Assembly: GCA_946699065.1 (NCBI GenBank)
Contig: CAMPDV010000292.1
Span: 310,001 to 374,000 of the forward strand
DNA length: 64,000 nucleotides
Reading direction: 5' to 3'
Origin: Loxodes magnus
Taxonomy: Eukaryota; Ciliophora; Karyorelictea; Loxodida; Loxodidae
Part shown: positions 1 to 64,000 of the stretch, piece by piece
How the letters are laid out: the number at the start of each line of letters is the position of its first letter
Position numbering within the stretch: position 1 is the stretch's first letter
Translations under genes and position numbers: made by a program
The notes under the pieces: generated by a model
Told to the model about the DNA's origin: nothing
The model's database searches: none
Seen by the model: the letters and a program-made list of their open reading frames with translations, nothing else

Positions 1-3000
1 AACTTATACTTGTAAATTCATATAAGCTAAAATTTTTTTCAGGATATTGAATATTTGCTTCATTCTTTATTCTTGCTTATTCAAAGTACTTAAATCTATC
101 TAAATGAATAATAAATATCTCAGGCAATTAGAATAGTTCCACAATTGCAAAATTTTATATATTTGAACATTCTTCACATTTAAACTATTATTAACCATGT
201 CTTTAAGCAACATTTTTAAATTGCTAAAAGCAGTTTTAAAGAGCGATTGGTTCTTATTCATAGCTTTATCTTTTATAATTTCTAGATTAAAGGTAGTTTA
301 GATGCTTCAATGCAGAATAATCAAATGTAATCTAAATTGTAAAATGACTTTTTTTAATTATTTAATCAATTTTCTCTGTTGAATATTTTTAAAGCTCATG
401 TCCTTGCTAACATAACGATTTTCCGCAAAAAACACATCCAATTAGATTCTATTTTTTTTCATTATTTGCTTCGATTTTTCTTTCAAATTTTTATTTAATT
501 AATCTAATATAGAATTTTCTCACGTTATAGGTATAATTTTAATCTCAAATTTAATATTATTTAAATTTTTACTTATCGTATTTTTCCTTTATACTTGAAA
601 TTTATTTTCAATATCAGTAAAAAGTTAAGATATAGTCATTTATTTATCCAGATTTATAATTTCCGGAATTTAATAATTACTATTATTTTTTTAAAAAGTC
701 ATGCTATTATTAAGGCATTTGAATTGAATAGATGTTCAATAAAATTATTAGCCTTTTGAAGAGACTTCATAGGCGCATATATAATTTTCACCATTGTTTT
801 TCAAAGCTTATTCTAGTAAATTATAAGAACTTATTTCGAATATCTTATTACTTTCTATTAATATCATTTGATAATTCTTTGTATGATTTTCTATTTCTTT
901 TTATAGTTTATTGACTTCAGAATTTATTTTAATTTGAACTTAAAATATTTATATAGACTTGTTAATATTTTATGGTATAAAAGCGATTTCATATTTAACA
1001 AAAGGTATTTCAATACTTAAAACCGTGAATTGATCATATTTAGAATCATTTATACATCCTTTTTGGCAGGAATACGTTAATTTTGTCTATCCATGAAACA
1101 ACTCAGCGATTTTCGAATCACTTTATTTTCTATAATTTTTCAATTCTTCTTCTGGTTTTGAGTTCGTTTTAGTGATTTTTATATTTACTATTTTATTATT
1201 AGTACTTACCTTGTTGAGACTTTGATGTAGTTGATTAAAGAAATATATAATAAATACTTTTGAATCCTTATTTATTTCATCTTTAAATTATGGAGCTGCT
1301 ACTAAAATTAATTTCTAAAGATAAATAGAATTTAATTTGTAATCTTTTTATCTGTTTATTTCTTTAACTAGGTTTATAAAATTTTAAATCCATTAATTGT
1401 TTTGTTATACTTGATTTTAATTTTTCATATCTTTTTCACATTCATAAGAGATAAGATATTCTACTAAGGGCTAAGTAGTTAAGAGATATTGCAAACTTGA
1501 ACTTAACCAGCTGTAATTTTAATGATGGCCTAAACCTGCCAAATTTTTTAGTTTTATGTTTTAAATATCTTATTTTAAACATTCAAAACTTTCTATTTAA
1601 TTGGATTTTAAATCAACTTCTTCATCTTCATTTTCATTTTTTTCATGCATTTCTTAAACAACCGTACTACATTCTTCTTCTAGTATAATAATATCACTAT
1701 TTTAGATATTTATATCATCTAATTACTAATTTAAATTTTCAATAATTTTTAGATCTTTAGATTGTAAATAAATATTTTTGACATTTGGATTAAAAATCTC
1801 TAATAATTAAGAACTTTCTTTTAGATGCTGAAGTTTTCACACTTTAAATTTGCTAGATCTAAAATATTAAGAAATAAAAGTTTATAGTGTATCACTTCTT
1901 TTTGCATAACATTTGTAAAACAATCTGATTTCTTAGCGTATATATATCACTTTCAAATCCAAAAATTTAATATTTTAATGCTATTAATCAGTTTTAAGTA
2001 TATTGTGGGTGAATGAAATAAGATATTCATTTTTTATCAAGACAGATTCATTTAAATGTTCTTAATTCTTATTTTCTTAATTTATTAGAATGCTTTGATC
2101 ATTATTTGCTTGTTTTTTATATTTTTAATTTTATAAATTTAATTCATCAAACTCAGTTTTAAATTTTTTATTTTTTTCTTCCAGTTATGTAATCTTTTCT
2201 TAAAGCTATTTTATTTCAATTTTCTTTTATTTTAAACTTTCAGTTTAAAATATATATTATTCTCAGATATTTTTATTTTCTTTCTTAAGTTCTTCATTTA
2301 AATTACATATTTTTTAAAGTTTATAACAAATATTTTCTTTTAAAGCCTGCAAATCCGAATTTTTTTTAAGTAATTGATCATACTAATTTGAGATTACGTC
2401 CTTCTCATAATTTAATTCCCTGATTTGATCTTATAGCTTGCCCTTTTCGATTTCAAATTTGTCCTAAAGTTCATTTAATGGATTACTTTGATTTTATTAT
2501 TAGTTAATTTTATTTATAGGTTGTTGATAGCTCTTTATAAATTCTTTATTTTTTACTTTTAGATCTTTAATCTTATTTTCTAATAATTCTATTTTTTTCT
2601 GTTGCTCTTAAATAGTTTCTATATATTATATATTTGAATTTTTATTAAATTGTGCTTGAATTTGCTTTTTTTAACTAAATATTTCGATTTCATAGCTCTT
2701 ATTTAAGTTAATTGTATTTTTACAAAACTCACATATTTACAATTTTTTACCTAATAACTGGTTTTTTTATTTATCTTGATATTATTTTTATTCTAAATAG
2801 CTTTCATTTGCTGAGCTTTTATCATCTTCTACGTTATTTTTTGATTGAATTAGTTAAATTTTGTAGTTTAGCTACTCTTTTTCTTTTAAGATGTCATTTA
2901 ACTATGTTTCCATTTAAGCTTTTACTTTTTCAAGATCTTTAATATTTTCTCTTAAAAAATCATTTTCCTTTTCAGTTTCTTAAAGCTTTCTATCTTACTA

Positions 3001-4339
3001 TTTTTTTTCATTTTAATGAATTGTTAATTCATTTTTTATTTCTTTATTTTTTAAGATTAATTAATGCAGTTATTCTCATGTCTTTACTTTTTGAACTCTT
3101 TCTTACTCTTTTTCATCTCGAAATAATTTGATTCCTTCTTACAGTTATTTATTTTTATTTTTAACATCTATTAAATTTTTCTCGATTTAATAATTTTGTT
3201 ATTTAAGAGTTTAATTTTCTTGCATTAAATTATTATAAGCTATTTAAATTTATTCTTTTTTCTTTTTCATACATGTTTTATGATTAACTTTTTTCTTATA
3301 AAATTTTTTCTTTTAATTAATGATTAATATATTTTAGCTGTTTGAAATTATTTAATACTCGATTTAGCTTTTTTTCAAATCCTTTATTCTTATAATTTTC
3401 TTATTCCATTGGATTTTCATTGTGCCTTTCCAAAATCGTCTTTTTTTAATTTTAGCATTAAATTTTTTGTTTTTATGTCTGTTCTAATTGTTATTTTCTT
3501 TTAGCTAATAAATTAAAAATTTCCAGTTGCTGCTCGCTACTGAATAAAAAATCAACTAAAGAAGACAAATGAAGTTGCTCATGAATATCTTAAAACTTTG
3601 AATTCTCAATTCCTTCGCTTTGCTTTGGAATTATTAATTCTTTTATCTTAAAATTAATTTCTTCCATTTTTCTTTCATACTGTTAAAGCTCTTAATTATT
3701 CTTATCGATGTTTTTTATCCAATCTTATCCATTTTTATTTTCTTGATTATCAAAATTTTACTGTTCTTCCTTTTATTCTTAGGAATATTTTTCTTATTAA
3801 CTGCTTTTTATTTCTTACTCTTCTTTCAGAATTAAAGAGTTCTAATAATTAAAGATTTCACTTTATTGAAATTATTATTACTTTGAAGTGACCGTCTCAG
3901 AAGAATCAATTTCTTTTGAATGCTTTTAGTTATTTTCTTCTAATGTCAACTATATGGATTTTGCTATCTTTTAGTCTTTATTTACCTCTGTAAATTAGTT
4001 ACATTCTTTATGTTCCTCTGTGAAGCATTACATGCATATTCTTTGACTATGAAGCAAACATATGAATAGAAATGGATTCTCGTGTAATTAGCAAACTTCT
4101 TATGAGTTTTTTTTGTCTTATTGTAATTAATTTTCATGTGGTTCTAAGTCTAATCTCTCTTCCAAATTCTCAATATCATCATCAATATTTTCATTGCACT
4201 ATTGACATTTGAGCTATTACCCCGCTTCTTTTTACTAAGACAAGCAGAAGAAGCAATAAACATGACCGCAATTCAATTAAACTGGTAAGCGCTTTCAACT
4301 TCACTCGCTTCCACCACAAGTACATTATTTCGATTCCAT
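1..4339 (-). CDS. TRIM-like RING/B-box/coiled-coil protein fused to a USP-like domain (partial)
   Basis: Read with TAA/TAG=Gln and TGA=Trp from ATG 4339-4337. The N terminus is RING-like (CTCG, then CGHVYCFFC, then CQQC; the first Cys pair is one residue short). Next comes a textbook B-box, C-x2-H-x7-C-x2-H-x4-C-x2-C-x4-H-x2-C, around 4070-3985. A Gln/Glu/Lys-rich coiled coil fills about 3.9-1.9 kb. From 1540 down is a ubiquitin-specific-protease Cys box, GLGHHQNYSWLSSSLQYL, in which the catalytic Cys is Ser (codon 1512-1510). It is followed by FFNQLHQSLN, IAELFHGQTK and YSCQKGC, which fit later USP blocks. The His box would lie outside the window. The frame shifts by one base near 3190-3260; a single-base insertion explains it. 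TGA codons occur at 4295-4285, 3078, 2265, 1839 and a few later sites. Inferred role: ubiquitin ligase scaffold with a probably inactive deubiquitinase fold. Confidence 0.78.
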
Positions 4340-4344
4340 GATAG

Positions 4345-7189
4345 ATAATATTAATTTAATTTTATCTCCAAAGCTATTAAAATTAATCTAAAATAACCTA
4401 GAAAAATAATTAGCTAAATATAAGAAAATTGAACTCACATTAGATGACTGAAGCATCATAAATTTATTTAGGGTATTAATATAGCTTTCTAAACATTTTT
4501 AAGGTATAATTTAAGAAAAATATTTCGAAGCTTTTTGTTATTTTATAGTTACTTTGAGCTAAAATTTTCGAATGCTTATTATCTGATTTTTAAGTTATTT
4601 AAGGTAGAAAAATAATTCAATTTTTATCTTTTGTCTTTTTGCTATTAATAGCAATTTGAAAACTAACTATGTAAAGTATATAGCGAAATACCTAGTGCTT
4701 TAAATAAAACTTGGAACTATTTTATGCATAAGCTTGGTAGATAAAAACCCTTTTTATAAGTAAAATAATCATAAATTTTATCACTCAATTATCGTGAAAA
4801 CTTTAAGGATAAAAAATATCAAAAGCTCTTTCATAAAAAAGCTTAATATTTTGTTCCAATATTTTCAATGAAATTAAGTTATTGATGCTCTTTTAATTAC
4901 CTTCTTTAATAATTTTAAGGATTTAAAGGTATAATTTCATTTTATTTCTTAATGTTGGTGCTAATAAAGATTAAAGAAATTTATTTAGCAAAATTAAAGG
5001 TTATAAGCATATCATTATAATTTTTTATTTGGAAATTAAACTTTTTTTGTTAGACTTTTTAGTACATAAATTCGCAAAATCTTCTAAAATGCAGAGTTAC
5101 TCTTAAAAGTAAATTTCCTAGATTTTAGTAATTTTAATATTAGATTCAATATTTTTCTTTTAGAATAAATTAAAAGCTGATTCATTTTCTTCTAAATGTC
5201 TCTTTAACAAAACTCTAACTACAAAAAATGAAAACTTCGCTCTTAATAAATTTGCTTTTTTTAATTTTTTTACCAATTTTCTTTTTTATATTTTTTTATT
5301 GCTTTGCAGGATTTCTTTAGCATCTAAAAAGAATAAATTTTCTTATAAAATTAACTAAATATTAAGCCTAGAATAATAAACAGTATTAAAAAAATTATTT
5401 ATCTGGCTATATTTCTTTAGTTTTTATTCTTTTGGTTCATTTATAGATTTTAATCACATGAATAAAAAATTATTTTTAGCTATAATATCAAAAGTTTTGT
5501 CATTAAGTTTGATGAAATCATTTCACTTAGGACTCTTACTTTCTCGTTATAGTTATAGTGAGGCAACTAAAAAGTATTTTAAAGTATGCAGCTTATGCTA
5601 ATTTATGTATGTAGACTTAACTATAATTAATTTCAAATAAGCTTTTAAATTAAATACCTTTAATTTTATTTGTTATAGATTATATCTATTCTCTTATTTC
5701 TTTCATTATGAATTTCATTTTTAAGCATAATAATATGATATATTTTATTCAATAACTTGAATCATTTTGCTTACTAAAGCTAGTTTCTTTTCCAGAATTG
5801 AAAATAAACTTTTTAATTTTTTTTCAAAAGTGAAAGATTCTAAACATTAAATTGGATGATAATTATTTCAAAACGATGTATTTAAATGCATCATTTTATT
5901 TATTAGTTCTCCTTGCTTATTTACAAATTCAAACAAAGCAACTGTGCTTATCTAATAGATTTTAAACTGAAGAAAAAAACCACAACTGCTATTTTTTAAA
6001 TTTCGCAAGAATATAATCTCCATAAATTTTCTCATTTCTTCCCTTTCTAAACTTAAATATATCTTTCTTCTAAAGGATTAATGATACTTTTTAACTTTCC
6101 TTTTATGATCTAACCTAGTTATATATGATTAAGTATTTAAAATCTTAAGAGATTTATAGTTTCATTGCTAAAACTAAAAATATCTTAATACATAAAAAAA
6201 TAGAAATTATTATCGTTTTAATTCTTATAACTTGACATTCTATCTTCAATCCCTTATAAAGGATTTTTATTAATCCTTTTTGTTTTAAATTAGTGCACTC
6301 AATGTATTTAGGATTATGCCAAGTTCAATCTTCTTTCTATTGGATATAATATGTTCCAATTTTTGTTAAACATATACTAAATATCTTAGACCTCTAACTG
6401 AAGATTCTAAGAACACAACGTTTTACCCCTAATCTGTCCTCATAAATCCTAAGATTTAAAAATAAATATTTTTTACATGCTTTTGCTTGATATCAAAATC
6501 AAGGATTCTTATTTAATACTCAGAACTAATAAAAACTAGGAAGAATGGAAAATTAATGGAAGCAAATTTATAAGATGCTAATAAAATTCATTCATCTTGT
6601 AAGTACTTTGGTTTACTATTTTCTACTAAGATAGTTTACTTTTATCCGTTTGATATACTTCATTAGCACAAGTTCTAGAACTCATTTAATGAAATTTAAA
6701 ATAAAACTTTAAGTAGTAATCATATTGTAAAACTCAAATTTGTAAATAATCAAGGTCCATTTATTTTTGCACTTTTCTATCTTTTTTCTTTAAAATGAAA
6801 AAACTCAATTCTTAGTTGGATCTTTTTCTTAAAAAAACGAGTAAATAAAAATTCAATAAAAAGAAGAAATTTATAAAAAAGAGGTAGAAAGATTCTATCG
6901 TATTTTTACAATATTTTAGAAGTTTTAAGTATGAAGCTATTTATATTTAATTAGGTATATATATTAAATAAGATAAATTTTGGGAGTAATAAATATCTTT
7001 TGATTATATTTATGTTGAATAGATTAAGCTTAAATGAGATCAAAAAACCTATACTTATAGGAGTTTTATCGGAGGTTATTTTTGCTAATTTTTCTTCGTT
7101 AATGCTCTATCCGCTTCTATCTTCGTAATGAAAAGATGTTCTTTTTGATAAAGTTTTCTGTCTTTATTTATTTTTTAGTCTTCTCTCAT
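4345..7189 (-). CDS. Putative coding region, unrecognised protein(s), frame broken
   Basis: The minus strand here reads as protein-like sequence in the Gln/Trp code, for example KSPKWNDFIKLNDKTFDII near 5530-5475 and CILEDFANLC near 5090-5060. A possible start is ATG 7189, followed by HLFITKIEADRALTKKN. That stretch resembles FITKIETDRSLIKQ in the minus-strand gene at 28.6-29.8 kb, suggesting paralogy. The protein-like stretches are not in one frame (shifts lie between 5.0 and 4.5 kb), and with no free stop codon almost any AT-rich frame stays open. It may be one decayed gene, two genes, or partly non-coding. I recognise no domain. It lies immediately upstream of the TRIM/USP gene in the same orientation. 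Confidence 0.35.
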
Positions 7190-7349
7190 ATTTAATTCTT
7201 AAATTAATTAAATTTTATCTTAATCTTCCAAATAATTATTAACCTTATAAAGCTAAAAATAAGTTTTGCACTCAAAAAACGTTCTTATTGTAAAAAGCTA
7301 GAAAAACCACAAGAAAAAGTCAAAAAATTCTCTTATTAATTAATTAATT

Positions 7350-7640
7350 TCAACTTAAAGAGTTTTGGACTGCAACTTCTTGCAGTTTAACGACCCCAAC
7401 ACTCCCTTCATGGGATAACGGGGATATCCTGTTGCTTTCGAAAAGCAGCTGCCAGGGAGCTCCATCGCTATGGCCAGCCAGGCTTCAAGCCCCTACCAGG
7501 AGTGGATAATCAAAAGGAAGGCGTTCCCTTGCAAAGGTTGACTTTGACCAGGGACTTTCTCAGCGACAGGAAAGGAACTTGTTCCTAGCCATAAAACCAG
7601 AAAGTATGATTCAGAAGGTCAATCTCAGCTCCCACCATCT
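7350..7640 (+). ncRNA. Type I GC-rich structured element, copy 1
   Basis: A sharply bounded GC-rich island of about 290 bases in AT-rich DNA. Two further copies lie at 25592-25889 and 55257-55554. Shared blocks include ATAACGGGGATATCCTG, GGGAGCTCCATCGCTATG, AGGCTTCAAGCCCCTACC and GACCAGGGACTT. Hairpin 1 is ACTGCAA/TTGCAGT at 7369-7386; hairpin 2 is TGCTTT/AAAGCA at 7433-7447. The other copies have different bases in both stems but still pair, which points to a folded RNA. The AGGCTTCAAGCCCC block resembles an RNA polymerase III B box but does not match it fully. It could be a stand-alone RNA, a SINE, or the leader of a gag-like element. Confidence 0.6.
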
Positions 7641-8249
7641 TTTTAATTATTAAAAATTCTCTTATAAATATCTTTCTTTTTATATAATAAATTAAAAGAT
7701 CATTATACCAAAATAGTTTTAAAGTGTATAAATACAAAATATATCCCACAAACTAAGTTTTAAAAAGCATATTTTTTTCAACATAATTGTTTTATTATAG
7801 ATTTGATAATTAAACTCAATCATCTTGATATAAATATTAGTTAACTTATTTTTAATTTATAAGAGTTAAAAATTATATTTTTAACTTTTTTAATAAATTT
7901 AAATGTTTTTTAGTTAAATATTAGATGTTATTTTAGTTATTACTTTCATTCTTTTTTTTATTAAGTATAATATAGAATTTCTATTTGATCAAACGTTATC
8001 ACTATTTATAAAATTTATTTTATGCTAGCTCTTAATGATTTCTGTTCTAATCTGTGTATAAATATTGAGATGTGCAGCAAGATTTTAAAAAGTTTAAAAA
8101 TATTAAGATTTATCAAAACCTTATTAGATTGCATCTGCGAAATAAATTGAAATGCTTTTTGTTTTGTTTATCAAAATTATAAATTTAATATTTGATGTTC
8201 AAAGTAAAATATTTATATTAATTAAATCTAGTATACTATAATAAAATAG
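7641..8249. other. AT-rich spacer
   Basis: No domain, repeat or structured motif recognised. Confidence 0.5.
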
Positions 8250-8655
8250 ATATCGTCTGCTGTTAGGAAAACTAGTAGGCAATCTGGTGCAGTGTATACT
8301 GCATTGCGAGTAATCTTGCACTAGATGCCACCACGGTGAGGATTGTCAAGGCTGAAAGAGACAAGCCTAACTTGCCCGATGGTTCTCACTAGCAGTATGA
8401 ATGTTTTATTGATGGGCCTTCTAATTACCGACTTAATAGCTATCTCTTATTAGGACCTTATTCAAGAAGACTGGAGCGTTTGGTTCAAGATTTGGGAATA
8501 ATTTATAATAGGCAGATTCACCATTTGAGAAACTAACGTGACTCATTGGACTACTAGAATTTTAGCAAGAAGTATGAGAACATTTTATCTTAATATTAAA
8601 TATTAATATTGAAAGAGCTGTGCGTCAACGAGGTACTACGCGCTCTATAATCATT
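8250..8655 (+). repeat. Type II GC-rich element with terminal hairpin, copy 1
   Basis: GC-rich block of about 400 bases that ends in a hairpin of the form AGAGC..TGCGTCAACGAGGTACT..ACGCGCTCT at about 8613-8646. Five more copies in this window share that terminal motif. Internal stems include TGCAGT/ACTGCA near 8288-8303 and AGGCT/AGCCT near 8350-8370. The body differs strongly from the other copies; only the 3' hairpin is well conserved. The gag-like ATG at 8734 begins about 80 bases downstream, so it could be the leader of that element, or a SINE inserted there. Confidence 0.5.
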
Positions 8656-8733
8656 TTTATTTATACATTTATAATATAAATTTTATTTAGTCTAAAATTT
8701 TTTTAATTTAACTTTTCATATATATAACATAAA

Positions 8734-9740
8734 ATGGCTGATTTCAAGAAGGGTTTTTTACCACCTCCTCAGAACAGGAGAGAAAACCAGAAACAAATTT
8801 TCTCATCAAGTCTTCTTCAATTTAACGCTCTTCTTAATAAAAATAACCAGAACTATCTAATAAATCAGAAGAACTTATAAAAAATACTAACTTCTGCAGA
8901 TTTATATAAAGCGGATCGCTTCCATTAAAGGAAAAATAAGAATTGAAATAAAAATTCAGAACAGAAAAGTTAACGCAGTTCTCAACGCTTCCACTGAAAA
9001 CTGAAGAAAGAGATCACTCAACTGAATCGCTAAAAATAATAACGAAGAAGGTAAAATACGATAATTCAATATTGATCCTATTATCTTTGATTTAGACAAT
9101 ACTGAAATAGAACAAATGGATTCTTAGTAGATGAAATAGCTGATTTACCAATTTAATAGAAACATAAAAAACTCGAACTCCTAGAAAGATGAGATGTTTG
9201 TAATAAGTCAGGATTTGATAAATCATGAAGATGATGATGAAATCCATATGGTAGACCGAAGAGCTAAAGCCGGAGTTCACGGGCAAATGGCAAATTTAGA
9301 GAATGATATTTGAATAATGCAAGTGCAAGACGAGAAACAACCGAGTAAAATTAGATTCGAGACTCAAATTGAAAGAAAAAAACCTGTAGAAGCCTTCTTA
9401 AGGAACTCCAATGGAAATAGAGAAGCAAGAAAAGCCATTTCCTAGAGCAAAAAAAGATTCTATATTTGCAACAGCACTTGACATTTATGACGGAAATCTC
9501 CCCAATAGAAAAAAATAAGAAAAATATCTGGAGAAATGTTAAATAATAGCGACTGAAGTAACAAGCGATGGAATTCTTCCCATCGGGAAATGGGAAAATC
9601 TGAAAAATAAAATTCTTAACTCAGATTATATAAAAGAGAAAAGTCAAGGAAAAATGCAAGGCAAGGACAGAACATGCAGGAACGGAGATTTTATACATTT
9701 AAAACTTCAATTAAGCTGGAAGGCGAACAGTTATTTTAAT
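8734..9740 (+). pseudogene. Gag-like protein, frameshifted copy
   Basis: Begins ATG with the family N terminus (M-A-D-F-K-K-G-F). A homopolymer of six T at 8754-8759 puts the frame into L-P-P-P, whereas copies with seven T read F-[FI]-T-T-S-S-E-Q-E. One T is therefore missing, or a slip is needed. In the restored frame the next residues match the copy at 38313 (K-P-E-T-N, then Ser/Gln-rich). Towards the end a strongly conserved stretch reads TALDIYDGNLPNRKKQ. No complete zinc knuckle is visible, unlike the copies at 15.0, 27.8 and 32.6 kb. No polymerase, integrase or endonuclease domain follows. Confidence 0.5.
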
Positions 9741-9907
9741 GATTAATGATTAAATTTTTATATAAAATTTATAAAAAAAATTAATAATTATCAAGCATAT
9801 TTAATCTTTTCTATCTATAAAGATATACACTTATTTAATCACAATCTTTCAAGTAGAGTATTATGAATATAAAATTATTATTATTATTATATAATTTAAA
9901 CTTTATA

Positions 9908-10196
9908 GGGAGGAGTAATCTTCATATTAAACATATAAATTTCTTGGAACTAGGAGGAGGAACGTCGTGTGAAGATTCTTCAAGAATCTTGGCAGAAGTC
10001 AAGAGAACTCTATCAGATAGCATATGATTATTAAATATTAAAGGAGGATTAGAATTCTAATTTTTTGGGTGACATTCCAATCAGAGACCAAAATAAGACA
10101 AAAACGAATTGAAAGATGCTAATGCGTGAGATTTTCCAGAAGATCTTCGATAAAACAAAAACTTAAATTTAAAGAGTCGCGCGCCGATAAGGCACT
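9908..10196 (+). repeat. Type II GC-rich element with terminal hairpin, copy 2
   Basis: Shares a start like AGGAGGA..TCATATT and a segment AAGAATCTTGGCA with the copy at 62471, a middle block around TTTTTTGGGTGACATTCCAATC with the copies at 37531 and 62471, and the terminal GCGCGCCGATAAGGCACTTCGC motif. It follows the gag-like gene at 8734-9740 in the same orientation. Confidence 0.55.
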
Positions 10197-10860
10197 TCGC
10201 ATTTTTATATATAATTGTTTATAATTAAATGCTTTTAAAAGTGACTAATCAAATTTAATTATAAAAAAATAAATTTTTTAGAGAAAATTTGAGATACTAT
10301 ATGATTAAAAAACATTTTTTAACTTTTTAATTTTAATTTTATTATTCTTTCTTTACTCAAAATTATCATTTTTTGATATGATTATTAGAAAAATTTAAAT
10401 CTCAAAAAATAATTTTTGCCTTCCTTTTTATTTTCGTTTTCTTTTAATAGTGTTAAGTAGAAAATAATAAAAAAAATGTTTTATATATTATTAAAGTTTG
10501 TTATAATATTGATAAACTTTTTAGTGCATAAAAATCTTTAAAAATATAAATTAGAAATAAAAAACTAAAACTCTTTTAATTTTATTTATTTATTTAAAAT
10601 ATCAAGTGGAAGAATTATTTTCTCTCATAGTAAGATATTAAAAAGTTCTTTTTGAATTTCAATTTCGAAATTATTAATTTTTTTAAATATTCCAATATAT
10701 TAATTTAAAACCATTTAATGTATAAAATGCTTATTAGTTATAATAAAATATATTATAAAATGATATAGAAAAATGATAATATTTAATGATATTTAAAAAA
10801 GTAATGAAAAAAGTTCCTTAGTTTATTTTAATAAATATTAAATGTTTAATTATTTTCTTA
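10197..10860. other. AT-rich spacer
   Basis: Very AT-rich; nothing recognised. Confidence 0.5.
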
Positions 10861-11139
10861 ATTTAATTTGTAATTAGATTATTTATATTTTTGTTAAATC
10901 AATTTATTTAAAACTAGCAAGCTTATTTAACAAAATTAAGGTTTCTTAACTGATAAATATTTAACTATTATAAATGTGTAAATATAAAAATAATATTTAA
11001 TTTAAGATTACTTCTAAATAAAATAATGCTATATATTACTAATTAATAGCATATATATTTTTTATTAATAATTATCATTTTTTATTTATTATTTCACTGC
11101 ATTTTTTTTTCTTTATCATCTAATTTTGTTTTGTTTATA
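10861..11139 (+). promoter_or_regulatory. Shared upstream region of the RING/LRR family, copy 1
   Basis: About 280 bases that align with the regions upstream of the RING/LRR genes at 35051 and 40275. The last ~130 bases also align with those upstream of the minus-strand copies at 25419 and 55084. Conserved pieces include AAAACTAGCAA, CTGATAAATATTTA, TATTAATAATTATCATTTTT and ATTTCACT, then a T-rich tract just before ATG. It probably holds the promoter and 5' UTR, or simply marks the duplicated unit. Confidence 0.45.
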
Positions 11140-13056
11140 ATGTAACCCTAAGCTATCTTTGCTTGCCAACTTTGTTATCAAAGTTGTAATTATCAAGACA
11201 CTAAGTCTCTTACTTTACCTTGTAACCATTCTTTTTGCTTATCTTGTGTTCGCAATCAATTTAAAGATCGAAATTTATTCGAATGCTCAAAATGTTAATT
11301 TGTATACAGCAGTTTGGAAGAAATTTAGTAAACCAATATGAAGGCATTATTAAGCGAAGAAAAAGGGAAATAATAAGAAGCATAGTAAGGAAATACGCAA
11401 ATAGACTCAAAAAGTTAGATAAGGATTCTTTAAGTTGAATCTAGCTAATCTTTTTCTAGTAAAGCAGAACAGAAAATTTTCAAAAACTAAAATATAATAA
11501 ATAAGATAATTTAGTATCTTGATAATTGGGATATTTGCCATCTATAGTGTACTAGTAAATACTTTAATTGCTTTAGATATTATTTAGAAAGAGATTTATG
11601 AATTGGAAAATTAGATGGAGAAGAATTACCTTATGTTAAAAATGAAATAGAATGTGGGCTTAAATAGATTATTTGTTCTGATGTTATTTCCTTAGTAATC
11701 AATGGACAAAAACTATCTGAAAATGCTTGTAACTAAATTTTAAATACGTTTAGCTAAATTATCAAACTCAAAGAAATGGTGAGGCAAAATAAACTAAATT
11801 AAGAATTGGGTGCTTTATATGGAAAACCTTTAAGTAAACTCTCGCTTGGTTCAAGACTAAAGAAATTGAGTTTATTCAATTTAAAAATAAAAGATAATGA
11901 CTTACATTTTCTATAATAATTAAATCAACTAGAATTATTAACTATAGAAAGCAATAACAATCTAATAGGTAGTTTCTTAACCGACTTTTGTATAAACTTA
12001 AGATTAAAATAACTAGAATTTATAAGTGAAAATCTAGATTATGGTTAAGTAAGAAAATACTTAGAATTAAAAGGAACTCTTTTAGAATAGATATAAATAG
12101 GACAAAATGAAGAAATAGAAGATTTTATAGATTTATGTCCTAACTTAAATAAATAAATCTTTTTGTTTGGAAATAAACAGTTAAATGATTAGATTTTATT
12201 AAAACTGAAGCATTATAATATGACAGACTTAAGAATTTAATAATAGAAATTCACTCAATTAACATTTACTAGTTTCTTATCTTTTACATATATTAAAATA
12301 GAAATTATAGAAATAATATGATGTGATAATTTTAATGATGAAAATCTAATTCTTTTATTAAAAAATTTACCTAATCTAAAAACTTTAAGTTTAGGGTTAT
12401 TAAATATATCAGATAATGGTTTTAGAAAAATAGGAGAATATGGATAAAATTACTAAGAACTTCTTATTATTTAGAATAATATAACAGAAGAAACTTTAAA
12501 CTTCATATTTACTAACTGTAGGAAACTTAAAATTATATCATTAATAAGCATAAACTAACTTGAAAGTTAAACTTTAAAAATAATTAACCAGAACTGTGAT
12601 TAAGTTAACAAATTATACTTTAGCAACGTTGGAATAGTTGGATAAGAGTGGATGGAAGAAATAATAAAAATGAAAAATCTCAAAGATTTAAGTCTTATTA
12701 GCTGTAATATTCTATCAGATAACGATATTAGGTAATTAATAATTACTGGGAAAAAATTATATAGCTTGAATATAAATAAAAATAAGTAAATAACAGATTA
12801 AGCTTTTCCAATTTATGATGAATAAGGCTGTATATATCCTATTTATAAAGTTTTAACATATCTAAATATTGAAGAACTACCTTAGATAAGTGAATAGAAA
12901 TTATTAAGTTTGAAAAGACAATTCAAAAGATTATTTATGCAAAACGAAAAAATAGAAAGAGTCGGAATAAATTAAGAAACCAACGAGGTAGATTTTGATT
13001 TAAGAACAAAGATAAATTTTAATGAAGAAGCTTTAAATACTTGAAGAGTGGATTAA
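11140..13056 (+). CDS. RING finger / F-box-like / leucine-rich-repeat protein, copy 1
   Basis: About 638 residues when TAA/TAG=Gln and TGA=Trp. The N-terminal RING is CQLC, then LPCNHSFCLSCVRNQF, then CSKC. A Gln-rich linker follows, then an F-box-like helix set (INKIIQYLDNWDICHLQC, about 11490-11545). After that come irregular leucine-rich repeats such as LPNLKTLSLGLLNIS and MKNLKDLSLISCNILSD, to the end. The Trp of YLDNWDI is TGG here (11527) but TGA in the other copies. In-frame TGAs sit near 11596 and 12319 and at 13042. The proposed stop is TAA 13054-13056, because similarity between copies 1-3 ends there. RING plus F-box-like plus LRR suggests a substrate-selecting ubiquitin ligase. Whether it is expressed is unknown. 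Confidence 0.75.
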
Positions 13057-13369
13057 ATGACATTTAAAACTTCAAATTAAATTTTAATTACTAAATAAGT
13101 ATTGCTATAGTTATAATTATAAATGAAATTGATTATATTTTCTTAGATTTTTCAATTAATTTTACTATCTCTCAAAATTTTATAAAATGGATAAAATTTA
13201 ATTTATACCTATTCCAATTTATTTAAAGAAGTTTTCTATCGATATTTTCAAATTTCTCTTTGTATTCCTTAAGCTATTTTTTAATTTGAAAAAGATTAAT
13301 TATCTTTATTAATTAAATTAAATTAAAATTGAATTTCAGCTTAAAAGCTATTTTGCATCTGATCTACTA
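13057..13369. other. AT-rich spacer
   Basis: 3' flank of the RING/LRR gene; nothing recognised. Confidence 0.5.
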
Positions 13370-14107
13370 CTAGTTTTATTTTTTACCGTATTTTCCTTCC
13401 ACTATGACAATCTAAGATATCAGTATGTCACGAAAGTTTTAGTGTAATTTACCCTCTAAGAGTCCAATTTCTTCTTGAAGTCGGTTTTAATATCTTTGTG
13501 AGCAATTTATTCCCTCCTCGGATTAAATTCAAGAAAAGATTATTTCCATGTTTGTCATGCCTACATTCCTAGGATCCTATATAGCTCAATATATAACCAT
13601 CAGCCATCTATTTACATTTCCAATAAAATACAAAAAACTTAATAGATGATATCCAATATTGCAGCAATGGGAATGTGTTTTGGTTCTAAGGAGGGGTGGT
13701 GCAATAAAATTTAACAAGGAATGTATGTGAGAATTGCTAAAAAGTTTTTTTTTGCACAAGATTGAGCTTAATTTTACCCATAAATCCATAAGCTCAAGTT
13801 CCTTTTAATCTAATTGAGATAGGTCAGCCCACGCATGTCAACACATCCTTTTCAAAGACTCCTTGACAATTACATGAATGTTAAGACAAACAAATCTAGC
13901 TTTTCCCATAGTGAACTTTCCAGTTATTTTGCTGTCATAATCTATCTTAACGCAAGTTCGCAACTCATCATCTCCAAGCTTCACAACATTGTTCTTAGGA
14001 CATAGTAACATTTCCAAAACCAAAAGGCTCCAGTCTGAGTGGAGCATGCGCAAGAAGCGAGAAGAAACCGCAGCTTCTAAATTGTCTCACCTATTATTAC
14101 AACTCAT
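13370..14107 (-). CDS. Unidentified protein in a higher-GC island
   Basis: A single frame from ATG 14107 runs to about 13.37 kb only if TGA is read as Trp: NNRWDNLEAAVSSRFLRML, RMCWHAWADLSQLDQKEL, VIYWAIQDPRNVG and FSWIQSEEGINC each contain one TGA. Under a standard code the frame breaks into two short ones. Base composition is clearly less AT-biased than the flanks, and residue composition (Cys, His, Arg, Trp) looks like real protein. I recognise no family; it has no zinc finger or transposase signature I can name. It could be a fragment of a mobile-element protein or a transferred gene. The exact C terminus is unknown. Confidence 0.5.
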
Positions 14108-14650
14108 CTAAAAATGTCTGAAAAAATCACTACTGATGGTGGGAATTTGTTTCTGATTAGAATTCTTTGCAAATTAAGCCTCAAGTCTTCCAATTTCGAG
14201 TAGGAACTTTCTTCTTTTCTAACATATTTATCGATAATTATGCTTAGCTATCTTGCTAAAACTTTTCAGATTAGACCTAATAGCCTTTTTATCTTTTTCG
14301 TTTCTTTAATTCAATTTCGTCTATATCCATCATATTTATCTTTATATTATTATCTTTAATTTTTTCCATTTTCTTTTACATTTTGTTTAGGTTATAAGTT
14401 TAACTAACTCAAAAATAAGATATTTCTAACTATATTTATTTAATTAGGGATTTAATTTTTTTATGTTTAAACATTTATTTTATTTTACCTTTATGAATAT
14501 ATCACCTTTGCTGATCTTAAGAATTTCTATTATATGATAAATTTCCTCTATAGCTTTACAAATATTTCATATCCTTTTTTATTTCTAAAAGTATCTCCTT
14601 TAACTCCCTAATCTTTACATTATATATAAGAATTCCAAATATTTAATGTT
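14108..14650. other. AT-rich spacer
   Basis: Nothing recognised. Confidence 0.45.
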
Positions 14651-14659
14651 GCAATGATA

Positions 14660-15330
14660 TGATGTTGGAAAACGATTGACTAAGTACAAAACAACCTCCA
14701 GGAAGAGGTCAAAAAGCTTAGGAAGGACAATGGGAAGCTAATGCATTAACTTAACCTAGCAGAAGGAATAGAGTCAAGATTCATGTCCTAGAAAAGAGAA
14801 CTAAGCGCCTTTTGGAATATCTCACAAAGTCAGACTAACGAATCCTAAAATTAGCTTTAGAAACAGACTGAACTGGATAACAGACTCATAAAAACAGAAG
14901 AGAAATTGTAAACATTAAAGAAAGATCAAAGCGAAACTGGAGCTATATAAATGGAAATCGAAGCCTAAAAAGAGCAAATCCATCAAGAAAGATAATTAAA
15001 AATAAAAAAAAATGTTTCTGCTGTGGAAGCGTATGATATCTTTATCGGAAGTGTTGGAAATTTTAATAGAAATAAAGAAACTATTGGATAAAAGAGCAAA
15101 AAAAGAAGAAAAAAGAAGAAGCAAAAATGAAAATATTATATTGTATCCCGGATGGTTCAATATACAAGATTAAGATGGAACCAAGGCAAGTTAAATGAGG
15201 GAAAACCTGGAAAAATCCGAGTTCCCAATCTCGCTAAAACCGGGCGACCAGAACTTTTATATTTAACAGCAGGGAGCATGAGCTGCTGTTTTCCTGACGG
15301 GGTTGAAAATCCCTAAAATGGAAAACACAA
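14660..15330 (+). pseudogene. Gag-like zinc-knuckle protein, N-terminally truncated
   Basis: Coiled-coil sequence (SAFWNISQSQTNESQ, then RLIKTEEKLQTLKKDQ and AIQMEIEAQKEQIHQ) leads to a CCHC-type knuckle at 15013-15054, CFCCGSVWYLYRKC. There the Gly before the fourth ligand is TGA and the His is Tyr. The coil and the knuckle are in different frames; the switch lies at an A9 run at 15004-15012. The N-terminal GFKKGF motif of the family is missing. The 3' end carries the paired hairpins annotated separately. A related minus-strand copy (18781-19560) shares the AFWNISQ-type block. Confidence 0.55.
15265..15313 (+). repeat. Paired 3' hairpins of the gag-like element
   Basis: First stem AACAGCAG/CTGCTGTT (15265-15290, 8 bp, 10-base loop). 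Second stem GGG/CCC around TTGAAAAT (15300-15313). Equivalent hairpins with different stem bases occur at 28016-28059 and 18781-18800. Confidence 0.6.
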
Positions 15331-16690
15331 ATTAATAATATTATTGCTAAATAAAAACGTGAATAAGTTAATGGTATTAAAAATTATTTAAAATAAATTA
15401 GAATATTTTTTATATGATAGTGAGAGATTGTTAAATACGTAAATAACTAATTAATGTTATTTCCATAATCTTAATCTCAGTCTTCTTCAAAGATACTGGC
15501 TGTTCAGTTTGATTATATTCTACTAATGCTTAATAGATAATTACTTTCCTATTCCTTTTTAATTACTTCAGTGATAAATAATGCTACTGGTATAAATCAT
15601 GTAAAATTTAAAGAATAGATAGATAATAGTTACTTGTTCTTAAATATATGTTGAGAAACTTTTAATGTGCTTTAGTAAAGGAATTTTCTAAAAGTTTATG
15701 ATTTATTTGGAGATGAATATTCTCTTTTAAGATACAAAATATTAGCAACTAAGTCTTCCATTAAAGTTTTATACTAACTAAGATTTTAATTGTAGAAAAT
15801 CTCCTAAAGAAATATTAAGAATTTGTAATTTTTAAGACTATTAAGTCACCAATAATTTCAACTTTTTTTATTTAAAATTATTCTTATTTTTGATCTATTG
15901 AAAGAAATGATTATTTTAAGATTAATTCCTTCAAGATAAGATAAGATAATTTTCAGATTAAAAATCTTAACTACTTAAATATTTTACTATCTAAACAGAT
16001 TTTAATCTAGTTAAGTCAAAAATTTAGGTGATATATAATCTTTAAAGAATAAGAAGCAATATCTCAAGAAGTTAACATATGAAAATGCAATCTAAAAAGA
16101 TTTAAATAAATAAATATTAATTTAGTAATCTAAAAATCTTAATAATACTATTTTCTTCCTTTTTTCAATCTTTACAATTAACTTTCTATAACCCAATGAA
16201 ATAATTATTTATCATTATTTGCAATAAAACCTTTAAGCTCTTAACTATCCATATTTAACATAATTCTTATGCCAAAATGCTTAATTATATTACTGAGATT
16301 TTTAATAATTAAATATAAAATAATGAATCTAAAATTAAAAAGTTGAGTCAGAATTAATAATTAAATTAAATATTTTTTTAACTTTAATAGAAATACTTTT
16401 AAGAATGCAGTTCTAAACTACCTTATTTTATTTAAAATTAAAAAAATTAACTTAAGTAATAGATTTTACTATTGAATGCCGTATTTTGAGCTTTCAAGAT
16501 TTTTATTTTTTAAATATTTTTACTACTTAAATTTTTATTTCTTTTGTTTGTTTATAATAGTTAAACTAGGACAATTAAATTTTTCAATTGCATTCACGAA
16601 AATTATTTTAAAAAAGTATAATATAAGCAAATATTTTTATAAATCTTTTAAGAATATTAATGAATGATTTTTACTTAATAAAATGAATAT
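15331..16690. other. AT-rich spacer
   Basis: No supported gene or repeat. Confidence 0.45.
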
Positions 16691-16699
16691 AAGATTTTA

Positions 16700-16985
16700 A
16701 ATTGTAGCACATTTAATAATATAAATGCTTTTAAAAGCAAAATATAATGTTTTATTTATTTCATTTTATAAATCCGACATTTTTTCAGCTTTTAATATAA
16801 GAGATAAATCGTCTCCCCATCTTCTGCAAGTAATGCTTCTATCAAATTTATTAAATTTGAATCCAATAAAGAAAGGCTCAAAGGAATTAATAGTTTCAGA
16901 AAATGGCCTTTACATCTAGTGAATTTGGAAAAGTCTTCTCTTGAACTAAAGAGTGATTTAGGATTTCATTAGTCCGACATCCATA
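16700..16985 (-). pseudogene. LINE reverse transcriptase fragment (WGDD)
   Basis: The minus strand reads ITCRRWGDDLSLILKAEKM at 16835-16780. This matches the active-site block FACRGWADDLILLSKSAK of the LINE at 44-48 kb. Upstream residues GFKFNKFD correspond to GFKCQD of that element, and GLMKSQ (near 16975) to its GVMQGS block. Flanking conserved RT motifs are missing or unrecognisable, so this is a truncated, decayed insertion of the same LINE family. It lies directly downstream of a gag-like fragment in the same orientation. Confidence 0.65.
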
Positions 16986-17059
16986 TTTATAATTTACTCT
17001 CCACGGTTAAGCCTTTTATATTTAAAAAATATTTTTAAAATTTTTGATATTACTATTAT

Positions 17060-17560
17060 AAAATTTTTTCCTTTATATTTCACCCGTTAGAGTTGGTCAT
17101 ATTTGAAATTGTTTTTTATCATATTTCTTCTATAAATTTCATAAATTTTGTTTCTTCACCAGCATCTATTATAATGATGTTACTTTGAACATACATAACA
17201 ACTTATTTTTCCTATAATTTTTTATTTTTATTCATTTATTTTGATGTCCAAAAGAATACTTTCCTGCTATCCGCCGACCCTTTATATAATTTCTTATTGG
17301 ATATTCTATATGCTATTTATAGCATCCTCTATAAATGGAATTTAAATGTTTTGTTTTTATTTATTTTTTCTAACATCTATTCTAATTTTTCAATCTTTAA
17401 TCTATGCTGCTTCAATTAATATTGTATATTTGATGACCATTACTAAACTGATTATGTAAAGGATTCCTGAGGTTATTGTTCTATATCTTATTGAGTTGAT
17501 TGTTCAGTTAAATTAGATTTTTATTCAAATTTTTTTTGGTATTCATTGAGATGTTCTGTT
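17060..17560 (-). pseudogene. Gag-like zinc-knuckle fragment
   Basis: A knuckle CYVCSKQHHYNRC is read on the minus strand at 17200-17162 (C-x2-C-x4-H-x3-C). Its C-terminal tail (YDQL) resembles that of the minus-strand copy at 62840-63440 (YTQL). Nucleotide similarity between the two extends over about 500 bases. The N terminus is not identified, and the tail before the RT fragment is AT-rich. Confidence 0.5.
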
Positions 17561-18780
17561 ATTACTTAATTACCATTTTATTTTTTATATACAATATTAC
17601 TTTTAATTTTAATTTATAAGTAAGAATGACGATATCATACTATAGAAAGGTAAGAAAAATATCTGGATTATTCCATTATCAAGTTATATTTGTCTATATT
17701 ATAACAATTTAGAAGAAAAACCAATTAATACTTTTGTAAAAAGATTCAAGTACATTTTAAATATCTTTGATGATTTTATTTTTTTAAGTTAGTTAATTAA
17801 AATATTCTATAAAAAATCTAACATTTTCTCCATTTCTACTAATTTGGCTAGTAAATTTATCTTTCGTAACTATTAAAAACTAATAACTTTTATCTATTAC
17901 ATCATATTTGCATGGCTTTTATTAATTTTCTAATTTAATTTAAATTTGATGAATTAATTTTCATTAGTATATAAATTATAATATTTGTATGCGAAATCTT
18001 TATAAAATATTTTTAATATTTTCTAAAATAAGAAAATAATACCTCAATTTATTAGTAATTTTTTTATCATTTAAAAAATGGGAATAAAAAAATTCTGTAT
18101 TCAGTTCTTGATGTATTCTACTAGATCTCAAACTATTTTATTAGAAAATAATAAAAATTTAAAGTAAATATTTTTATCCATATTTAAGTCGTTCTCTCTT
18201 CATTAAGTTAGATCAGCTGATATTTTATTTGTAATTTTTTTGATGATTTATTATATTTCTACAACTACAAAAAAGATTAAAATGTGATAAAAGTGTAGAT
18301 ATTAGTGTTCTTTCGATGTATTATTCTCATAGGCTTTGTAATATCTGGTTCTGTATCATTATTTTCTGCAGATATAAATTCTGACGTTTATTGAAAAATG
18401 AATTTTATTATGAATCAACTTAATAATTTTTAGTTCTTTCTTTAAATTCATAAATTCGATAAACTAGTCAAGGAACATTTTAAAATAGTTTACTCTCCTT
18501 CTTTTATATCTAATATGCTTCTTGATAAATTTTTACTGCTTTTCCTCCCTGTAATTAGTAGTATTCAAAACGTTTTTATCAATATTTATTATAGCAATAT
18601 AATCTTGATTTTTTTTCAAAATTCATTATTTTTACTTTTACATTCTTGAGCTAATTTAAATTTTGAATAAATTATAGTTTGAAGAGCGGTGATAACATTT
18701 TTAATACAAGATAAGATAAAAAAAGACAAAATAAATTTTTTTTTGCGTTCTTGGATGTATTTTTACCTCTTTCCTGCCAA
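17561..18780. other. AT-rich stretch, possibly decayed element
   Basis: Minus-strand Lys-rich, coil-like sequence is visible near 18.4-18.6 kb, but no domain or repeat supports a call. Confidence 0.35.
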
Positions 18781-18800
18781 CCTCTAGATTGTTCTAGAGG
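18781..18800 (-). repeat. 3' hairpin of the gag-like element
   Basis: CCTCTAGA/TCTAGAGG perfect inverted repeat with a 4-base loop. It occupies the same place, relative to the homologous gag-like sequence, as the AACAGCAG/CTGCTGTT hairpin at 15265. Confidence 0.6.
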
Positions 18801-19560
18801 CTAAATATAAAAAGTTGAAAATTTCTACAATTTTTGTCCTTTTCATGCATGTGATTCTTGAAATTCTTCTTTCTCCAAGATAATACTTGAATCATTTTTC
18901 TTGCAAATTTTTTACAATATAATTTTTCTTTTTTCTTAATAGTTTTAGTTGCTGTTGTTCCATTTAATGCTTCAATTATTGTTAATTTTCTTCTGTTTTT
19001 TCTATTCTTTTTTCCATCTCTTTCTGTTTTTGATTTTGGTTCTATGATTTGGCTGTTTCGGTCTTGTGAAATATTTCAAAATGGGCTAAGGTCTCATCCT
19101 TAGGTTATGAGTCTTAATTATATTCCCTCTGCAAATTCAGGTTTTTCTATCAGTATTTTATTATATTTCTTCAGATTTTTACCTCTTCCTGGAGTTAAAA
19201 TATCAATTTTATCAGCTAATATACTCATTAACTGTTCTGTGATTTAATTCGAGACTTCTGAGTGAGTAATGTTTTTTGTCTATTTCCTAGGCTTTTTTTC
19301 ATAGATTAGAGATTCGTTTTGGTGGGCAACCTTTTAATACCTTTTTCCTGTTCCTAGTTTGTTTAGAATGTAAGAATGTAGTTAACTCCTGCTTTTTTGG
19401 AGCCGTGAAATATTCTGTTTTGGTTCCTGACACATTTTTATGGTAGTATTTTTTCCAATGATATTTAATATTTAAAAATCAAGCTAATTTCTTTTTATCC
19501 ACTTAATTCATAGATTTTCTTATTACTTTTTGCATATTATTTAATATCCATTTTATCATA
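18781..19560 (-). pseudogene. Gag-like protein, decayed copy
   Basis: The minus strand contains a block LTPGRGKNLKKYNK followed by LSPFWNISQ near 19180-19080. It aligns with the coil and AFWNISQ block of the copy at 14660-15330. The region corresponding to the zinc knuckle (about 18.9 kb) has lost most of its Cys residues. The 3' end carries a perfect 8-bp hairpin (18781-18800), followed on the minus strand by GGCAGGAAAGAGG, matching the end of the 15-kb copy. Confidence 0.45.
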
Positions 19561-20102
19561 GTTTCCACTTTATTCCTACATTAGAAATTGCTTTTTTTAA
19601 TATTCTGCTAACTTCAATTACTGAGATTAATTTTCTTTTTTTACTATCTTAAGTTGCTTCTAGCATTCAATTTGATACTCCATTAAGCTTAGAGATATCT
19701 TTCTTAGCTTCTATCTTTCTTTGAAGTATATACAATCCTCTAATCTTTAATTCTCTTATATTAATTGAAATAATTATCTCTTTATTTTTGCATAGAAAAG
19801 GGCTATTCTACTTATCAAGCTTAAATAACTAATACATTTTTGTTAACTGGGAAGACTTCTCAAATTTTAAAGGATTAGTAATATATTTATTCATTTTTTT
19901 CTCCACTACTTCTTAGTCAAATCAAGAATTTACTTCATTTTTTATTTCGAATAAAATCAAATTCAGTAACGTTTTCTGGAATAAATATTTTTCTTTAACT
20001 ATAAAAGAATAATTTAGGATTGTCATTTAAAAGAAGAAATAAATCCATATTATTATCTACTTTATCTTAATTTTTTAATTGATGATATAAATATATCTAA
20101 TA
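19561..20102. other. AT-rich spacer up to the duplication boundary
   Basis: Nothing recognised. Similarity with 50005 onward starts at about 20103. Confidence 0.4.
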
Positions 20103-20699
20103 ATAGCATTTTTATAGTTTATAGTTGTTTAAGTTGTAATTTTACTTTATTAAATCATTTATTAAATAACTTATAATTAATTTCATGCAAAAAATAAATC
20201 ATACATTACAGTATTTCCCTCAAATTTAAAATGTGATTTAAATTAAAAAAATCAGAAAAATGGAGTAGATAGAGATACTATATATTTGGTTATGCGCTTC
20301 ATCGAATCACTTGCTGTTCTATATAATATGAAATAAAAATTACAGGCAGCACAAGGTTTTATACTTTACTAAGCTCATCTATCCTTTTCTTTAATAAATA
20401 TCTATCCTTATTAAATAAATATGAAGCATAATGATAGTATTACATGAAAAAAAATTCAAAATAAAATGTTTATAGAAAAACATCTGAATTTAATTTTATA
20501 TTTAAAATAAGTTATAAGTTTATTATTTAATGATATTCTAAGCAAAAAGTAGTATTGATTAATTAATATAAGATTAAGATTATAAATAATAATTATAATT
20601 TATTTATAATATTCTATTATGAACATTTTTCTTTTAATTTTAGATAATAATTATCAACTAAATAATTATTTAAAAAAAGTTACATACAAATTATTTCAG

Positions 20700-20742
20700 T
20701 TTTAGTGACGAAACTAAAAGTAAGTTTTAATAATTATTAAAA
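20700..20742. repeat. Hairpin plus palindrome
   Basis: TTTTAGT/ACTAAAA with a six-base loop (20700-20719), followed five bases later by the perfect palindrome TTTTAATAATTATTAAAA (20725-20742). Both are preserved in copy B at 50610-50652. Function unknown; either could be a terminator-like or chance AT structure. Confidence 0.4.
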
Positions 20743-22678
20743 CATAAAAGGCTAATAATAATTATATCCGTTTAAATAAATAATCACATAAGAGTTTTTT
20801 TTATTTTTAGCCTTTATTTATTGAAGATTTTCATATTATTTAGTGATTAAAAAAATATTTTACTTCTTTTATTTAATTTACCATTTGCTTCAAAAAATAA
20901 TCATACAATTAATTAAACTTATGCTCAGTGAGCTTAATACTTATGTTTTGGAAATAAAATAAAGTTTTTATTTAAAGTTGTAGCTTGAAGGTTTATATAA
21001 AGTTGTTTAATTCCCATATATATGTTTAATATTTAATTTTATTAATTTAACTAATAATTTTCACATTACTATAAAAAATAAGTAAAATAGTAAAATTTGG
21101 ATTAAAAAGTATTAAAAATGATTATAAAATATTTTAATAATATTGGATTATTAAATTTAATTTCTTAAATGAATGAATATAATAATTATTTTTTATTATT
21201 AATATAAATTAGTAACTTATACTAATTATTTTCCTATTATAATGTTTACTATAATTATTTCATTAATGCTTATTCATTTTTTAATTATAAAAGTTAAAAT
21301 TTATTCTTTTTGAATACTTTAAATTATAAATTTTTGTTAATATATATAAAAGAATATAAATAAAAGTTGAATCACTCAAAAATAAAGATATAAGATTTAG
21401 AATAGTTTAATATTTTAAGATTATAGAGATAAATATTTATATTTATATATTGTTCTATTTTAAGATAAAATTATATAATTTACATTATATAATAATAGTC
21501 TTGCTGTCCCTTAATCTCTTTATATCATCATTTTCTTTTTAACGTTTAAATTTCAAATTTAATTAAATTAAAAATTGCCTTAATAAATTAAACTAGAAAT
21601 TTGCATGTATTTTATTTCTTTATCAACAATAAAAATTAAGTAAACTAAGTTTAAGTTTCATAAAAGAAAATATTTTTAAATTTTGTTTATTTTTAACTAA
21701 CAAGGAACAATATTTTTGCACACTTAAGTTTCTTCCTTTTAACGCTTATATTTTTATGTTTGTAGATATTGATATTTGGCTTGCTTTTCTATCATATCTT
21801 ATTCAATAAATCTTGTTTCTTTCATATCTCAAGACAATATTCATAATGTTATAATTAATAATAGAAATACATTTTTTTTCACTTATTGTAAAATTTAAGT
21901 ATATTCAAGAATTCATACTAACATATTTTAGCATATTGGCTGCATATATTTTAAATTATCTGTCTAGTTTTTTAATATGAATGAATGCTTTAAGATTCAG
22001 TAGTTTTATAATCCCATCATTCAGATGTTTTTATAACTTTTGAATTAGATGAAGTTGAACTTATTTATATTCAGAGTGTTAAATTTTTTTAATGTAAAAA
22101 ATAGCGTAAATTAAATATTTAAGTTAAATCATATAATCTTAAGATTTATCTCTATCTTTTTTTTATTTTTATTATTTCATACCTTATAACTTTTTTATCA
22201 TTAAATCGAATAAAAAACTATCAAGGTAGCTTTTTCGTTTTTAAATAATCTAAAAATTTGCTTTGAGATAATTGTTAAATAATCAAGGAACTGCATGAGA
22301 CACCTGAAACATAAAATTTGAATCCACTAAAATACAAAGCAGATTATATATCTATCAGAATTATTTTGTCTTAAATAATTACAATACAACTAGCAATAAA
22401 AATATACCTTTCCTAAGCATATCTTATTAGCTTCAATTTTATTATAAAATAAGAATTTATCAGCAGGTATATAATCTATATTAAGATTACTAGAACTAAA
22501 TATATAAAAATAGATACATTGAAAGGATATTAAATAAGTCTCTTTTAATTCTAAACTTACCTAAATAAATAAATTAAAATCATTATTTAATTAAAAATTT
22601 TCCATTATAGCTACTTCATTACTTTTCTGTGATTTTGCTATTAGCAAAACTTAAGAATATTTTTTATATCTTTCAACC
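20743..22678. other. AT-rich stretch inside the duplication
   Basis: No gene recognised. Conserved with 50653-52593 only because the segment is duplicated. Confidence 0.45.
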
Positions 22679-23404
22679 ATGTTTTCAATAGCTAACTTTC
22701 TATGTTACTCTGATGGAAATATTGCTAATTTTGTTAAAGAAGCTGAAAATGAAAGCGTATAAGAATCAAAATTTGAATATTATTAAACAATAGATCCACA
22801 ATATCTTACTAATTAATTGATGTGCTTGAGTTTTGAATATAAATGAAATAAAAATAAGTTAAAATAGATGAAGAATCAATTAGTTATTAAAGCAAAATTT
22901 AATAACTAAGAAGCTAAATAATTGAGAGAAGAAAATGATGTTGTAAGGGAATTAAAAAGAACATTAAAAGAGAAAAAAATAATTTCTTTTAATTGACTCA
23001 TTAATAAATTAATTAAGCCCGTATCAGTAGAGTATGCAAGATTTGATCATGCAACTAGATTAAATAACTTAAAAAAAATAAAGACTCGTTAAAATTTAAA
23101 TGCACTTAAGAAAAAATTTTTGAATTTATTTAAAGAAAATAGAAAGAAAGAATAAGATAACTTTCCTCGCCAATGTAAGACATTATAAAATAACATTAAA
23201 TTAAAGAATATTATTAGGTTTGGGAAAGTTAGCATGATTCAACATAAAGCTATGCTTAAAAAATTTGAAAAAACAAATATTTAGATGAATAAAGTAAAGC
23301 AAAACAAAACATCATTGAAAGTTAGCTCAATGAAAAATAAATATTAAACAAGCAAACTTAAAATTTGAAACACAAAATAAAAGTTGGAAGTCGTGTGAAA
23401 ATAA
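22679..23404 (+). CDS. Small basic coiled-coil protein, unrecognised
   Basis: A continuous frame from ATG 22679, about 240 residues. It starts MFSIANFLCYSDGNIANFV, then becomes Lys/Asn/Gln-rich with coil segments (QEAKQLREENDVVRELKRTL) and a basic C terminus. TGA is read as Trp in EYKWNKNK, SFNWLINK and KIWNTKQ. The end is TGA 23396-23398 or TAA 23402-23404. It converges on the RING/LRR gene of copy A. The duplicate at 52594 has a one-base deletion. No known domain; the charge suggests nucleic-acid or membrane-surface binding, which is only a guess. Confidence 0.55.
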
Positions 23405-23526
23405 TTTGAGATATTATATAATAAAACTTAATAAATTTTAATAATATAAAACTTAGTTTTATTTATATATATTAATTATTCTTAATTTTAATCTATAAAA
23501 TTTAATTTTTCACTTTTAAAGAATTT

Positions 23527-25419
23527 TCAGCTCTTCCATTTAGAATGCAATATATTTAAATCAAAATCTACCTCATTAGTTTCTTAATTTAATCCGACTC
23601 TTTCAATTTTTTTGTTTTGTATATATAATCTTTTTAATTGTCTTTTCAAACTTAATAATTTCTATTCACTTATCTAAGGTAATTCTTCAATATTTAGATA
23701 TGTTAAAACTTTATAAATAGGATATATACAGACTTATTCATCATAAATTGGAAAAGACTAATCTGTTATTTACTTATTTTAATTTATATTCAAGCATTAT
23801 AATTTTTTCCCAGTAATTATTAATTATCTAATATCGTTATCTGATAGAGTATTACAGCTAATAAGACTTAAATCTTTGAGATTTTTCATTTTTATTATTT
23901 CTTCCATCCACTCTTACCCAACTATTCCAACGTTGCTAAAGTATAATTTGTTAACTTAATCACAGTTCTGGTTAATTATTTTTAAAGTTTAACTTTCAAG
24001 TTAGTTTATGCTTATTAATGATATAATTTTAAGTTTCCTACAGTTAGTAAATATGAAGTTTAAAGTTTCTTCTGCTATATTATTCTAATTATTAAGAAGT
24101 TCTTAGTAATTTTATCCATATTCTCCTATTTTTCTAAAACCACTATCTGATATATTTAAATCTCCCAAACTTAAAATTTTTAAGTTAGGTAAATTTGTTA
24201 ATAAAAGAGTTAGATTTTCATCATTAAAATTATTGCATTATATTATTTCTATAATTTCTATTTTAATATATGTAAAAGATAAGAAACTATTAAATGCTAG
24301 TGAAGTGAATTTCTATTATTAAATCCTTAAGTCTGTCATATTATAATGCTTCAGTTTTAATAAAATCTAATAATTTAACTGTTTATTTCCAAACAAAAAG
24401 ATTTATTTATTTAAGTTAGGACATAAATCTATAAAATCTTCTATTTCTTCATTTTGTCCTATTTATATCTATTCTAAAAGAGTTCCTTTTAATTCTAAGT
24501 ATTTTCTTACTTAACCATAATCTAGATTTTCACTTATAAATTCTAATTATTTTAATCTTAAGTTTATACAAAAGTCGGTTAAGAAACTGCCAATTAGATT
24601 GTTATTATCATATAAGTTTAATAATTCTAGTTGATTTAATTATTATAGAAAATGTAAGTCACTATCTTTTATTTTTAAATTGAATAAACTTAATTTCTTT
24701 AGTCTAGAACCAAGCGAGAGTTTACTTAAAGGTTTTCCATATAAAGCACCAAATTCTTAATTTAGTTTATTTTGCCTCACCATTTCTTTGAGTTTGATAA
24801 TTTAGCTAAACGTATTTAAAATTTAGTTACAAGCATTTTCAGATAGATACTGTCCATCGATTATCAAGAAAGTAACTTCAGAACAAATAATCTATTTAAA
24901 CTTTCATTCTATTTAATTTTAAACATAAGGCAATTCACCTCCATAAAATTTTCATATTTTTTAATAGTTTTCGTAAAAATATCTAAAACTATAAAAGTAT
25001 TTATTAGTACATTACAAATGACTAATATCTCAATTATCAAGATACTCACATATTTTATTTAGTATATTACGATTACTTTAAAATTTAAATCCAATATTAC
25101 TTTAAAAATCGTTATTAGGGTAATTTTATGATTTGTTTTGCTGTTTTTCTAGGTTAATATGCTTTTTTATAAGTCAAAAATCTTTTTCAATCCCTTTTTC
25201 TCTGCTTTTCACTATTTCACTATTATTTTATTGGATTTCTTCTAAACTGTCATAAGCATTTTAGCATTTAGGACATTCGAATAAATTTCGATCTTTAAAT
25301 TGATTTTGAACACAAGTTAAGCAAAAATTATGGCAGCAAGGTAAAATAAGAGGCTTTCTATCTTGATAATTGTAATTTTGGAAGCAAAGTTGACAAGCAA
25401 GGATAACTTCGGGTTACAT
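23527..25419 (-). CDS. RING finger / F-box-like / LRR protein, copy A
   Basis: About 630 residues from ATG 25419 in one frame. RING: CQLC, LPCCHNFCLTCVQNQF, CPKC. F-box-like ILNKICEYLDNWDISHL follows, with Trp as TGA at 25032-25030. Next is KIWKFYGGELPY with TGA at 24954; copy 2 has TGG in that column. LRRs include LPNLKILSLGDLNIS. The penultimate conserved Trp is TGG here (23538-23536), where copies 1-3 have TGA. The proposed stop is TGA 23529-23527, two codons later. It is convergent with the small basic protein gene. A type I structured element starts about 170 bases upstream in the opposite direction. Likely role as for copy 1. Confidence 0.75.
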
Positions 25420-25560
25420 TATAAACAAAAAAAATCTAAATGATAAAGAAAAAAAATTATAGTGAAATAATAAATAAAAAATGATAATTATTAATAAAAA
25501 AAATGTATGTTATTTACTAATAATATATAGGATTATTTTATTTAGTAATAAATTTAAAAC
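25420..25560 (-). promoter_or_regulatory. Shared upstream region of the RING/LRR family, copy A
   Basis: The reverse complement matches the last ~130 bases upstream of the plus-strand copies, including TATTAATAATTATCATTTTT and ATTTCACT. Confidence 0.45.
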
Positions 25561-25591
25561 TAAAGACAATATTAAATTGGTTTTAATTAAT

Positions 25592-25889
25592 TCATTTCAA
25601 CTAAAAAAGCTTTTCGACCTGAAACTCCTTTCCGATTGCACGACCCGACGCTCTCTTTTTATGGAATAACGGGGATATCCTGCTGTGCTCCAGGCACAGC
25701 TGCTAGGGAGCTCCATCGCTATGAGCAACCAGGCTTCAAGCCCCTACCAAGAGCGGATAATCTCAAAGGCAGCGTTTCCTTCAGAAAATGACTCTGACCA
25801 GGGACTTACTAAGCACAGAAAAGGAACTTGTTCTTAGTCATAAAACCAGAAAGTTTAGTCACGAAGGTAATTCTCAGCTCCTTCCATCT
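25592..25889 (+). ncRNA. Type I GC-rich structured element, copy 2
   Basis: Matches the elements at 7350 and 55257. Hairpin 1 is CTGAAA/TTTCCG at 25619-25634, with one mismatch that is paired in the 55-kb copy. Hairpin 2 is GCTGTGC/GCACAGC at 25682-25700, seven perfect pairs where the 7-kb copy has TGCTTT/AAAGCA. The gag-like sequence at 26035 starts about 145 bases downstream in the same orientation. Confidence 0.65.
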
Positions 25890-26034
25890 TTTCAATTATT
25901 TAAATTGATTTTAATAGTTTCTACATTTATAATAGTTAAATATTAATCGGTTAATTAACTTTATTTTTGTTAAATATTTTTGTTAATTTTAATAAAAAAT
26001 ATTTAAAGTAATATAAATCGTCTAATTATAAATA

Positions 26035-26910
26035 AAAAGGTAGATAGCTACAGAAAGCGTTTTTAACTACCTCCTCACATTAGGAGTAAAAGCAATAAGT
26101 ATTAACTCTCCATCACTCTTCTTATTTAAATTAACAATCTTCTTAATAAACTGTACCACAATAATCTATTAAGATAGAAAAAAAAGATAAAAGTAAGTCA
26201 CTGAAATTTAAACTCTGGAAGACAAACCAAAAAGAAATAGGAAATTGTCATGAATCAAGCGTTATGTGATCTTAACTTTAGAGAAGAGTAAATAAACTTT
26301 TCTCAATTAGTACTGTTGGTCTTCAACCTCCTAAAATGAAAAATCTCAAGAATCTGAATTAGAAACTTCTGTGAAAATGGAGCGAAGGTAAGAGAAAACA
26401 GAATCAAGACTAATGGCCTAAGAAGTTATCTAAATACCTTATGAAACATATCACAAGATAAAAACATTCTATCTTAAAATTTACTATAGAAGCAGAGATG
26501 GAAAATAGATTAGAAAAAATAGTAAAAAGCATAAAAATTATGACTTCAAATGGAGATAATAGTGACCCAATGATAATTAAGAAGAAATGATAAGAAGTAA
26601 TAAAAGAAATTAGAAATAGATAAAGATTAGGAAAAAAGTTTCTTCTGCGGAATTTTATTACCTTTATATCAGAAATGTTATAAATTTTAGCCGAAATTAA
26701 GGACTATTGTATTCAAGAACAAAAGAGAAAGAAGCAAAAAGAAACTCGACTAAGCCGATCGTTTTGCGGTGCAAGTGGGGAGATATTAAAAATAAAGGGG
26801 ATGAGATAAAACCAAAATAAGAAAGGATAGGATGGAAAACATGGAAAAGTCCGAGTTTCCAAACTTCTAAAGTTGGTAGTTTTTAACATTTTTATTAACA
26901 ACTTGAGCAT
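26035..26910 (+). pseudogene. Gag-like protein, decayed copy
   Basis: The N terminus retains FLTTSSHQEQKQQ, corresponding to FFTTSSEQE of better copies, but lacks the ATG. The middle is Lys/Glu-rich. Near 26640 the knuckle position reads KKFLLRNF, where the 15-kb copy has KKCFCCGS, so the Cys ligands are lost. The following EQKRKKQKE still matches. A minus-strand relative lies at 31330-32066 and a duplicate at 55690-56540. Confidence 0.5.
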
Positions 26911-27169
26911 ACAACGTAGTTTTGCATATATTATATTGAAGTACTTTTAATTTTAGTCTTAAATTTAAATTTTTTTAATTTTAGTATAAAAGCAAATAAA
27001 TAATGCATTTATTCTATTTAATTAAACTAATTAATTTTTATATAAATGTACATTTTTAATTTATAGCTACTAAATTTTAAAAAGCTTTTTATATCTTTTA
27101 TAACTTTTTTAGCAAGATATATATAATTTTATTAAAAAATAATAAAATATAAATTATATTTAAATAAAA

Positions 27170-28051
27170 ATGGTAGAAGGGTTCAAGAAAGGCTTTTATA
27201 CCACCTCCTAAAAAGGGGATAGAAAATATGAACCCTCAACTTTAACTCACATATCTTCTTCCTAGAAATAATCTTCTTCTCAAAACCTTCAAGAATAATA
27301 GACTCAACTAGGAACTTCCAGAACAACCTAAAAGATGGAACAAAAGCGCCAAAAGGCTACCCCGATAGCACCAACTGAAGAGGAAGGACCTAGAAAGGTG
27401 CTGGAGACGCAAGAAGCAGCAGCCGTGATAGGGTTTGCGATGCCATAGTTCCAGGAAGAACAGGCATAAATTTTAGTCGCATTCGCTGACCTGAAGGAAG
27501 AAGTAAAGAAGCTACGATTAGAGAATAGAGCTCTAAAAAATCAAGTTACTGAGCTCAAAGAATGGAAAGAAAGCTTCTGGGAAGTCTACGATCGAGAGCA
27601 AAACACTTTCTTCAGGGAAATGGGATTGCTGCAGCAGAGAACAACTGTGCTTGAAGAGAACAGCAAGTAGCAACAGTAGTAGGAATTCAAAGTTAGGACA
27701 ATTCAAGATCCAATGGACATAGAAGGAGCTACTACGTTACCGAGGAGTCCAGACAAGAAATGAATTAGGAATAAACCAAGATGCTTTGTATGCAAACAAA
27801 CTGGACATAAATATAGACAATGTTAGAAATTGAAATTAATTAAATAATAGTACTGGAATAGAAAATAATAAGAAAAATAATAGTACTAATATTAGGATAA
27901 GATTAGACGAGAATTATGTAACTAATTTTATCCGTCAGGAGGTTAAATCTACAAACCGAAGTGGTACACAATCCAAGGCGACTGAAGAAAGAGTTCTGAA
28001 GGGAGCTGGTTCCAGCCAGGTTATCTACTGGTCCTGTGAACACGAGGTTGA
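27170..28051 (+). CDS. Gag-like zinc-knuckle protein, most intact copy
   Basis: One frame from ATG 27170. The family N terminus is GFKKGFYTTS, then a Ser/Gln-rich linker, a long coiled coil (LKEEVKKLRLENRALKNQV) and the segment DPMDIEGATT. A perfect CCHC knuckle, CFVCKQTGHKYRQC, spans 27782-27823. The Gln-rich basic tail ends YKPKWYTIQGD. TGA is read as Trp at 27761 (KKWIRNKPRC). Termination could be TGA 27983-27985, 28037-28039 or 28049-28051; the last two overlap the 3' hairpins. The architecture is that of a retroelement Gag or LINE ORF1-type nucleic-acid-binding protein. No RT follows, so it is non-autonomous or a domesticated family. The duplicate at 56803 is frameshifted. Confidence 0.7.
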
Positions 28052-28059
28052 AAGTCCTC
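28016..28059 (+). repeat. Paired 3' hairpins of the gag-like element
   Basis: CCAG/CTGG (28016-28031), then GAGG/CCTC around TTGAAAGT (28044-28059). Same arrangement as 15265-15313 but with different stem bases. Confidence 0.55.
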
Positions 28060-28559
28060 CAAATTCACTAAACTCCAGTTTAAAGTTTTTAATTTAATTT
28101 AGTATAAATTATATTTAAACTAATATGAAGGGATAAATATTTAAATAAAGTATTTAATTTTAAATATCATTGCTCGTTTATTATCATCTTAGTTTGCTAA
28201 AATAATTAATAAATTACTTGTATATTTTCATAAAAACATTAAATCATTTTGATGCAAATATTAGCTATAAGATGATGCATTAAATAAAGCGATATATTAA
28301 AATTTTATTTAAAAGATTATTTCTACTTTTTAAGATTTTCAAATATTTTATACATTTGCAAATACTTTTTTAAAAGATAATGGTAAACTTTCAAAATAAA
28401 TATAGATATTTTTTGTTTTTTAATTAAAAAGTATATTTATGATTATATTAGTTAATTTTTAATAGTTCAAAAATTATGAATTGAAAAAAAAATTATTATA
28501 ACTATTTTTTGATTAATTCATTTTATTTTAAGTTAATTCCATTTTTAAACATTAAAAGC

Positions 28560-29803
28560 GTTAATTATCATATAGAAAAACTTGAGTCAATTTTGTGTTA
28601 ATGCTAAGTTCCAATCCTGAATTAAAATTAATTTTTCAATTTAAACTTTTTTGTTAAGAGAATATATTTCATGGTAGTAAATCTTATTTTACAAGTTATC
28701 TTAATTATTTATTCATATATCAGTTTATTTATCGTTTTGCTTTTTTCACAAATTTAAGCAAAGGAAATTAAATTAATTTAACTAACATTATTCACACAAT
28801 TTTCCCTTTAAAATATTAAAGATTTAAAGAGAATGATATATCAATTTAAATTTTACTTTTTTCTTTTCAAACCTCAATATAATAATCTTTCTTCTAGAAA
28901 TTAATTATATTTGTTAGCTTTTTTTATCTCTATTTTATGTTTTAATTTAAGTATTATTTTAAATTTTAAATTATTAATTAGATATAGTTCCTAATTATAA
29001 CTAGAAATTAATTTAAAATATTTAAAAAATATCTATTATTACTCAAAGAATAATTATGCTTTTTATTTTATTAATGATCTATCTGTCTCTATCTTCGTAA
29101 TGAAAATAAATATCTTTTTGCTCTTAAAGAGTAATATCTTCATTCTTATTGCTCTTGGCTCGGATTTAAAACTTAAATTATCTAATTTTTTATATTATCC
29201 TATTTGATTATAAGCCTTTTTTAGGAAAAATTAATTTTAATTGAGAAATTATTTTGTCAAATATAGGTACCTCATTTTGTTTATTTCAATTTTTTTTCTA
29301 TAAAGAAAACCTTCAATTGTGCAGTATATTTTAAATATATCTTACTATTATTTTCTTATTATTCTCTTTATTTTTATTAAAAATTATAACAACTCTGTAC
29401 TTTATATACTAGTCGCTTACAATACCATCATATAATTATTTTCCGATAGGAAATCTCTTATTTTGAATTTAATTATTCTATATCCACTGGGTTGCTAACT
29501 TATTGGGTGTTTATGACTTAGAGTTTTTGGAATTTTAAATTTTCTTTGTAATTATTCTTTCTATGATATTTTTTCTTAAATTTGCTGCAGAGATTAATTT
29601 AGAGCTAATTCATATCGTAGAATATAAATTTAAGATTTTTAAACTTCCATAGAATTAATTAACTATTTTGTTTGTTAATAAATTTCCCAGATAACCTTTG
29701 CTAATTCTTAGTTCTCCATCTAAAGGATATAAAGATTGTTGGCAACATCCTTTTACGAGTTATTAGGTTTTCTTGGAGAGATCTGTTTTTTCTTAGGTAC
29801 CAT
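28560..29803 (-). CDS. Hypothetical coiled-coil protein
   Basis: From ATG 29803 the frame begins MVPKKKQISPRKPNNSQKD, then AKVIWEIYQQTKQLINSM and NQSLQQIQEKISQKEQL. It stays open in the same frame for over 1 kb, to around FAQICEKSKTINKLI near 28759, with only two TGAs. The N terminus is basic and coil-forming. A segment FITKIETDRSLIKQ resembles one in the minus-strand region at 7.1 kb. No domain recognised. The C-terminal limit is uncertain because no unambiguous stop exists. The duplicate at 59445 has a one-base deletion near 59030. Confidence 0.45.
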
Positions 29804-30440
29804 TTTATTTATAATATAATATTAAAATAAAATAAAATAAGCTTTCTTTTATAAATATTTTTTTAGTCTTTTATAATAAATTAGAAGACCTCTCTATCAA
29901 TATAATTTAAATTGGATAAAAAAATACAAATATATTACTTAAAATAAAATAAAGTTAAGATTTAAGGAATGTAATATTTTACTTTAAATATAATTAGCAT
30001 ATTTTCATTTAAACTAAAAGTTACTATATTTATCTTGCTTTTATAAGCATTTATGCTTTCTTTCTTTTTATGCAAATAATAAGATTTTTTATTTAGCATT
30101 ATCATTATATTTTAATATTATTTAAGGAAAATTGAGTTTTTCAAATAAAATATAAAACACTAATTCTAATAAAGAGTTCTGCTAGATCCCTCTATGATTT
30201 AAGGTTTATTTTAAACATATAGAATATTAGTATTTTTAATTAAAATATATATAGCATCAAATTAAATAAAAGCATTCTTAATTTATTTTATCAAGCAAGT
30301 CAAAAATATTAGTTTCATTTATAGAAATAATATATTTAATATCTTATAGGAAAATAAAATATTTAAATTAATTAAATATGATAGTAATATATTAAAAAAT
30401 AGTCAACATAATATAAAAATTGATCTGCTATCATATTGTT

Positions 30441-31329
30441 ACTTTTTATAATAAATTAGCATATTTATTTATTTTTGTAAATTTTTATAATGTAAACAAT
30501 TTTATGTTACTATGCATAATAAAAGATAAATTTAAAAGAAATTCAAATTGATTTTTCTAAAGTTATAAATAAAAAAGATTATAATTTTTTATTTGACTGT
30601 TCTTTTTTATTGAACTAATTGCTTAAATAAATAAAACTCTATCTTGGATGAATTTAATGTAAAGATTTTTACTTTTTTAGTTTTTTCAAAATAAATTTTT
30701 ATAATTGTTTTATGATCATAAATTTCTTAACTTCATTTCTTAATAAAATTTATTTTTATCTTGAAATTTAAATTTTCAATTTTTTAACTGATTTTTCCTT
30801 TTCTTATATTTTTTATCCATTGTAATATTCTACTATTGGGGATTAATAAAAAATTATTGTTTTAATTTTTATTATTAAAAATCTAAAAAATAATTATACA
30901 CTATATTTAACTCAAATTATATAAGATACTTAAATATATTTTTATTTTTTATACTAAACTTATAATATTTTTAATATTTTTCAATTAAAATTATTTAAGG
31001 AATTTTTAGTATATTTTTTACAATTGATTAATCAATTTTAATCAGGAAAAATAGACAGTTTAGAAAATATTTAATATAATTTATAAAATAAAAAATTACA
31101 GTTTATCTTTTAAAATTTTATTTTTTATCTTTTCTTAATTTAAAATAATTATAATTATAATATTTTTATAATTTCAGAGTTTAATAATATTTAGCTTTTC
31201 TTATCTTTTTTATTTTAAATAGAAAAAAATTATTTATTAATAAATATTTTTCAAAATAATATAATATATTATTAAAATTCAATTTTTATATTATGATATA
31301 ATAAACCCTTCAGTAAAACACCAGTTCAT
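30441..31329. other. AT-rich spacer
   Basis: Begins at the right edge of duplication copy A; nothing recognised. Confidence 0.5.
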
Positions 31330-32066
31330 GCTCTCTGTTATTTAATAAAAATGTTTGAAACTAAAATTTTAATGAGATTGTGAATTAAGTTTTTCCCACT
31401 TTTCCTTCCTTAGGTTCAGTCATGATTCTTTCTTCTTTCTCTTTTGTTCTTGAATACAATAGTTCCTTAGTTTCGGCTAAAATTTATAACATTTCTGATA
31501 TAAAGGTAATAAAATTCCGCAGAAGAAACTTTTTTCCTAATCTTATCTATTTCTAATTTCTTTTATTACTTCTTATCATTTCTTCTTAATTATCATTGGG
31601 TCACTTTTATCTCCATTTGAAGTCATAATTTTTTATACTTTTTACTATTTTTTCTAATCTATTTTCCATCTCTGCTTCTATAGTAAATTTTAAGATAGAA
31701 TGTTTTTATCTTGTGATATGTTTCATAAGGTATTTAGATAATTTCTTAGGCCATTAGTCTTGATTCTGTTTTCTCTTACCTTCGCTCCATTTTCACAGAA
31801 GTTTATAATTCATATTCTTGAGATTTTTCATTTTAGGAGGTTGACGACCAACAGTGCTAATTGAGAAAAGTTTATTTACTCTTCTCTAAAGTTAAGATCA
31901 CATAATGCTTGATTCATGACAATTTCCTATTTTTTCTTGGTTTCTTTTAGGAAGTTGGAGCTTCAGTGACTTTATTTATCTTTTTTCTATCTTTATAGAT
32001 TATTGTAGTACAGTTTATTAAGAAGATTGTTAATTTAAATAAGAAGAGTGATGGAGAGTTAACATT
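31330..32066 (-). pseudogene. Gag-like protein, decayed copy
   Basis: Inverted relative of 26035-26910: strong nucleotide similarity from about 32066 down to 31430. The C-terminal end beyond that (SMNWCFTEGF) matches the 15-kb copy (SMSCCFPDGV) instead, so it keeps an end that the 26-kb copy has lost. The N-terminal GFxTTSS motif is missing and the knuckle Cys residues are lost. It lies head to head with the gag-like gene at 32163, about 100 bases away. Confidence 0.5.
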
Positions 32067-32162
32067 TCTAGTTTAAAGTTATTTAGTCGTAAGTTATAAA
32101 TATATACAAGCTTTTACCAGGAAATTTCTAAGCAAGTTCGAATATTATACATATACACAAAA

Positions 32163-33165
32163 ATGGCTGGCTTCAAGAAAGGTTTTTTTACCACCTCCTC
32201 AGAGTAGGAGAAAAACCTGAAGCATCATCTCTAACCACGTCTTAGCTTTAACTAACCCACTCTTCTTCCTAAGATTTATTAGATCCTCAGAAAATAATTT
32301 TTGAAAACCTCTAAAAAATGCAAAATGATAATAACGAACTTTCCATACAACTTAATTCACTGAAAGAATAAATCTAATGCCTGATCAATAACGTGAACAC
32401 GCTAAGATAAGAAAATAGTAACTACAAGACTGAACTCAGCAATCATCCTTAGTTATTAGAATTTAACTAGAGAATCAAGCAGACAGAAGAAAAATTAAAC
32501 TAATTCGCTGAGATTACTGAGAGTCTGTTTCTAAAAAATCTCTCTCACAACGATACTATGGATATAGAGCCAGCAATTCAACCAGCAAAAAGAAATAGAA
32601 TGAAGGAAAAACCTAAATGCTGGTTCTACAGAAAACCTGGTCATTTTGTAAGGCAATGCTGGAAATATTAAAATAAACAAAATGAAGAGAATAAAAGAAT
32701 TTAAAAAACACTTAATAAATTAAGCAGACTGTATGTTACTCAAGAGGGTAAAATTTATAGACTTAAGATAGCAAACGTAAAAAATTAGTAAATCGGTCCT
32801 GAAGAAAATATATGATTTAGACCCTAGTAAATAATTGGAAAATAACTAGATTTTAACCAAATCCCTATAATAAAACCTGGAGAAAAAAGTAATAGTCGAT
32901 ATGTAATAATGAAACATAAGACAGAAGAAGACTATGAAGAATATATCCAGCATACTTTTTTTAACATTTATAAACATTATATCAGTGATGATCCTAATGA
33001 AAGGCGGTATCACTTTAATTAATTATATTATATACACTTTCGAAGATATTTCTAAATGTATCTTTTGCTCCACACTTGCAGAGCTAACTTTTCTCAAGAT
33101 AATGTTGCAAGCGAAAATCTCATTGAATTTAAGATTGAGTTCGCAACTTAAAGATTGAGATTATT
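32163..33165 (+). pseudogene. Gag-like zinc-knuckle protein with long C terminus
   Basis: ATG 32163 is followed by M-A-G-F-K-K-G-F-F-T-T-S-S. A one-base loss near 32210 shifts the frame; the continuing frame reads EKPEASSLTTSQLQLTHSSS, matching the 38-kb copy. A coiled coil (from MQNDNNELS at 32318) and the segment DTMDIEP follow. The knuckle CWFYRKPGHFVRQC spans 32618-32659, with the second Cys replaced by Tyr. The frame continues well past other copies, through IPIIKPGEKSNSRYVIM and ISDDPNERRYHFNQ, to about 33165. It may be a longer subfamily. Confidence 0.5.
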
Positions 33166-33599
33166 TCTAGCCTATATTCCTTGCTAAGTTTAGAATAATT
33201 TATTTCTGGAAATTTCAAAAATTCTTCAAGTTATTCTTTAAATATCTGTGTATTAGGCATATCTCTAAAGTGAAAAGTTGTTTCTTGATAAAATTTTGAA
33301 TTATTTGTTCTTCTATATAGTTCTCAATAAAAAGATAGGTGGAAATTATAATCTGGTCTGCATTATTTAGTCCATAAACTAAAAATTCTTTTTAAATTAC
33401 TTAAAGTTAATAATTTTATTCTAAATGCCCTCAAAGAGTTTTTCCATATCGGATTCTAGACTCTTTCCTTGTTTTTAAGTATAAATGAAAAAAGCTTTAC
33501 CAAATATGTTAAAAAGAAGTCAGCTAAGTTTAAGTAACAGAATTCATTAAAGACAGGGACATGTGGCTGAAAAATCCTTTTTACAATTGTATATATACT

Positions 33600-34235
33600 C
33601 TTGTTTATTTATTCATACTACATATTCTTCTTATTACGTTCAAAGTACAACTCACCTCTAAATACAGCCTTAAATAACGTAAAATTGTACCTAAATGATA
33701 TAAACCGTAAGATAGTAATATATCTATAAATTTATAATATAAATACAATTCTTCATTGATCCTAATAGCTTTAAGTTCCCTTCTAACAGTCTTATATTAA
33801 ATTACCTTTTTCATGATAAATGACTCCAAGATATACCACTTAATTCCATTATTTGATCTATCATCTTTCTATTTTCAGATTTAATTCGAATTTTTTAACT
33901 CTTCCTTTTTTAAGAAATTGGATAACTTCACATTTGTTAGTGTTAATTTACAGAAAAATCCAATGGAAAATTCTGTTTTTTTAATAAATTAATTATTACA
34001 TAAAGTGTCAACATCTTCATTAAAGAGATTAACATCCTCTATGTACCGTAAACAAGTTGAATCAAAGGAGGAAGTTAATAGGAACGGAGCGGTGCAGCAA
34101 AAGAAAAAATCATAAAACATTTATTCCAGGTTGGTTCAGGAAATTATGCTGGTTAGTGGTTGCAAAAATTGTCTGTGCAACAATATAAATACACAATTAA
34201 CTCCTCTACTATTCCTTTTGCTCTCTAGATCTATG
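33600..34235 (-). pseudogene. LINE-like reverse transcriptase fragment (YIED)
   Basis: The minus strand in one frame reads NSRGVNCVFILLHRQFL, then CLRYIEDVNLFNEDVDTL (YIED at 34045-34034 in place of YxDD), a Leu/Lys block and GIKWYILE, where LINEs usually have a YLG motif. It ends with FIDILLSYGLYHLG, resembling the thumb-region YG motif. The second catalytic Asp pair is D-to-E altered. No endonuclease is recognised upstream. It differs from the LINE at 44 kb and could be another retroelement family. The 5' part (34.08-34.5 kb) is noticeably richer in G+C. Confidence 0.42.
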
Positions 34236-34749
34236 GAGCGTTCGATTTAGCGAACCACGCAATTAAAGTGAAGGCTCGTTCTTGCATGATTCATAACTAT
34301 AAACACACGACAAGAAATTTGGCATCCAATGAATCAAAAAAAAACTTTCCAGTATTGAAATTTGCTTTTTATAGAGCTTAGACATAACTCTGTAGAAATT
34401 TCCCCTTTATTGACATTATAATAAATCTACAAAAACCTTAAACGTTAGTTGTTTCAGCCATGCTATGGTAACCTTATCTATAAGTAGAATCCGAGTTTGG
34501 GTAAAGCATAATAATGGAGAGACGAAGTTGTAACTTCATATAACTTAAGTTAAAGAAGCTAAAAATCCAGCTAGGAAATAATTTTTATTTACCTGAGGTT
34601 TTGAATTTCGGTCCCAAATTTCATCAGAAAAACTGAAAATTACGAGTAGATTTTTACACATTTTCGAGTTTTTGCATTTAAATTAAAAAAAATAAAAAAA
34701 TAAAAATATAAATTTTAGTTAGTTTAAATGTAAATTAAATATTTAAATA
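34236..34749. other. Moderate-GC stretch without assigned function
   Basis: Probably upstream sequence of the RT fragment; no motif recognised. Confidence 0.35.
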
Positions 34750-35050
34750 TTTTTGTTAAATTAAGTTTTTAATTAGATAATTTATATTTCTATTAAATCA
34801 AATTTATTTAAAACTAGCAAAATTATTTAACAAAATTAAAGTTTTTAAACTGATAAATATTTAGCTATTAAAAATGTAGAACTATTATAACCAATAAAAT
34901 AGTTATTTAATTTTAAATTTACTACAAATTAAAATATCCTATATATTACTATATAATGTCATATATATTTTTTATTAATAATAATTATTTTTTATTTATT
35001 ATTTCACTATAATTTATTTTCTTTATCATCTTATCTTTTTTTTATTTATA
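34750..35050 (+). promoter_or_regulatory. Shared upstream region of the RING/LRR family, copy 2
   Basis: Aligns with 10861-11139 and 40010-40274; T-rich tract directly before ATG. Confidence 0.45.
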
Positions 35051-36982
35051 ATGTAACCTTAAATACTCCTTTCTTGCGACCTTTGCTAACAAAATTACAA
35101 CAGTTAAGATAGAAAGTCTCTTACTTTACCTTGCACCCATACCTTTTGTTCGTCTTGTATTCGCAATCAATTTAAAGATCTAAATCTCTTTGAATGCTTA
35201 AAATGTTAATTCGTTTACAACAGCTTAGAAGAAATGGTATAAACTAATAGTGAGGTAGGATAAAGCAGAGAAAAAGGATAAGAATTGTAAAAATAATAAA
35301 AACTTAGGAAAATAAATTAAAAGGAATAAATAAATATTCCTTAAGTAGATTCAATATTATCCTTTTCAAATAATATTAGATAAATATTTTTTAGAAATCA
35401 CAATATATTAAACAAAATAGTTTAGTATCTTGATAATTGAGATATTTGTCATTTATAGAGTACTAGTAAATTCTATTATAGCTTTAGGTATTATTACGAA
35501 AGAGATTAATTACTATGGAAGTTTTATGGAGGCGAAATACCTTAAATTAAAAATAAAATAGAATGAAGCTTTTTATAAATCATTCGATCTGATGTTAATT
35601 CCTTAACAATTGATGGTCAATACTTATCTAAAAATGTTTGTGAGTAGGTTTTAAACTCCTTTAACTAAGTTTTGAAACTTAAGGAAATAGTGAAGCAAAA
35701 AAATTAAAATAGTGATAAAAATGAAGAGTTAACCTTATTAGCTGGAAAATCTTTAAGTTAACTCTCACTTTGTTCTAGATTAACGAAATTAAGTCTCGAA
35801 AATTTATAAATAGAGGATAATGATTTACATTTTCTATAATAATTAAACTAACTAGAATAATTAAACTTATAAAACAATTACTAACTAACAGGGAGTTTTT
35901 TAAATTATTTTTGCTTAAACTTAAAATTAAAATAAATATTACTTATAAGCAAAAACGTAACTTATTCATTAGTAAGAAAATACTTAGAAGAAAAAGGAAC
36001 TCTTTTAGAATAGATATAAATAGGACAAAATGAAAAAATAGAAGATTTTATAGATTTATGTCCTAACTTAAATAAATAAATCTTTTTGTTTGGAGATAAA
36101 CAGTTAAGTGATTTAATTTTATTAAAATTGAAGCATTATAATATGACAGACTTAAGAATTTGATTATAGAAATTCACTCAATTAACATTTAATAGTTTCT
36201 TATCTTTTACATATATTAAAATAGAAATTATAGAAATAATATGATGCCCTAACTTTAATGATGAAAATCTAATTCTATTATTAAAAAATTTACCTAATCT
36301 AAAGATTTTAAGTTTGGGAGATTTAAATATATCAGATAGTGGTTTTAGAAAAATAGGAGAATATGGATAAAATTACTAAGAACTTCTTATTGATTAGAAT
36401 AATATAACAGAAGAAACTTTAAACTTCATATTTACTAACTGTAGGAAACTTAAAACTATATACTTATTGAATTTAATATAATTAAGAAGTTAAACTTTAT
36501 AAATAATTAATTAGTATTGTGAATAAGTTAACAGATTATACTTTAAAAACTTTGGAATTGTTGGGGAAAATTGGATTTAAGAAATAATAAAAATGAAAAA
36601 TCTTAAAGATTTAAGTCTTATTAACTGTAATATTCTTACTGATAATGATATTAGTTAATTAATAGCAAGTGGAAAAAAATTGTTTAAGTTGAGTATAAAT
36701 AAAAATAAGTAAATAACGGATCAGGCTTTACCAATTTTTGATGAAAAAGGTAGTATTTATCCTATTTATAAAGTTTTAACATATCTAAATATTGAAGAAG
36801 TTCCTTAGATTAGCGAGCAGAGAGCAGTAAGTATGTTTAGATAATTTAAGAAATTTTTAGTTTAAACTGAAAAAATAGAAAGAATCGGATTAAATTAAGA
36901 AACTAATGAGGTAGATTTTAAGTTAAGAACAATACTAGATTTGAAAGAATTAGCTGAAAATACTTGAAGAGAGATGAACTAA
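35051..36982 (+). CDS. RING finger / F-box-like / LRR protein, copy 2
   Basis: About 643 residues. RING: CDLC, LPCTHTFCSSCIRNQF, CLKC. F-box-like ILNKIVQYLDNWDICHL follows, with Trp as TGA at 35438. LLWKFYGGEIP has TGG at 35516, where copy A has TGA. Then KIEWSFLQ (TGA) and LRRs (LPNLKILSLGDLNIS; MKNLKDLSLINCNILTD). The proposed stop is TAA 36980-36982, five codons after the conserved ENTW (TGA 36965). No frameshift was found, so it looks intact. The block around IYLLNLIQLRSQTLQIINQ is the source-like sequence for a patch found in copy B. Confidence 0.75.
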
Positions 36983-37530
36983 ATTTTATGATTGATTCTT
37001 AAAATTAAACTATTAAATAAGTATAACTAAACATAATATTATTAATCAATCTATCAGATTTTCTAAGTAAATTTCCGTTTATTCTACCTAATTCTCAAAT
37101 TTTCAAATGAACAAACTAAATTTTAACGTTTAAATTTTAATCATTCTATGTTGAGATGTTTTCAGAAAAATTAAGCCTATTTTTAAAGATCAATAAACTT
37201 TACATCTCTTCCAATTTATTTTTGTATATATTTTTTTCAATTTTATTGAATTTCTCTTATATATTAACAAAAAGGTACTTTTAAAATCTCTAAATTGCTT
37301 AATTATCTTAAAAATATTTTATATTCTAAGTAAAATTTAGTTAAATTATTTTATTTACTTTCAGATGTTTTAGTCTTTAGTAATAATATTTACTTTTTAT
37401 ATTCTTAACTAGATTTATTCTTTTATTTTTTTATTTACATCAGCTATCTATTAATATCTTGTAAATTTTTATAGTGTGTGTGTATTTTTATCTATCATAA
37501 TATTATATTTATTACTATTATAAATTAATA
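36983..37530. other. AT-rich spacer
   Basis: Includes a TGTGTGTG run near 37476; nothing else recognised. Confidence 0.5.
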
Positions 37531-37832
37531 TAGAGGAACAATCCTCTAACCGAAACTGACTGAAACTCTTGTAACGGTAACAGGAAGCACTTCATTGGTG
37601 AAGAGCCAGCCAAGAGAAGAAAAGAGAAGAGAAGATCGAAGAGGCATCAAGTAGCATTAATGATGAAATATGCCAGATATTATGATCTCTTAGGACAGCA
37701 TTCCGATCGCGGCCCTATAGAAGACAAAGCTCACAAAGGAATGCTAGCACTGTGGAAGACTTCAGAAGAATTTTTTAACTTAAAATTCTTTATTAAAGAG
37801 CGGCGCACCATTAAGGTGTTACGCGCTCTATG
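37531..37832 (+). repeat. Type II GC-rich element with terminal hairpin, copy 3
   Basis: About 300 bases, ending in the cleanest terminal hairpin, AGAGCGGCGC..GGTGTTACGCGCTCT (about 37796-37829). The middle block ATATGCCAGATATTATGAT and GACAGCATTCCGATCG aligns with copies at 9908 and 62471. The gag-like copy at 38313 lies about 480 bases downstream in the same orientation. Confidence 0.6.
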
Positions 37833-38312
37833 ATCTCATTAATATATTATTTAATATTTATTAAAGTAATTATTTGCACTTTTTTGTAATTAAATAGAGT
37901 AACTTGATTAGTCAATTATAAAGATAAATAACTTAAACCTAAGAGAAAAAATAAAAAAATGTTAATATTAAAGTAATTTATAAAAGATAAATTTTGAGTA
38001 TTATAGAGAAATTATCAATATTAAAAAAAGAAATCTTGGTAAAAGCATTATATTTTATCTTTTTTAATTTTATATTTTAATTAATTAAAATTAAATAAAC
38101 TTAATTAATTTAATATTAGTTAATAGAAATTAATTTTAAATATTATTAATAAATGAGTCTTATATAATTCTAAATAAATATCATTTTATTTTTCAATTAA
38201 TTGGCGTGAAAAATTAAACTTAAAATCCTAATAGCTGAGACAAAAATTTAAATGTTAATTATTTAGTTTAATATTTAATATTTCATATCAATTAAAATTA
38301 TAATATTTAAAA

Positions 38313-39335
38313 ATTACTGACTTCAAGAAGAGTTTTTTTATCACTTCCTCAGAACAGGAGAGAAAGCCAGAAACAAATAATCTCACCACGTCTTCTTCAC
38401 TTAAACGCTCTTCTTAGTAAAAATAGCCAGAACTGTCTAACAGATTAGAAGAACTTAAAAATAAACAAACTCCTACAAATTAAAATAAAGTGAATTTCTT
38501 CCGTCAAAGGATAAGTAAGAATTGAGATAAAAGTTCAGAATAGAAAAGTTAGCACAGCTCTCAACGCTTCCATTGAACACTAAAAAAAGAGATCACTCAA
38601 CTGAATTGATAAAAATATCAACAAAGAAATAAAAAATAAACGAAGAAGGTAAAATACGATAAATCAATATAGATCTTATTACCTTTGATTTAGACAATAC
38701 TGAAATAGAACAAATGGACTCTTAGTAGATGAAATAGGTGATTCATCAACTTATTAGAAACAAAAAAAATTCGAAGAGTAGTTAAACTCCTAGAAAGAAG
38801 AGATGCTTGCAATAAGTCAGGATTTGATAAATCATGAAGATGATGATGAAATCTATATGGTAGACCGAAGAGCTAAAGCCGGAGTTCACGGGCAAATGGC
38901 AAATTTAGAGAATGATATTTGAATAAGGCAAGAGCAAGACGAGAAAAACTGAGTAAAATTAGATTCGAGACTCAAATTGAAAGAAAAAAACCTGTAGAAC
39001 CTTTCATAAGGGAACAAGAAAAGACATTTCCTAGAACAAGAAAGAGATGCTACATTTACAACAGCACTTGACATTTATGATGAAAATGTCCCCAATAGAA
39101 AAAAATAAGAATGAATATTTGGAGAAATGTTAACTAGTAGCAACTGAAGTAACGAGCGAAGGAATTTTTCCCATCAGGAAATGGGAAAATCTGGAAAAAA
39201 AATCTCAACTCAGATTAAATAAAAGATAGAAATAAAGGAAAAAGTGCAAGCAAGGACAGAAAATGCAGGAACGGAGATTTTATACCTTTAAAACTTCAAT
39301 TAAGCCGGGGGCGAACTATTATTTTAATGAATTTA
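38313..39335 (+). pseudogene. Gag-like protein, start codon lost
   Basis: The family N terminus reads I-T-D-F-K-K-S-F-F-I-T-S-S-E-Q-E with seven T, but ATG has become ATT (38313). The next residues KPETNNLTTSSSLKRSSQQK and the rest match the copy at 8734 over about 1 kb. Several TGAs lie in frame. A conserved stretch TALDIYDENVPNRKKQ near the end lies in another frame than the N terminus. No intact knuckle. Confidence 0.5.
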
Positions 39336-40009
39336 ATTTAATCAATTAAAATTAGAGTTGCTACATTTTTATATTTGAAATAAACATATTTTAACTTAAA
39401 ATTTTTATTAAAATGAAATATTATCTTTCGTCTTTAAAACTAAAATGTAAAAAAAGTTAACAATAATTTTAAAGAAAAAGTTCAAATATATCAAAAAATA
39501 TTAACTCCTTAAACAATCTATCAATTTTAATTTACTTTTTAGTTAATAAATTTACATAGAGTTTTTATATTTATTTAGCAAAATATAAAAATATTCTTTT
39601 TATTATTTTATAAATCATCTTAATTTATAAAAATAAATTAGTAAGCATTTAAAATTAATCAATTTATAAGTTTTAAATATAAAGTTAAACATCTAAAATA
39701 TTAAAGTACAACTATTGATTTAAATTTGTGCTTTTAAATAGAATTAATGCTTTATTATTTAATAATTATATTTCAGATTCGATTTGATTGCTATTTTAAT
39801 TATTTACTAAATATATATCTTTGGTATATAAAATATTATTTATGATCTTTAATGTTTAGATGGCAAAATTAAAATATTATAGATAATTATAATATAAAAA
39901 TAAAATATGAAGTAGAAAAGTGTTTAATTAAATTTAAGATAGTAAGTAAAAATAAAAATTTCTGTTTATTTAATGAATAATAAATGCACAGATATTTCCC
40001 TAAATTAAA
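39336..40009. other. AT-rich spacer
   Basis: Nothing recognised. Confidence 0.5.
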
Positions 40010-40274
40010 TTATTTTATTTTTGTTAAATTGCCTTTATTAAACCTAAGAATCATATTTAAGAAAAAAAATTTCTTAACTGATAGATTTTTAACTATTATA
40101 AATGTTGAAATTTAAAACTAAAAAATAAGTTTTTATTTTAAATTACTACTAATAAAATAATGCTATATATTACTATATAATGTCATATATATTTTTTATT
40201 AATAATTATTATTTTTTATTTATTATTTCACTATAATTTTTTTTCTTTATCATCTTATCTTTTTTTTATTTATA
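40010..40274 (+). promoter_or_regulatory. Shared upstream region of the RING/LRR family, copy 3
   Basis: Aligns with the upstream regions of copies 1 and 2, including TATTAATAATTATTATTTTT and ATTTCACTATAATTT. Confidence 0.45.
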
Positions 40275-42197
40275 ATGTAACCTTAAATACTCCTTTCTTG
40301 CGACCTTTGCTAACAAAATTACAATAGTTAAGATAGAAAGTCTCTTTCTTTACCTTGTGGCCATACCTTTTGTTTGTCTTGTATTAGCAATAAATTTAAA
40401 GATCTAAATCTCTTTGAATGCTCAAAATGTTAAAATGTTTATAATAATTTATAAGAAATTCTATAAATTAGTAACTAGCTTGAATAAAACAGAAAAGAAG
40501 GAAAGTAGTAAGAAATTTAATAAAGAAGTACTCTAAATAACTATAGCAATTAGATAAGTATCTCTTAAGTAGATTATAACTAATCTTTTTCCCTTAATAG
40601 CAGATAAATAATTTTAAGAAATCATAATATAATAAATAAGATAATTTAGTATCTTGATAATTGAGATATTAATCATTTATAGTGTACTAGTAAATACTTC
40701 TATAGCTTTAGGTATTATTACGAAAAAGATTTATAAATAGGAAAATTCTATGGAGGTGAAATACCTTATATTAAAAATAAAATAGAATGAACTTTTAAAC
40801 AAACTATTTGTTCTGATGTTACTTCCTTGATAATAAATGGAAATTAACTATCTTAAAATATTAGTAACTAGGTTTTAAGAACAATTAGTTAAATTATATA
40901 ACTTAAAGAAACAGTGAAGCTAAATAAATAAAATATTTAAGAGTTACCCTTATTATATGGAAAATGTTTAGGTGAACTACCACTTTGTTCTAGATTAAAG
41001 ATTCTAAGCTTATATAATTTTTAAATAGAGGATAGTAATTTATAATTTCTTTAATATTTAAATAATTTAGAATAATTAAACTTATAAGGCAATGATAAAC
41101 TAACAGGGAGTTTCTTTAATGATTTTTGTTTGATTTTAAAACTAAAATAAATAAAATTTATAAGTAAAAATATGAATTATGGATTAGTAAGAAAATATTT
41201 AGAAATAAAAGGAAATCTTCTATAATAGATATAGATTGGTAATAATGAAGAAATAGAAGATTTTATAGATTTATGCCCTAACTTAAATAAAGAAATCTAT
41301 TTGTTTGGAAATAAACAGTTAAATGATTAAATTTTATTAAAATTGAAGAATTATAAAATAACAGACTTAAGAATAAACTCATAGATTTTCTCTACAGTTA
41401 CTTTTAATAAATTCTTATCCATCAATTAAACTAAACTAGAACTAATAGAAATCTTAGGATGCCCAAATTTTAACGATGAAAATCTAACTCTTTTGTTAAC
41501 AAATTTACCTAATCTAAAAACTTTAAGTTTAGGAGTTAACAGTGTATCAGAAAAAGGTTTTAGAAAAATAGGAGAATATGGATAAAATTACTAAGAACTT
41601 CTAATAAACTAGAATAATATAACAGAAGAAACTTTAAACTTCATTTTTACTAATTGTAGGAAACTTAAAATTATATGATTAATAAATATAAACTAAATTC
41701 AAAACTAAACTTTAAAAATAATTAATCAGTATTGTGATTAAGTTAACAGATTATACTTTAATAACTTTGGAATTGTTGGGGAAAATTGGATTTAAGAAAT
41801 AATAAAAATGAAAAATCTTAAAGATTTAAGTCTTATTAACTGTAAAACTCTTACTGATAATGATATTAGTTAATTAATAGCAAGTGGAAAAAAATTGTTT
41901 AAGTTGAACATAAATTAAAATAAGTAAATAACGGATCAGGCTTTTCCAATTTTTGATGAAAAAGGTAGTATATATCCTATTTATAAAGTTTTAACTTATC
42001 TAAATATTGAAGAATTTCCTTAGATTAGTAAATAGAAATTATTAAATTTGAAAAAATAATTGAAAAGATCATGCATATAAAATGAAATTTTAAAAAGAAT
42101 AGGACTGAATGAAGAAACAAATGAAGCTAATTTTGATTTAAAAACAATGATAAACCTAAATGTTGAATCTAAAAATGCTTGAAAAGAACAGAACTAA
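40275..42197 (+). CDS. RING finger / F-box-like / LRR protein, copy 3
   Basis: About 640 residues, one frame. RING: CDLC, LPCGHTFCLSCISNKF, CSKC. YLDNWDI has Trp as TGA at 40662. KFYGGEIPY is preceded by GGA (Gly) where copies 2 and A have Trp. KIEWTFKQ has TGA. LRR blocks are intact; EILGCPNFNDENLTLLL has GGA where copies 1 and 2 have TGA. Similarity to copies 1 and 2 ends at TAA 42195-42197, after NAW (TGA 42180) KEQN. The most divergent copy, and apparently intact. Confidence 0.72.
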
Positions 42198-44067
42198 GTT
42201 TAATAAATTAAAATTAAAGTTTATTATAAATATAAGTATAATTTTATTATTTTGCCATAAAGCTTTAGGTTTTCTTAGAGTTATCTGCAATTCTCGATTG
42301 CCTGAGATTAATTCTATGAGTTTCGTGATTTTTTCTATTTAGATTTTCACAGTAAAGCTTTATCTTTTTTTATCTCTATCTCCTTATGTTAATATTATTC
42401 CAATTGATTTTAATAAGTTTTTCTGATTAATTTATAGCATTTTTTTAACTCTCAAATTAGATCTGTTTTAACTAATTTTCTTCCAATAAAATATTTTAAT
42501 TAACAGAAATTTTTTCTTTTACTTTATTTACTTTTTCAAAATGTTAGAGTTTATTTATTTATACTCATAAGAAAAAAACTTAGATGCTTATTTATATTTT
42601 CTCCTAATTTTAATTAGCATAAGAATTATAAAGATAATTTTTTAACTAAATAAAATTAAGTAATTAAATATATATTTTTTAAATAAATTTAAAGAAAGGA
42701 ATGCTTCTATTTAAGTTAATTAAATTTTATAAAGAAAAAGAAAATTATTAAAGGAGATTGAATCAATACTATTGAAATTATATTTGCAAAACATTTTTTT
42801 GCTACCTATATGAAATATGATAAAAACGTATTTAATTTTTATAAATTTAGAAAATAAATTAGGCCTAAAATTATTTCTTCTTATTTTAATTAGATATTTC
42901 AATTATCTATTTTTATTATAATTTATCGAAAATTATTTATAGTGTAATTTGTATCAACAATTATTTTGCAATTTTTCTAGATTTCTTCAAGAGTTTTGTC
43001 TTTCTGCAAGTTATAAAATATATAATAACTCTAAAATTTATAATTTGCAAAATATTACTATTGAATAAGCTAATTTTTGCAAGCTTAAATATCTACAATC
43101 TTTTTATAATTTGCTAAAGAAGCATTGATTTTAAATTATTTTATAATAGACTTAAAAATTATAGATGATTAGCAAGTTTGAATTTATTGATATATATAAT
43201 ATAAGATTACTATATATTTTTATATTTATAAGAAAAAACATTTATTATTTTATTATTTATAATTATTAGTTAAATATTATTTATAATGCTTACCTTTTTA
43301 TATGTTAACCTCCTATTATTTAACTTAAATAATTAAAAATATTATTTTTTAATTTAAAAAACTATTTAATTGTAACTTTAATGCGTTCTAGTTACTATAT
43401 CAATATTTTCTTTATTTCCTTATCTTTTACAATAATTTAGTTTGAAGTAATTTTAAATAGATATAACTTAAATTTTTTATTTTTAATTATATTATCTTAA
43501 TTTTGATAACATAACCATTAAAATTATTTTTATTTATTTACTAAATTTAAAGCCTAAAAATTAAAAAATAAATACATTTTTGCTTTTAGATAAATTTACT
43601 ATTTTGATGTTTTAGGTATAAATTAAAATAAAATTTACTTTTTAAATTTGTAATTATAGATTTATATTAATTAATATGATCATTCGTTTTACATATTCCA
43701 TATGGGTAATTAATATATTTTAGAATCTTCCAACTCCCTAATTTATTTCCATTAGTCTTTCACAGTTTTTTATTTCTATAAAATTTCTATCTAAGTATTC
43801 CATTTAATGATGTAATTCTTCCATTCATTCATATCCTAGTTTTAGAATTTAAATTATTGTTCTAAACAACTTTGAATAATAACATATAATATTTAAGTAA
43901 ATTTCTTTAGTATGGAAATTCTGATTTAAATAGCTTTAGTTATAGGTTATTAAATTAAATTTAAACTAAAAGAGTTTTCTGACGTCTTTAATTGCAAGAA
44001 TTGCTTCTTTCAATTATAGACGTTAGTAAATGTTTTTAAATTGTTTTTTAATCTTGTTTACATCTCA
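42198..44067. other. AT-rich stretch; right part is possible LINE 3' extension
   Basis: 42.2-43.68 kb: nothing recognised. From 44067 down to about 43690 the LINE ORF2 frame stays open past its TGA TGA and remains protein-like (QGVGRFQNILITHMEYV), so this part may still be coding or be the 3' UTR. Confidence 0.4.
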
Positions 44068-47000
44068 TCATTTTTCTTCAATTAGTTCTTCTTTCTATTC
44101 ATCTTTAGTTTCTTCCTTTTTTGCTTTCTCCATTTCTAGAATCTCAAGTCTCCTTGTCATTAGTTTCTTATGAAATATTTTGATCTATAAGTCTAAATAC
44201 TCCAATTTAGACCTTGAAAATGAGTTTAGATATTCTTGATCGTATAGTATAAGGCGCCTTAAGTCATAATTTCCGATCTTTTCCGATAATCAATTCATTA
44301 TATTAGAATAGTACACACATTTAAAGATATGCTCGAAAGTTTCATACTCTCCACACTTACAAAAGGGATTATCAATGGGGTAATGACGATCTTAAAGATC
44401 CTTACGGAAATTATAAGTTTAGGTTCTAAGTTTATATATACTGATAATTTCTCGTCTATACTATTTGTTTAATTTAGTATAAGTAATTTGTGGAAATTGT
44501 TAAAGATTACCAAATTATTCAGTATATACTTTAGCTGTTTTCATCCTCATAAATTTTTTAGTAGCTACTTTGTAGAAATATTGTTGTATTTTTTCTCTTA
44601 CATGTTTAGTAAAAGTTTTAAGATTGGTATTATTCTATTAATTCTGCAGATCGATATTATAAAGGTCTGATAATTGCTATACTTAATCGTAGTATTGAAA
44701 TTCTTTTTTTCATATATTAATGAAAAGAGAGCCTATTGTTGATCTTGGAAAATCAGTACTTTCTTATTTAATTTTATGGTAGAATCTGAAGAATTTTATA
44801 GCCATAATGTGCTTAAAGGGTAATCAATTCAGGTCTATATAACATGATTCATTAAATGTTGAAGTTGCTACTTAAAAAGCTTTTCTTGAAATTAATCTCA
44901 TGCTTGATTCTATTCTGTTCAGAACTCCAGTTACTCCTTTTTGAATATTTCATGGTACTAAGTCTCCTCCATATTCTGCTTAAGGTAATGTAAAAAGTCT
45001 ACATAAAGTTTTAAAATGCCAAGGAGTTGCATTCTTATATCTCATCAGTTAAAAAACAGCTTTCTTCATTGCAACTATATATTTAAATGCAACTTCTTTG
45101 CAATGGGGATTTAAGTTCTTCTTCTGATGTAGAATAACTCCTAAATATGTTATTTGTTCTTTTTAAGCAATTGGTTAATTTCCTAATTATAAATTTAAAA
45201 TTTATTATTTCTGATTCTTCTTTAGAAATTAGATGCATTCAAATTTGGTAATATTAATCTTTAAATGTGTTCATGCAAAAACTTTATTTGCTTCATTTAT
45301 TAAATTCTACATCTACTTTGCAGATTTGGAAAGAAGAATAAGATCATCTGCCCATCCTCTACAAGCGAAGCTAATACTTGAATCCTGGCATTTAAATCCC
45401 AATTAGTTACTTTTACTTTCCAAATATCTAATTACTATGTCATAATACAATAATGCTAAAACTGGTCCATGAGAACTTCCTTACATAACTCCATTGTTGA
45501 ATTATAAAATTCTGGTGCTCTTACCGTCTATGATAAATGAAGAATTTAGGTTTTTATAAAACGATTTTAAGGCTATTATTATTCCAAGTGGTAGTTTAAC
45601 TCTCTTAAGTTAATCAAAAAAGAGTCTTCTTTCTATTGAGTCAAACATTTTTTCAACGTCTATCAGTGTTGCTATCAATTTAGTCTTACCTTTAGCACAT
45701 TTCCGATAGTTATCAATTATTTGCTATATTATTCAAATTTATTAAGTTGTTTATCTGTTTTTCATAAATCCCATTTATGAAGGGTGAATCAAATTTCTCT
45801 AATAAATCAGATTGTATAGTCTTTTTGTTAAAGCTTTATCATATAGTTTTAGAATAGTATTAATAAGAGAAATAGGTAGTCAGTTTTTCCAATCATTTTT
45901 ATTTCCTTTTTTAAATATTGGAATTATCACTGATATATTTAATTCCTAAGGGATTCTTCCAAGTCTTAGCATATTATTCAGAAAAGAATGAAGAATTATT
46001 AATAAATATTATCCACCATATTTCAGAAGTTCGCCTTTTATTCCATCTCGACCAGCTGCTTTTCGATTCATAATTTCTTATATTTCATTTATGGTAAAAA
46101 GATCAAATCCTTACAAATACGAGAGTGGATAATCTTTAATTTCTTAAATATTATAGTATATTTTATCTATTTTTTAGTTACTAAGATTTATCTATTCTTG
46201 AGTTAGATTAGAATGCTTGTTAAAAACACAATTTTCCCATGATTCAATGAATTTATTTTTGATTTCTTAATTAAAGTTCATAGTATTTCTCTTCAAAGGA
46301 TTTAGAATTTTCTTAGCTTGCAAAAAAATTTCCTTAGGATCTCCATTAAGAAGTAGAAACTGCTTTTTTGCTTTGTTTTTTTTTAAATTTTCATAGATTA
46401 TACTTGAAGTCTTTCCAAAGTCGTTTTGCTGCCTCATGAAGATTAGTTACTTGCTAGTTTATTCTTCCAAATTTTACGTGAGCTTCCTTATATTCCGAGT
46501 TAGCTCTTTTTGCCTCTATATATTTCTTTATGAGAGCTCGAGGAAGTTTGTTATAATTTGAGTCTGGAATAAACGAACCTAATGTTTGATCAGCATTTTC
46601 TTAAATATTACTTTTGATGCATTCATATTAATCTTCAAGATTATCTTAATCTATTTAAAAGAATTCTAGATAAGTTTGTAGGAAAGATTCTTAATATTTT
46701 TGCCTATCTATTGCATCTTATAACCTATTTATTTTATATTTTCTCTGAGTTATATTTTCCCAATATACTATAGAATTATTGATAAAGTCGACAGTGATTG
46801 GAATATGATCAGAAAATAAACTATTACTATGAGCAGTGAAATTTTCAAACTAATTAACGTTCAAATGGTTGTTTATAATGATATAATCATTACAATACGT
46901 TTTTCCTGTTCCTTTGTGAATACATGTATTAATGTTGCTATCATTCACTATCTCAAGATCGTTTTATAGTAAGAATTCTTATAGTCTAATGTTATTATCA

Positions 47001-47848
47001 TAAGCATTTTCAGGATTATCACCGAAACCTTATAAAAGAGCATTGAAATCTCCCATTAGTATATGTGGATTATCATTATATAAATTCAGCAATGTATTTA
47101 GTTGTTCATAAGCTAAATTTTTAACATCTTAACTTTTTCCATTATCAGGCATGTAACAAGACGTGATTAAAATATTATCCAGTTTAATTGTTATGAATCT
47201 ATTTATTTCTTTTTCAACTTATATATGTATTTCTGTACTATTAAATTCTTCTCCTATAATTAAGCATACACCTCCTCCTTTTCCTGAGTTCTTAAAATAT
47301 GTTTTAAATCCATTTATCAATATTGGAGGAAAGTCATCTATTTATCAGGTTTCGTATATTGATAAAATATCTATACTGTTATCTCTGATAAATTCTTCAA
47401 TATTCAAGCACTTGCTCGCTATTCCATTAATATTTATATGTCCCATCTTTATTTTTTAAATTTATTAGTCCTTTCCAATTTTTTCCGATCCTGCAGGTAG
47501 ACCACTTTCGTAAATGCAAATGCTTTTCTATCCTTATTGGTTAATCTAAATATGTACTAATCTTTTTCCATACTCAGGATGTTAATGAAAATATTGTATC
47601 AAAATAAAAACATTACGTCGTATATTTTTTAAGTATTTTCTATCTATATCAATTTTACTTTTCACACTATCACATGTACCTTATTCTAAATCTTAAGTAA
47701 CTGTGACGTATCTACCCTATATATTGTACATTTCGTACTATGGACGTCTTCAAGTTTCGGATTTAATAAACTTTTAAAGTTATAGACTAGTCAGATTGAA
47801 ATAACATATTATTTAATCGCACTCTTTTTTATTATTATGTTTACTCAT
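44068..47848 (-). CDS. LINE ORF2: AP endonuclease and reverse transcriptase
   Basis: About 1,260 residues from ATG 47848. Order: N-terminal basic region; APE-type endonuclease (GHININGIASK, DILSIYETW, GGGVCLII, MGDFNALLQGF at 47053, SDHIPI at 46813); RT (NDWKNWLPISLINT at 45890, LIDVEKMFDSIERR, GVMQGSSHGPVLALLYYD, GWADDLILLSKS at 45355); thumb; and the C-terminal LINE zinc motif CKCGEYETFEHIFKC (44361-44317). The frame shifts by one base at an A9 run (46376-46384). TGA replaces Trp at 47752, 47347, 46393, 45882, 45735, 45273, 44952, 44826, 44712 and 44292. Several of these are family-conserved Trp positions (ETW, NWxPIS, Wxx-LKIN). The tandem TGA at 44070-44065 may be the stop. Makes the nick and copies element RNA at the target. 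Confidence 0.88.
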
Positions 47849-47882
47849 ACGTTTTGCTGGCGGAATTGTTTTATCTTCTTCT

Positions 47883-49694
47883 TCATGTTTCCTTTTAAGA
47901 ATATTAAGATTAATATTGGAAGATAAGGTTTAATTCTGATAAATAGCATCGATCGAATCTGTTTAGTTTTATTAATCTTTTTTTCATCTTTTAGTAGAAT
48001 AATTAAATATATCTGTTTTCAAAATTTTAATTAAGTTTTTAAAACTCTTCTATTTTTATCTCAAGTGTCTACATATTTTGGGTACTTTAAATGAATTTTA
48101 AGTTGAGTTAGTGATATTAATGCTATAGTAAAACAAAATCTTCATCTGGCAATTTTATTTGACAGTATTAGTTATTATGTTATGTTATAATAGTATTAGT
48201 TTATGCTTCCTATTAATTAATTTAAGTTTACATTGACTTTTCTTGCTTGATTATATTTGTTTGAGTAAATTTTTGACACAAAAAAGCTGTTTATTATTCA
48301 TTTATATTATCTGTTTAGATAATACTATCCTTTGTTTAAATATTTCCATATAGTGTCTAAGTTTATGCATCTACAAATTACTTCTTCTAAAATTACTATT
48401 AATTACTAAATTCTTTTGTATGTTAGGTTTAATTCTAAAATAATTCTTTATACATTTTAATTTCCTTATTTTTTAATAGAATTTAATTTTGAAAAGCTAT
48501 ATTTATTTCATAGTTTTATTATCTTTACTTATCTAATTCGATTTTAAAAGTTAAAATTTCCATTTAAGCTTTCTATTCTTAATCTATAAATTACTTATTT
48601 TAGTTTTATAATTTTTAATATTAAGAATATAACTCTTGGAGTTAAATTTCGTTTATTATTTTTTATTAGGTAATTTGTTGAAGTAAATATTAACTCTATT
48701 CTAATATAGTCTATTGATTTCCTTGCTAAGTTTTATTTAGAAAGTTATCTATTTCAATTTAAGTAAAATTTCTAATTTTATTAAAGTTTTGGCATAGTGA
48801 ATTATTTACTCCTATCATTTAAGCTTAAGTAAAGCTTTAATTAGCATTGGCTTCAATTTGAATCTCTTAATTAGATTATATTTCATCTATTGAATTGACT
48901 TAATTCTCATAGTTTTTCTATTATATCTAAATTTCTTGAACTATACTAATTATTTCATCTGTTTAAACTATTTAGTTACTGTAATAAGTGGAGAAGTTTG
49001 CTTAAGTAATTTTATGAACTAGTTATTTTGATAGCATTTTTTTGTGATATTGCTATATATCAGATTTGATTGACTAAAAATTGTTCTATAATTGTTTATA
49101 TTTCTAATAAATTTTATTTATATAAGTTTTATAATATATTTTGGATATTTCTTAGTTATTTATCAATGTTTCAATATCTCGTTCATATTTTGCTTTTATA
49201 TTAATTAGCATTTCATTTAATTATTGGTTCTTATCTATAAGTCTTTATATATTATGTTTAAGTTCTTTTATTTCTAAGGTAAATAAATTCTTATTAGACT
49301 AATTAATTATTTGATTTTATATTACATTTCTTAAATCAGCAGTTTAATTTTAAGGTTGTTTACTCTGAAGATCAGGTAAATAATGATTATTTGAATTATC
49401 AGGATTAGTAATATTATTTTATTTCTGACTAATTTCGTTATTTGAAATTTAATAGAATTGTTAATTAGTATTATTCAAAAATTAATCTTAAGTTTATGTT
49501 ATTTTTGACTACCATAAAAGGATATCTTTATTTGAATTTTAATTAGGATTTGAAGGTATATCTTTTGAATTCTAACTATCTAAGATAATATCTTATTTTT
49601 TTAAAGATTTCTTAGGTAATCGTTTCGTATCTTTCGCGGTATTATTTTAGGCGGTTAATCTGTTCATCTATTTATAGGTTGATTTCACTTTCAT
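47883..49694 (-). CDS. LINE ORF1: Gln/Asn-rich coiled-coil protein
   Basis: A 603-codon frame from ATG 49694 to TGA 47885-47883 with no internal TGA and one TGG. The N terminus is basic (MKVKSTYKQMNRLTAQN). Gln/Asn/Ile-rich sequence and a long coiled coil follow (LEIKELKHNIQRLIDKNQQL), and the C terminus is Lys/Arg-rich (QKMKKRLIKLNRFDR). There is no CCHC knuckle or recognisable RRM. ORF2's ATG lies 35 bases downstream in another frame. An alternative is that the last part shifts into the ORF2 frame, where LKRKHEEEDKTIPPAKRMSK looks like a nuclear localisation signal. Expected role: binding element RNA. Confidence 0.65.
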
Positions 49695-50004
49695 AATACG
49701 CTACAATTAATATCCACGTTGAAGAGAGTTCCTAAGTAGTTTTAATGGGACGCGTATGAATTTGCTTTCCGGTTTTTGACTACAATTTTTAAGTAGTTGT
49801 CTTAATAAATTCATTATTAGGTTTACTTATTTAATTTGTAGTTACTCCAAATCTTTCGTTTGGAGACTTTAATGCACCTGCCTATGCTTTTCCTATGAAT
49901 TTGCAGCTTCTTTGAAATTAATTAAAGAAGAGTCACTATTAAAAACTAGTGAATTCTATATTTCATCCATTCTTTTCCCCCACAATTAAGATAATTTTAA
50001 TAGC
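49695..50004 (-). promoter_or_regulatory. Probable LINE 5' region
   Basis: About 310 bases between ORF1's ATG and the start of duplication copy B, slightly richer in G+C than its surroundings (for example GGGACGCGTATG near 49747). By position this is the LINE 5' UTR and internal promoter; no motif proves it. Confidence 0.35.
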
Positions 50005-50609
50005 ATTTTTATAGCATATAGAAGTTTAAGTTGTAATTTTACTTTATTAAATCATTTATTAAATAACTTATAATTAATTTAATGGAAAAAATAAATCATA
50101 CATTACAATATTTCCCTCAAATTTAAAATATGATTTAAATTAAAAAAATAAGAAAAATGGAGTAGATAGAGATACTATACATTTAGTTATGCGTTTCATC
50201 AAATCACTTGCTATTCTATATGATAAGAGATAAAAATTACAGAAACCACAAGGTTTTATACTTTACTAAGCTCATCTATCCTTTTCTTAATAAATACCTA
50301 TCCTTATTAAATAAACTATGAAGCATAATATTATTTTAAAATTAAATTAAAGAATAAAATTAATAAAAATAAAATGTTTATAGAAAGGCATCTAAATTTA
50401 ATTTTATATTTAAAATAAGTTATAAGTTTATTATTTAATGGTGATCTAAATAAAAAAGTAGTCTTGATTAATTAATATAAGATTAAGATTATAAATAATA
50501 ATTATAATTTATTTATAATATTCTATTATGAACATTTTTCTTTTAATTTTAGATAATAATTATCAACTAAATAATTATTTAAGAAAAGTTACATTCAAAT
50601 TTATTTCAG

Positions 50610-50652
50610 TTTTAGTGACGAAACTAAAAGTAAGTTTTAATAATTATTAAAA
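50610..50652. repeat. Hairpin plus palindrome (copy B)
   Basis: Identical arrangement to 20700-20742: TTTTAGT/ACTAAAA, then TTTTAATAATTATTAAAA. Confidence 0.4.
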
Positions 50653-52593
50653 CATAAAAGGCTAATAATAATTATATTCGTTTAAATAAATAATCACATA
50701 AGAGTTTTTTTTATTTTTAACCTTTATTTATTGAAGATTTTCATATTATTTAGTGATTAAAAAAATATTTTACTTCTTTTATTTAATTTACCAATTGCTT
50801 CAAAAAATAATCATACAATTAATTAAACTTATGCTCAGTGAGCTTAATACTTATGTTTTGGAAATAAAATAAAGTCTTGATTTAAAGTTGTAGCTTGAAG
50901 GTTTATATAAAGTTGTTTAATTCCCATATATATGTTTAATATTTAATTTTATTAATTTAACTAATAATTTTCACATTACTATAAAAAATAAGTAAAATAG
51001 TAAAATTTGGATTAAAAAGTATTAAAAATGATTATAAAATATTTTAATAATATTGGATTATTAAATTTAATTTCTTAAATGAATGAATATAATAATTATT
51101 TTTTATTATTAATATAAATTAGTAACTTATACTAATTATTTTCCTATTATAATGTTTACTATAATTATTTCATTAATGCTTATTCATTTTTTAATTATAA
51201 AAGTTAAAATTTATTCTTTTTGAATACTTTAAATTATAAATTTTTGTTAATATATATAAAAGAATATAAATAAAAGTTGAATCACTCAAAAATAAAGATA
51301 TAAGATTTAGAATAGTTTAATATTTTAAGATTATAGAGATAAATATTTATATTTATATATTGTTCTATTTTAAGATAAAATTATATAATTTACATTATAT
51401 AATAATAGTCTTGCTGTCCCTTAATCTCTTTATATCATCATTTTCTTTTTAACGTTTAAATTTCAAATTAAATTAAATTAAAAATTGCCTTAATAAATTA
51501 AACTAGAAATTTGCATGTATTTTATTTCTTTATCAACAATAAAAATTAAGTAAACTAAGTTTAAGTTTCATAAAAGAAAATATTTTTAAATTTTGTTTAT
51601 TTTTAACTAACAAGGAACAATATTTTTGCACACTTAAGTTTCTTCCTTTTAACGCTTATATTTTTATGTTTGTAGATATTGATATTTGGCTTGCTTTTCT
51701 ATCATATCTTATTCAATAAATCTTGTTTCTTTCATATCTCAAGACAATATTCATAATGTTATAATTAATAATAGAAATACATTTTTTTTCACTTATTGTA
51801 AAATTTAAGTATATTCAAGAATTCATACTAACATATTTTAGCATATTGGCTGCATATATTTTAAATTATCTGTCTAGTTTTTTAATATGAATGAATGCTT
51901 TAAGATTCAGTAGTTTTATAATCCCATCATTCAGATGTTTTTATAACTTTTGAATTAACTTAGATGAAGTTGAACTTATTTATATTCAGAGTGTTAAATT
52001 TTTTTAATGTAAAAAATAGCGTAAATTAAATATTTAAGTTAAATCATATAATCTTAAGATTTATCTCTATCTTTTTTTTATTTTTATTATTTCATACCTT
52101 ATAACTTTTTTATCATTAAATCGAATAAAAAACTATCAAGGTAGCTTTTTCGTTTTTAAATAATCTAAAAATTTGCTTTGAGATAATTGTTAAATAATCA
52201 AGGAACTGCATGAGACACCTGAAACATAAAATTTGAATCCACTAAAATACAAAGCAGATTATATATCTATCAGAATTATTTTGTCTTAAATAATTACAAT
52301 ACAACTAGCAATAAAAATATACCTTTCCTAAGCATATCTTATTAGCTTCAATTTTATTATAAAATAAGAATTTATCAGCAGGTATATAATCTATATTAAG
52401 ATTACTAGAACTAAATATATAAAAATAGATACATTGAAAGGATATTAAATAAGTCTCTTTTAATTCTAAACTTACCTAAATAAATAAATTAAAATCATTA
52501 TTTAATTAAAAATTTTCCATTATAGCTACTTCATTACTTTTCTGTGATTTTGCTATTAGCAAAACTTAAGAATATTTTTTATATCTTTCAACC
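50653..52593. other. AT-rich stretch inside duplication copy B
   Basis: Counterpart of 20743-22678; nothing recognised. Confidence 0.45.
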
Positions 52594-53317
52594 ATGTTTT
52601 CAATAGCTAACTTTCTATGTTACTCTGATGGAAATATTGCTAATTTTGTTAAAGAAGCTGAAAATGAAAGCGTATAAGAATCAAAATTTGAATATTATTA
52701 AACAATAGATCCACAATATCTTACTAATTAATTGATGTGCTTGAGTTTTGAATATAAATGAAATAAAAATAAGTTAAAATAGATGAAGAATCAATTAGTT
52801 ATTAAAGCAAAATTTAATAACTAAGAAGCTAAATAATTGAGAGAAGAAAATGATGTTGTAAGGGAATTAAAAAGAACATTAAAAGAGAAAAAAATAATTT
52901 ATTTTAATTGACTCATTAATAAATTAATTAAGCCCGTATCAGTAGAGTATGCAAGATTTGATCATGCAACTAGATTAAATAACTTAAAAAAAATAAAGAC
53001 TCGTTAAAATTTAAATGCACTTAAGAAAAAATTTTTGAATTTATTTAAAGAAAATAGAAAGAATGAATAAGATAATTTTCCCCGCTAATGTAAGACATTA
53101 TAAAATAACATGAAATTAAAGAATATTATTAGGTTTGGGAAAGTTAGCATGATTCAACATAAAGCTATACTTAAAAATTTGAAAAAACAAATATTTAGAT
53201 AAATAAAATAAAATAAAGCAAAACAAAACATCATTGAAAGTTATCTCAATGAAAAATAAATATTAAACAAGCAAACTTAAAATTTGAAACACAAAATAAA
53301 AGTTGGAAGTCGTGTGA
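52594..53317 (+). pseudogene. Small basic coiled-coil protein, frameshifted duplicate
   Basis: Same start and body as the gene at 22679, but the stretch around 53170 has lost one A (ACTTAAAAATTTG versus GCTTAAAAAATTTG). The last third is therefore out of frame, and the end TGA (53315) is in a different frame from ATG 52594. Confidence 0.6.
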
Positions 53318-53445
53318 AAATAAGTTGAGATATTATATAATAAAACTTAATAAATTTTAATAATATAAAACTTAGTTTTATTTATATATATTAATTATTC
53401 TTAATTTTAATCTATAAAATTTAATTTTTCACTTTTCAAGAATTT

Positions 53446-55084
53446 TCAGCTCTTCCATTTAGAATGCAATATATTTAAATCAAAATCTACCTCATTAGTT
53501 TCTTAATTTAATCCGACTCTTTCAATTTTTTTGTTTTGTATATATAATCTTTTTAATTGTCTTTTCAAACTTAATAATTTCTATTCCCTTATCTAAGGTA
53601 ATTCTTCAATATCTGTTAACTTATTCACAATACTAATTAATTATTTATAAAGTTTAACTTCTTAATTATATTAAATTCAATAAGTATATAGTTTTAAGTT
53701 TCCTACAGTTAGTAAATATGAAGTTTAAAGTTTCTTCTGTTATATTATTCTAATCAATAAGAAGTTCTTAGTAATTTTATCCATATTCTCCTATTTTTCT
53801 AAAACCACTATCTGATATATTTAAATCTCCCAAACTTAAAATCTTTAGATTAGGTAAATTTTTTAATAAAAGAATTAGATTTTCATCATTAAAATTATCA
53901 CATCATATTATTTATATAATTTCTATTTTAATATATGTAAAAGATAAGAAACTAGTAAATGTTAATTGAGTGAATTTCTATTATTAAATTCTTAAGTCTG
54001 TCATATTATAATGCCTCAGTTTTAATAAAATCTAATCATTTAACTGTTTATTTCCAAACAAAAAGATTTATTTATTTAAGTTAGGACATAAATCTATAAA
54101 ATCTTCTATTTCTTCATTTTGTCCTATTTATATCTATTCTAAAAGAGTTCCTTTTAATTCTAAGTATTTTCTTACTTAACCATAATCTAGATTTTCACTT
54201 ATAAATTCTAATTATTTTAATCTTAAGTTTATACAAAAGTCGGTTAAGAAACTGCCAATTAGATTGTTATTATCATATAAGTTTAATAATTCTAGTTGAT
54301 TTAATTATTATAGAAAATGTAAGTCACTATCTTTTATTTTTAAATTGAATAAACTTAATTTCTTTAGTCTTGAACCAAGCGAGAGTTTACTTAAAGATTT
54401 TCCATATAAAGCATCCAATTCTTAATTTAGTTTATTTTACCTCACCATTTCTTTGAGTTTGATAATTTAGCTAAACGTATTTAAAATTTAGTTACAAACA
54501 TTTATAGATAGATACTATCCATCGATTATCAAGAAATTAATGTCAGAACAAATAATCTATTTAAACTTTCATTCTATTTAATTTTAAACATAAGGCAATT
54601 CGCCTCCATAAAATTTTCATATTTTTTAATAGTTTTCGTAAAAATATCTAAAACTATAAAAGTATTTATTAGTACATTACAAATGACTAATATCTCAATT
54701 ATCAAGATACTCACATATTTTATTTAGTATATTACGATTACTTTAAAATTTAAATCCAATATTACTTTAAAAATCGTTATTAGGGTAATTTTATGATTTG
54801 TTTTGCTGTTTTTCTAGGTTAATATGCTTTTTTATAAGTCAAAAATCTTTTTCAATTCTTTTTTCTCTGTTTTTCACTATTTCACTATTATTTTATTGGA
54901 TTTCTTCTAAACTGTCATAAGCATTTTAACATTTAGGACATTCGAATAAATTTCGATCTTTAAATTGATTGTGAACACAAGTTAAGCAAAAATTATGGCA
55001 GCAAGGTAAAATAAGAGGCTTTCTATCTTGATAATTGTAATTTTGGAAGCAAAGTTGACAAGCAAGGATAACTTCGGGTTACAT
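53446..55084 (-). pseudogene. RING finger / F-box-like / LRR gene, copy B, broken
   Basis: Near-identical to copy A at both ends: RING domain from ATG 55084, and the same C-terminal KWKS then TGA 53448-53446. A 254-base deletion (junction at 53612/53613) removes LRR sequence and shifts the frame. Next to the junction the sequence (53613-53770) no longer matches copy A but matches copy 2 (35051-36982) closely. The following part (53880-53960) matches copy 1 better than copy A. The gene is thus a mosaic and probably non-functional unless the new frame is tolerated. Confidence 0.7.
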
Positions 55085-55225
55085 TATAAACAAAAAAAAT
55101 CTAAATGATAAAGAAAAAAAATTATAGTGAAATAATAAATAAAAAATGATAATTATTAATAAAAAAAATGTATGTTATTTACTAATAATATATAGGATTA
55201 TTTTATTTAGTAATAAATTTAAAAC
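55085..55225 (-). promoter_or_regulatory. Shared upstream region of the RING/LRR family, copy B
   Basis: Counterpart of 25420-25560. Confidence 0.45.
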
Positions 55226-55256
55226 TAAAGACAATATTAAATTGGTTTTAATTAAT

Positions 55257-55554
55257 TCATTTCAACTAAAAAAACTTTTCGACCGGAAACTCCTTTCCGA
55301 TTGCACGACCCGACGCTCTCTTTTTATGGAATAACGGGGATATCCTGTTGTGCTCCAGGCACAGCTGCTAGGGAGCTCCATCGCTATGAGCAACCAGGCT
55401 TCAAGCCCCTACCAAGAGCGGATAATCTCAAAGGCAGCGTTTCCTTCAGAAAATGACTCTGACCAGGGACTTACTAAGCACAGAAAAGGAACTTGTTCTT
55501 AGTCATAAAACCAGAAAGTTTAGTCACGAAGGTAATTCTCAGCTCCTTCCATCT
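55257..55554 (+). ncRNA. Type I GC-rich structured element, copy 3
   Basis: Almost identical to 25592-25889. Hairpin 1 is CGGAAA/TTTCCG at 55284-55299, fully paired; one base differs from the 25-kb copy and restores a pair. It is followed by the gag-like copy at 55690, as at 25-26 kb. Confidence 0.65.
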
Positions 55555-55689
55555 TTTCAATTATTTAAATTGATTTTAATAGTTTCTACATTTATAATAG
55601 TTAAATATTAATCGTTAATTAACTTTATTTTTGTTAAATATTTTTGTTAATTTTAATAAAAAATATTTAAAGTAATATAAATCGTCTAA

Positions 55690-56540
55690 TTATAAATAAA
55701 AAGGTAGATAGCTTCAGAAAGCTTTTTTAACTACCTCCTTAGATTAGGAGTAAAAGCAATAATTGTTAACTCTCCATCACTCTTCTTATTTAAATTAACA
55801 TTCTTCTTAATATACTGTACCACAATAATCTATAAAGATAGAAAAAAAAGATAAAAGTAAGTCACTGAAATTTAAACTCTGGAAGACAAACCAAAAAGAA
55901 ATAGGAAATTGTCATGAATCAAACATTATGTGATCTTAACTTTAGAGAAGAGTAAATAAACTTTTCTCAATTACCACTGTTGGTCGTCAACCTCCTAAAA
56001 TGAAAAATCTCAAGAATATGAATTATAAACTTCTGTGAAAATGGAGCGAAGGTAAGAGAAAACAGAATCAAGACTAATGGCCTAAGAAATGATCTAAATA
56101 CCTTATGAAACATATCACAAGATAAAAACATTCTATCTTAAAATTTACTATAGAAGCAGAGATGGAAAATAGATTAGAAAAAATAGTAAAAAGTATAAAA
56201 AATTATGACTTCAAATGGAGATAAAAGTGACCCAATGATAATTGAGAAGAAATGATAAGAAGTAATAAAAGAAATTAGAAATAGATAAGATTAGGAAAAA
56301 AGTTTCTTCAGCAGAATTTTATTACCTTTATATCAGAAATGTTATAAATTCTACCCGAAACTAAGGAACTATTGTATTCAAGAACAAAAGAGAAAGAAGC
56401 AAAAAGAAACTCGACTAAGCCGATCGTTTTGCGGCGCAAGTGGAGAGATATTAAAAATAAAGGTGATGAGATAAAACCAAAATAAGAAAGGATAGGATGG
56501 AAAAGTTGGTAGTTTTTAACATTTTTATTAACAGCTTGGG
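55690..56540 (+). pseudogene. Gag-like protein, decayed duplicate
   Basis: Counterpart of 26035-26910, with a small deletion near 56505 that removes the segment present at 26845-26870. Confidence 0.5.
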
Positions 56541-56802
56541 CATACAACGTAATTTTGCATATATTATATTGAAGTATTTTTAATTTTAATCTTAAATTAA
56601 AATTTTTTTAATTTTAGTATAAAAGCAAATAAATAATGCATTTATTCATTTAATTAAACTAATTAATTTTTATATAAAATGTACATTTTTAATTTATAGC
56701 TACTAAATTTTAAAAAGCTTTTTATATCTTTTATAACTTTTTTAGCAAGATATATATAATTTTATTAAAAAATAATAAAATATAAATTATATTTAAATAA
56801 AA

Positions 56803-57715
56803 ATGGTAGAAGGGTTCAAGAAAGGCTTTTATACCACCTCCTAAAAGGGGAGAGAAAATATGAACCCTCAACTTTAACTCACATATCTTCTTCCTAGAAA
56901 TAATCTTCTTCTCAAAACCTTCAAGAATAATAGACTCAACTAGGAACTTCCAGACCAACCTAAAAGATGGGACAAAAGCGCCAAAAGGCTACCCCGATGA
57001 CACCAACTGAAGAGGAAGGACCTAGAAAGGTGCTGGAGACGCAAGAAGCAGCAGCCGTGCGAGGGTTTGCGATGCCATAGTTCCAGGAAGAACAGGCATA
57101 AATTTTAGTCGCATTCGCTGACCTGAAGGAAGAAGTAAAGAGGCTACGATTAGAGAATAGAGCTCTAAAAAATCAAGTTACTGAGCTCAAGGAATGGAAA
57201 GAAAGCTTCTGGGAAGTCTACGATCGAGAGCAAAACACTTTCTTCAGGGAAATGGGATTGCTGCAGCAGAGAACAACTGTGCTTGAAGAGAACAGCAAGT
57301 AGCAACATTAGTAGGAATTCAAAGTTAGGACAATTCAAGATCCAATGGACATAGAAGGAGCTACTACGTTACCGAGGAGTCCAGACAAGAAATGAATTAG
57401 GAATAAACCAAGATGCTTTGTATGCAAACAAACTGGACATAAATATAGACAATGTTAGAAATTGAAATTAATTAAATAATAGTACTGGAATAGAAAATAA
57501 TAAGAAAAATAATAGTACTAATATTAGGATAAGATTAGACGAGAATTCTGTAACTAATTTTATCCGTCAGGAGGTTAAATCTACAAACCGAAGTGGTACA
57601 CAATCCAAGGCGACTGAAGAAAGAGTTCTGAAGGGAGCTGGTTCCAGCCAGGTTATCTACTGGTCCTGTGAACACGAGGTTGAAAGTCCTCCAAATTCAC
57701 TAAACTCCAGTTTAA
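56803..57715 (+). pseudogene. Gag-like zinc-knuckle protein, frameshifted duplicate
   Basis: Counterpart of the intact copy at 27170. One A is lost in the run near 56841 (CCTAAAAGGGG versus CCTAAAAAGGGG), so the N terminus and body are out of frame. The knuckle CFVCKQTGHKYRQC is preserved at 57414-57455, as are the 3' hairpins near 57652-57695. Confidence 0.6.
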
Positions 57716-58199
57716 AGTTTTTAATTTAATTTAGTATAAATTATATTTAAACTAATATGAAGGGATAAATATTTAAATAAAGTATTTAATTTTAAATATC
57801 ATTGCTCGTTTATTATCATCTTAGTTTGCTAAAATAATTAATAAATTACTTGTATATTTTCATAAAAACATTAAATCATTTTGATGCAAATATTAGCTAT
57901 AAGATGATGCATTAAATGGGGCGATATATTAAAATTTTATTTAAAAGATTATTTCTACTTTTTAAGATTTTCAAATATTTTATACATTTGCAAATACTTT
58001 TTTAAAAGATAATGCTAAACTTTCAAAATAAATATAGATATTTTTTGTTTTTTAATTAAAAAGTATATTTATGATTATATTAGTTCATTTTTAATAGTTC
58101 AAAAATTATGAATTGAAAAAAAAATTATTATAACTATTTTTTTGATTAATTCATTTTATTTTAAGTTAATTCCATTTTTAAACATTAAAAGCGTTAATT

Positions 58200-59445
58200 A
58201 TCATATAGAAAAACTTGAGTCAATTTTGTGTTAATGCTAAGTTCCAATCCTGAATTAAAGTTAATTTTTCAATTTAAACTTTTTTGTTAAGAGAATATAT
58301 TTCATGGTAGTAAATCTTATTTTACAAGTTATCTTAATTATTTATTCATATATCAGTTTATTTATCGTTTTGCTTTTTTCACAAATTTAAGCAAAGGAAA
58401 TTAAATTAATTTAATTTAATTTAGCTAACATTATTCACACGATTTTCCCTTTAAAATATTAAAGATTTAAAGAGAATGATATATCAATTTAAATTTTACT
58501 TTTTTCTTTTCAAACCTCAATATAATAATCTTTCTTCTAGAAATTAATTATATTTGTTAGCTTTTTTTATCTCTATTTTATGTTTTAATTTAAGTATTAT
58601 TTTAAATTTTAAATTATTAATTAGATATAGTTCCTAATTATAACTAGAAATTAATTTAAAATATTTAAAAAATATCTATTATTACTCAAAGAATAATTAT
58701 GCTTTTTATTTTATTAATGATCTATCTGTCTCTATCTTCGTAATGAAAATAAATATCTTTTTGCTCTTAAAGAGTAATATCTTCATTCTTATTGCTCTTG
58801 GCTCGGATTTAAAACTTAAATTATCTAATTTTTTATATTATCCTATTTGATTATAAGCCTTTTTTAGGAAAAATTAATTTTAATTGAGAAATTATTTTGT
58901 CAAATATAGGTACCTCATTTTGTTTATTTCAATTTTTTTTCTATAAAGAAAACCTTCAATTGTGCAGTATATTTTAAATATATCTTACTATTATTTTCTT
59001 ATTATTCTCTTTATTTTTATTAAAAATATAACAACTCTGTACTTTATATACTAGTCGCTTACAATACCATCATATAATTATTTTCCGATAGGAAATCTCT
59101 TATTTTGAATTTAATTATTCTATATCCACTGGGTTGCTAACTTATTGGGTGTTTATGACTTAGAGTTTTTGGAATTTTAAATTTTCTTTGTAATTATTCT
59201 TTCTATGATATTTTTTCTTAAATTTGCTGCAGAGATTAATTTAGAGCTAATTCATATCGTAGAATATAAATTTAAGATTTTTAAACTTCCATAGAATTAA
59301 TTAACTATTTTGTTTGTTAATAAATTTCCCAGATAACCTTTGCTAATTCTTAGTTCTCCATATAAAGGAGATAAAGATTGTTGGCAACATCCTTTTACGA
59401 GTTATTAGGTTTTCTTGGAGAGATCTGTTTTTTCTTAGATACCAT
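58200..59445 (-). pseudogene. Hypothetical coiled-coil protein, duplicate
   Basis: Counterpart of 28560-29803, starting MVSKKKQISPRKP at 59445. A one-base deletion near 59030 (AAAAATATAAC versus AAAAATTATAAC) shifts the frame. Confidence 0.4.
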
Positions 59446-60437
59446 TTTATTTATAATATAAAAATAAAATAATATAAAATAAGCTTTCTTTTATAAATAT
59501 TTTTTTAGTCTTTTATAACAAATTAGAATATTTCTCTATCAATATATCTTAAATTGGATAAAAAAATATAAATATATTACTTAAAATAAAATAAAGTTAA
59601 GATTTAAGGAATGTAATATTTTACTTTAAATATAATTAGCATATTTTCATTTAAACTAAAAGTTACTATATTTATCTTGCTTTTATAAGCATTTATGCTT
59701 TTTTCTTTTTATGCAAATAATAAGATTTTTTATTTAGCATTATCATTATATTTTAATATTATTTAAGGAAAATTGAGTTTTTCAAATAAAATATAAAACA
59801 CTAATTCTAATAAGGAGTTCTGCTAGATCCCTCTATGATTAAGTTTTATTTTAAACATATAGAATATTAGTATTTTTAATTAAAATATATATAGCATCAA
59901 ATTAAATAAAAGCATTCTTAATTTATTTTATTAAACAAGTCAAAAATATTAGTTTCATTTATAGAAATAATATATTTAATATCTTATAGGAAAATAAAAT
60001 ATTTAAATTAATTAAATATGATAGTAATTTATTAAAAAATAGTCAACATAATATAAAAATTGATCTGCTATCATATTGTTTCCATAATTAATATCACAAA
60101 AAGATATAAATTAATTAGAAATATTTTTTTCAGATCCATATATAAAAAAGATTATCATTATTGCAGAAAATTTCAACTAAACCTAAAATATTTTTTGAAA
60201 TATTTTCTATTTACTATATAAAAATTATAAATAAGAATAAAGACTGTTTAAATTTATTTTAAACTAGAAAATTATAAAAATAGTCTAATAATATTCATAT
60301 TTATTTTTAATTAAAAAATAATAATAAAGTAAAACCTTAGAAGATAAACTATATATTTTATTTGCAAGTTATATTAAATAAAATTTAGGTTCTATTTATC
60401 CAGATTAAATTTGTATAAGAAAAATAATTTTCATTAA

Positions 60438-60692
60438 AATGGGCGTAGCACCTCAATGACAACTAGCACTAATTAGAAATCAATTATTAAAGTCACTCTA
60501 AATCACATATTCCCATGAAGATCCCTCTTCTATTTACGAGCAAGGTTGCATCTATTAGTTTCCAAGATACAGAAAGCCTACAGACGATTACAAGCTCATA
60601 TATCAACCTATAATGATATAGAATTAGTGCACCTCTATCAGTTTCGTCGTTGGGAGAAACTTCTCAGTCGCCTTTAAGGTCAAGGTCCACCC
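60438..60692 (-). repeat. Type II GC-rich element with terminal hairpin, copy 4
   Basis: The reverse complement ends TGTCATTGAGGTGCTACGCCC, matching the family 3' motif (compare GCCATTGAGGTACTCG at 62750). The body contains GGGTGGACCTTGACC and other GC-rich blocks not shared with other copies. It lies about 360 bases to the right of duplication copy B. Confidence 0.5.
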
Positions 60693-62470
60693 TATTTTAA
60701 GCTTTTTATATAATAATAATAAAGAATGCTAGTAATACTATCTTTGATTAGATTCATTACTGGATGAATGTTTAAAGTTAGAAAATAATTTTCCTAACAA
60801 AAAGAATCACCTTTTTATGTTTTTTTGTTACGATATTTCTTATTTAAATGTACTTTTCCTGTCTTGATTTTAGGTCTTTAGTTGAATTTCAGACTATTAA
60901 CGAATATTCAATAATTCTGACGTCTTAAGATTTCTTCAAATGTAGAAGGCAAATTATTTCCATTCAATAACATAGAAATTATGCATTTTATATGAGATTT
61001 TGTAAATTATCAATAAAATAATTCTAAAAAATATAAAATGATTTTAATTAAAAGAAGCAATTCTTAAAATTAAAGATGCCAATCTATGTTTAAATTTAAA
61101 ATAGTAGAAAATCTAAATAAAAAACAAATTTTTTGTTATTTTTTCCTATAAATAAATAAAAAAATGATTATTTAAATCTAAAAAATATTACTATTGGTAA
61201 ATTTAAAATTATAGTTAATAAATTATAAAGATATTTAATTTTCATTTTATGGAATTAATCTAAATTATTTTTTATACTTTTGTATTATAAACATTTTATA
61301 ATTTTGAATTTCTCATATTTAGAATTTTATAAATCAGATATTTTACAATTTCATTTATTTAAGCAATTATTAAAGTTTTAACATAAATTTTATTTGATGA
61401 TATTAAGTTATTCTTTTTAACATATTGTTTCGATGATATTTTCCTACTTTACTAATTTGTCACATTAGTAATTTAAGAAAATTAATATTTATCTGGATTT
61501 ATTTATCATAAATTTTATCTGAACCCTTCAGATTCTAAAAGAACTATCATAAGCTATAAAAAATATTTAATTATTTTATATTTATATATTAAATATTTTA
61601 CTTTTTAATGCTCATTTATAATATTAATTTAATATATAATTATTTCAAAATTAATCTATTTTATTAAATATTTTAAAATAGTTTAAAATAAAATGTTTTC
61701 TAATTTATATAAATAATTAAGTTAATAACCTTTATTATTAAAATAATCTTTATGTTTCTTATTTCTTAATTAAATAAAATTATTTTAATAGAAATTATAA
61801 AAAACTAATAAAATATATTTCTCTTATATTATTTATGTAAAATTAATTTTTATAATATGATAATATTAGGCTTAATTATTCTGATTAATTAGTATTTAAT
61901 CAAAAGATAAATATCAAATTTAAAATTTAAAATTGTGAAATATTTTTGTTTAGATATGAATTGTATATTCAATTCTATAAAATAATATATTAAATTTAGC
62001 TAATTTTACAAAAATTTAAATAAAATAGTTAAAATTACATTTTAATTTTTAAGTCTCAAAATAAAAATATTAAACTTATTTTAAATATTTAGTTTATTTG
62101 CTTTTAAATTAATTTTTATATTGTTTAAAACAAACTTTTATTTAGATTAAATTTTGTTCAAATGTATTTAAGGTTTTTAACTCTTTTTTTAAAGATATCT
62201 CATTTTATAAATATTTAACTATTAAAAATCCTAAAGAATGTAATTTATCAATCTTACATAATAGTTTTATTTTTGAGCAAAGAAATATTTTTTTATCAAT
62301 TAAAGAATATAAAGATTAAAATTTATTTATGGGTTTAGATTAGTAGAAAAAATAAATATTAATTTTATTTATTTCTGATAAATAGACTTTAAGAAATAAT
62401 ATATATTATTAATTTTTTTATTTAATTATATATAAATTAAATAAAATTTATTATATTTATAAATTTAAAT
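60693..62470. other. AT-rich stretch
   Basis: No gene or repeat recognised. Confidence 0.5.
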
Positions 62471-62781
62471 AGGAGGAACATTATTCATATTGAGACTGAA
62501 TAAATTTTGGTACCAGAAAATATCTGTGCGTGAAGAACCGATCAAGAATCTTGGCAAGAACTAAGAGAGACAGAACTTAAGGCATCGAGCAGTTTTTATG
62601 TTAAAAATACCGGATATTAAGATTTTTTGGGGTAACACTTCAATCGTATCTCTATAAAACAAATTTTTCAAGGGAATGTTAGAATGTTAGTCCTAGAGAA
62701 GATTTAAATTAAGAAATATTTATAAAGTTAGAATAAATTTTACTAAAATAGCTGAGCGCCATTGAGGTACTCGTTCTATAT
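62471..62781 (+). repeat. Type II GC-rich element with terminal hairpin, copy 5
   Basis: Begins AGGAGGAACATTATTCATAT (62471), contains CAAGAATCTTGGCAAGAACT and ATACCGGATATTAAGAT, and ends with GCGCCATTGAGGTACTCG. It aligns along its length with the copy at 9908 and in the middle with that at 37531. Confidence 0.55.
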
Positions 62782-62839
62782 TTTAAGTTTATTTTAAAAT
62801 TGCCAAATTTACTACTATCAATTTTTTATATATATTAAA

Positions 62840-63440
62840 CCCGATTAAGTTGGGTATATTTAAAATATAATATTAATTTTGTTTTTCTTATTCTCTCCGT
62901 ATTTTTAGTTTCTTCACAGCATCTCTTATATAGGTATTATTTTTAACATATATAGCAATATATTTTTCTTCTTATATCTTATTAAAAATTGTTTTGTTTT
63001 ATGTTCATATGTTACATCCTAATTATCCATACGTAATTAAATTAATTCCTATTATAATGTCTATTTTTCCTTGAATTATTTATTTAATAATAGAAAATCT
63101 AAAAATAAAATTAAAAATTGACAAATTTGGCTAAATTATTAATCTACAACTTCTAGTTTTTCTCATTCGAGAATTGATCTTTTTGATAGCCTTCTCTATA
63201 GATGGAAATGAATGTTTAACTCTTTGCTAAATTATCTAGTATTTATTCATATTTTTCAACCTTTAATCTTTGGTTTTTTTATGGAGTTTATATCCTTTAT
63301 TACATCGATTGGGCAAAAGATTCTTAAGATTAATTTATTCTTATTATTAGGGTTTTATTCTGTCTGAATGCTTTATTATTCTTATTTTTAAGAAATTCGT
63401 TAGGAGTTTTTATTATTAGGGTCATTTTATTTATTGATAT
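62840..63440 (-). pseudogene. Gag-like zinc-knuckle fragment
   Basis: The minus strand contains CYICQKQYLYKRCCEE near 62960-62910. This is a CCHC-like motif in which the His position is Leu; the tail is YTQLNRV. Nucleotide similarity to 17060-17560 extends over the region. A type II element in the same orientation ends just upstream (63451), giving a leader-plus-gag arrangement like that at 8.2-9.7 kb. Confidence 0.4.
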
Positions 63441-63450
63441 AAATAAATTG

Positions 63451-63793
63451 GATTATAGAGCGCATAGCCTCTTGTTGATGCGCAGTTCTTTAAATTAATT
63501 TTATTTAATGTCGAAATTTTTTTATAGGTCTCTCTATCCTTGTTTTCTCTTCCTGCAGCACGTCCCTGTAATTTTTCCTTCCAAAGCATAGGATGCTATA
63601 TGCGATTACGGGTACATTTCCCCGACATATGATGAAGAAAGTTTCCTCTTGGCATTCAGAGTTCTCCAGCTTGTCACATCTTCCTTCTCTCGAAATTAGT
63701 TTCTCTTCCTCTGATTTATCCTCCGTCCGCGCTCATTTTTTAGTTACCTTGCTGAGCCTCCAAGCAGCATCCGAAGGAAAAGGCTTTCCACCC
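63451..63793 (-). repeat. Type II GC-rich element with terminal hairpin, copy 6
   Basis: The reverse complement ends TGCGCATCAACAAGAGGCTA then TGCGCTCTATAATCC, closely matching the end of copy 1 at 8613-8655. The body is GC-rich and otherwise unique. Reading it as a short plus-strand protein is not supported. Confidence 0.5.
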
Positions 63794-64000
63794 TATTTAA
63801 ATTATATATAATAAATTTGTAAATGCCTATTGAATATATAAATTATTATAGTATCTTAAAATTTAAATCTTAAAATCATTTTTGATAAACATTTAATAAG
63901 TTTTTAATTTAAAATCCTAAAAATAGTTACTATATTTTGAAACTTTAAAATTAAAGAAATATTTAAGCATAAAAAAGAAAAATAAATAGTCTTAGTGTAT
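63794..64000. other. AT-rich right edge
   Basis: Nothing recognised. Confidence 0.5.

Follow-up and report, generated by a model that had tools for sequence, protein, structure and literature searches.

In-frame TGA codons of a RING/F-box-like/LRR gene family in Loxodes magnus and the karyorelict nuclear code

The closest described system is the karyorelict nuclear code (NCBI table 27), which applies to Loxodes and in which UAA and UAG specify Gln, whereas UGA is read as Trp or stop, as decided by its context. UGA is stated to be the sole stop codon in Loxodes, and under table 27 coding TGA is depleted across the roughly 20 codons that precede the stop. The DNA analysed in this study (hereafter the window) is a stretch of 64,000 nucleotides from the L. 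magnus contig CAMPDV010000292.1 (positions 310,001 to 374,000 of the forward strand). No frame in the window exceeds 100 codons under table 11, which implies that the genes of this genome need table 27.

We consider it highly probable (about 0.93) that the window belongs to a karyorelict nuclear genome using table 27, and that five gene copies found in it are RING/F-box-like/LRR members in which TGA stands for Trp. Both TAA and TAG would then be decoded as Gln. TGA would be decoded as Trp by tRNA-Trp when it lies within the coding sequence and would act as a stop near the 3' end of the mRNA, this position-dependent reading being taken from the literature. The five copies would form part of a large gene family, with Trp at the internal TGA codons and with every frame closing at a TGA. 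The in-frame stop-like codons of these genes are ordinary for a Loxodes-type ciliate under the code already described. The use of TGA for Trp, which a first-pass annotation of the sequence had proposed, is already published and leaves current views unchanged.

Codon columns in the five window copies

The genes of the window family encode RING/F-box-like/LRR proteins, and recent duplications fill the window. Three copies lie on the forward strand. Copy 1 (11140..13044, 634 codons) carries internal TGA codons at 11599 and 12319, a TGG at 11527 and a terminal TGA at 13042-13044. In copy 2 (35051..36967) the internal TGA codons are located at 35438, 35564, 36161 and 36242, a TGG at 35516 and the terminal TGA at 36965-36967, and copy 3 (40275..42182) has internal TGA codons at 40662, 40788 and 41676 and ends with the TGA at 42180-42182. 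On the reverse strand, copy A (23527..25419) contains TGA at 25176, 25032, 24954 and 24906, and its frame closes at the TGA 23529-23527, the last six codons having been put out of frame by a 2-nt deletion close to the 3' end. Copy B (53606..55084, reverse strand), the sister of copy A with 97% identity across the aligned bases, has internal TGA codons at 54841, 54697, 54619, 54571 and 53905 and closes at the TGA 53608-53606; it also has a frameshift, and its C-terminal part is shortened by the loss of about 250 bp.

The interchange of TGA and TGG was evaluated in a codon alignment of the five copies comprising 634 codon columns. All codons listed in the first-pass annotation, which had described this interchange at three columns, were present at the given positions, and the three columns differed in how well they fitted the claim. 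At the YLDN-W-DI motif (column 504; 11527..11529 on the forward strand in copy 1) the interchange was as described: copy 1 has TGG, and copies 2, 3 and A have TGA (35438, 40662 and 25032). Copy B also has TGA here (54697), so that TGA occupies this site in the other four copies. At the W-KFYGG motif (column 582; 35516..35518 on the forward strand in copy 2) the reported TGG of copy 2 and TGA of copy A (24954) were found, and copy B has TGA as well (54619), but copies 1 and 3 carry GGA, which means that this column is no fixed Trp site. The third pairing, that of a C-terminal TGG in copies A and B with the terminal TGA of copies 1-3, did not hold: the TGG of copy A (23538) belongs to a shifted frame and falls at column 2012, whereas the TGA codons of copies 1-3 lie at column 2031, and owing to the 2-nt deletion in A and B the two are non-homologous. 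Column 2031 (13042..13044 on the forward strand in copy 1) contains TGA in copies 1-3 and B and TTA in copy A, and it is probably a true stop common to the copies instead of a Trp column. Sequence identity after the terminal TGA dropped clearly in two of the three pairs of copies 1-3 and slightly between copies 2 and 3.

Internal TGA codons were detected at 8 of the 634 columns, and at six of these eight none of the copies has TGG. The partner codons at these six columns are TAG/TAA, TTA/TAA/AAA, TGT, TAA/AAC, GGA/TAA and TCA/TAC, thus including codons for Gly, Cys and Ser. Because of these six columns, the family alone cannot prove that TGA means Trp. Of the columns with a TGG, 2/3 also contained TGA, versus 6/221 of the remaining columns in which a codon one nucleotide change away from TGA occurs (Fisher P = 0.003, indicative only, since the copies are not independent). 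The only Trp column present in copies 1, 2, 3 and A (at 12649) is TGG in all four and is deleted in B. Judged from the sequence, the interchange by itself is modest evidence for Trp in this family. The distance from the last internal TGA to the terminal TGA was 241, 241, 168 and 459 codons in copies 1, 2, 3 and A, respectively, which agrees with the depletion described for table 27, but with so few TGA codons in four genes such a gap is also expected by chance.

Conserved genes outside the window and tRNA-Trp

The actin alignment comprised 18 paralog rows (L009 and L088 were left out, and the 30 top actin loci, L009-L038, are represented by L012 alone); neither the actin row L009 nor the CCT row L004 was used in the results. 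Well-occupied columns of the actin family contained 17 TGA codons, 11 of which fell on columns with a majority residue. Eight of these 11 were located on Trp columns, although Trp accounts for 4 of the 265 majority columns (binomial P = 4e-13, a nominal value, as the rows are related). Carriers of TGA such as L071, L072, L078 and L079 share 38-59% mutual identity. The remaining three majority-column TGA codons fell on Phe, Gln and Val columns, and one further TGA occurred at a mixed column containing Gly and Arg. In L073-L077, which are five related rows, TGA aligns with Y, F, H, I or L. The first-pass annotation had named conserved genes without TGA at conserved Trp sites as the observation that would speak against it, and the actin family presents the opposite picture.

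In-frame TAA and TAG were found all through the CCT and actin genes. In actin the commonest column residue was Gln for both codons (27/73 for TAA, 12/38 for TAG). The Gln signal was weaker in the CCT rows, where TAA fell on Glu in 9/46 and on Gln in 7/46 cases and TAG on Gln in 3/13. One CCT TGA (in L069) aligns with F, Y, W, A and P and a second (in L070) with E, Q, K, M and L. TGA is absent from 20 of the 22 full-length CCT matches, which is uninformative, because there was no Trp-majority column in the ten-row CCT alignment. In these comparisons this genome shares with table 27 both the use of TAA and TAG for Gln and, as seen in one gene family (actin), that of TGA for Trp inside genes. Together with the published Loxodes code, the actin family supports the Trp and Gln readings proposed in the first-pass annotation. 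Its corollary that no codon is kept for stopping only likewise agrees with table 27, where UGA is both the only stop and a Trp codon. We infer that the TGA codons within the five copies are, every single one, decoded as Trp inside the cell.

We searched for tRNA-Trp genes with anticodon-loop patterns for CCA and UCA, allowing a gap of 11-15 and using the reversed pattern as a control. The CCA-like pattern gave 126 matches versus 12 in the control, and these tRNA-Trp(CCA)-like genes are arranged in tandem arrays according to the search. The cited part of PMC13092985 reports a 4-bp anticodon stem for the Loxodes tRNA-Trp(CCA), and the 4-bp-stem form has been shown to read UGA in other organisms. 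The UCA-loop pattern gave 14 matches versus 5 in the control. In each of the 14 the spacing exceeds that of the CCA matches listed by one base, and these matches may equally be another repeat; it is very improbable that a dedicated cytosolic tRNA-Trp(UCA) reads UGA directly besides the near-cognate tRNA-Trp(CCA). One match (L089) of a pattern search with an unsuited gap of 18-30 was judged by eye not to be a tRNA.

A coding scan of the window trained on conserved genes reported only seven short stretches. When retrained with the window family included, the scan became partly circular, and it served only to pick stretches for Pfam. The reverse transcriptase and ubiquitin-protease frames of the window contained no decisive conserved Trp columns.

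Constraint on the reading frame and alternative readings

Selection on the reading frame was assessed with a site-shuffle pN/pS test (200 shuffles) in seven of the ten copy pairs, that is, in all except 1-B, 2-B and 3-B. In five of the seven pairs the in-frame pN/pS was 0.44-0.54 versus a site-shuffled mean of 0.75-0.82, and 0/200 shuffles were as low. The constraint was also seen downstream of the TGA common to copies 1 and 2 (column 1308; pN/pS 0.38 versus 0.77 when shuffled, 0/200 as low) and, between copies 3 and A, both overall and downstream of column 1527 (0/200). Purifying selection was weak between copies 1 and A (8/200 shuffles as low), and no significant constraint was detected in the shuffle test between A and B (36/200). 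The plain dN/dS of all ten pairs was 0.36-0.57, a range given with no null for comparison. Thus, frame constraint persists beyond the TGA codons in most pairs tested. Gene conversion blurs the selection signal among the copies, and the purifying selection could be older than some of the TGA codons. In the wider family, in-frame TGA was present in 70/70 scored members (1-6 each, 253 in total), a set that includes copies 1, 2, 3 and A and excludes copy B, and the alignment extended over more than 600 residues in 66 of them.

Since TGG is missing from most of the columns with an internal TGA, we first considered the copies to be pseudogenes in which TGA means only stop and nonsense mutations were spread by duplication and gene conversion. 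The alignment of several TGA codons with Gln, Gly, Cys or Ser, the abundance of recent duplications, the truncation of copy B and the 2-nt deletion in copy A are all compatible with this. However, it would require that all 70 scored members are dead despite the alignments of more than 600 residues in 66 of them, and it leaves unexplained the frame constraint past the TGA codons and the TGA codons on conserved Trp columns of actin paralogs; moreover, the published Loxodes code itself has UGA for Trp. This reading was dropped after the actin alignment, and we regard it as very unlikely. A milder version, compatible with the Trp reading, is a real though not favoured possibility: TGA is a sense codon in the genome, but copy B and perhaps copy A are decaying, so that some of their TGA codons reflect drift and not a selected Trp. 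The deletion and frameshift of copy B and the lack of significant constraint between A and B point in this direction, and copy B may be dead, whereas copy A can be aligned to copy 1 along 622 residues and is constrained relative to copy 3.

An ambiguous code of another type, in which all three codons double as stops as in Condylostoma magnum, would give the same sense meanings according to the cited part of PMC4967479. The terminal TGA shared by copies 1-3 and the statement that UGA is the only stop in Loxodes argue against it, and it appears very improbable. Selenocysteine was also considered for the TGA codons, as three tRNA-Sec matches scored above the cut-off, but it was not preferred given the interchange with TGG. 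The Trp reading under table 27 is retained, and the window illustrates that an ambiguous genetic code can be recognised from raw sequence alone.

Comparison with other reassigned codes

Blastocrithidia and Amoebophrya represent lineages unrelated to Loxodes. According to the cited parts of PMC13092985 and PMC12005148, the Blastocrithidia and Amoebophrya Kv codes resemble that of Loxodes in having UGA for Trp together with a 4-bp-stem tRNA-Trp(CCA). Unlike here, UAR specifies Glu and UAA doubles as a stop in Blastocrithidia, as described in the portion of PMC12153298 cited here. For Condylostoma magnum, the cited part of PMC4967479 gives UAA and UAG as Gln, UGA as Trp and a context-dependent termination near the 3' end, as would apply to the window; however, all three codons also terminate genes there, whereas the frames of the copies described here close at TGA. 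No difference was found between the window and table 27 as given for Loxodes: in both, TAA and TAG mean Gln and TGA means Trp, and TGA is probably also the stop in the window.

Frames of the window family and their TGA and TGG codons

The frames of the five RING/F-box-like/LRR family members, which start at 11140 (copy 1), 35051 (copy 2) and 40275 (copy 3) on the plus strand and at 25419 (copy A) and 55084 (copy B) on the minus strand, were compared by DNA alignment and codon-by-codon alignment. When the 64-kb window was read with table 11, only one frame of at least 100 codons was found, and it was exactly 100 codons long. With TAA and TAG read as Gln, TGA was the sole interruption in the frames of copies 1-3; copies A and B carried frameshifting deletions besides the TGAs, and copy B was shortened by deletion. 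Pfam searches of copies 1 and 2 revealed a RING-like finger at the N-terminus, an F-box-like stretch and LRR repeats. The cut-off was exceeded by LRR_At5g56370 in both copies and by zf-C3HC4 in copy 2 alone; the F-box match scored under it in both.

The first-pass annotation had read TGA as Trp on the basis of three columns in which TGA and TGG alternated, two of which were confirmed by the codon alignment. At column 504 (YLDN-W-DI) copy 1 has TGG and copies 2, 3, A and B have TGA, and at column 582 copy 2 has TGG, A and B have TGA, and copies 1 and 3 have GGA. The claimed C-terminal Trp column was misaligned: because A and B lack two bases just upstream of it, the TGG at 23538 stands in a shifted frame at column 2012, whereas the terminal TGA of copies 1-3 occupies column 2031. 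Internal TGAs occur in 8 of 634 codon columns, 6 of them without a TGG partner. TGA was present in 2 of the 3 TGG-holding columns, compared with 6 of the 221 other columns containing a codon one step from TGA (Fisher P = 0.003). This association is suggestive of interchange, but the column test cannot bear the claim alone, given the relatedness of the copies and the apparent exchange of sequence between them.

Two direct segmental duplicates, each about 10 kb long (20101-30453 and 49998-60093), contain copies A and B; identity within the listed repeat blocks is 89-99%. The window also holds a minus-strand LINE-like element (44833-47884), in which two adjoining stretches encode an endonuclease and a reverse transcriptase domain and contain TAA/TAG and TGA codons in frame. 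A ubiquitin-specific protease-like domain (766-1536, minus strand) has NYSWL where solved relatives have NTCFM; judged from this motif, the catalytic Cys, which we take to be that of NTCFM, seems to be absent.

Constraint past in-frame TGA codons

In seven of the ten copy pairs, each subjected to 200 site shuffles, the in-frame pN/pS was 0.44-0.58 versus shuffled means of 0.67-0.82. None of the shuffles was as low in five pairs; over the whole frame, 8 of 200 were as low for copies 1 and A, and 36 of 200 for A and B. Past column 1308, a TGA common to copies 1 and 2, the pN/pS of this pair was 0.38 (shuffled 0.77), and copies 2 and 3 as well as 1 and 3 also fell under all shuffles; the pair 1 and A was not significant there (26 of 200 as low). 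Past column 1527, copies 3 and A were under all shuffles. The constraint may in part be older than the TGAs.

A genome search with copy 1 as the query gave 3,181 candidate places, 70 of which were scored, including four of the window copies and leaving copy B outside. Every one of the 70 contained 1-6 in-frame TGAs (253 altogether), and in 66 the alignment to copy 1 exceeded 600 residues. It is hard to see how all 70 could be dead genes with intact frames.

TGA in actin and CCT genes

The actin family gave 96 genome matches, and 18 rows entered the alignment. Of 17 TGAs in well-occupied columns, 11 fell on majority-residue columns: 8 on Trp columns and the other three on a Phe, a Gln and a Val column. 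Trp makes up only 4 of the 265 majority columns (binomial P = 4e-13, nominal since the rows are related), and the Trp-column TGAs span divergent paralogs (loci L071, L072, L078 and L079, mutually 38-59% identical). Five further TGAs, from related rows L073-L077, share a single column in which the residues are Y, F, H, I or L; the last of the 17 is in a mixed column that includes Gly and Arg. No TGA occurred in the 43 best-scoring actin matches, and TGA is therefore avoided in those genes. It was also rare in the CCT genes, 20 of 22 full-length matches being without it. The CCT alignment has no Trp-majority columns; one TGA stands in a mostly aromatic column with Trp among the residues, and for the other the column residues are E, Q, K, M and L.

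Equal-scoring actin genes (L012-L038) are repeated on a few contigs (C266, C405, C707, C711, C524, C1162 and C1812), and a tRNA-His gene lies at a near-constant distance from 26 of these 27 loci, the exception being L013 on C405.

Decoding components and the published code

The window occupies positions 310001-374000 of contig C292 in the source assembly (G000; 705,730,643 bases, 7,843 contigs). In this assembly, a tRNA-Trp(CCA) loop and T-arm pattern had 126 matches versus 12 in the reversed control. Among the matches listed, 99 of 100 such places belong to tandem arrays of tRNA-Trp(CCA)-like genes on contigs C67 (covering at least 482323-491201, at least 48 places, spacing about 187 bp) and C148 (covering at least 155464-169180, at least 51 places, about 241 bp). 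A tRNA-Trp(CCA) whose anticodon stem has 4 bp is reported for Loxodes (PMC13092985), and this form accompanies UGA=Trp in the Blastocrithidia and Amoebophrya Kv codes (PMC13092985, PMC12005148). The UCA anticodon-loop and T-arm pattern, with spacing one base longer, had 14 matches (on C45, C227, C444, C558, C561, C594, C921, C1144 and C7715) versus 5 in the control; these 14 are candidates by pattern. The eRF1 N-domain matched once on C2 and twice, more weakly, on C196, as domain matches only. Three tRNA-Sec matches exceeded the Rfam cut-off (C30:829388, C6:804625 and C6:164898) and 49 more lay under it; because three pass, selenocysteine may be a third meaning of UGA in this genome. Of the 14 control genomes, 5 also had matches of this tRNA family over the cut-off. 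For two other ciliates, a third UGA meaning is reported in PMC4967479.

The reading of TGA as Trp beside TAA/TAG as Gln, made from raw sequence, was correct despite its one faulty column, and it agrees with NCBI table 27. In PMC11441545, which describes a 706-Mbp L. magnus MAC assembly, karyorelicts including Loxodes are assigned to this table, where UGA is the only stop and also encodes Trp when it lies at a sufficient distance from the poly(A) tail, coding UGA being depleted in the approximately 20 codons upstream of the stop; Swart et al. 2016 (PMC4967479) and Seah et al. 2022 are cited there for the code. The code is table 27, published before: the stop-like codons in these genes are ordinary for Loxodes magnus, and the code is not new.
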